Shown one piece after another: positions 1 to 31,262 of a stretch of 31,262 nt of DNA; within the stretch, counting starts at the first letter, position 1, and the number at the start of each line of letters is the position of its first letter. Position numbers and translations under genes: made by a program. The stretch is from IMG/VR virus record IMGVR_UViG_3300046538_000288, positions 1 through 31,262 of that record. One strand, 5' to 3'. The notes below the pieces were generated by a model. The model was not told the DNA's origin. It worked only from the letters and a program-made list of their open reading frames with translations, and searched no databases. This stretch comes from a virus.

Positions 1-1263
1 TTGACGAAAGTAAGCCACTTACTAGATGACATTCAGATCCGCCATTGGGTCGCGAAAGGCGATTCCGTCGCGAAATCCGACGGCGACGGCTTGACGTTCA
101 CGCTGTCTGGCGCCGGCACGGCCAGCTGGGTGTTGCGCTATCGGTACGCAGGCCGTCGCAAAGAAGTGACTTTAGGCAACTACCCCGACTTTGGGCTGGC
201 CGCCGCGCGCAAACTGGCGCGCGAGTACCGTGTGAACATCGACAAGGGCGGGGATCCCGCCACCACCAAACAAGAAGCGAAGACGCGCGCCCGCGACGCC
301 TGGCTGGTGCGCGATCTGGTGGCAGACTACATCGCTAAGCGCCTGGTACCAACAGAACTGGCCGGAGGCACTATTCAATACCGCCACTACGACATCGACC
401 AGGTCATCTTGCCGCGCCTCGGCGCGCGCGAAGTCCGCAATGTCACGCCGACCGATGTCGTCGATATGCTTTCCAGTTGCGGGCGAACCTGGACAATTAC
501 CAAACGCATCCTGACCTGCATCAGCCAACTGTTTGACCATGCATGCGGACTGCAGGTCGTCCCGACCAATCCTTGCACCGGCATCAAGCTGAAGGCGCTG
601 CTCGGTCCTCGCCCGGCGGTACGTAAGCGCGTGATGCTGACCGAAGCGGATCTGCGCTCGCTGCTTCCGGACATCGACGTGATCGGGGAAGAAAACGCCC
701 TCTCGCTTCTAATTCTGTTAGCGACGTGCGTGCGCACAAACGAACTCATTAAAGCGGAGAAAAGCCACCTGAATTTCGCGAACCACTCTTGGTGGGTGCC
801 CGATACGTCGGTGAAGACGCGGGCCGGTTTCCTGGTGCCGCTCGTGCCTGAAGTCGAAACATGGTTCAAACGCCTTGTCGAGCTCTCTGGGGACTCGAAA
901 TGGATCCTGCCTACACGCGATGGGCGGCGCAATAAGCGCCGCCCCGGGGACAATCACATCGGCAATACGACGCTTTGGGCGGCTATCAGGCGCGGTTTCG
1001 AAAACAAGAAGATCGACGTGCAACGCTTCACGCCGCACGATACGCGCAGCACTGCCAAAGGCCACATGCGGAATATGGGTGTGTCGCGCGAAATCTCCGA
1101 ATTGGCGCTTAACCACAAGCTGACAGGGATGGAAGGAATTTACGACGTTCGTACTGAAATTCCCGAGCGGCGCGAAGCTCTCGTCAAGTGGGCACGCTTT
1201 CTCATTGCGTGCGCAAAAGGCGAACCTGTGCCCACGAACATTGTCCAACTGCGGGCGGCCTGA
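1..1263 (+). CDS. int: Tyrosine-family site-specific integrase
   Basis: A 420-residue P4-type phage integrase that would catalyse integration and excision at the att site. Residues about 30-90 are the DUF4102-like N-terminal arm-binding domain (ASWVLRYRYAGRRKEVTLGNY). A core-binding helical domain follows at about 100-200 and the catalytic domain at about 210-400. The visible catalytic set is Arg245 (ATCVRTNEL), a likely Lys272, His346 and Arg349 (HDTRS), His372 (LNHK) and the nucleophile Tyr381 (GIYDV), so the enzyme looks intact. The start is TTG at the first base of the window, so the true start and ribosome binding site cannot be judged. It points into the prophage, so the att site would be expected just upstream, outside the window. 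No excisionase was recognised. Confidence 0.93.
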   Translation: MTKVSHLLDDIQIRHWVAKGDSVAKSDGDGLTFTLSGAGTASWVLRYRYAGRRKEVTLGNYPDFGLAAARKLAREYRVNIDKGGDPATTKQEAKTRARDAWLVRDLVADYIAKRLVPTELAGGTIQYRHYDIDQVILPRLGAREVRNVTPTDVVDMLSSCGRTWTITKRILTCISQLFDHACGLQVVPTNPCTGIKLKALLGPRPAVRKRVMLTEADLRSLLPDIDVIGEENALSLLILLATCVRTNELIKAEKSHLNFANHSWWVPDTSVKTRAGFLVPLVPEVETWFKRLVELSGDSKWILPTRDGRRNKRRPGDNHIGNTTLWAAIRRGFENKKIDVQRFTPHDTRSTAKGHMRNMGVSREISELALNHKLTGMEGIYDVRTEIPERREALVKWARFLIACAKGEPVPTNIVQLRAA

Positions 1264-1273
1264 CACCGGCAAT

Positions 1274-1301
1274 TTGCAAACGCACCGACACTGATTAAAT
1301 A
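1274..1301 (+). promoter_or_regulatory. Candidate sigma70 promoter upstream of the small frameshifted gene
   Basis: TTGCAA at 1274-1279 is followed after 16 bases by TAAATA at 1296-1301, about 48 bp before the ATG at 1349. This is a motif match only. It would let the accessory zone be transcribed independently of the integrase. Confidence 0.3.
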
Positions 1302-1348
1302 TGTACTCAGTGCAACTCACAAAAGGCACGGTACCTATGGGAGGAGTC

Positions 1349-1557
1349 ATGCACAATAGGGACGTTCCGACTCGGCGCCCCAACGAACCGCACTGATCGT
1401 CCAGCACGGGATAACCCTAAGGTACCTCGCCGAGCGAGTAGAGGCTGAGCAGTACTTACGGAACCAGGGAGTGCCGCCGCATGTAGTCGAGCGCGTGTTG
1501 TCATCTGCTGCAGGCGCTCGACGCTCTTTAGCCAAGATGGGCAAAGCTAGGGCGTAA
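1349..1557 (+). pseudogene. Frameshifted copy of the small protein family encoded at 3174-3395
   Basis: An ATG at 1349 follows a strong GGGAGGAG ribosome binding site and reads MHNRDVPTRRPNEPH before a TGA at 1394. The -1 frame is open from just after 1359 to TAA at 1555-1557. It reads TALIVQHGITLRYLAERVEA, then QYLRNQGVPPHVVERVL and a short tail. This matches the intact gene at 3174-3395 (TAQIIQYGITLQF, RRYLKDHGIPVHVIERVL) almost residue for residue. One extra base, for example in the C run at 1378-1381, would restore a single frame. The downstream frame has no ATG, GTG or TTG before the homologous part. A canonical X XXY YYZ slippery heptamer is not present at the junction, so decay or a sequencing error is likelier than programmed frameshifting. 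The function of the family is unknown. Confidence 0.75.
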
Positions 1558-1707
1558 CTGACTGAGCATTCTTGCTGTCTGCGTTTTAGCTTTATCAGCC
1601 ATTAACGTAAATGGCACGACCTTGTAACAATTCAGTAAGTCTCCTTGGCCGATCTAAGCCGGAAGCCTACATTGAAAGTTCAAGATACTTCCTTCTCAGG
1701 AGGCAGT

Positions 1708-1935
1708 ATGGCCATCTGGCTGATTCGCTACCAGGATCGTTTCGGCCATGCTCGCTCGATCTACCATGAGCAAGCATGGAGACCTTCAGAAGATGAAGCT
1801 CTGATCGCAGTACAAAGATCGCTAATGCTGGCTCCAGGCGACAATCAACAGCTATCCAGACCGCCCAAATCAAATCTGTTTGGCGTTGTATTACAAGGTA
1901 TAGACGAAGTTCCTCGCGACTCTCTCGCGGGTTAA
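1708..1935 (+). CDS. Small unknown protein, WxIRY family, copy 1
   Basis: A 75-residue protein of unknown function, one of four related small proteins in this window. The start is the ATG at 1708, directly after an AGGAGG ribosome binding site, rather than longer in-frame starts upstream. The N-terminus MAIWLIRYQDRFGHARSIYH aligns with the other three copies: W, I-R-[YF], D-[RQ], then H about 20 residues in, a P-S about 8 residues on, and an E-A at the start of a helix-like stretch. Two short beta strands followed by a helix are likely. No signal peptide, membrane segment or metal site is visible. A terminator follows at 1950-1984, so this is probably a monocistronic accessory gene. This copy is the most diverged at the second residue pair (WL instead of WR). 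Confidence 0.8.
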   Translation: MAIWLIRYQDRFGHARSIYHEQAWRPSEDEALIAVQRSLMLAPGDNQQLSRPPKSNLFGVVLQGIDEVPRDSLAG

Positions 1936-1949
1936 TTCCTTCGTCCCGC

Positions 1950-1984
1950 AAGGATCCGGATAGAGTCCTTTGCCGGACCTTTTT
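1950..1984 (+). terminator. Intrinsic terminator after WxIRY copy 1
   Basis: The arms AAGGATCCGG (1950-1959) and CCGGACCTT form a stem with one bulged base around a loop of about 13 nt, followed by a T run to 1984. It closes the 1708-1935 transcription unit. Confidence 0.75.
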
Positions 1985-2077
1985 GTTCAGCACGCCCCTT
2001 CCGTTTCATCTTGCCAGAGCTGTGCTTGAGAAAATCTTAGGCTAGAATTGAAACGAGACGACTACAGGGAGAGCTTC

Positions 2078-2290
2078 ATGCCACTCTGGCGCATCCGATA
2101 CGAAGATCGCAACGGCCGGTTGCACGCTATCTACCATACGCAGGAACACCTTCCCTCGAATAAAGAGGCGCTGGCCGTCTTGCACCACGAGCTATTGCGC
2201 GAGCCAGGCAACATGCAGAGTTCACGAAACGGTAGCATCCTGGGGCTATACGGACTTAAGATTGTGAGCGTCGAACCTTATCAACACTAG
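2078..2290 (+). CDS. Small unknown protein, WxIRY family, copy 2
   Basis: A 70-residue protein of unknown function. The ATG at 2078 is preceded by AGGGAG at good spacing; an in-frame upstream extension has no such support. The N-terminus MPLWRIRYEDRNGRLHAIYH is the closest to copy 4 (MPLWRIRYEDR in both), and the DNA of the two starts is also close, which indicates duplication. The P-S-N-x-E-A helix start is present (LPSNKEAL). The C-terminal part ends in a hydrophobic strand (LGLYGLKIVSVEP), like GVVLQGIDEV in copy 1. It lies between the 1950-1984 terminator and copy 3, which starts 45 bp downstream, so copies 2 and 3 and the GAF gene may share one transcript. No clear sigma70 promoter was identified. 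Confidence 0.8.
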   Translation: MPLWRIRYEDRNGRLHAIYHTQEHLPSNKEALAVLHHELLREPGNMQSSRNGSILGLYGLKIVSVEPYQH

Positions 2291-2335
2291 CACTCACCTG
2301 TGGCTACTTGTGGGAGCGCGGGCAAGGAGTGAATT

Positions 2336-2626
2336 GTGACCTGGCGTATTCGATTCCTCGACCAACGCGGTCTGTTGACAGTAGTGCATCACGAACATTT
2401 CGGGTGCCCAAGCTTTTCCGAGGCCCGCCAAATTGTCGTAAGGAAGATGCTGGAGGCGTCAGGGGTTGCACAATCGATTGAACCCAGGCAGTCCTGTTGG
2501 CTTGGCGTCATTCGTCAGGAGGCATCGACGGACGCAGCGGAGGCTCCATGTTTCAAATCATATGCCGTAGGCAAATTGAATCAAATTTTTCGAAACCCGT
2601 TGCTCATAAGGTGGAGGCATACCTAA
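2336..2626 (+). CDS. Small unknown protein, WxIRY family, copy 3, with extended C-terminus
   Basis: A 96-residue member of the same unknown family, starting at GTG 2336 behind AAGGAG. The N-terminus (M)TWRIRFLDQRGLLTVVHHEH lacks the two leading residues before W seen in the other copies. P-S and E-A are conserved (CPSFSEARQ). The family-like region ends near LGVIRQEAS at about residue 63. The remaining ~30 residues read through into the start of the next gene, which begins at 2548 in another frame, so they may be unselected read-through. The 79-bp overlap suggests translational coupling with the GAF-domain gene. Confidence 0.72.
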   Translation: MTWRIRFLDQRGLLTVVHHEHFGCPSFSEARQIVVRKMLEASGVAQSIEPRQSCWLGVIRQEASTDAAEAPCFKSYAVGKLNQIFRNPLLIRWRHT

Positions 2627-3099
2627 CTCAAGCCATGAGTGCCGTTGCGGGCGCTCCTCCTCATGAAATAGCAAAGCTCGTAGCGACGCTTGCCCTTGAA
2701 GTGTGCCGCGCGGGATCTGCTGGCGTCAGCTTACTCAATACCAACCAGCCAGCGACAGGCTTCGAATGGATAGCAGTGGCTGGCCTCGCGTTCGAGTTGG
2801 AGGGCTGCAATTCCCCGCGCCATGACAGCGCGTGCGGCAACGCGATTGATTCGAGCCAAGCCCTATTATTAACGAATCCCTCGCAGCGCTTCCCCTGGAT
2901 GCAGCAACTTCCACTATACATGCATGAGCTATTGGTGACGCCAATGCGCGTCGCGTCACATGAGCCCCTCGGCACAGTCTGGGCCGCCCACCACGTCGCA
3001 TCGGACAACTTCGACGCATCCGACTTGCGCTACCTGTCACTTCTTTCGCAGTTGCTTACAACGCAGTTTGAGCCATCGGGGGGCCGGAGCTCAGCGTAG
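2548..3099 (+). CDS. Stand-alone GAF-domain protein
   Basis: A 183-residue protein that looks like a single GAF domain without an output domain. GAF domains bind small ligands or mediate dimer contacts in signalling proteins. The domain spans about residues 38-175: an N-terminal helix (HEIAKLVATLALEVCRAG), a strand with VSLL, the centre GFEWIAVAGLAFEL, the SACGNAI motif at 95-100 that corresponds to the family's SPCG-x-x-[IL], TNPSQRFPW, then VTPMR and LGTVWAAHH, and a closing helix DASDLRYLSLLSQLL. The ATG at 2548 has GGAGG upstream and is preferred over the in-frame ATG at 2497. Such domains normally sit in sensor kinases or regulators; here it is alone among phage accessory genes. No partner gene is visible. 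The ligand is unknown. Confidence 0.72.
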   Translation: MFQIICRRQIESNFSKPVAHKVEAYLTQAMSAVAGAPPHEIAKLVATLALEVCRAGSAGVSLLNTNQPATGFEWIAVAGLAFELEGCNSPRHDSACGNAIDSSQALLLTNPSQRFPWMQQLPLYMHELLVTPMRVASHEPLGTVWAAHHVASDNFDASDLRYLSLLSQLLTTQFEPSGGRSSA

Positions 3100-3173
3100 T
3101 CCAAAATGGTGCAGCTATTACTAGAAAGTCGCCGTCTGTGTGCAATACTTTAATTGTGCTACAGGAGTGTGCG

Positions 3174-3395
3174 ATGAGCGATTTTGACGAATCGACGCGT
3201 CGCCAGAATGACCGGACGGCGCAAATAATTCAGTACGGTATCACTCTTCAATTCATTGCCGGAGCACAAGAGGCTAGACGTTACCTCAAGGACCACGGCA
3301 TTCCAGTTCATGTCATCGAACGTGTACTCTCCATGGGAGCGGCAGCACGGCACTCCCACAATGGGGTAGTTTCTAATGATCGACGCCAGAAGTAG
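3174..3395 (+). CDS. Small unknown protein, intact copy of the frameshifted 1349-1557 family
   Basis: A 73-residue protein of unknown function starting at ATG 3174 behind CAGGAG. It reads MSDFDESTRRQNDRTAQIIQ, then YGITLQFIAGAQEARRYLKD and HGIPVHVIERVLSMG with a polar tail. The pattern suggests two or three helices: a Q-Y-G-I-T-L helix, an R-Y-L-K helix, and an H-V-I-E-R-V-L helix after a glycine turn, which would fit a small DNA-binding or adaptor protein, though no family was recognised. The copy at 1349-1557 has the same order. A TACTTT/TTTAAT-rich segment at 3145-3153 may be its -10 region. It is followed by a strong terminator at 3414-3454. Confidence 0.75.
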   Translation: MSDFDESTRRQNDRTAQIIQYGITLQFIAGAQEARRYLKDHGIPVHVIERVLSMGAAARHSHNGVVSNDRRQK

Positions 3396-3413
3396 CTGAC
3401 GCTCCACCTTAGA

Positions 3414-3454
3414 CCTCGCCCGCATTGGCGACAATGTGGGCGAGGCCCTTTTTA
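3414..3454 (+). terminator. Intrinsic terminator between the small + gene and the methylase
   Basis: A 13-bp stem with one mismatch (3414-3426 with 3433-3445), loop GGCGAC, followed by CCCTTTTT. It serves the + strand gene ending at 3395. The - strand side has no T run. Confidence 0.88.
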
Positions 3455-3457
3455 TAT

Positions 3458-3473
3458 GTGCAGACGTCTGCAC
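3458..3473. repeat. Dispersed palindrome copy 1 (GTGCAGACGTCTGCAC)
   Basis: A perfect 16-bp palindrome that starts at the base right after the TGA stop (3474-3476) of the - strand methylase gene. It is one of seven copies in the window. The lysozyme gene has a degenerate copy in the same place relative to its stop. Confidence 0.95.
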
Positions 3474-4262
3474 TCAGAACAGGCCAGCGGGCTCGCTTGC
3501 CTTGTCCCAACTGTAAATGATCAACTCCTGACGCTCTACCGCCCGACCGCCGCCACCCACCGTGTATGAAATTCCGGTTGCCTCCATTTGGAACCTGCCG
3601 AACACTCGCCGGATGTCCGGGTGGTCGTTCAGGCTAAGGATAGCCTTGCCTTTCAACCTGCCCATCAGATCGGCCATACGCTCATACTCCGACAGCGGGA
3701 AGTCCACACCATAGCCTTCGGTCTGCCAATACGGGGGATCGAGATAGAACAGCGTATGGGGCCTGTCATAGCGCTCCATGCATTTGTACCAATCCATGTT
3801 CTCGATATAGGCGCGCGCCAGGCGCAAATGCGCTGCCGACAAGTTCTCCTCGATGCGCAGCAGATTGACCTGCGGCGCCGTAGTGGCCGTGCCCCAGGTC
3901 TGCCCGTCAACCTTGCCGCCAAAAGCCTGCTGCTGAAGGTAAAAGAAGCGCGCGGCGCGCTGGATGTCGGTCAGCACGTGCGGAGGGGTCTCCTGCATCC
4001 ACTTGAACACATCGCGGCTGGAAAGCGCGTACTTGAACTGGCGGACGAATTCTTCCAAGTGATTCTTTACGACCCGATACAAGTTCACCAGTTCGCCGTT
4101 GATGTCGTTCACAACTTCGACTTCCGCCGGTGGCCGCATGAAAAACAGCGCGGCGCCACCCGCGAACACTTCGACGTAGCAGGTATGAAGTGGGAACTGA
4201 GGAATAAGACGGTCTGCGAGACGACGCTTGCCGCCGATCCAGGGAATGATTGGTGTTGCCAT
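3474..4262 (-). CDS. Dam-type DNA adenine-N6 methyltransferase
   Basis: A 262-residue orphan methyltransferase of the D12 class (Dam/MboI group), expected to methylate adenine in a short DNA site using S-adenosylmethionine. Visible motifs in order: PWIGGKR (residues 7-13), which helps bind the cofactor; the FxGxG-type motif I in EVFAGGAALFF (31-41); VNDINGELVNLYRVV (51-65); and the catalytic DPPY at 175-178 in FYLDPPYWQ. The length is normal for the family and all key motifs are intact. The ATG at 4262 has AAAGG upstream. No restriction partner is adjacent, so a role in protecting phage DNA or in regulation is likelier than restriction-modification. The recognition site (GATC in the Dam family) cannot be derived from sequence alone. 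It is convergent with the 3174-3395 gene. Confidence 0.92.
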   Translation of the reverse strand: MATPIIPWIGGKRRLADRLIPQFPLHTCYVEVFAGGAALFFMRPPAEVEVVNDINGELVNLYRVVKNHLEEFVRQFKYALSSRDVFKWMQETPPHVLTDIQRAARFFYLQQQAFGGKVDGQTWGTATTAPQVNLLRIEENLSAAHLRLARAYIENMDWYKCMERYDRPHTLFYLDPPYWQTEGYGVDFPLSEYERMADLMGRLKGKAILSLNDHPDIRRVFGRFQMEATGISYTVGGGGRAVERQELIIYSWDKASEPAGLF

Positions 4263-4586
4263 ATGTAAACCTTTTTGTTGTTAACTATGCTAGACTTCCG
4301 CCGCCTCCCGGGAGGTAGCAGAGCCTTGCTCGGTTCACTGGCCTTAACAGTGGATTGAGGTCGCGAGGTGTTGTTGACGCAGCACCCCGCGACGCTCTGT
4401 CTTATGAAGTCAATCAAACGCCGGGCCCGCTCGTCAACCGAGCAAAGCGCTATGCCAGTCAGCACACCCCAGTGCAGACGTCTGCACGCAATTGCCAGCG
4501 CCCTGCACAATTGGCAGCATCGATTTGCGAACATCGCCGTCTTTCGCTAAGCTGATCTCGTTATCTCTTCTACGTAGGAGGTGAAG
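4263..4586. other. Non-coding stretch between methylase and WxIRY copy 4
   Basis: No convincing gene was found in these 324 bp; the short open frames lack ribosome binding sites and recognisable content. It holds an imperfect inverted repeat, GTCGCGAGGTG (4360-4370) with CACCCCGCGAC (4383-4393), one mismatch and a 12-nt loop; a small one, CACTG/CAGTG, at 4336-4352; and palindrome copy 2 at 4472-4487. A weak promoter-like pair, TTGCGA then TAAGCT 17 bp on, lies before the gene at 4587. Confidence 0.55.
4472..4487. repeat. Dispersed palindrome copy 2 (GTGCAGACGTCTGCAC)
   Basis: A perfect 16-bp copy in the non-coding stretch upstream of WxIRY copy 4, about 100 bp before its start codon. Confidence 0.95.
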
Positions 4587-4808
4587 ATGCCCCTTTGGCG
4601 CATTCGATACGAAGACCGATACCAACGGCAACGGTCGTACTACCACGACTCTTTCCAGCGGCCTTCCAATAGTGAAGCTGAAGCAGTGGTCAAGAAAGAG
4701 TTAAATGGGTCCCGCAACGGCGGCAATCGGCAGATGTCGAATGCTCCGAGCTCAACCACCGCCGATGCCGAAGTAACGGTATTTGCAGTGGACGAAGTCA
4801 CCCAATAA
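4587..4808 (+). CDS. Small unknown protein, WxIRY family, copy 4
   Basis: A 73-residue protein of unknown function. The ATG at 4587 follows TAGGAGGTGAAG, an excellent ribosome binding site. The N-terminus MPLWRIRYEDRYQRQRSYYH is nearly identical to copy 2 for 11 residues, and the RPSNSEAEAVVKKEL segment carries the shared P-S-N-x-E-A helix start. The middle is low complexity (S, N, T, A), and a short hydrophobic strand VTVFAVDEV ends the protein, as in copies 1 and 2. It is separated from copies 1-3 by the GAF gene, the 3174 gene and the methylase, so the duplications have been split or independently acquired. It is convergent with the lysozyme gene. CACCCAA/TTGGGTG arms around 4801-4825 could form a weak hairpin at its end. 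Confidence 0.8.
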   Translation: MPLWRIRYEDRYQRQRSYYHDSFQRPSNSEAEAVVKKELNGSRNGGNRQMSNAPSSTTADAEVTVFAVDEVTQ

Positions 4809-4836
4809 GGATTGCTTTTGGGTGTCACTTAGAAAT

Positions 4837-4852
4837 GTGCAGACGTTTATAC
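4837..4852. repeat. Dispersed palindrome copy 3, half degenerate (GTGCAGACGTTTATAC)
   Basis: The left half is intact and the right half has decayed. It sits immediately after the lysozyme TGA (4853-4855), the same position as copy 1 relative to the methylase stop. On the - strand it reads GTATAAACGTCTGCAC. Confidence 0.8.
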
Positions 4853-5383
4853 TCATACTGAAAGATACAGGCTCCGTTCTGCGCGGCGCCGCTTGGTGAG
4901 TCCCTCCAACACGGCGCCACCAGCTTTGTTCCAGAGCAGGATCTTGTCGGCGGCGACGGAGTATTCGCGGCGCGCCGTACTGCGGCACACGGAGCTCAGA
5001 CGAAATGCCTTGACGCCGATGTTGTAAGCCAGGGACGTGCATGCAGCCTGTCTGGCAGGCGGTTCGAGAAATAGCTGTGGACATGCACGCAGCATGTTGA
5101 GAAGCACGCCGCCGGCACGCTGCTGCAGACTCACTTCAGCCTGCTCCAGCGTCCACCACATGCCTTCGCGAATACCTTGAGTTTCGCCGTAGCCAATCGT
5201 CCAGGGCGAGCCATCGAGTCCACGAAGCTCTCGCGGGATGTCGATTTTTCCCTGCATATAAGCTGACATTGTTCGCCTGCTCATCGCCTGGGCTAGCGGC
5301 GACGCAGGGTCAGGATATGCACGAAGCGACAGGCCCTCGCTCGGCCTGATCAGCCCGCATGCCAGGTCGAGTGCCGTGCTCAC
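4853..5383 (-). CDS. Phage lysozyme (T4-type, glycoside hydrolase family 24)
   Basis: A 176-residue endolysin that would cleave the peptidoglycan glycan chain at lysis. The catalytic Glu16 and Asp25 are spaced E-x8-D (SEGLSLRAYPD), as in the T4 family. The usual Thr, five residues further on in T4, is instead at Thr62 in PWTIGYGET, after an insertion of roughly 30 residues (about 28-60) that is also known in some phage lysozymes. A second helical half (ACTSLAYNIGVKAF) follows. No signal peptide or SAR segment is evident, so export probably depends on the holin. The start is GTG at 5383, and GTGA overlaps the holin TGA, indicating coupling. The stop is followed directly by the degenerate palindrome. 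Confidence 0.92.
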   Translation of the reverse strand: MSTALDLACGLIRPSEGLSLRAYPDPASPLAQAMSRRTMSAYMQGKIDIPRELRGLDGSPWTIGYGETQGIREGMWWTLEQAEVSLQQRAGGVLLNMLRACPQLFLEPPARQAACTSLAYNIGVKAFRLSSVCRSTARREYSVAADKILLWNKAGGAVLEGLTKRRRAERSLYLSV

Positions 5384-5853
5384 GATTTCTTATCCAGGAC
5401 GCGGCCAACGAACCAGAACGACAGGATGCCCGTCAGCAGCGCCCGATCCTCCTGATCATACACCTGCACCACGGCCTGCCACACGCCGCCGCCAGCGCCG
5501 ACCGCCACCGCGAACAACGCTACCTTTGCCAGGCCGTACAGCATCAGCATGTAATAAGTAGTTAGCGGCCGTACCAGGATGTTCAGGGCATCGATCCACC
5601 ACACGCCCGTGAGCTGCGCCTGGCCGACCAGTGCGCTCTTCTGCGCATCAAGCAATGCGAGCATTTGCGCTGCGTCCGTGGTCAGTTGGACCTCTTCTTT
5701 GCGCGCGGCCATACGGGCCTGCTCGAACTGCAGCTGGCGGTCCAGCATGGCCAGCTCGTGCGCGTTGTCCGTGCGCTTATTGAGCAGGCCCAGGAGCTCC
5801 GGCAGCAGTCGCATCAAGCCGCCGCCCAGGGCGGTCAGGAGGGAGAGAATCAT
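5380..5853 (-). CDS. Holin-like membrane protein (3TM type)
   Basis: A 157-residue protein with an N-terminal hydrophobic helix (MILSLLTALGGGLMRLLPEL), a long charged helical middle (about 25-75, rich in Q, A, E, R) and C-terminal membrane segments (about 85-125 and 138-150). This resembles the three-TM holin family also found in gene-transfer agents. Holins form the membrane lesion that releases the endolysin and sets lysis timing. It lies directly before the lysozyme, with a 4-nt stop/start overlap on each side. The ATG at 5853 with AAGGG upstream is chosen over an upstream in-frame start at 5928, which would run into the preceding gene. Confidence 0.8.
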   Translation of the reverse strand: MILSLLTALGGGLMRLLPELLGLLNKRTDNAHELAMLDRQLQFEQARMAARKEEVQLTTDAAQMLALLDAQKSALVGQAQLTGVWWIDALNILVRPLTTYYMLMLYGLAKVALFAVAVGAGGGVWQAVVQVYDQEDRALLTGILSFWFVGRVLDKKS

Positions 5854-6032
5854 TTGAATCCCTTCGTAGATCCGTAGGCAGCCAGCACAATCAGAGCGGC
5901 AACAAGCGCCTTCCACACCACAGCCCACACACCGCGACCGAAGTCGCCATAGAAGCGCTCAGTCATGCGCTCCTCCATTTGATCGACGATTGCTCGCACA
6001 TCGTCGTCCGTCAATTTGCGTTCCTCAGGCAT
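5850..6032 (-). CDS. Small one-TM protein of the lysis cassette
   Basis: A 60-residue protein with a charged N-terminus (MPEERKLTDDDVRAIVDQME) and one membrane helix (about 35-54, AVVWKALVAALIVLAAYG). The ATG at 6032 has AAAGGGG upstream and is favoured over the in-frame ATG at 6047. The stop overlaps the holin start as ATGA. It is the first gene of the lysis cassette after the terminator at 6050-6076. An antiholin or lysis-accessory role is plausible by position only; no family was recognised. Confidence 0.7.
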   Translation of the reverse strand: MPEERKLTDDDVRAIVDQMEERMTERFYGDFGRGVWAVVWKALVAALIVLAAYGSTKGFK

Positions 6033-6049
6033 TGCGCCCCTTTCCATCC

Positions 6050-6076
6050 AAAAAAGAAAAGCCGCCCGAAGGCGGC
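6050..6076 (-). terminator. Intrinsic terminator between tail genes and lysis cassette
   Basis: On the - strand GCCGCC, loop TTCG, GGCGGC is followed by TTTTCTTTTTT. It separates the tail operon from the lysis genes, so lysis expression would need read-through, an antiterminator or a local promoter. Confidence 0.88.
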
Positions 6077-6080
6077 ATCG

Positions 6081-6368
6081 CTATTTCCCCGCCGACTCCT
6101 CGCAATGCCTCGGGTCGAGCCAGTCCAATACTTTGCAGAGCACGCATCCCCGGCGCCGGCCAGCTGCGCGTGCCCGGTTGGCGCGACTGCTGATCGTTTC
6201 CGCGATCGAGCCGTTGGCCGCACGATTGCCGGCCTGGTCAATTTCGATGGCGATACTCCAGCCCTTTTCAGGATTGGTGAATACGCAAGTGAGCATGCGT
6301 AGCAGGATCACCAGCGCACCGAAGATGCACACCAGCCATACGCCGAGAAGGGCAGCGCGCTGCCTCAT
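6081..6368 (-). CDS. Small membrane-anchored hypothetical protein
   Basis: A 95-residue protein starting MRQRAALLGVWLVCIFGALV, with one N-terminal membrane helix (about 7-27), then a polar, Arg-rich region with several cysteines near the end. The ATG at 6368 overlaps the TGA of the preceding gene (ATGA); the longer upstream reading has no support. It lies between the fibre-assembly gene and the terminator before the lysis cassette. An i-spanin-like role fits the topology and position, but the expected long coiled coil is missing and no o-spanin lipobox gene was found nested in it, so the function is left open. Confidence 0.65.
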   Translation of the reverse strand: MRQRAALLGVWLVCIFGALVILLRMLTCVFTNPEKGWSIAIEIDQAGNRAANGSIAETISSRANRARAAGRRRGCVLCKVLDWLDPRHCEESAGK

Positions 6369-6808
6369 GCGCCCTCCCTTGCCGGCGGCGCCGGCAATAC
6401 CGCTATCACTTCCTGCGCCGTGGGGATGGCCCGCAGCCCGGATTTCACCTCGTCCAACATCGCGTAGCAGGCCGCCCATACCGAGGATCGCCAGGCCCGC
6501 AACGCCCGCCCTTCCGCCTGGAACTTCGGGACAGCAGGTTCTTCGGCGTAGGTGATCGCGTGAAGGATGGCCGATGCATCCGGCCTGGTCTTTTCTCCGT
6601 ATCCCCAGCTTCGCGCCACAGTATCGAGGTGCGATTGCACCAGCCCGTCATATTCCAGCACCAGGGCGTCGATCTGAGCCACACGATCCTGCTCGGTCTC
6701 CGGCACGCGCCGATACCGGCCAGGGAAATGCGTGAGCACAAAGTCCTGGTCAGCGACGATCGTTGTAAGGACGGCCCCCTGGCCGTCCAAGATTTCGTAC
6801 TTCGCCAT
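6365..6808 (-). CDS. Putative tail fibre assembly protein
   Basis: A 147-residue protein directly after the tail fibre gene. The N-terminal half (YEILDGQGAVLTTIVADQDF) is beta-rich, and the C-terminal half carries a helical region with RAWRSSVWAACYAMLDEVKSG. The pattern of an aromatic, Arg/Trp-rich helix after an A-E-A-x-A-L-x-x-W-R-x-x-V-W stretch is typical of phage proteins annotated as tail fibre assembly chaperones. The ATG at 6808 has AAGGAG upstream. The assignment rests mainly on position and this helix pattern. Confidence 0.6.
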   Translation of the reverse strand: MAKYEILDGQGAVLTTIVADQDFVLTHFPGRYRRVPETEQDRVAQIDALVLEYDGLVQSHLDTVARSWGYGEKTRPDASAILHAITYAEEPAVPKFQAEGRALRAWRSSVWAACYAMLDEVKSGLRAIPTAQEVIAVLPAPPAREGA

Positions 6809-6823
6809 TTGCTCGCTGCTCCT

Positions 6824-8812
6824 TCAAACGTATTCAATGATTGCCACGCCATCACCACCCTTGCCCGAGTAGTACACGTAGCTGATGCCAAGTGCCGCAC
6901 ACCCGCCACCACCGGCGCCCCACCCGCCATCACCGCCTTTGAATCCGCCGTTCCCTTCGGGGCCATTCCCTGCAAGCGCGCCACCGCCAGCAAGTCTTCC
7001 GCCAGCGCCCGCATTCGAGGGTTGCACGCCTTGTGGCGAAGCCGAACCGCCTCCGCCGCCACCGTCGCCTCCTGATTGCCCGTTGGACGAAGTGCTTCCC
7101 GCCCCACCGGCTCCCTTGAAGTTCAACGGCGGCAACGAGAATGTCACGGCGATGCCTGCAATCCCGGTGCTACCGCTTACTCCATAGCCACCTGGCCCTC
7201 CAGTTCCTCCGCCACCACCAGCCGCTGCGGCGTTATCGGTCCCCGCGCTGGCATCACCACCGTTACCTCCGATCCCAGCACCGGCGCTCGCCGCCTGCAC
7301 GTTGTTGGCCGTCGTATTGGTGATCCACGCCGTTCCGCCGTTGAATGGCGTCCCACCGAGCCAATTCACGGCGCCACCGCCTGACGCAATGAATGAAGTG
7401 ATTGCCCCGGTAGGACCGCAAATGCCGCCGTCACCACCGGTGTAATTCTGATCACCGCCGCTTGCCGTGCCGCCTGTCCCACCGGGCGTGTTTCCGGTCG
7501 CTGGCAAATTCTGAGTGGCGGTACGAGCGAACACGCCGCCTATGCCTCCGTTCGCGACCAGGCTCACGCCTGAGGTACTCATGGTGGAAGCATTGCCGTT
7601 ATTGCCGTTTGTGCCGCCGTCGACGGTGCGCCCGACCGATGCCCCACCTGTACCAATGATGAAAGTCAGCGCCTGACCGGCAGTGGCATTGAAGATCTTT
7701 CGCGTCAGGCCACCTGCGCCACCGCCCGTTGCCTTGCCTGAGTGCGATCCACTTTTGTAAACTGCGCCAGATGCGCCACCTCCGATCAACGTCACGCGGT
7801 GCGGACCAGCAACACGGGAATTCCAGGTCTGCGACGTCGTAACGATCGCCATGTTCGTAAACGGCGGCACAAAGGGATCGGTGACGACGGAGCGTCCATC
7901 GGCGCGCTTGTAGTAGTCGCAGATCCAGGCACCGCCACCGAGCGAGGTGACTTGCCCCGTATCGTTGACCGCTGTCGTGATGTTGGCCAGCCCGGGTAGC
8001 AGCAGGGTCGATACGTTGAACGTCAACTGCATGACGCCGGCAAACTTCAGCTTGCGACTCACCCCGGCCGGCGCAGTGCCAAACGACGAGATTGGTGCCG
8101 AACCAGTAAGGACCAGGTCATTGGAGGCAGCCGCGCCGATATCAACCGTTGCAGCCGATGGCAGCGACACCGTGCCATTCCAGTTGATCGCGCCGCTGGC
8201 CGTCCCCGCCAGCGCATTACTACCCGTGTCTCCCTTGGCGCCCTTGATTCCTGCAACGGTGATATTCCAGCTGTTGCAGGAACCGGCTCCGCCGAAGTCC
8301 GTCACAGCAAGGGTCAGGTTGGTATCAACATAGCTCTTCACCGTGCCAGCGACATAGCGCAGTGGGTTCGCCGTATCGACTGCGATCACGGGCGCATTCA
8401 AGGCAAGCTGCTTGTTAGACTGCGTCACGAACACCTTGTCGCCCGTGCCGACCACGACCGCAGACGCACTGGTAGCTGTCAACTGCGTGGTCTGGGCCAC
8501 GGCCGCAGCGGCTTGAGCGGCATCCCTTGCTGCCTGGGCCGCATCGCGTGCCGCTACCGACGAGTCGCGAGCGCCTTGGGACGCGTCGCGGGCGGCCTGG
8601 GCGTCCACCTTGGCCTGCGAAGCGACGTCCCGCGCGGCCTCGGCATTGCCCTTTGCTAGCGCCGCTGCTGCCGCATCGGCATCGACCGCCAATGCCACTG
8701 CGTTGACGGCTTGGCCCCACGGGTTGAGCGCGCCCATCCAGGTATCGGCCATTGGATCGAAGTTATCCGGATCTTCCGGCCGTGGGTGAGGTGGTAAATC
8801 TGGGATACTCAA
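6824..8812 (-). CDS. Tail fibre / receptor-binding protein with glycine-rich tip
   Basis: A 662-residue tail fibre protein. Domains in order: a short Pro-rich N-terminal attachment region; an Ala-rich coiled coil at about 40-105 (repeats of AARDAAQ type); a beta-rich shaft from about 110; a collagen-like GAKGDTG stretch near 190; a beta region to about 330; and a C-terminal part (about 340-660) extremely rich in glycine, with runs of G-G-x-G-G and G-G-G. Such glycine-rich ends occur in phage adhesins whose tip packs as polyglycine-II helices with variable loops contacting the receptor. The start is TTG at 8812 with GGAGG upstream, and it overlaps the previous stop (TTGA). It is the probable host-range determinant. 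Confidence 0.8.
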   Translation of the reverse strand: MSIPDLPPHPRPEDPDNFDPMADTWMGALNPWGQAVNAVALAVDADAAAAALAKGNAEAARDVASQAKVDAQAARDASQGARDSSVAARDAAQAARDAAQAAAAVAQTTQLTATSASAVVVGTGDKVFVTQSNKQLALNAPVIAVDTANPLRYVAGTVKSYVDTNLTLAVTDFGGAGSCNSWNITVAGIKGAKGDTGSNALAGTASGAINWNGTVSLPSAATVDIGAAASNDLVLTGSAPISSFGTAPAGVSRKLKFAGVMQLTFNVSTLLLPGLANITTAVNDTGQVTSLGGGAWICDYYKRADGRSVVTDPFVPPFTNMAIVTTSQTWNSRVAGPHRVTLIGGGASGAVYKSGSHSGKATGGGAGGLTRKIFNATAGQALTFIIGTGGASVGRTVDGGTNGNNGNASTMSTSGVSLVANGGIGGVFARTATQNLPATGNTPGGTGGTASGGDQNYTGGDGGICGPTGAITSFIASGGGAVNWLGGTPFNGGTAWITNTTANNVQAASAGAGIGGNGGDASAGTDNAAAAGGGGGTGGPGGYGVSGSTGIAGIAVTFSLPPLNFKGAGGAGSTSSNGQSGGDGGGGGGSASPQGVQPSNAGAGGRLAGGGALAGNGPEGNGGFKGGDGGWGAGGGGCAALGISYVYYSGKGGDGVAIIEYV

Positions 8813-9867
8813 ATGTCCTCCACTTCCAAATTGATGAAGCCTCGCGTGGCTTCACGTAAATTGATCGAAAACTGTTTCCACACACCCAGCAGGAACAGCG
8901 GTTCAAAGTAGCCGTCGGCGTAGTCGGTAATGCCGGCATAGATCGCCGGCACAGCGTTGAGCGCTTCCCGAGCCGCGAGCACGGTATCGGTTCGCGTCCT
9001 GGAGAACTCAATGACCATCTTTGCCTTCGGGATCGTGCGCTTCGGGTACAGCGTGGCATCGCCCCATTCGTTGCGGTCGATGATCGAGAAGTTCAGCTGA
9101 TCCGATTCCGGGTCATACTCAACGTCGCCCAGGTAAATACTGGTTCCGATGACGCACGCCCCGCATGCCCGCCGACCAGCACCAGGACGCGAGATCGTGA
9201 TCGTGATCTCCGCGTTGCGGTATGGCGGCAGGTCCGTGAGCAGGAGGTTGCGCACCTGGCGAAACGGTCCGTACATGAAGTCGTAAAGACCATGGCTTCG
9301 CCGGCGGATCATCTGCTTCGTCACCGCGTACACCTGGTTGCCGCCGACCTTCATCACGACCTTGACCGTGGCGCCCTCGATGCGCTTCAACGCGACCGAA
9401 TTCACGCGGCTCACGGGACGCAGCACGACCACGATGTCCGACTCCGAGACGGTCTTTCCGTTGCGCAGGTAGTGGAACATCGCATGCCGATTGGTCGGAC
9501 CGAGCGGCAACCATTTGGTCTTGTCCGACAGCGGCTGTCCGGTGTTGCCTGCTACCTGCGACTCGTAGCGCGTGTGCGTGGCCGGATCGATGACAATGGC
9601 ATCAAGCCCGTAGTTGGCCCCCGCGTTATAAGCGGTGTAGGCTTCCCCTACCTTCTTCCACCATGCAGGATTGAGGGCCGGATCTTTCCCGATGTTCCCC
9701 GCCTGCAGGGATTCATAGACCGCCAGAAGTGTGCCGACCGCACCCACCGCGGCTTGCGCCCCGGCGGCGTATGTAGCGCCGGCAGCGTATGCCGCCGGCG
9801 CCACCTCCACCACTGTGCTACTGCTCAGCACGGCATCAGTGATTGCCATGGGAGGTATGACCAGCAT
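8809..9867 (-). CDS. Tail-tip protein with a carbohydrate-binding-like module
   Basis: A 352-residue protein, the only gene between the tape measure and the fibre. Residues about 20-125 look like a chitin-binding-type or CBM5/12-like module (ALNPAWWKKVGEAYTAYNAG, TRYESQVAGNTGQPLSD, TKWLPLG). Residues 130-350 are beta-rich (NRHAMFHYLRNGKTVSESD, TISRPGAGRRACGACVIGTS) and could be the distal tail or baseplate-hub fold. The ATG at 9867 has GGAGG upstream and overlaps the tape measure stop as ATGA. By position it would cap the tail tube and hold the fibre. The usual lambda-like M/L/K/I/J set is absent. Confidence 0.65.
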   Translation of the reverse strand: MLVIPPMAITDAVLSSSTVVEVAPAAYAAGATYAAGAQAAVGAVGTLLAVYESLQAGNIGKDPALNPAWWKKVGEAYTAYNAGANYGLDAIVIDPATHTRYESQVAGNTGQPLSDKTKWLPLGPTNRHAMFHYLRNGKTVSESDIVVVLRPVSRVNSVALKRIEGATVKVVMKVGGNQVYAVTKQMIRRRSHGLYDFMYGPFRQVRNLLLTDLPPYRNAEITITISRPGAGRRACGACVIGTSIYLGDVEYDPESDQLNFSIIDRNEWGDATLYPKRTIPKAKMVIEFSRTRTDTVLAAREALNAVPAIYAGITDYADGYFEPLFLLGVWKQFSINLREATRGFINLEVEDI

Positions 9868-12800
9868 CAGACCTCCGCCGCCAATGTGATCATGCCCGTA
9901 CCCTCCTGCGTCACCCGACGCAGCAGTGAGAGCATGTCGCGCGTGCTCTTCGCCGTCGTATCGCCAGCCTTCTCCATTCCTTGAATCGTGCTCTTCAAGT
10001 TTGTAACCTCCTTACTGAGCTGTTCCACCGCCACGGCCAGTTCGCCGTCATCGCCCTGCAGGAGCTTTCGGGTCTGACTGGCGCTGTAGATTCGGGAAGG
10101 ACCGGTAGCCTCGATCTCGGGGCCATCTTCGCCCACGAGACGGAAGCCTCCCATGTGATCTCCGCCCAGCGCGTAGCCGTGGATGCGCTTGTACTCTTCG
10201 CTGTTGACGAAGTCCTTGGCGATCGAGTCCAGGGTCACGCCGTTGTTGTAAGCATCGAGCCAGAACTTCAAGCCCTCCTGATCACTCTTCCGGCCAAGCA
10301 GTTCCTGGTACAGCTTCTCGATGCGATCAGTCGGCGTGGAAGGGGCACTGCTAACAGGGGGCACTTCCGGTTTCGCGGCCTTGAGCGCCTCGATCGCCTT
10401 GGCGAACTCGCGCACGGCCTCGCCCAGGTTCAGCACCGAGTTGTCGATGCCCTGCAGCTCGTCCAGCTGAAGCTGCGCCTGCAGAAGGATGTCGTCCTGC
10501 TTCTTCATTGCTTCCGTATGCCGCAGTTGCAGCGCCTTCAACTGCTCGTCGCCGGACTGCTGAATTGTCCTGGTCGCATCCTTCACCGCGTCCACCGCTG
10601 CCTGGGCCTTGTCAACCTGGGTACCGGCACGATCGCGCAGCGCACTGATCATGTTGCCGGTGCGGACCTGGTCGCGCGCGTATTCCTCGAAGGAGCCGTA
10701 CAGCTTGGCGCTCGGCTTCGAGAGTTCCGACAACGCGTCGCCCAGGCCGGCCACGGATTGGAGTCCGCCACCGGCGCTGGAGCTTGCCAGTGCTGTTACC
10801 AGGACCGCCTTAGCAGCGGCGCGACGTTCGACGGAGATGGCATCCGCTTCGAGCTTCGTCGCCTGCACGGCGTTCTCAAGCGTCTGGAACACGCTCTTGA
10901 TTGCCGCGAGCTCGTTGTTCGCCGCCTCCATCCGGGCTTGCGCCGCCTCGACCCGAGCCTGAGTCTCAGCACGGATGTTTTCGACGTCCTGGTTGTACTG
11001 ATTGGTCAGCCGCTCCTTCTCGGCCGCCACCGCTCGGCTGATGCCTCCCAGGGCGGCGTTGGCGCTTTCCTCCAACGCCGCTATCGTCAGTGCATGGGCC
11101 TGCAGCGCTTGGATCTGATCGAACAATGCGCGGTTGCTCTCGTCCAGTGCAGCACGCTGCTTGGCAAGCAGCTGGGCAGACGACATCGTCAGCTGGTCCA
11201 GCTGGTCTTGCAGCCCGGCGCGTTCGCCGGCCACACGCGCTTGCTCCCCCAGCGCCTGCACCTGGTCGAACAGCGCACGGTTGCTCTCATCGAGAGCGTT
11301 CCGCTGCTTGGTGAGCAGTTCTGTGGACGACATGGTCAGCTGATCAAGCTGGTCTTGCAGCGATGCCCTTTCGGCCGCAATGTCCTGTGCGCTGCGCGAA
11401 ACAGCCTTTGTCGCCTCATGTGTCTTGGCAAACGCTTCCGCCAGATCCAGCAGGGCCGCGTACTGCTTGGCCCCAGCTTCGGTCGCCAGAGCCCCTGAAT
11501 TGGCCAAGTCCAGCACCACCTTCTTGTACTGGTCCGCCGTGGTCACATGAGACAGCCCTAGCGCCGCCATCTGGTCCGACACGTATTTCTGCACCGGCGC
11601 GAGCCTTTCGGCCTCCGTCAGGAAGTTCTCGGCGAATGCGTTGGACTTCTCCCCAAGCTCCTTGATGCCACCCGTGAGGGACAGCAGGCGCTCGCGCGCC
11701 GCGATGCTTTCCATGCCGGTCGCGCCGAACGTCGCACCGATCGACGCCATGATGGAGTCGAGGTTGGCGTAGTTCGATGCGATTCGCGTCAGCGTCTCGA
11801 AGTACCCTTCCCCGACCTCCTGGAATTGCTCTAGGCCGCCAATGCCGAACCGCGCCATGTCGTCACCGAGCTTGCCGAACACCGCCTCCAGTTGCTTCTG
11901 GATGTCCTCCCCCTTCAGGTCTTTCAGCGAGATCTTGCCGATGTCCACCACGAACGAGTTCAGCCGTTCGCTGAAAGCATCCCCGCTGACGCCCAGGAGC
12001 TTGCCAGCCTCCTGGATGCTGCCCCCCAGCCCGGCGATGATCTTGGTGAACTGCGCATTTGCTTCGGCATCCAGAGTGACCGACGTCGTGCTTGTCTTGT
12101 CACTCCTGAACCAGCCGCCATCCTTCTTGATGTCGGTGTACTGCTTGGCCTTGATGCCGCCGGCCAGCACAGTACCCAGCGACGCACGATCCGCCGTGAG
12201 ACCCGTGTCCAGCGTGGTCACCTTGCCGCCCAGGATGGAGCCGAGAACCTTGCCCGTCATCTTTCCGACGAAGCCCCCAGTGAGCTTGTCGAGCGTCAGG
12301 CCGAGAATTCCGCCCGTGAGGGCGACGCCCAGTGTCGAGCGCCCAAACTCCTCCGTGCCTCCCTTGCGGTCGGGCGCCACTTCGCCAGTCAACGCGCCAC
12401 TGCGAACCAGCAGGTTACCCAGTCCAGAAATCGAGCTTTCGATATTGCGCAGCGCATCGAGCATGCCTGCGGTGTAGCTCAGCTCGATGTCCGAGTTTGC
12501 CGCCACCAGCTCCAGTGCGTTCGCGATCGACTCCGACTTTGCCTTGCTATCGCCCAGGACCGAGCCTGTGCCGGCTGCCGCCTGACGCTCTTTCGCGACG
12601 TTGCCGCCGCCTCCGCCACCAACGCCGCCGATGGCAACACCCAGGCCGGCGACGATCGCCGCCATGGCGGCCATGCGGCCGAAGGCGGTATAGGGGTCAC
12701 CCGTGCCCTGCGTCAGCACAGCCGAAATACCCTTTGGAACCAGCTCCGCCAGGGTCATCGCCAGCTCGGCCGCGTGGAACACCTTCGAGACCGCCATCAG

Positions 12801-14846
12801 GGCCTGATAGCCTTTGCTCTGCTCGCCAAAGAAGCCCGCTGCAGCACTTGCCATATCGCCATACCCAGACAGGCGGCTCCTGGTCTCCATGTCACTCAGG
12901 GATGCAAGGTCCTCCATGTACTGCTTTTCGGTGACCAGGCCATTGAGATAGGCGTTGGCAGCATTGCCTCGCTGCTTGGAAATCTCTGCTTGGCGTTGGC
13001 TGAAGTCCTCCAGAACGCCCGTCAATTTCACCGCCGCGCTGCCTGCGGAGCCGAAGGCAGCGCGCAACGCATCACCGAAACCTTTCGCCTTGGCAGGGTC
13101 CAGGAAAGCATTGAGTTCGTCCAGCCCCTTCTTAGCAGCCTGCAACTCCTCCACGCGAACTGCTGCGGCGCCGCTGCGCCGCTTCGCATCGATGAGCTTT
13201 TCGAGCGCCTGGATCTCTTCCCAGGTCAGGCCCAGGTCCGAGCGCTGCGCAAGCTGCGACTCCAACCGCGCCAGAGCAGCAGCTTCTGTCTCCGCTGCCG
13301 TCCTGCCAATCGATTCGGCCAGCGTCTCGTTGCGCTCCGCTTCACTGATCGTGTCCTGCACTGCCTTGCGGCTATCGTCAGCGAGCTGTTTGTTCAGGGC
13401 GGCCAGATTCTCGCGGCCGGCGATGATGCGCTGATCTGCATCCAGCTGCGCGAGCCCTGCCGCGAGTTTGTCGAACTCCGCATCGGTGAGCTTGACAGTG
13501 CCTTCCGCGCGCCCCCGCATGATTCCGGCCAGCTCCTTCTCCGATGCGGTCAAGGCGCGGCCAACAACAAGCTCGCGTTCGGCCAACGCCAGGCGTTGCT
13601 GAAGCGCCTTGTTCAGCGCCTCGTAATCACTTTTGGAATCCGACTTCGAACCATACGTCAGTCCACTCTTTTGCTGGCCCGTCGCTGTTGCCGGGTCACT
13701 GGCCGGCGCTGCCTTCCGTTCGGCAATGCGGCGTAGCGTGGCTTGCTCCAGTTCGTTCGCCGGCTTGTTCCAGAGATCGTCCCACTGCTTGTTCGCGGCT
13801 TCCAGCACGTCGTTGCGCTCCTTCAGCGCCTTGCGCAGATCGGCAACAGGATCGCCTCCCTGCGCCAGCTTCCGCGCGGCGTTGATCGGGTTCGCGTTCG
13901 CCATGACCTCAAGCGCCAGGCCGATGTCGGCGCCGACGACCTTGAAGCTGCCCCCGACAGCGGAGAGCAACCTCGGGATCAGCTGCGCCACGTCGACCAC
14001 ACGCGCCAAGCCAACCGCTAGGTCGTCGGCCCAATCGGTTACCTTGCTGTCTGCCAGGCCGTTTGCCTCCCCTGCCGTGTCGCTGAACGCCTCCAGGAGG
14101 TCATTCATCGCCGGCAGCGCCCCGGAGACGACTTGCGCAACCAGGACTTCGAACTTGGCGCGCGTCATACCGAGCTGATCCTGGAACTGCGCTGCGTTGG
14201 CCGCCGCCTCGGCGCTCACACCCTGGAACTTGTCCACCGACTCCGCGACGTCGTTCATGTATGGCAGCAGATCGGCGCCAGACTTGCCGAGCAAGTCCGT
14301 TACCAGGGCAGCTTTCGCCGCCCCATCCTTATAGGTTGCGAGACGTTTCGCCGCCTCCATGAAGACCTCGGACGGATCGCGCAGCTTGCCGGCGGAGTCC
14401 TTTGCCGAAACGCCCAATGCGCGCAGCGCCTTGTTCGTCTTGTTCGTATCGTCATCGACCGCCGCCATGCCCTTGGAAAGCTTAGACAGGGCGCTATCGA
14501 CATTGCCGAAGTCATGGCCAAACGCGCCGGCGACCTGCTGCAGGCGCGACAGGTTCTCGACCGAGGAACCAGTCTTCTGAGTCAAGTCGTCCAGCTGCGC
14601 CATGCTATCGATAGCGCGATTGAGCGAATCGACCGCGGCGCCCACCGTGACAATCGCGGCTACCGCCCCCACCGCCTTCGTCACCATGCCGTTCATGAAG
14701 TCGTTGCCGGCCTTGGCCGCCATGTCGAAATGACGTTGCGCCCGCTGTGCGAACTTCAGGGATTCTTGATCGGACTTGTCCAGCCCTTTCGTGTACTCGG
14801 CATATTCCAGCGCGAGCTTGACTACCAGCGATCCAAGTGCTGACAT
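9867..14846 (-). CDS. Tail tape measure protein with C-terminal DUF4214 domain
   Basis: A 1659-residue tape measure protein that sets tail length and is ejected during infection. The N-terminal ~200 residues carry the typical tape measure opening (LALEYAEYTKGLDKSDQES, AVGAVAAIVTVGAAVDSLNR). Long helical, Ala/Gln/Lys-rich coiled-coil regions follow, with a hydrophobic glycine-rich segment around 735-755 (MAAIVAGLGVAIGGVGGGGG). A 49-residue tandem duplication lies at nucleotides 11076-11369. Residues about 1505-1555 (DRIEKLYQELLGRKSDQEG, FWLDAYNNG, DFVNSEEYK) match DUF4214, and the common tape measure tail motif GGFRLVGEDGPE follows. The start is ATG at 14846. Large open frames on the opposite strand here are codon-bias shadows. 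Confidence 0.93.
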   Translation of the reverse strand: MSALGSLVVKLALEYAEYTKGLDKSDQESLKFAQRAQRHFDMAAKAGNDFMNGMVTKAVGAVAAIVTVGAAVDSLNRAIDSMAQLDDLTQKTGSSVENLSRLQQVAGAFGHDFGNVDSALSKLSKGMAAVDDDTNKTNKALRALGVSAKDSAGKLRDPSEVFMEAAKRLATYKDGAAKAALVTDLLGKSGADLLPYMNDVAESVDKFQGVSAEAAANAAQFQDQLGMTRAKFEVLVAQVVSGALPAMNDLLEAFSDTAGEANGLADSKVTDWADDLAVGLARVVDVAQLIPRLLSAVGGSFKVVGADIGLALEVMANANPINAARKLAQGGDPVADLRKALKERNDVLEAANKQWDDLWNKPANELEQATLRRIAERKAAPASDPATATGQQKSGLTYGSKSDSKSDYEALNKALQQRLALAERELVVGRALTASEKELAGIMRGRAEGTVKLTDAEFDKLAAGLAQLDADQRIIAGRENLAALNKQLADDSRKAVQDTISEAERNETLAESIGRTAAETEAAALARLESQLAQRSDLGLTWEEIQALEKLIDAKRRSGAAAVRVEELQAAKKGLDELNAFLDPAKAKGFGDALRAAFGSAGSAAVKLTGVLEDFSQRQAEISKQRGNAANAYLNGLVTEKQYMEDLASLSDMETRSRLSGYGDMASAAAGFFGEQSKGYQALMAVSKVFHAAELAMTLAELVPKGISAVLTQGTGDPYTAFGRMAAMAAIVAGLGVAIGGVGGGGGGNVAKERQAAAGTGSVLGDSKAKSESIANALELVAANSDIELSYTAGMLDALRNIESSISGLGNLLVRSGALTGEVAPDRKGGTEEFGRSTLGVALTGGILGLTLDKLTGGFVGKMTGKVLGSILGGKVTTLDTGLTADRASLGTVLAGGIKAKQYTDIKKDGGWFRSDKTSTTSVTLDAEANAQFTKIIAGLGGSIQEAGKLLGVSGDAFSERLNSFVVDIGKISLKDLKGEDIQKQLEAVFGKLGDDMARFGIGGLEQFQEVGEGYFETLTRIASNYANLDSIMASIGATFGATGMESIAARERLLSLTGGIKELGEKSNAFAENFLTEAERLAPVQKYVSDQMAALGLSHVTTADQYKKVVLDLANSGALATEAGAKQYAALLDLAEAFAKTHEATKAVSRSAQDIAAERASLQDQLDQLTMSSTELLTKQRNALDESNRALFDQVQALGEQARVAGERAGLQDQLDQLTMSSAQLLAKQRAALDESNRALFDQIQALQAHALTIAALEESANAALGGISRAVAAEKERLTNQYNQDVENIRAETQARVEAAQARMEAANNELAAIKSVFQTLENAVQATKLEADAISVERRAAAKAVLVTALASSSAGGGLQSVAGLGDALSELSKPSAKLYGSFEEYARDQVRTGNMISALRDRAGTQVDKAQAAVDAVKDATRTIQQSGDEQLKALQLRHTEAMKKQDDILLQAQLQLDELQGIDNSVLNLGEAVREFAKAIEALKAAKPEVPPVSSAPSTPTDRIEKLYQELLGRKSDQEGLKFWLDAYNNGVTLDSIAKDFVNSEEYKRIHGYALGGDHMGGFRLVGEDGPEIEATGPSRIYSASQTRKLLQGDDGELAVAVEQLSKEVTNLKSTIQGMEKAGDTTAKSTRDMLSLLRRVTQEGTGMITLAAEV
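11076..11369 (-). repeat. 147-bp tandem duplication inside the tape measure gene
   Basis: Two adjacent 147-bp units (11223-11369 and 11076-11222) encode 49-residue repeats beginning RASLQDQLDQLTMSS and RAGLQDQLDQLTMSS and sharing LDESNRALFDQ. The period is a multiple of 3 and of 7 residues, so it lengthens a coiled coil without breaking register. Confidence 0.9.
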
Positions 14847-14894
14847 GCATCACCTACCGTATTCTTCCGCCGGAGCGGATTAGTCTTGAACGAT

Positions 14895-15598
14895 CTATGA
14901 CCGCTCGTTGAGGAGCGGCAGTGCGGCGCGCTCCATGACGCGCAATGCCTGGAAAACCTCGCGCCAACCCTCAGCCGGTACTTCCTCGAAGCGCAGAACA
15001 ACCTCGACGGCGCCATAGTTAAGGCCCACATGCAGTACATCGGCGGCGCCGGCTAGCAGATTCCATTGGGTGGAAAGCGAGCAGAACACGCGCACCGCAT
15101 CCCAGTTCTCTTCGAACACCAGGAAGTCCACCGCGTCCGGCACGCTGGCGGCGGCCTTCGCCATGGCGATCACCTCGGCCGGAGCATTGAGCGCCTGGAG
15201 CTGCTCCACCACGTCGGCATTGAGCTGGCGAACGGGCGGCCGCTCACCAGCCCAGTACCGGGCCGCCTCGATCAGTTTTTTTCCTTCGCCTTGTGGAAGG
15301 AGGCCCAGAACGCCTCGGACATTGCGAAAAGCGCGTGCGGGATCGCCAGCAGGGCTTCCAAGGTCGCCGAGTTGAACGGCACCTCGGCGCTGTTTTCATC
15401 GAGCAGGCCGGAGAAGCCCACGGTCACCTGGCGCAGGACGTCGATCTGTTTGACGTGGCGCAGCTCTTCGAACTCGGCCATGTCAACACGCTTGAATTCC
15501 ACGGTGAATTCGGATTTATCGACCTTGCCGTTAACGTTCGGGGTTTCAACAACGACCTTGGTGCGGTATGTAGGGGACAGGGAGATTTTGAATGCCAT
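14895..15598 (-). CDS. Tail assembly chaperone frameshift product (GT-like, DUF1799 C-terminal part)
   Basis: The predicted -1 frameshift fusion of the 15272-15598 gene with the downstream frame, about 234 residues. The C-terminal frame, open from the slip site, reads LIEAARYWAGERPPVRQLNA, then VVEQLQALNAPAEVIAMAK, FLVFEENWDAVRVFCSLSTQ and LRVMERAALPLLNERS before TAG at 14895. The ENWDAV-x-x-F-x-x-L-S-T-Q-W region is characteristic of DUF1799 phage tail proteins. The C-terminal part could be started alone only at a GTG (15212) that has no good ribosome binding site, which supports synthesis by frameshifting. As with lambda gpGT, the fusion would bind the tape measure protein and recruit tail tube subunits. 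Confidence 0.82.
15235..15281 (-). other. Programmed -1 ribosomal frameshift site
   Basis: On the - strand the canonical slippery heptamer A AAA AAC (15275-15281) lies in the correct zero-frame phase (GAA AAA AAC) and abuts the TGA stop. Seven bases downstream begins a perfect 7-bp stem, GGCGGCC (15261-15267) with GGCCGCC (15235-15241), around a 19-nt loop; the spacing is typical for a stimulatory structure. The -1 frame continues open to 14895. Confidence 0.88.
15272..15598 (-). CDS. Tail assembly chaperone (G-like)
   Basis: A 108-residue protein between the tail tube and tape measure genes, where the tail assembly chaperone lies in siphoviruses. It begins MAFKISLSPTYRTKVVVETP, with beta strands and then helices (DMAEFEELRHVKQIDVLRQV, EALLAIPHALFAMSEAFWAS), and ends HKAKEKN at TGA 15272-15274. 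It ends on the slippery sequence, so a minority of ribosomes should continue into the -1 frame. The ATG at 15598 follows a short spacer with AAGGAAATAG. Its large excess over the fusion product is expected from the family. Confidence 0.82.
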   Translation of the reverse strand: MAFKISLSPTYRTKVVVETPNVNGKVDKSEFTVEFKRVDMAEFEELRHVKQIDVLRQVTVGFSGLLDENSAEVPFNSATLEALLAIPHALFAMSEAFWASFHKAKEKN

Positions 15599-15616
15599 GG
15601 TGCTATTTCCTTAAAT

Positions 15617-15640
15617 GAAAAGGCCCGCAGAGGCGGGCCT
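15617..15640 (-). terminator. Intrinsic terminator after the tail tube gene
   Basis: On the - strand AGGCCCGC, loop CTCT, GCGGGCCT, then TTTT. Placed between the tail tube and chaperone genes, it would give the tube gene a higher transcript level than downstream tail genes. Confidence 0.82.
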
Positions 15641-15662
15641 GGGATTTGGATTGACGATCGGC

Positions 15663-16595
15663 TTAGCGCACGATCAGGACGACTTCGTCGTTTCCGGTGT
15701 TCGGCTGGATGTCCAGCTTGCAGTTGAGCATCGTGATACCGTCGCTGTCGCTGAACGAGGGTTCCAGCACCTGGACCTTCGGCGCCGCCAGCTCAACGAT
15801 GTTGCCCGCCGTTTTGCCGTGTACCACTGCCAGCGTGCCGAGCGTGCCCTTCTCGATGGTGGTAAACCAGTCCTTGGTTGCGATGGATTCCAGCTCCATC
15901 ACGAACGAGCCCGTCGGCTGGCGATCAGTCACTTCGACCTTCTCCACGCCGATCAGATTGCGGTAGACCAGCTGGTTGGCCAGGTCGATGCTGACCGTCT
16001 GCACCTTGCCCGCGACGCCGTGCAGCGCGGCGGTAGGCGTATTGGACTTGTTGACTGCTACCGGATCTTTGAAACCGGAGTAGTCCACATCGGTCGGCAG
16101 GTCCGCATCGGTCGGCGTGCTATACAGGCCGATGAACTTGAACTTCATCACCGGGATGCCCTTGGCGTTCAGCTCGAAACTCACGGTGCCTTTGGCATCC
16201 GTCATCTTGCACAGGATGCCGTCCAGGTTGTAGTGCATCGTCACGAACTCCATCGAGTTCGATACCGGCGCGTACTGGACATCCACGCCCACGGTGATCG
16301 TCTCGCCCATCGCCGAGCCGCGCAGCAGCACGCCGTATGCGGGCACAGTGCCGGCGGCGCCGGCGCCGGCCAGTTCCACTTCGAACGAGATTTCGGCATG
16401 CACCGCCACCGCGACACTGCCCATATTGCCCAGGTACGGCTTGATGTTGTTCCGCTTCGCGAACTCGGCCGAAACTGGCTGCGCCGAAATGTTCATCGCC
16501 ATGATCGCGTTCGCGGCGCCGGTCGGGCCGGCATCGGTGCCGGCGATTGGTTGGATCTTGGCCAGCAACACGGCATTACGACTTTTCTTGCTCAT
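15663..16595 (-). CDS. Major tail tube protein
   Basis: A 310-residue beta-rich protein, probably the subunit of the tail tube. It starts MSKKSRNAVLLAKIQPIAGT, with the N-terminal GTDAGPTGAANAI typical of siphovirus tail tube proteins. A tube-type beta sandwich follows (FEVELAGAGAAGTVPAYGVL, NLDGILCKMTDAKGTVSFEL), then a C-terminal region (PTGSFVMELESIATKDW) ending in DIQPNTGNDEVVLIVR. Its place between the tail terminator and the chaperones fits this role. The ATG at 16595 has AAGGTGAG upstream. A terminator follows at once. Confidence 0.82.
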   Translation of the reverse strand: MSKKSRNAVLLAKIQPIAGTDAGPTGAANAIMAMNISAQPVSAEFAKRNNIKPYLGNMGSVAVAVHAEISFEVELAGAGAAGTVPAYGVLLRGSAMGETITVGVDVQYAPVSNSMEFVTMHYNLDGILCKMTDAKGTVSFELNAKGIPVMKFKFIGLYSTPTDADLPTDVDYSGFKDPVAVNKSNTPTAALHGVAGKVQTVSIDLANQLVYRNLIGVEKVEVTDRQPTGSFVMELESIATKDWFTTIEKGTLGTLAVVHGKTAGNIVELAAPKVQVLEPSFSDSDGITMLNCKLDIQPNTGNDEVVLIVR

Positions 16596-16755
16596 CGCTC
16601 ACCTTTCCTTCAGTTTTATGAAACTCCTGCGTTTCCTTGCTCGGGACACGCATCCCCGTCTGCGGGTCGCGCATATAGCTGCCGCCCTTGCCGGTATGGC
16701 TATCCGGCGCCACAACGACCTTGGCCGCGTGCTCCACAGCCGCTTTGTTCTTCAT
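16576..16755 (-). CDS. Small polar hypothetical protein between tail terminator and tail tube genes
   Basis: A 59-residue, highly charged protein (MKNKAAVEHAAKVVVAPDSH, MRDPQTGMRVPSKE, a Lys/Glu-rich end) with no recognised family. The ATG at 16755 has TTGGAGAG upstream and is preferred over the in-frame start at 16767, which would lie in the terminator's T run. It overlaps the tail tube start by 20 bp. A terminator lies just upstream (16767-16790), so it heads a sub-unit with the tube gene. Confidence 0.65.
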   Translation of the reverse strand: MKNKAAVEHAAKVVVAPDSHTGKGGSYMRDPQTGMRVPSKETQEFHKTEGKVSDEQEKS

Positions 16756-16766
16756 TTCGCTCTCCA

Positions 16767-16790
16767 ATAAAAATGGCCCGCGAACGGGCC
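16767..16790 (-). terminator. Intrinsic terminator before the tail tube sub-operon
   Basis: On the - strand GGCCCG, loop TTCG, CGGGCC, then ATTTTTATT. It isolates the head genes upstream from the tail tube transcript and implies read-through or a promoter downstream. Confidence 0.82.
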
Positions 16791-16811
16791 TGGTGAATGC
16801 TCGATCGCGGC

Positions 16812-17156
16812 TTATCGACGCGAGCGGAGCCGGAAGTTCTGGACATAGGCGTACACATTTGCCTCGCCCTGGTAGTCGGCGTCGCCGGAGAACTCGTCAC
16901 CGAGGAAGCCTTCAAGCGCCTCCATGGCCGCCAGTACTGCCGACTTCAACGCATTGATCTCGGCTCGGCTTCGAGCCAGCGTGGTCACTACAACGTCGTG
17001 CTGGTCGTAGCCGCCGCCAAGCACCCAGCCTGACTCCGGATTTCCGGAGACTTCGAACACCAGGGCCGGCCAGGTCGGCCGCTCCGGCAATTCAACGGCG
17101 TGGGTGTTCGGAAGCACCGCCGACAGGGCGGCGTTCACAATCTGGTCAATGGTCAT
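16812..17156 (-). CDS. Tail terminator protein (gpU-like)
   Basis: A 114-residue protein starting MTIDQIVNAALSAVLPNTHA, with alternating strands (WPALVFEVSG, DVVVTTLARS) and a central helix (ALKSAVLAAMEALEGF). Size, fold pattern and position, immediately after the HK97-gp10-like gene and before the tail tube gene, match tail terminator/completion proteins of the lambda gpU or DUF3168 type, which cap the tail tube. The ATG at 17156 overlaps the preceding stop by 4 bp. Confidence 0.65.
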   Translation of the reverse strand: MTIDQIVNAALSAVLPNTHAVELPERPTWPALVFEVSGNPESGWVLGGGYDQHDVVVTTLARSRAEINALKSAVLAAMEALEGFLGDEFSGDADYQGEANVYAYVQNFRLRSRR

Positions 17157-17671
17157 TTGGCGTTCGCCTTCCTTATCGCAGCGTCAAGCCGCCGCGCCAT
17201 CGCATCGATGGCTTCTTGCTGCTTGTTCTCCAGGGCCGGCACAATGAACGGCGTGGCCTCCACCCGTCGCGTCGCCCCGTCGCGCTTCCTGCGCCCGTTG
17301 CCGGCGTAAACGTTGCGCCCCTTCTCCAGGAACCACCAGTAGAAGGGATCGTTGACATACACGCTGGTCACGCGGCCGTTCTTGCCGACCACCAGCTTCT
17401 TGGGCGAGTTCTTTCCCATAGCACGGCCCTGTCGAACGCCCAGGTTGTACTGCGTCGTGCCCGCTGGTGTCCGTTCACGCTTGATCACGATGTTCTGGAT
17501 CAGCGCGCCGGTGAGGCGTAGGCCCTGCGCTTGCGCCACGGATCGCGCCTCCTTGCGGAGCACACCACCGGCAGCCGCCACCATTAGCCGTGAAGTGCGC
17601 AGCCGCATATCGTCGGCCACACCACGAAATGCCGTGCGGAGCTCACTGAGTCCGCTCATACGCTCGGTCAT
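17153..17671 (-). CDS. HK97 gp10-like head-tail/tail completion protein
   Basis: A 172-residue protein of the HK97 gp10 family. It starts MTERMSGLSELRTAFRGVAD, with a basic helical N-terminal half and the family's later region VYVNDPFYWWFLEKGRNVYA, then PFIVPALENKQQEAIDAMAR. The F-Y-x-x-F-L-E-x-G-x-x pattern followed by a P-F-x-x-P-A-x helix is the recognisable signature. It is thought to act at the neck, joining the tail to the head. ATG at 17671, overlapping the head-closure stop as ATGA. Confidence 0.85.
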   Translation of the reverse strand: MTERMSGLSELRTAFRGVADDMRLRTSRLMVAAAGGVLRKEARSVAQAQGLRLTGALIQNIVIKRERTPAGTTQYNLGVRQGRAMGKNSPKKLVVGKNGRVTSVYVNDPFYWWFLEKGRNVYAGNGRRKRDGATRRVEATPFIVPALENKQQEAIDAMARRLDAAIRKANAK

Positions 17672-18003
17672 GGCGCCGGCCCCTCCTGCAGATCGCAGGT
17701 CAGCAGCATCTCGCGCCGCTGGCCCCGAACGTCATTGACATGGCGGATGTTGTACACCTGCCCGTCGTAAACGATTCGCAGGGCCGCAGTGACGCCCGCC
17801 CTGTACCAGATCAGGAATTCCGTCCGGGCCTGGCCGCTCTCGCCGCCGTGCTTTGTCACCGCCGACTCGCCGCCCGATAGGTTCCGCACGCCCGCCCACA
17901 CCTTGACGACGTCGGCCCAGGTGCGCACCGTCCCACCGAAGCTATCTTTCGTCACCAGCGGGCCCTGCAGCCTGATGCGCCGATCCTTTGCCCCGGCCCG
18001 CAT
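17668..18003 (-). CDS. Head-tail adaptor / head closure protein (SPP1 gp16-like)
   Basis: A 111-residue beta-barrel-like protein with the family opening MRAGAKDRRIRLQGPLVTKD and the conserved W-A-x-V-x-x-L-S-G-x-E core (VWAGVRNLSGGESA), then FLIWYRAGVTAALRIVYDGQ and VYNIRHVNDVRGQRREMLL. These are the usual features of phage head-tail joining proteins that seal the connector. The ATG at 18003 overlaps the connector stop as ATGA. Confidence 0.85.
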   Translation of the reverse strand: MRAGAKDRRIRLQGPLVTKDSFGGTVRTWADVVKVWAGVRNLSGGESAVTKHGGESGQARTEFLIWYRAGVTAALRIVYDGQVYNIRHVNDVRGQRREMLLTCDLQEGPAP

Positions 18004-18359
18004 CAGACACCCATCCCGATGCGATGCGGACGGAGCAGGAAGCGCGCGCCGTTGGGCAGCTCCACGACACTGATGCCTACTACCGTGTCCTCACGGTTCA
18101 CATAGAAGTGCCCCAGCGTGAGCAGCATGGCCGCGCGGATCGTGTCGGTGACGACCAGCGGGGCGACGCCGGCAGTACCGGCCAGCACCGCCGCCTGCAG
18201 CTCGGCCTCGGTCTCGTACACCTGGCGATTTATGAAGTCGATGGCCGCGCCGACAGCGGCGCCGATATAAATCGGCAACACCAGCGACTCAGGGTCGTCA
18301 TCAGGCGCCGCATCGATGCGCAGATGCTGCCGGGCCAACTCAAGGCTGATCAGGCTCAT
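18003..18359 (-). CDS. Head-tail connector protein (HK97 gp6-like)
   Basis: A 118-residue, mainly helical protein. MSLISLELARQHLRIDAAPD, DPESLVLPIYIGAAVGAAID and FINRQVYE, then TDTIRAAMLLTLGHFYVNRE and a C-terminal loop with RFLLRPHRIGMGV are typical of gp6/gp15-like connectors that form a ring under the portal. The ATG at 18359 is chosen because homology-like sequence begins there; the frame is open far upstream but that part overlaps the preceding gene. Confidence 0.85.
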   Translation of the reverse strand: MSLISLELARQHLRIDAAPDDDPESLVLPIYIGAAVGAAIDFINRQVYETEAELQAAVLAGTAGVAPLVVTDTIRAAMLLTLGHFYVNREDTVVGISVVELPNGARFLLRPHRIGMGV

Positions 18360-18780
18360 CGCCCGTCCCTGCCGGAGCGGCCGGTGCATCAGCACCAGGT
18401 TCCGGTTCCGCGCCCGCCTGACCTTGCGCTTCTTGCTCCGGCGCAACGCCGGCCAGTTGGCCCGCGCCTGCGTCAGCCGCCACGCTGGCGTTGGCATGCT
18501 GGTCCGCAGGCGCTGACTGGGCGCGGCTGCGCGACGCGGCGTGTTTCTTCGGATTGCCGGCAGCGGGCTTTTGTGCAGACGTCTGCACAAACACCGGATC
18601 GGCGACGCCCGAATGCGATTCGACGACAGGCAGTGCAGACGTCTGCACATCGGCCAGAGGTCGCGCAATGCCCAAGCGCACCAGTTCTTCGCCACGCAGC
18701 TTGGGCACGTCGCGCAGGATCACGCCGCGCCGCACCCACTCCTTACCGTCGCGATGGGGTTTAATGATTTCGATATTCAT
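18340..18780 (-). CDS. Hypothetical head-region protein with two palindrome insertions
   Basis: A 146-residue protein of unknown function between the capsid and connector genes. The first ~42 residues (MNIEIIKPHRDGKEWVRRGV, RGEELVRLGIARPL) form a compact, conserved-looking unit. From about 43 on the protein is low complexity, rich in Ala, Gln, Pro and Gly. Two copies of the 16-bp palindrome fall in this part in the same frame and both encode VQTSA (ADVQTSALP and FVQTSAQKP). The tail looks disordered, which may explain why insertions are tolerated. The ATG at 18780 has no good Shine-Dalgarno; a 9-bp hairpin (18787-18809) lies 6 bases upstream. It overlaps the connector start by 20 bp. Confidence 0.7.
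   Translation of the reverse strand: MNIEIIKPHRDGKEWVRRGVILRDVPKLRGEELVRLGIARPLADVQTSALPVVESHSGVADPVFVQTSAQKPAAGNPKKHAASRSRAQSAPADQHANASVAADAGAGQLAGVAPEQEAQGQAGAEPEPGADAPAAPAGTGDEPDQP
18573..18588. repeat. Dispersed palindrome copy 4 (GTGCAGACGTCTGCAC)
   Basis: A perfect copy inside the 18340-18780 gene, encoding VQTSA on the - strand. It is 60 bp from copy 5 in the same gene. Confidence 0.95.
18633..18648. repeat. Dispersed palindrome copy 5 (GTGCAGACGTCTGCAC)
   Basis: A perfect copy inside the 18340-18780 gene, again encoding VQTSA in the - strand frame. Confidence 0.95.
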
Positions 18781-18786
18781 GTTGTT

Positions 18787-18809
18787 CACGGACGGGCGTG
18801 CCGTCCGTG
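18787..18809 (-). other. Hairpin between capsid and downstream gene
   Basis: A perfect 9-bp inverted repeat, CACGGACGG / CCGTCCGTG, around a 5-nt loop. It lacks a T run, so it is not an intrinsic terminator. It lies after the capsid stop and just before the ATG at 18780, where it could stabilise capsid mRNA or hinder translation of the next gene. Confidence 0.6.
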
Positions 18810-18823
18810 CTCCGTGTTGGGGA

Positions 18824-20023
18824 TTACTTGCGCAGTTCGCCGGTGACGAACGATTCAGGACGGTAGACCGCCAGTGCCATGCGTTCTTCCGCCAGGACAG
18901 TGACAGCACCCTTGACGAAGTTCTCGCCATCTTCGGTCGACACCTGCACGGTGGCTTCTTCGCGGTCGAACAGCTGGGAACCCAGCGCGAAGGAGCCCAC
19001 GAGGAATTCATTCTCCGGGATCGCGGTCGTATCGATCACCGGCACACGCCACATCAGCGGCTTGTCGCTGGTGCCCAGGTTGACCCACACATACTGGCCG
19101 GTCGAATCCTTCTGCAGCTCGATGTCGGCCCAGTCGGTCGGGTTGAGCACGATACCGGTCGCGCGGAACTGCGCCAGGCGCACCTGCAGAATCGCCTTGC
19201 GCAGGATGTCGATCGGCGTATCGCCGACCTTGCGGCGCACTTCCTGGAACAGCGTCGCTTGCGGCAGCAGGCCCAGCAGATTGGTGCCGGTGCCGTCGCC
19301 GCCCAGGATCTGCTCTTCTTCCTCATACTTCAGGCCGTACACCATGATGCCGTCGATGAAGGTCTGCAGTTGCGGTACATCCTTCAGGATTTCGCGCGAG
19401 GCTGGCAGCCAGTGGCCGATGGTGCGCACGTTGGCGGTCTTGAGGCCGAACGTGAGCTCGGACTGGGCGCGCTTTGCCAGCTCGGCCACCGTGCCGGCGT
19501 TGTTGGTGAAGCCCGTTACTTGCACGTATTCGACAGCATTGCTCTCGGTGCGGCCCGGCATGATCAGGTCGCGCACGGTCATTTCGCGCTCCGGCAGCGC
19601 CAGGATGCCCTCGATACGCTCCGGACGCACGGCAGCGCCACCGGAAGCCGGGGTCAGCGAGCTGATCGCCTTGACGCCAATGCTGGCGCGGCCACCGCGT
19701 GCGCCCTTGCCCTGCAGCGCCTTGAAGTCGTCCGAGTCGGTGAAGGTCTTGCCCAGCGACTTGACCTGCGTTTCGTCCCCGCCTGGACGGCGCGCCATCT
19801 TCTGCTCGACGTCCTGCATGCGCGCCAGCAGGTCATTGCCCGCTTCGGACAGCTTTTCCAGCGCCGACTTCGTTTCGGTGGACACGGTGCCCAGGTTCTT
19901 GATTTCCGCCGTTGCCTTCTCGCACCAGGTCTTGATTTCAGTATCGCGCTGCTTCAGCGAGTCGCTCAGGGCTTTCAGCTCCAGCTTGTCGTCCTGACGC
20001 TCGCCAGCATTCTTGTGTTCCAT
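18824..20023 (-). CDS. HK97-type major capsid protein
   Basis: A 399-residue capsid protein precursor. The first ~100 residues are a charged coiled coil (KLELKALSDSLKQRDTEIKT, TKSALEKLSEAGNDLLARMQ), as in the HK97 delta scaffold domain that the protease removes. The mature part begins around residue 115-130 (ASIGVKAISSLTPASGGAAV) and shows the HK97 fold landmarks TNNAGTVAELAKRAQSELTF, VRTIGHWLPASREILKDVPQ, the Y-E-E-E-x-x-x-x-G-x-G-x-G-x-x-x-x-G-L segment and the terminal ALAVYRPESFVTGEL. The ATG at 20023 is the start best spaced from TTTTTAAGGA; another ATG two codons upstream is too close to it. Confidence 0.95.
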   Translation of the reverse strand: MEHKNAGERQDDKLELKALSDSLKQRDTEIKTWCEKATAEIKNLGTVSTETKSALEKLSEAGNDLLARMQDVEQKMARRPGGDETQVKSLGKTFTDSDDFKALQGKGARGGRASIGVKAISSLTPASGGAAVRPERIEGILALPEREMTVRDLIMPGRTESNAVEYVQVTGFTNNAGTVAELAKRAQSELTFGLKTANVRTIGHWLPASREILKDVPQLQTFIDGIMVYGLKYEEEEQILGGDGTGTNLLGLLPQATLFQEVRRKVGDTPIDILRKAILQVRLAQFRATGIVLNPTDWADIELQKDSTGQYVWVNLGTSDKPLMWRVPVIDTTAIPENEFLVGSFALGSQLFDREEATVQVSTEDGENFVKGAVTVLAEERMALAVYRPESFVTGELRK

Positions 20024-20033
20024 GTACATGTCC

Positions 20034-20723
20034 TTAAAAAGAGAGGGAAGGAAGGGAGAAACTGCTGGCCTGCGCAACCAGCGCGGACAGCTCTTGTGCA
20101 TCGGCGCCGGCGGGCGCTTGCAGCAGGTGTTTCAGGCCATGCTCCGCAATGGAGGCGGCCTGGTATCGGGTGAAACCGTTGTGCAGCAGGAGGCTCTTGA
20201 ATTCCTCCTCGTTCGGCAGCGTGCCGTGCGCGATACTCGACTTGACCGCCTCGATGCGCGCCTCGTCGTTGGCCGGCGTGGTGACGATGCTGATCTCCAC
20301 GAGCTCTAGCTCCTTGAGCGTGCGCACGCGGGTGACTTCGTTATAGCTGTCGTCGATCACGTAGTAGCCGATGGACAGGCCCGTGATGGACTTGGACTTC
20401 ATGCCGCGATACGCCAGGCGCGCGTACTCGGAATCGTCCAGCCACAGCTCGCCGTCGCCGACCAGGCCGTGCGCGTCCTCCTTGAGGTTCGTCCACGAGC
20501 CGATCGGCTCACCCTGGCGGTGCTGCCACAAGATCGGCAGCGCGCGGCCTTTCGCCGCCAGCTCTTCCAGCGACTTCTGAAACGCCCCTGGCGCCACCAC
20601 TTCGCGGTAACTGTCCACCACGCCGAAGACGGAGCCATAGCCAGTAAAAATGCCGCCCTCGACTACAGACTTCACGTCCAGGTCAAAGGCGCGTACTTTG
20701 TAACTTCCGCTCTTACGATTCAC
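20034..20723 (-). CDS. Prohead maturation protease (HK97/U35 family)
   Basis: A 229-residue serine protease that would cleave the capsid delta domain during head maturation. It shows DLDVKSVVEGGIFTGYGSVF, FGVVDSYREVVAPGAFQKSL, the catalytic His68 in LPILWQHRQGEPIG and catalytic Ser117 in SKSITGLSIGY, followed by LELVEISIVTTPAN, all typical of the family. GTG at 20723 with GGAGG 6 bases upstream is the likely start, rather than the in-frame TTG at 20735, which lies at that ribosome binding site. It overlaps the portal gene end by 11 bp and lies directly before its capsid substrate. Confidence 0.92.
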   Translation of the reverse strand: MNRKSGSYKVRAFDLDVKSVVEGGIFTGYGSVFGVVDSYREVVAPGAFQKSLEELAAKGRALPILWQHRQGEPIGSWTNLKEDAHGLVGDGELWLDDSEYARLAYRGMKSKSITGLSIGYYVIDDSYNEVTRVRTLKELELVEISIVTTPANDEARIEAVKSSIAHGTLPNEEEFKSLLLHNGFTRYQAASIAEHGLKHLLQAPAGADAQELSALVAQASSFSLPSLSF

Positions 20724-22002
20724 TGTTCCCTCCAATGGCCGGTAGCTCCAGCCAGTTCAAAATTGCATCCTTGGCTGCCTTGGCGGCGGAGACCGCCTTG
20801 CCCAGCAGCCGCAGCGGCACCAGGTTGCTTTGCACCGTCAGTTCGTCGCCGCCATCTAACGGCGGCCGGTTCTCCAGCTCGCGGATTTCGTTGCGCGTCA
20901 GCCAGCCGTTCTGCGCACCGGAGGCGTAGAGCGCAGCGCGGCCCGCCGAGTCGGCACGCAGCAGCCCTTCCAGGCTGAATTCGGCGAAGTAGCGGCGCCG
21001 CTCGACCGGCGACAGCAGGCTGCGCGCAATGCCCTGCTCGATGCGGGTCAGGTAGGGGCGAAGCGCAAACGTCAGGAAGGCCTGCATCTGCTGCTCCAGG
21101 GCGGTCGGATAGTTCGAGGACTTTTCCGTGTGGCCGATCATGAACGGCGGCGTGCGGAACCAGCGGCAGATTTCCTCGACGTTGAAGGCGCGTGTCTGCA
21201 GCATCTGCGCGTCCTGTGGACTGAGCGACAGCGGCATGTACTTCATGCCGGCCTCCAGCACCATGATCTTGCCGGTGTTCGCCACGCCGGCCAGCTGGTC
21301 GGCGATCGACTCGCGGACCTCCTGGCGTTGACCTGGCTTCAAGGTCTGCTCAGTGCTGAGCGCGCCGCCGGCACGCAGGCCATTGGCGAACATCTTGCCG
21401 CTCGCCTCGTCCGCGGCCATCGCCAGACCGATGGTGTTGCGCGCATGGGCGATCGGTGACAGACCGACCAGGCCGTCGATCCCGAAGCCCTTGATATGGA
21501 AGATCTCGGCCTCGCGATAGTTGAATGTGCCCTTGGAGGTCTTGTACACGTACAGCGGCGCACCGTACTCATCGAGCTTGACGGTCATCCACTCCGGGTT
21601 CAGCGGATCAAGGCTGACGATGCGCCCGCCTGAATAAGTCTTCAGGGCGTAAGCGTTGCCCCACAGGCACAATTGCGCCACCACCGCTTCCCAGAACTCC
21701 ACCGCGCTCATGTTGGCGTTCGGAGCGCTGTGCACCAGGGCGTACAGCCAATGCTCGCGCGCGACAACCCGCCGGCCCTTCGCATCCCGCTCGTAGACCT
21801 GCAGCGGCAGCGTCGCAATCGTCTCGGAAATCAGCCGCACACAGGCCCACACCGTGGCGACCTGCAGCGCCGCCTGGACGTTGACCGCCTTGCCCGAGTG
21901 AGAACTACCGCCGGCACGGCCAGTCAGGATGCGCACCGTGCCGCCCAGCGACTTGATCAGCCAGCGCTGCGCACGGCGCGTGGCCAAGGAAAGAATACTC
22001 AT
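20713..22002 (-). CDS. Portal protein (HK97 gp3-like)
   Basis: A 429-residue portal protein forming the DNA entry ring at one head vertex. Typical stretches are VATVWACVRLISETIATLPL, WLYALVHSAPNANMSAVEFW, LCLWGNAYALKTY, VGLSPIAHARNTIGLAMAAD, FNVEEICRWFRTPPFMIGHT, YPTALEQQMQAFLTFALRPY and a C-terminal LTRNEIRELENRPPLDGGDE. The length and motif order are normal for the family. The ATG at 22002 overlaps the large terminase stop as ATGA. Confidence 0.95.
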   Translation of the reverse strand: MSILSLATRRAQRWLIKSLGGTVRILTGRAGGSSHSGKAVNVQAALQVATVWACVRLISETIATLPLQVYERDAKGRRVVAREHWLYALVHSAPNANMSAVEFWEAVVAQLCLWGNAYALKTYSGGRIVSLDPLNPEWMTVKLDEYGAPLYVYKTSKGTFNYREAEIFHIKGFGIDGLVGLSPIAHARNTIGLAMAADEASGKMFANGLRAGGALSTEQTLKPGQRQEVRESIADQLAGVANTGKIMVLEAGMKYMPLSLSPQDAQMLQTRAFNVEEICRWFRTPPFMIGHTEKSSNYPTALEQQMQAFLTFALRPYLTRIEQGIARSLLSPVERRRYFAEFSLEGLLRADSAGRAALYASGAQNGWLTRNEIRELENRPPLDGGDELTVQSNLVPLRLLGKAVSAAKAAKDAILNWLELPAIGGNSES

Positions 22003-23849
22003 ACGATCACCGGGTTAGAAATGAAGTCATCGAAGTTGCCCTCGTCGCTTTCGGCAACGGCACGGCTCAGCGCCATGACGGTCGCGACAACGCAGTCGAT
22101 CCGCCCGTTGGCGTTCGACTTCTTTTTGTCAGGCCTGTAATTGCCGTTCGTGTCGAACAGCAGCGCGGTGTTGCTGGCGCACCAGCGCAGCACGGGGTTC
22201 CCGCCGTGCTGGAAGTGCTTGCCGTAAACCAGCTCTTCCAGCTTCTTGCTGCCGGGGTACATGCCGCCGGTGTTCTGCGGCACTTCCACCAGGGGCACGC
22301 CCTTGTCCAGCAGTTCGTTGGCCAGCTGCAGCGCGTTCCAGCGGTCGAAGCCAATTTCGACCGCGTCGTAGTCGCGCACGGCCTGCAGGATCTGCTCGCG
22401 CACCGGCCCGTAGTCCGTGACGTTGCCCTCGGTCGCCGTCAGCCAGCGGCCCTTTACCCACGCCTCATAGGGTGCGGCATCGTCGGCGGACTGCGTGTCC
22501 ACTTTTTCCTGCGGACACCAGGTCCAGACCAGCACGTACCAGTCGCCATCCTCGTCATCCGGCGGGAACACAAGTGAGAACGACGTCAGGTCGCGTGTCG
22601 ATCCGAGATCGAGGCCGCCGTAACAGCGCCGCCCCTTCAACACACCAGGATCGAATTTCCGTTTGCCGTGATCCCACACCGCCATGTCGAACCAGCCATC
22701 GGCGCTGTTGCACCAGATGTTCAGATCCTTGGTGAAGAAGTTGACGCGGGCGCCGGGCATCGCCGCGGCTTTGCGCGCCTGGGCGCGCATGTATTCGACC
22801 GTCTTGGACAGGCCCAGGCCGGGGTTGGCCTTGATCCAGTTGCGCTCATCGAACGGGTCGTCGTCCTTGTCCAACGTATAGACGTAGCCGAAGAAGCTGT
22901 CGTCCTTGCGCCGTCCCTCCAGCACCGAGATCAGATAGTCGCGCTGCTCGGTGCAAATACCGTCCAGGATAAAGCCGGCGGTCGTGATCGCGGACAGCAG
23001 CGGCTGCGGACGCGCACCGAGCGCCGACTCCATCACGTCCCACACATCGCGGTGCTTCTGCGCGTGCAGCTCATCGAACAAAATGGCCGAGGGGTTCAGG
23101 CCGTCCAGGTTCTCGGCGTTGGCCGGCAGCGGCAGGAACACCGAGTTGTCGTCCAGCTCGACCTTTTCGTGGTTCAGGCCGGCGTAGATCTTGAACGAGC
23201 GCGCCACGCCTGGCGAACGTTTCGCCCAGCGCCTGATATTGTCAAACGCCGGCTTGAACACCGTCATTGCCTGGTTGCGTGTGGTCGCTACCGCGTAGAC
23301 CTCGGCGCCGGCCTCGCCATCCATCGAGAACAGGTAAGCGCCCTGCGGCCCCTTCCAGGTGCTCTTGCCGTTCTTGCGCGCGACCTCTTCATATGCCCGA
23401 CTGAACCGGCGGCCGCCATCGCTGGCACGGCGCCAGCCATACAGCACCGCCGTCCAGAATTGCTGCCAAGGATCCAGCAAGATCGGCTTGCCGGCCAGCG
23501 GTCCCTTAATGTGGACGAAGAAGCGCTGAATGTAGTCGATGATGTGGCGGCCATGCTCCGGCGAAAAATACACACCGCGATACGCGCCGTCCACCAGATC
23601 CTGGTAGTGACGCTGTACGGCCAGGTATACGTACCGGCCAACGGCGATCTCGCCGCGCAGCACTGGCAGACCGTACACCGTGTCCCACTCATGCAGGACT
23701 TCCGGTATCAGTGACTGGAGCTTTTTCGCGGAGAGCTTATGCCGTGATTTACGAGGCTTGCGAACAGGTCGTCCTGCTGCCCCTGCGGCCCCGTGTCCTT
23801 GCGCACGCGCGCCAGGGACGGAATTGTTAAGCACGCTTTCGGCAACCAT
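21999..23849 (-). CDS. Large terminase subunit
   Basis: A 616-residue DNA-packaging motor and nuclease. The ATPase part has a Walker A-like loop ARKNGKST (157-164), Walker B AILFDELH (255-262) and a coupling motif region LLSAITTAG. The nuclease part begins around residue 395 with an acidic GGLDLGSTRDL and contains VEIGFDRWNALQLANELL and NGRIDCVVATVMALSRAV. This arrangement matches the HK97/P27-associated TerL group. The ATG at 23849 has GGAG upstream. The first ~47 residues overlap the small terminase gene by 142 bp in another frame and are low complexity (GARAQGHGAAGAAGRPV), so the true start could be slightly further in. Confidence 0.95.
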   Translation of the reverse strand: MVAESVLNNSVPGARAQGHGAAGAAGRPVRKPRKSRHKLSAKKLQSLIPEVLHEWDTVYGLPVLRGEIAVGRYVYLAVQRHYQDLVDGAYRGVYFSPEHGRHIIDYIQRFFVHIKGPLAGKPILLDPWQQFWTAVLYGWRRASDGGRRFSRAYEEVARKNGKSTWKGPQGAYLFSMDGEAGAEVYAVATTRNQAMTVFKPAFDNIRRWAKRSPGVARSFKIYAGLNHEKVELDDNSVFLPLPANAENLDGLNPSAILFDELHAQKHRDVWDVMESALGARPQPLLSAITTAGFILDGICTEQRDYLISVLEGRRKDDSFFGYVYTLDKDDDPFDERNWIKANPGLGLSKTVEYMRAQARKAAAMPGARVNFFTKDLNIWCNSADGWFDMAVWDHGKRKFDPGVLKGRRCYGGLDLGSTRDLTSFSLVFPPDDEDGDWYVLVWTWCPQEKVDTQSADDAAPYEAWVKGRWLTATEGNVTDYGPVREQILQAVRDYDAVEIGFDRWNALQLANELLDKGVPLVEVPQNTGGMYPGSKKLEELVYGKHFQHGGNPVLRWCASNTALLFDTNGNYRPDKKKSNANGRIDCVVATVMALSRAVAESDEGNFDDFISNPVIV

Positions 23850-24190
23850 TGGCCCAACTCCATTTTCAACCGCTTCTCATCGTCCGCCCAGGGCGTCGGC
23901 GTGGCCCAGCCAGTTTTCGAGATCTGCACGCGGCCCTTGGCCTCGCACTCTTCGCGCGCCGCCATCCAGTCGATGAAAGTGCGGACAATCACGGCGATGG
24001 GCATGCCCGCCGTCATGTGTTCGATGCCCGCCGCGCGCAGCGACTCGCAGATGTAGTCGTAGACTTCGCGTTCCGGATCGGTCAGCCCAATCGCCGGCGG
24101 CGGATCGGGCGACGTGACTTGGCCAGCGCTGGTCACGGCGGTGCCACCGACAACCGGCGGCGCCGTGCCGAATTGATTTTTGAGATCCAT
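23708..24190 (-). CDS. Small terminase subunit (P27-like)
   Basis: A 160-residue protein that would recognise the packaging site and recruit TerL. After a flexible Pro/Gly N-terminus (about 1-35) it is helical: TDPEREVYDYICESLRAAGI, MPIAVIVRTFIDWMAAREEC, then the P27-family-like ISKTGWATPTPWADDEKRL and PSLARVRKDTG. The R-V-Q-I-S-K-T-G-W-x-x-P-x-P stretch and small size fit phage terminase small subunits. It lies directly upstream of TerL, as expected. ATG at 24190; the ribosome binding site is weak. Confidence 0.82.
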   Translation of the reverse strand: MDLKNQFGTAPPVVGGTAVTSAGQVTSPDPPPAIGLTDPEREVYDYICESLRAAGIEHMTAGMPIAVIVRTFIDWMAAREECEAKGRVQISKTGWATPTPWADDEKRLKMELGQWLPKACLTIPSLARVRKDTGPQGQQDDLFASLVNHGISSPRKSSSH

Positions 24191-24346
24191 ATTCGATACC
24201 CAGCCGCGCGGCGGCGGCAGTCAGTGGAGTGAATTGCGATGGGCTTGGCCTGATGGCTCAAACCCCAGGGGGGTAGATTTTGTGCTGCGAAAAAATACGC
24301 CTAAGCTGACGGTTTCCGCTGGGCAGGCCTGAACGTTTGACCCACC
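24191..24346. other. Gap between HNH and TerS genes; candidate cos region
   Basis: There is no gene in this 156 bp. It contains a GC-rich near-palindrome, ACCCCAGGGG (24262-24271, followed by GGT). In HNH-type phages cos commonly lies near the HNH and terminase genes, so this is a reasonable place for it. No cos consensus can be demonstrated from one sequence. Confidence 0.3.
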
Positions 24347-24709
24347 CTACCCCTTTGGCCGCGCTCGACGCCGACCGCGAATTGACTCGCCGCGACTCTT
24401 CTCTTCGTGACAGGCATCGCATAGAGCCTGCTCATTCGTCTCATCGTCCGGACCACCCTCAGCCAAGGGGATGATGTGATCGCGTTGTGTGGCCTCAGAT
24501 ATACGGCCCTGCCTCTTGCACTCAACACACAAGGGTTCACGGGCGAACAGCGCCGCCCGCATGGCCTGTAACTTCCGACCGGTGATCCTCTTTGTTGGCG
24601 TGCCCCTGGTCCATGCGATACGCGGATGCTTTGCGCATCGGCCGCTACCGTCACGAACCAGCACGCGGCACGCGGTGAAGCTGCACGGCCTTGGAGCAGA
24701 TACTGGCAT
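24347..24709 (-). CDS. HNH endonuclease associated with DNA packaging
   Basis: A 120-residue HNH nuclease. The C-terminal half has the full motif set: zinc pair C61-x2-C64 (CVECKRQG), the catalytic His78 in QRDHIIPLAEGG, Asn92 in ETNEQALC, and C97-x2-C100-H101 (CDACHEEK). The N-terminal part has an extra cysteine-rich segment (CSFTACRVLVRDGSGRCAKH) that may bind zinc. Such proteins next to terminase genes are required for terminase cleavage of cos in HK97-like phages. The ATG at 24709 has AGGAGG upstream, which favours it over a TTG inside the palindrome at 24742. Confidence 0.92.
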   Translation of the reverse strand: MPVSAPRPCSFTACRVLVRDGSGRCAKHPRIAWTRGTPTKRITGRKLQAMRAALFAREPLCVECKRQGRISEATQRDHIIPLAEGGPDDETNEQALCDACHEEKSRGESIRGRRRARPKG

Positions 24710-24726
24710 CGCGACCTCCTGTGCTT

Positions 24727-24742
24727 GTGCAGACGTCTGCAA
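24727..24742. repeat. Dispersed palindrome copy 6 (GTGCAGACGTCTGCAA)
   Basis: A 14-bp core palindrome (24728-24741) with one mismatch at the outer pair. It lies between the terminator's T run and the HNH ribosome binding site, so here it is in the 5' leader of the late operon. Confidence 0.92.
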
Positions 24743-24765
24743 AAAAAAACCCGCCGATTGGCGGG
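24741..24765 (-). terminator. Intrinsic terminator after the 24794-25243 gene
   Basis: On the - strand GCCCGCC, loop AATC, GGCGGG, then a run of nine T that abuts palindrome copy 6. It would also block transcription into the late genes unless antiterminated. Confidence 0.88.
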
Positions 24766-24793
24766 CACTACCTACAACCGTGACGGATTCCGG

Positions 24794-25243
24794 CTAAACG
24801 ACATGCCCCCGATGCGGAATCGCTTCCTCAGGTGGGCGAATTTTCCAATCAGTGACAAAAATGGCGTCTAAAGGAAGCTTGAAGATATCACCGGTTTCCA
24901 CACCGATAATCAGCCTTTCTCCTTGCAGTACGGGAGAAAAGAAAAGGCCCGACGTTGTCAAACATAGGGAAAATTTCTTATCACCGGGGAGATCGCGAGT
25001 CCAATGCACTGGATTTCTAGACGGGGTAACGGTTGGTTGCTCCACGAACTCAATCACCGTATCCATAGTTGGGTGAACCACTTCACCTGCCCTGTCCCCG
25101 TCCAGGATCAGCACTCCTCTATGGCCTCGTTCGAAGCTGAATAAGAATGCATGACTCATCACCTGATCGAATTGCGCAATAAATACGCTCGCCTTCTCCA
25201 TCGCTGAAAGATAGTTCATTTTCAAACCAGCATTTGCTTGCAT
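24794..25243 (-). CDS. Hypothetical protein flanked by terminators (probable moron)
   Basis: A 149-residue protein with no recognised family. It starts MQANAGLKMNYLSAMEKASV, with a helical N-terminal third, then a beta-rich part (GVLILDGDRAGEVVHP, FSLCLTTSGLFFSPVLQGER, LIIGVETGDIFKLPLDAIFV). The D-G-D-R-A-G-E and strand-rich centre suggest a compact soluble fold. The ATG at 25243 has AGGGGAG upstream. It is a single gene between two intrinsic terminators (25308-25330 upstream, 24741-24765 downstream), with AT-richer DNA than its neighbours and a -10-like TAATAT (25277-25282, - strand), the layout of an independently transcribed moron. No -35 box is convincing. Confidence 0.75.
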   Translation of the reverse strand: MQANAGLKMNYLSAMEKASVFIAQFDQVMSHAFLFSFERGHRGVLILDGDRAGEVVHPTMDTVIEFVEQPTVTPSRNPVHWTRDLPGDKKFSLCLTTSGLFFSPVLQGERLIIGVETGDIFKLPLDAIFVTDWKIRPPEEAIPHRGHVV

Positions 25244-25307
25244 TTTAAAATCTCCCCTCCTTAATTTGGGAAGACCATATTACTGGAAAGAGGTAGCTGC
25301 CGAAACG

Positions 25308-25330
25308 AAAAAGCCCGCTCAATGGCGGGC
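25308..25330 (-). terminator. Intrinsic terminator at the end of the early operon
   Basis: On the - strand GCCCGC, loop CATTGA, GCGGGC, then TTTTT. It follows the 25381-25944 gene and ends the early leftward transcript. Confidence 0.88.
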
Positions 25331-25380
25331 CTTCTACTTGCTGCGCTTTAGACGAACATGCGCCTCCGCTGGGGAGACGC

Positions 25381-25944
25381 CTATTCGGCTAAAGGCACGG
25401 GACACCCCGGCAAACAAGTTGTAGATCGAATGGTAGCGGCGTCACCCAACTTGTGCAAGATGCTCTTCAAATTATTTTCAGCCTTCGCAATCAACAGCGG
25501 CACATGCTGTCCGCGCACACCACGCAGGAAGCGACGAATCTGGCAGGGTGACCATCGTTGAATGTACAGCGCTTTCAACGCCTGGCGCTCGTTGTAATCG
25601 CCCATCATGCGCCACGCTACCTCGACCAACCAGCCGTCAAGCATGTCTGCCGTCACCAGCGGGCTAAGCGGCTTGATCTTCTCGTCCAGCAGATCGCTGG
25701 CCGGCGCGCGCTCAGCCACCCGCAGCGCCACATATGCCTTTGCCCAGCCCGCGCAGTACTGCGAGGCACCACCCGCCGTGACCTTACCGCTCACGACCTT
25801 ACGCCAGTTCTCCATACGGCCCAAGAACTCCTGTTGCGCCTTCGGCACTGGCCTGCTTTCCACCCTACGCGGTTCAGCGACAGGCCGTTCGCGCGCCACC
25901 TGCTCCTCAAACACTGCACCATCAACTTCGAATACTGCGCCCAT
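25381..25944 (-). CDS. Candidate late-gene regulator at the end of the early operon
   Basis: A 187-residue protein with a Pro/Arg-rich N-terminal part and a helical C-terminal part: GGASQYCAGWAKAYVALRVA, GWLVEVAWRMMGDYNERQAL, ALYIQRWSPCQIRRFLRGVR. The end resembles a sigma-region-4-like helix-turn-helix (N-E-R-Q-A-L-K-A-L-Y-I-Q-R-W-S-P-C-Q-I-R-R-F-L). The last early gene, just before terminators and then the late genes, is the classic place for a Q- or RinA/ArpU-type late activator. The role is inferred from position plus the helix pattern. The ATG at 25944 has AAGGA upstream; an in-frame TTG at 25965 is less likely. Confidence 0.6.
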   Translation of the reverse strand: MGAVFEVDGAVFEEQVARERPVAEPRRVESRPVPKAQQEFLGRMENWRKVVSGKVTAGGASQYCAGWAKAYVALRVAERAPASDLLDEKIKPLSPLVTADMLDGWLVEVAWRMMGDYNERQALKALYIQRWSPCQIRRFLRGVRGQHVPLLIAKAENNLKSILHKLGDAATIRSTTCLPGCPVPLAE

Positions 25945-26624
25945 TCGTTTTTCCTTTTCGCCCAATTGCTTCCCTACCCTACGACCGAATACCCAGTGCT
26001 TCCTCCGCCATCCTCAACGAGGCAAAGGTGACCGGTTCACCTCGCTCGCTCTTTGCCAGCACTTCCCGAGCCCAATCGGTCTGCTGGCTAATAGTCCCCT
26101 GCGGAACTCGCTTGATCCGAAGCTGCGCAAGCAACTCCCTGGCCTTCTCCGGCGGCATCAGCGTCTTCCCCGGCGCCGCCAATGCTTTGCGCTTTTCCGG
26201 TACAGGTTGCAGCTCTGGATTCTCAACGCTTTCCCGCAGCGCCTCGACCCAGCGTGGTCGCAGCACGTCATAGCCTTGATGCGTCATCGCAAATGACCCG
26301 ATCTTTACCCAAGCCCAGTAGATTGCTGGATGCGACCAGACGTCCGCCTCGCCCGCCACTTCAAGCTCGCGCTTCGAACCCTGCACCAGCGCTTCGTGGA
26401 ATGCCAAGTGCGGATCGAGGTTCGGCCTGCACAGCTTGATGAACTCCGGCAGCGTAGGCGGCCAGTCCTTCGAATCCAGCATGCGGTAGCCCGTCGCCAG
26501 CTCAGCCCTGGATAACGCGCCCAGCTTTCCCGCCCAGTACTGTTTCATTTCTTCCAGATCCACACCTGCCCACATGTCGGCAAACCGGGAACCGTATGCC
26601 CATGACATACGCTTGAACAGCGAC

Positions 26625-27734
<1,110 letters not shown>

Positions 27735-27745
27735 AGTTAAGTCCG

Positions 27746-28147
27746 TTAGGTCCGAAAGGGGATACGCTCCCCTCCCACCAGGGAGGGATGGGTGCGGTAG
27801 TCGAGAGCACCCGGTCGGTACACGATGGCGCTCTTGCTACTGCGTTGGCGCGGGCTGAAAGGAGGGGTAGTGCGTGGCTGGACGATTGGCGCCGGCTCGA
27901 TGTACTTGCCCGAGGCCTTGCGACCGAGCGTATCGAAGCCATCGCGCGTGATCACATAGCCGTCGCGCTGTACTACCAACCCGGCTGCCAGCAGCACCGA
28001 GGAAACGTTTATATGGAATTTCTCGGACGTGACATCGTGACCGAATGCCTCCTGCCAAGCCGCCGCCGTGGCCGCGCCGCCGATCTTGTGCAATGTCAGC
28101 AATCCAACGAACGCAAGCGTGCTGCTCGAAATCTTAGCGATGGTCAT
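27746..28147 (-). CDS. Hypothetical early protein, possibly winged-helix
   Basis: A 133-residue protein, unrecognised, in the early operon between the YmfL-like regulator and the replication protein. Residues 1-75 (MTIAKISSSTLAFVGLLTLH, SVLLAAGLVVQRDGYVITRD) have helix-helix-hairpin character, with V-V-Q-R-D-G-Y-V-I-T-x-D-G resembling a winged-helix wing. The rest is polar, Pro/Arg-rich and probably disordered. The ATG at 28147 overlaps the preceding stop as ATGA. Confidence 0.7.
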   Translation of the reverse strand: MTIAKISSSTLAFVGLLTLHKIGGAATAAAWQEAFGHDVTSEKFHINVSSVLLAAGLVVQRDGYVITRDGFDTLGRKASGKYIEPAPIVQPRTTPPFSPRQRSSKSAIVYRPGALDYRTHPSLVGGERIPFRT

Positions 28148-28623
28148 GCGGCCTCCTTCACAGGCAACAGGACTTCGCGCTTGCGCGGGCAGTACACGTG
28201 GAACATCAATGCCTGCATGCGAGCCGCCTTCCTGTGCAACTCGGCGCCCAGGGCCTCAAGCTCTGCCCGCTCGCGCTCATCGATCTTGCCGTCTTTTGAG
28301 CACTCCTCGAAGCGGTCATAGATGCGGCCCAGCTCGCGGTAGGTTTCACCAATGGCAGCGTGGATCGAATCATTCTCAATCTCGCCTGCATCAGGGAGTC
28401 GGACGAACGTCCCGCCGCTGGCGGTAGCAATCGCCTCGGCGAAGCAGGTAGTGCCGCTGAACTCCTGCAATGCGAGCGCATCACTCGTGGAGAGGGACTG
28501 CCCCTTCAGTTCATAAACGCGGTTGCGCAGCGAGTTCTCAGTCATTCCGAGCTGCACCGCCGCAACCACCCATTTACCTTGAATGGAATTCACCATTCGC
28601 GTCACCGCTGTTCGCACATCCAT
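28144..28623 (-). CDS. YmfL-like phage regulatory protein (CII position)
   Basis: A 159-residue protein related to the e14-prophage YmfL family. It starts MDVRTAVTRMVNSIQGKWVV, with a helix-turn-helix at about 18-42 (AAVQLGMTENSLRNRVYELK), then SLSTSDALALQEFSGTTCFA and EAIATASGGTFVRLPDAGEI, characteristic of YmfL. A helical C-terminal half follows (DERERAELEALGAELHRKAA). It sits second in the early leftward operon after the Cro-like gene, the position of CII, so a transcriptional role in the lysis-lysogeny choice is likely. The ATG at 28623 has AAGGATGG upstream. Confidence 0.82.
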   Translation of the reverse strand: MDVRTAVTRMVNSIQGKWVVAAVQLGMTENSLRNRVYELKGQSLSTSDALALQEFSGTTCFAEAIATASGGTFVRLPDAGEIENDSIHAAIGETYRELGRIYDRFEECSKDGKIDERERAELEALGAELHRKAARMQALMFHVYCPRKREVLLPVKEAA

Positions 28624-28694
28624 ACACCCATCCTTAAAATTATGGTTTTACCAACCGCCAATGTTCCGTAAACTTCTCTTTGTACCGCCCACAT

Positions 28695-28738
28695 CCGCCC
28701 TTCGGCTTCGGCGGGATAGGTAAAAAACTGTCCCGCCG
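28695..28738 (-). promoter_or_regulatory. Competing hairpins in the leader between Cro-like and YmfL-like genes
   Basis: CGGCGGGA (28709-28716) pairs with TCCCGCCG (28731-28738) around a 14-nt loop. An alternative CCGCC (28695-28699) pairs with GGCGG (28710-28714), so the two structures exclude each other. There is no T run after the stem on the - strand. It may act as an attenuator or Rho-type terminator region, like tR1 in lambda, but this is speculative. Confidence 0.4.
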
Positions 28739-28744
28739 ATCCCA

Positions 28745-29047
28745 CTACTTGGACTCCTTGTCGCGGCGGTCTACCGGGGATACCACCGCGCCACGAGGAA
28801 CCGTGTCAAAGATGTTGGATGTAGATGGCGGTTGCCTACCACGTCGCCCCTCTTCCACCGACGCATCCGTTGCACGGCGGTGCTGAAATTGAAAGAGACT
28901 AGGATTCGCCAGCTTTACCTTGGCCGGGATGCCCCGAGTGAGCCAGTTCTGCACTCGCTGGACACCTCCGTGCTTGTCGTAGCCTAGAAGCTCGGCGACT
29001 TTTGTCGGGCCGCCCAGTCGAGCAATTATTTCTTTGTCGGATTCCAT
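28745..29047 (-). CDS. Cro/YdaS-like repressor
   Basis: A 100-residue DNA-binding protein divergent from the CI-like gene. The N-terminal half is a YdaS/Cro-type helix-turn-helix: MESDKEIIARLGGPTKVAEL, LGYDKHGGVQRVQNWLTRGI, then PAKVKLANPSLFQ. The C-terminal part is Arg-rich and polar. It would repress the lysogeny promoter at the shared operators. The ATG at 29047 with GGAAG upstream is chosen; an in-frame GTG at 29059 is an alternative. Confidence 0.85.
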   Translation of the reverse strand: MESDKEIIARLGGPTKVAELLGYDKHGGVQRVQNWLTRGIPAKVKLANPSLFQFQHRRATDASVEEGRRGRQPPSTSNIFDTVPRGAVVSPVDRRDKESK

Positions 29048-29076
29048 ATCGGCTTCCACTGAAGTTGGATTGCGAC

Positions 29077-29105
29077 ATTAAACACGGTGTTTATACACAA
29101 GTCAA
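29077..29105 (-). promoter_or_regulatory. Leftward early promoter
   Basis: On the - strand TTGACT (29100-29105), a 17-bp spacer, and TTTAAT (29077-29082): a strong sigma70 match 30 bp before the Cro-like start codon. The operator at 29080-29092 overlaps the -10 region. The 29-bp segment is identical at 26 positions to the rightward promoter at 30505-30533. Confidence 0.85.
29080..29092. promoter_or_regulatory. Operator AAACACGGTGTTT
   Basis: A 13-bp palindrome with a central base, half-site AAACAC. The same site, with a different central base, overlaps the -10 of the rightward promoter. It is the likely binding site of the CI-like and/or Cro-like protein. Weaker look-alikes are at 29114-29126 and 29128-29140. 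Confidence 0.8.
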
Positions 29106-29145
29106 TGATGATTAAACGTTATGTGTAACACATTTTGTTTAGTAC

Positions 29146-29160
29146 GGGAGACAATCTCCC
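29146..29160 (+). promoter_or_regulatory. Hairpin over the repressor ribosome binding site
   Basis: GGGAGA (29146-29151) pairs with TCTCCC (29155-29160) around a 3-base loop. GGGAG is the only Shine-Dalgarno-like sequence before the ATG at 29163, so the hairpin would hide it and limit repressor translation. Confidence 0.5.
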
Positions 29161-29162
29161 CT

Positions 29163-29855
29163 ATGCATATTCAGATGACACGGTTATACGAAGCCGCGAA
29201 AACACTGCACGGGATCGAGGGCCAATCGGACGTGGCGCGAGCGTTGAACGCTTCCCCACAAACCCTGAACAACTGGGAAGCTCGAGGCATTTCCAGACCC
29301 GGCCTACTCAAAGCTCAGATGGTTTTCGGGTGCTCTGCCACGTGGCTAGACACCGGCGCCGGTCCTATGAGCGCAGCGGAGTCCCCGACTCTCTCGAATG
29401 CACTTTCTGTAGTGATTGCTGAGAACGGCGATCCCAATTTCTACCAAATCCCAAAAGTGAAACTGCAACTGCGTGCCGGCATGACTGGGTTCCAAACAGT
29501 CCCGGAGATTTACGATGGGAGCACTTTGAGCGTCTCCAAGAACTGGGTGGATCGCAACGGATACTCGCCGTCCAAACTCATAGCTGTGTCCATAAAGGGC
29601 GACAGCATGGAGCCCAATCTGTATGAAGGTGACATGGTGATCGTCAATACCGCCGACACCAAGATGACTGATGGCTCTGTCTATGCATTCAACTATGAAG
29701 GCGAAGCCGTGATTAAACGACTATCGCGGGATGCCGGACAGTGGTGGCTAACGTCAGACAACGCTGACCAGGTGAAGTACCGCAGGAAGAGCTGCCGCAG
29801 CGGAGAATGCATAATCGTCGGCCGGGTTGTCCGACGTGAGACCGATCGAATTTAA
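29163..29855 (+). CDS. CI-like repressor with LexA-type self-cleavage domain
   Basis: A 230-residue prophage repressor. The N-terminal helix-turn-helix spans about 8-45 (QSDVARALNASPQTLNNWEA). The C-terminal S24 peptidase domain has the nucleophile Ser148 in IKGDSMEPNLYEGD and the general base Lys185 in EAVIKRL. The Ser-Lys gap of 37 residues equals that of LexA. Ala105-Gly106 in LQLRAGMTG is the likely cleavage site, so RecA-dependent induction is expected. The ATG at 29163 is preferred; an ATG at 29175 in the same frame is possible. It is divergent from the Cro-like gene and should act on the AAACAC-type operators. Confidence 0.93.
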   Translation: MHIQMTRLYEAAKTLHGIEGQSDVARALNASPQTLNNWEARGISRPGLLKAQMVFGCSATWLDTGAGPMSAAESPTLSNALSVVIAENGDPNFYQIPKVKLQLRAGMTGFQTVPEIYDGSTLSVSKNWVDRNGYSPSKLIAVSIKGDSMEPNLYEGDMVIVNTADTKMTDGSVYAFNYEGEAVIKRLSRDAGQWWLTSDNADQVKYRRKSCRSGECIIVGRVVRRETDRI

Positions 29856-29885
29856 GAATCCGAAACACAACCCACCAGATATTGT

Positions 29886-30410
29886 ATGGCCCTAACGAAC
29901 TGCAAAGAATGCAAAAAGGAAGTATCGACGTCCGCCAACCTCTGTCCACATTGCGGCGTTAAGAACCCAGGCACTAAAGCCAAAGATGTGCTGGTCGGCG
30001 CAATCTTCATTGTGGGCATTTTCGCTCTTGTGGCGAAATGCAGCTCGACCAGCGCTCCGGATTCGAAGACTAACGCCCAGCCAGAAATTTCGACGGCTCA
30101 GCGCGAAGCTCAATGCAAAGAGGATCTGCAGTGCTGGAGCCAAAAGGCGATGATTGAAGTCGGCGGTCGCTGTCAAAGAAAGATCGAAAAGTTCGCGAAG
30201 TACAGCGTTCGCTGGACTGACAAGACACTGGAATCCAAGTTCAGCCGCGTTGCCTGGCTGGACAAAGAGAAAGGCACGTTACGCCTGATTGGCGACAAGG
30301 TCGAATTTCAAAACGGCTTCGGCGCATATCGCCCACACACGTATTCTTGCGCGGTCGATCCCGCCACCAAAGCAGTTCTTGACGTGGCCGTACAACCGGG
30401 TCGCCTATAG
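29886..30410 (+). CDS. Zinc-ribbon membrane protein downstream of the repressor
   Basis: A 174-residue protein. C6-x2-C9 and C20-x2-C23 (NCKECK, CPHCG) form an N-terminal zinc ribbon. A membrane helix follows at about 34-50 (VLVGAIFIVGIFALVA). The rest (about 55-174) is probably on the other side of the membrane, contains four cysteines and is positively charged in the middle. It lies 30 bp after the repressor gene and before a terminator, so it is likely expressed in the lysogen, the usual place for superinfection exclusion or lysogenic conversion genes. There is no clear Shine-Dalgarno before the ATG. The function is unknown. Confidence 0.75.
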   Translation: MALTNCKECKKEVSTSANLCPHCGVKNPGTKAKDVLVGAIFIVGIFALVAKCSSTSAPDSKTNAQPEISTAQREAQCKEDLQCWSQKAMIEVGGRCQRKIEKFAKYSVRWTDKTLESKFSRVAWLDKEKGTLRLIGDKVEFQNGFGAYRPHTYSCAVDPATKAVLDVAVQPGRL

Positions 30411-30434
30411 CCGCCCCTCTTCCCCTCCCCCACC

Positions 30435-30461
30435 AATCCCCGCAATGCGGGGATTTTTTTT
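30435..30461 (+). terminator. Intrinsic terminator after the repressor operon
   Basis: AATCCCCGC, loop AAT, GCGGGGATT, then TTTTTT. It ends the lysogenic transcript (repressor plus zinc-ribbon gene) just before the rightward promoter. Confidence 0.92.
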
Positions 30462-30493
30462 GCCCTACAGAGGCGCCATCAGACGTCGCCATT

Positions 30494-30506
30494 AAACAAT
30501 ATGTTT
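30494..30506. promoter_or_regulatory. Operator-like palindrome AAACAATATGTTT
   Basis: A 13-bp palindrome related to AAACACnGTGTTT. Its end overlaps the -35 box of the rightward promoter. It is centred 24 bp upstream of the stronger site, close to two helical turns plus a little. Confidence 0.65.
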
Positions 30507-30533
30507 GACTTTTGTTTAAACACAGTGTTTAAT
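30505..30533 (+). promoter_or_regulatory. Rightward early promoter
   Basis: TTGACT (30505-30510), a 17-bp spacer, TTTAAT (30528-30533), 35 bp before the ATG at 30568. It is near-identical to the leftward promoter and is overlapped by two operator-like sites. It would drive a repressor-controlled operon running off the right end of the window. Confidence 0.85.
30518..30530. promoter_or_regulatory. Operator AAACACAGTGTTT
   Basis: Both half-sites are identical to those of the operator at 29080-29092. It overlaps the -10 of the rightward promoter. Confidence 0.8.
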
Positions 30534-30567
30534 TCGCTACCTGTGATGTTTACTCGATGGAGCGAAA

Positions 30568-30756
30568 ATGCGTCAGAAAGATATCTCCACGCCTCAACCT
30601 GACGAGGCAACCTCGCCAATCACTACCCGTGCATTTGCCGCCGACAAGTTCGCGAACTTGAAAGGCCACGAGTACATTCGCGCTCGCAACTTAGGCAAGC
30701 TGGAGCGACCAGTGCAGACGTCTGCACTCGACGCCGCGAACGGAGGCAAGCTGTGA
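30568..30756 (+). CDS. Small hypothetical protein with an in-frame palindrome
   Basis: A 62-residue polar protein, unrecognised (MRQKDISTPQPDEATSPITT, FANLKGHEYIRARNLGKLER). Near its end the palindrome at 30712-30727 encodes VQTSA (PVQTSALDAANGGKL). It is the first gene behind the rightward promoter. ATG at 30568 with GGAG upstream; the stop overlaps the next start as GTGA. Confidence 0.75.
   Translation: MRQKDISTPQPDEATSPITTRAFAADKFANLKGHEYIRARNLGKLERPVQTSALDAANGGKL
30712..30727. repeat. Dispersed palindrome copy 7 (GTGCAGACGTCTGCAC)
   Basis: A perfect copy inside the 30568-30756 gene, again in the VQTSA frame, close to the C-terminus. Confidence 0.95.
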
Positions 30757-31262
30757 GCGCACAAGCCACCCCACCGCTGGAGCTTCACACTGCGGGCCAA
30801 GAATTGTGCACCGCTGCCAATAACGCGCTGCGCTTGCTAGAACTGACTGGCAACTCGGCCTCGCCAGGCGATACCGCAGACGACCTTCGCCTCGCAATAG
30901 AGAACTACGAGCACGCGATGCACAACTTTGTCGTCACTGTTAGCACGTTCAACAAAGTATCTCAGTACCACACTGCAGCCAACAGCAGCATCGTCGCCTT
31001 CATGCAGGCCGCCGATCAACACGGCGACACGCCATGCGCGATCAGCGTGATGCATACGCCGCCGAAATCGCTCACTGCAGCACCCGACCGCGCAGCGCTG
31101 GAGCTAGCGCGCCAGCAGCTGAAAACCAGCATGACATTGGAAGAGATGCTTCTCGTTCCTGCGCTGGCCGCGACGCTCCGAGCTGTCGCTGCTCAAAAGC
31201 CGCGCCGCAAGCGCGCGCCGCGCTTTGATTGGCGCAAGGCCCAGGCCAACGACCTCGATTAA
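30753..31262 (+). CDS. Hypothetical rightward-operon protein
   Basis: A 169-residue protein with no recognised family. It is mostly helical (LHTAGQELCTAANNALRLLE, DLRLAIENYEHAMHNFVVTV, DRAALELARQQLKTSMTLEE), with a strongly basic end (PRRKRAPRFDWRKAQANDLD) that might contact nucleic acid. GTG at 30753 has GGAGG upstream and overlaps the previous stop, so the two genes are translationally coupled. It ends at the window edge; further genes of this operon are expected beyond. Confidence 0.75.
   Translation: MSAQATPPLELHTAGQELCTAANNALRLLELTGNSASPGDTADDLRLAIENYEHAMHNFVVTVSTFNKVSQYHTAANSSIVAFMQAADQHGDTPCAISVMHTPPKSLTAAPDRAALELARQQLKTSMTLEEMLLVPALAATLRAVAAQKPRRKRAPRFDWRKAQANDLD

What the first reader, a model, noticed from the sequence alone, without database searches (positions are those of the whole stretch)
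3458..30727. A 16-bp perfect palindrome, GTGCAGACGTCTGCAC, dispersed through the prophage and inserted in-frame into proteins
Seven copies were seen: 3458, 4472, 4837 (half degenerate), 18573, 18633, 24727 (outer pair mismatched) and 30712. Under uniform base composition a given 14-mer is expected about 0.0001 times in 31 kb, yet the 14-bp core occurs six times exactly. The flanks are unrelated, so the unit is only about 16 bp. Three copies lie inside genes, all in the one frame that gives VQTSA, in linker or C-terminal low-complexity parts. Two lie directly against stop codons and one in the leader of the late operon. The element is open in all six frames. Possibilities: a very small mobile palindrome (compare Rickettsia palindromic elements), a highly iterated palindrome like cyanobacterial HIP1, or a binding site for a host chromosome or regulatory protein. 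Which applies is not known.
Basis: seen in the sequence. Interest (0 to 1): 0.85.

Follow-up and report, generated by a model that had tools for sequence, protein, structure and literature searches.

The report
Docking sites for phage ParB clamp
A 16-letter DNA palindrome repeated through this bacterial virus is very probably the landing site of a ParB-type DNA clamp that the virus family encodes itself, with no sign of the usual ParA partner, so it is a virus-borne relative of the parS sites bacteria use to sort their chromosomes rather than a tiny jumping element.

Summary
In detail: five exact copies of GTGCAGACGTCTGCAC, one with a single mismatch and one decayed copy; 0.16 matches expected by chance. 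It is not iterated over host genomes: 265 of 294 same-family genomes have none. It tracks a large orphan ParB gene (ParB_N + HTH_ParB). Of 50 virus records picked by terminase, all 8 with this ParB have 2-6 sites; of the 42 without, one has sites, and it is cut at the same gene boundary as the window. 164 ParB loci hold 375 sites, control patterns 4-38. One site lies inside parB, where synonymous letters are held (third-position T in 58 of 59 and 51 of 61 genes). The window ends 17 bases before a relative's parB start, and five of its seven sites have counterparts there. No ParA gene was found in 42 records. Best reading: a parS-like nucleation site of a phage-encoded, ParA-less ParB clamp. 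Binding is inferred, not shown; the role (long-range control or genome organisation) is open. The VQTSA in-frame copies look incidental.

The parts
3458..3473 (.). exact 16-bp site, directly against the stop codon of the D12-class adenine methyltransferase gene (3474-4262 -); no counterpart was seen in the relative
4472..4487 (.). exact 16-bp site in the stretch upstream of the methyltransferase gene (inside a mechanically listed frame 4109-4534 -); no counterpart was seen in the relative
4837..4852 (.). decayed site (3 mismatches) against the stop codon of the lysozyme gene (4853-5383 -); the aligned position in relative IMGVR_UViG_3300046616_000611 is an exact 16-mer
18573..18588 (.). exact site, VQTSA frame, in a 146-aa protein (18340-18780 -) encoded after the major capsid gene; 16 of 16 in the relative
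18633..18648 (.). exact site, VQTSA frame, same protein; 16 of 16 in the relative
24727..24742 (.). site with one outer mismatch, after a T-rich terminator-like stretch and before the HNH endonuclease gene if that gene starts at the ATG near 24709 (the mechanically listed ORF 24347-24742 starts at a TTG in the site); the aligned site in the relative is exact
30712..30727 (.). exact site in a 62-aa open frame upstream of the place where parB lies in relatives; the aligned site in the relative has 15 of 16
30568..30756 (+). small open frame (62 aa) that carries the 30712 site
30753..31262 (+). 169-aa open frame; its stop codon ends the record; in the relative the ParB-like gene starts 17 bases on from the aligned end

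Best explanation
The palindrome is the cognate, parS-like recognition site of a large ParB-family protein encoded by this group of temperate phages and related elements. The window is cut just before its own copy of that gene. Shown by computation: sites and gene go together; sites keep their places and their DNA letters (also against synonymous drift inside parB); the protein has ParB CTPase motifs and a ParB/Noc/KorB DNA-binding fold; no ParA gene or canonical ParA-binding motif was found. Inferred: a ParB dimer binds the 16-bp site, closes round DNA with CTP and slides, so that the sites (typically five or six over a 31-40 kb genome) load clamps on much of it. What the clamps do is the least certain step: I favour a KorB/Noc-like use (long-range control or organisation of the prophage genome, with autoregulation through the site in parB and the site upstream of it) over classical ParA-driven partition.
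For: Association: 40 of 45 palindrome-bearing virus records of 27 kb or more carry the gene. 79 of 80 and 69 of 78 loci found by ParB protein patterns carry at least one site. Terminase-picked control: 8 of 8 records with the gene have 2-6 sites, 1 of 42 without has any, and that record ends at the same gene boundary as the window. Unsupervised clustering: a palindrome family of 3 or more members in 38 of 85 loci (33 of them this site family, 5 other palindromes), 0 of 170 simulations. DNA-level constraint in parB: T before GCA in 58 of 59 and 51 of 61 genes, where T3 averages 13% and 10%; GCA in 56 of 59 and 49 of 61, where it is 22% and 15% of Ala codons. The outer base, not used to pick sites, is G in 87-91%. 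Site class (G or C at position 6) inside parB correlates with class elsewhere in the locus, r 0.47 over 109 loci, 0 of 10,000 shuffles. Protein: PF02195 + PF17762 in 5 of 5 scanned; model matches ParB 6t1f (Z 17.2, rmsd 4.4, 186 aligned), Noc 7nfu (16.9, 4.8, 200) and KorB 8qa9 (15.2, 4.6, 200); GERRxRA in 135 and ENxxR in 163 of 164. ParA (PF13614): 0 of 42 records; motif 0 of 164.
Against: No binding experiment exists. 12 of 164 ParB loci have no site and 5 of 45 palindrome records have no match to the ParB alignment. In 4 of 16 bacterial genomes with two or more sites on a contig (among the places printed) no such ParB lies on that contig; one is a jumbo phage with 12 copies and only a distant ParB-like protein. 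The protein column with the highest mutual information with site class goes the same way in on average 2.1 of 7 independent pairs (range 1-3; none the other way; not significant), so protein-DNA co-variation is suggestive only. 21 of 80 genes of the first scan lack the ADxC motif, so the in-gene site is not universal.
Confidence: 0.82

Rival explanations
1. Classical partition: the phage ParB and its sites work with the host's ParA to segregate an extrachromosomal form of the prophage.
For: The same phage type occurs as a 36.9-kb circular plasmid record in Comamonas odontotermitis with the gene and hybrid sites; one genome holds the prophage both in the chromosome and on a separate contig. The phage-plasmids P1 and N15 partition themselves (PMC7156551, passages).
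Against: No ParA family gene (PF13614) in 42 records, no canonical ParA-binding motif in 164 proteins; the window and the three named phage-like elements carry integrases; a Myxococcus plasmid carries a relative of this ParB besides a separate ParA/ParB pair.
Confidence: 0.15
2. The site directs DNA modification, replication or packaging: ParB marks sites on phage DNA for a nuclease, methyltransferase or terminase.
For: A site lies before the HNH gene next to the terminase block (window 24727; L579, L582, L583) and one beside a methyltransferase gene. A role in directing DNA modification during packaging was suggested for phage ParB-like proteins of ParB-terminase loci (PMC6536676, passages).
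Against: In the three named elements the gene lies between repressor and integrase, not beside terminase, and the sites are spread over the genome.
Confidence: 0.15
3. A short mobile palindrome that inserts in frame into genes.
For: Several in-frame copies; flanks of different copies look unrelated.
Against: Positions conserved between relatives; synonymous constraint in parB; absent from 41 of 42 terminase-picked records without the gene; no spread in host genomes. No clean empty site was looked for between near-identical genes.
Confidence: 0.02
4. A site for another, unidentified phage or host DNA-binding protein that merely travels with the ParB gene.
For: Phage genes travel in blocks (recalled); a jumbo phage has 12 copies without this ParB family.
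Against: The association also holds for elements of several phyla, plasmids included, the site sits inside parB itself, and its architecture (16 bp, two-fold, ACGT centre) fits a ParB/Noc dimer. The small phage ParB of the KS9 type has no such association (1 site in 38 loci), so phage ParB genes in general do not bring the site.
Confidence: 0.1

Closest known systems
Chromosomal ParB-parS and Noc-NBS
   Same: ParB_N plus HTH_ParB, CTP-binding boxes, 16-bp two-fold palindrome; the C-class phage site GTGCACACGTGTGCAC shares the CACGTG centre with parS (parS sequence recalled). Model aligns with ParB 6t1f and Noc 7nfu.
   Different: Outer site bases differ, no ParA gene or motif found, protein about twice as long, with a conserved cysteine cluster after the HTH and a long C-terminal part, sites spread over a phage genome.
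KorB with its OB operators on plasmid RK2
   Same: Plasmid-borne ParB-type CTPase clamp that represses genes from operators near to or far from promoters (PMC11790492, passages); model aligns with KorB 8qa9, Z 15.2.
   Different: Different partner protein (KorA) and 22% identity over the aligned part; the operator differs (recalled); no KorA counterpart was looked for.
Phage N15 and P1 partition sites
   Same: Phage-encoded ParB-type protein; N15 centromere repeats are dispersed over the genome (recalled).
   Different: Both have a ParA and live as plasmids (PMC7156551, passages); sites and proteins differ (recalled).
Orphan ParB proteins of mobile elements (PNAS 2025 survey)
   Same: ParB-CTPase proteins outside parAB operons, frequent on prophages and plasmids (PMC12704722, passages).
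   Different: The passages seen name no DNA site for the phage orphans; 'palindrom' occurs 0 times in its main text.
HIP1 of cyanobacteria; Rickettsia palindromic elements
   Same: Repeated palindromes, some in reading frames (recalled).
   Different: Not iterated over host chromosomes; no sign of insertion.

Membership tests
ParB protein family (ParB/Noc/KorB type) | ParB_N and HTH_ParB domains | tested here: met
   Both over the curated cut-offs in 5 of 5 proteins scanned; fold match to ParB, Noc and KorB. The window's own gene lies outside the record.
ParB protein family (ParB/Noc/KorB type) | CTP-binding boxes GERRxR and ENxxR | tested here: met
   GERRxRA in 135 of 164, ENxxR in 163 of 164; CTP binding itself not tested
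ParABS partition system | ParA ATPase partner | tested here: not met
   PF13614 in 0 of 42 records, found in 14 of 14 control genomes; canonical ParA-binding motif 0 of 164
ParABS partition system | cognate palindromic site near or in parB | tested here: met
   site inside parB at about +780 nt and sites upstream; binding inferred, not shown
ParABS partition system | stabilises inheritance of the replicon | not testable with these tools
   needs an experiment
KorB regulators | KorA-type clamp-locking partner | not tested
   no search for a KorA counterpart was made
HIP1-like iterated palindrome | high counts over the host genome | tested here: not met
   265 of 294 genomes have none, largest count 6
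Rickettsia palindromic element type mobile repeat | clean presence or absence of the unit between orthologues | tested here: inconclusive
   In the five places compared both genomes carry the site, with cores better conserved than flanks; no orthologue pair with an empty site was found or sought; the post-capsid site is read in different frames

The most novel reading that the evidence does not exclude
Temperate phages and some plasmids of several phyla carry a ParA-less ParB-parS system in which dispersed nucleation sites (typically five or six in a phage, ten in one plasmid) load sliding CTPase clamps over the whole element. It would act as a genome-wide organiser or silencer, with one site embedded, under codon-level selection, in the clamp gene itself.
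Probability: 0.5. Interest if true: 0.85.

Novelty: new variant of a known kind. Interest (0 to 1): 0.72.

Why it matters
Orphan ParB proteins are frequent on prophages and plasmids (PMC12704722, passages), and I found no reported DNA target for the phage ones. Here a target falls out of the sequence: a 16-bp site with two letter classes, fixed addresses in the genome and a copy inside the gene. It gives an immediate handle (defined DNA, defined protein, natural site variants) on what ParB clamps do without ParA, and tests whether phages use KorB-like long-range control. It also suggests that trimming of virus records can cut off the very gene that explains a repeat.

Tried and rejected
HIP1-type host iteration: rejected by counts. 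Mobile element: disfavoured by positional and codon conservation. VQTSA as a protein motif: disfavoured, since other frames are used. All phage ParBs: the KS9-type family (phrog_1033) has 1 site in 38 loci, so the single copy near the Pigmentiphaga gene is probably chance. Tree-based proof of co-variation at VarioGold residue 191: inconclusive; by simple accuracy columns 212 and 213 did better. No analysis of promoters near the sites was made. Literature: no paper of the held library has the 14- or 16-mer. Of the other searches I saw listings, and passages of seven papers; nothing I saw describes these sites. Most subscription papers, and bioRxiv preprints, are not held.

Results against the reading: 12 of 164 loci without a site (L320, L332, L333, L369, L370, L371, L381, L390, L393, L398, L407, L408). 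Five terminase-picked records with weaker matches to the ParB alignment (E 9e-29 to 5e-8) have no site. G032, G034, G037 and G006 have site clusters without this ParB on the contig; in G006 a 348-aa ParB_N protein of another type lies 31 kb away. In the unsupervised search 5 of the 38 larger families are other palindromes.

Own slips: one search used a wrong frame; read only part of the loci (L102 onward; 152 distinct flanks); one search failed; one search used too strict a pattern; one search is the full version.

Full report
CHECK. The seven copies are real and far beyond chance. The window is a 31,262-base virus record of a temperate siphophage-like element: tyrosine integrase, D12-class methyltransferase, lysozyme, tail and head genes, large terminase, HNH endonuclease, CII-like regulator and S24-type repressor.

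WHERE ELSE IT OCCURS. Whole-genome counts for 43 such genomes are 1-12, with the reversed control 0 in all; where several places are printed they mostly cluster on one stretch of the genome. In 294 genomes of the family of Duganella aquatilis (G012; the sample includes some of those 43), 29 have any copy, at most 6. So it belongs to mobile elements, not to the host chromosome at large.

THE PARTNER GENE. One copy recurs inside an open frame of about 530-840 aa, as codons for SADVCT. Five of five such proteins scanned have ParB_N and HTH_ParB domains; two compared with PDB sequences match ParB, Spo0J, Noc and KorB. An AlphaFold2 model of one (613 aa, mean pLDDT 83, pTM 0.63) matches C. crescentus ParB 6t1f (Z 17.2, rmsd 4.4, 186 residues), Noc 7nfu (16.9, 4.8, 200) and KorB 8qa9 (15.2, 4.6, 200) over residues of about 27-244; the rest of the protein was not searched alone. 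A cysteine cluster after the HTH is present in 164 of 164, GERRxRA in 135 and ENxxR in 163; no canonical ParA-binding motif in any; median length 694 aa. ParA-family ATPases (PF13614): 0 of 42 records.

ASSOCIATION. Of 45 palindrome-bearing virus records, 40 carry the gene. In the reverse direction, two protein-pattern scans that ignore the palindrome (each keeps the best 80; the first partly used the peptide [SG]ADVCT[DN][PV], with all synonymous codons allowed) gave 80 and 78 further loci; 79 and 69 have at least one site TGCA.ACGT.TGCA with at most one mismatch, 68 and 53 have two or more. With 6 named records this is 375 sites in 164 loci; five control templates gave 4-38 sites and at most 3 loci with two or more. 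A control independent of both is 50 virus records picked by their terminase: 8 carry the gene strongly (E below 1e-100) and all 8 have 2-6 sites; of the other 42 only one has sites, and that record stops at the end of the gene that precedes parB, as the window does (my reading of the two ends). Five records with weaker matches to the alignment (E 9e-29 to 5e-8) have none. In bacterial genomes, 12 of 16 with two or more sites on one contig (among the places printed) have the long ParB on that contig.

DNA-LEVEL SELECTION. In 59 of 80 parB genes of the first scan the motif (A or P)-D-x-C is present; the residue before it varies (S, G, D, N, A, R, Q, F) yet its third base is T in 58; Ala is GCA in 56; the base after the palindrome is free. 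In the second scan, 61 of 78 genes have A-D there, with T in 51 and GCA in 49. Average T3 is 13% and 10%, average GCA share 22% and 15%. The outer G of the 16-mer, not used to choose sites, is conserved at 87-91%.

UNSUPERVISED DISCOVERY AND SITE CLASSES. Clustering near-palindromes without a template gave a top family of three or more in 38 of 85 loci and in 0 of 170 simulated sequences; in 33 of the 38 the family is TGCAGACGTCTGCA, TGCACACGTGTGCA or a near variant or hybrid, in 5 it is another palindrome. By the base at position 6 the loci are G-class 76, C-class 19, mixed 29, undetermined 40. Acidovorax phage Aval uses the C class, Variovorax phage VarioGold the G class with variants, a Comamonas phage-like plasmid hybrids. 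A Myxococcus plasmid with a relative of this ParB has ten copies of GCAGACGTCTGC in 44 kb (100 of 100 simulations have none), nine of them outside annotated genes, in a gene table that is incomplete. Class inside parB correlates with class outside (r 0.47, 109 loci, 0 of 10,000 shuffles). The protein column with the highest mutual information is VarioGold residue 191 (mostly Ala in the G class, Phe or Tyr in the C class), next to the residue that aligns with G201 of C. crescentus ParB (my reading), a known specificity residue (PMC7383237, passages); the phylogenetic test is not significant. The CACGTG centre of the C class equals that of canonical parS (parS recalled).

THE WINDOW. Its right end aligns 17 bases before the parB start of relative IMGVR_UViG_3300046616_000611. 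Five window sites have counterparts there, with cores 13-16 of 16 and flank identity 0.42-0.76; the copies at 3458 and 4472 have none among the aligned blocks. Spacing between successive sites (about 13.8, 6 and 6-7 kb) recurs in related records such as G130 and G070. By my reading of the open frames, the post-capsid site lies just before the start of the next gene in four relatives and in the C-terminal part of a protein (VQTSA) in the window and one relative; the site before the HNH gene recurs in three.

MECHANISM. Shown: co-occurrence, selection on DNA letters, ParB fold and motifs, no detectable ParA. Inferred: binding, CTP-gated sliding, autoregulation. Open: purpose. In the window the sites lie in open frames, against stop codons or before a gene, which suits loading of clamps over the genome at least as well as promoter control; promoters were not analysed. 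KorB shows that such a clamp can silence genes at a distance (PMC11790492, passages). A packaging or modification role for phage ParB-like proteins has been proposed (PMC6536676, passages).

COMPARISON AND NOVELTY. It works like a parS/NBS/OB-type site. The protein belongs to the ParB family; the system fails the ParA criterion of ParABS. A 2025 survey describes orphan ParBs on mobile elements (PMC12704722, passages); searches for the site or for such a system in the held library showed me no description. In the passages seen, the VarioGold paper only lists its ParB gene (PMC9658991). I therefore call it a new variant of a known kind.

Noticed in passing
G034:C445 (loci L521-L529): A 183-kb contig with jumbo-phage-like genes in a Phycisphaerae bin carries 12 exact copies of the same 16-mer, 8 of them outside open frames of 200 aa or more, but no ParB_N match; it has a 301-aa distant ParB-like protein (phrog_1033, E 6e-20) at L529:3699-4604(-). 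Whether that protein uses the same site is unknown.
   Followed up: partly
G032:C75 (L530), G037:C39 (L533), G006:C11: Clusters of the site (5 in 10 kb; 2 in 7 kb; 2 in 2 kb) without a ParB of this family on the contig.
   Followed up: partly
G011:C1:594423-616258 and G011:C6:14164-35999: Noviherbaspirillum denitrificans TSA40 seems to hold the same prophage in the chromosome and on a separate 37-kb contig: identical site spacing and ParB score. It may be an episome, an induced phage or an assembly duplicate.
   Followed up: no
window 31262; L516 end: Two virus records (the window and IMGVR_UViG_2643221645_000001) end at the stop codon of the gene before parB, perhaps because trimming took parB for a host gene.
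   Followed up: yes
L332 (Myxococcus stipitatus plasmid pYRE): Carries a separate ParA/ParB pair and, 8 kb away, a relative of the large solo ParB, with no copy of the site within one mismatch.
   Followed up: no
window 30512-30534: An AT-rich inverted-repeat-like stretch (TTGTTTAAACACAGTGTTTAATT) lies between a terminator-like hairpin and the 62-aa open frame upstream of parB: a possible repressor operator.
   Followed up: no
L195, L225, L244: In these loci (L195 is a Ruminococcus MAG) the 16-mer sits in similar flanks and is read as CADVCT in an open frame of L225; it looks like a different protein.
   Followed up: no
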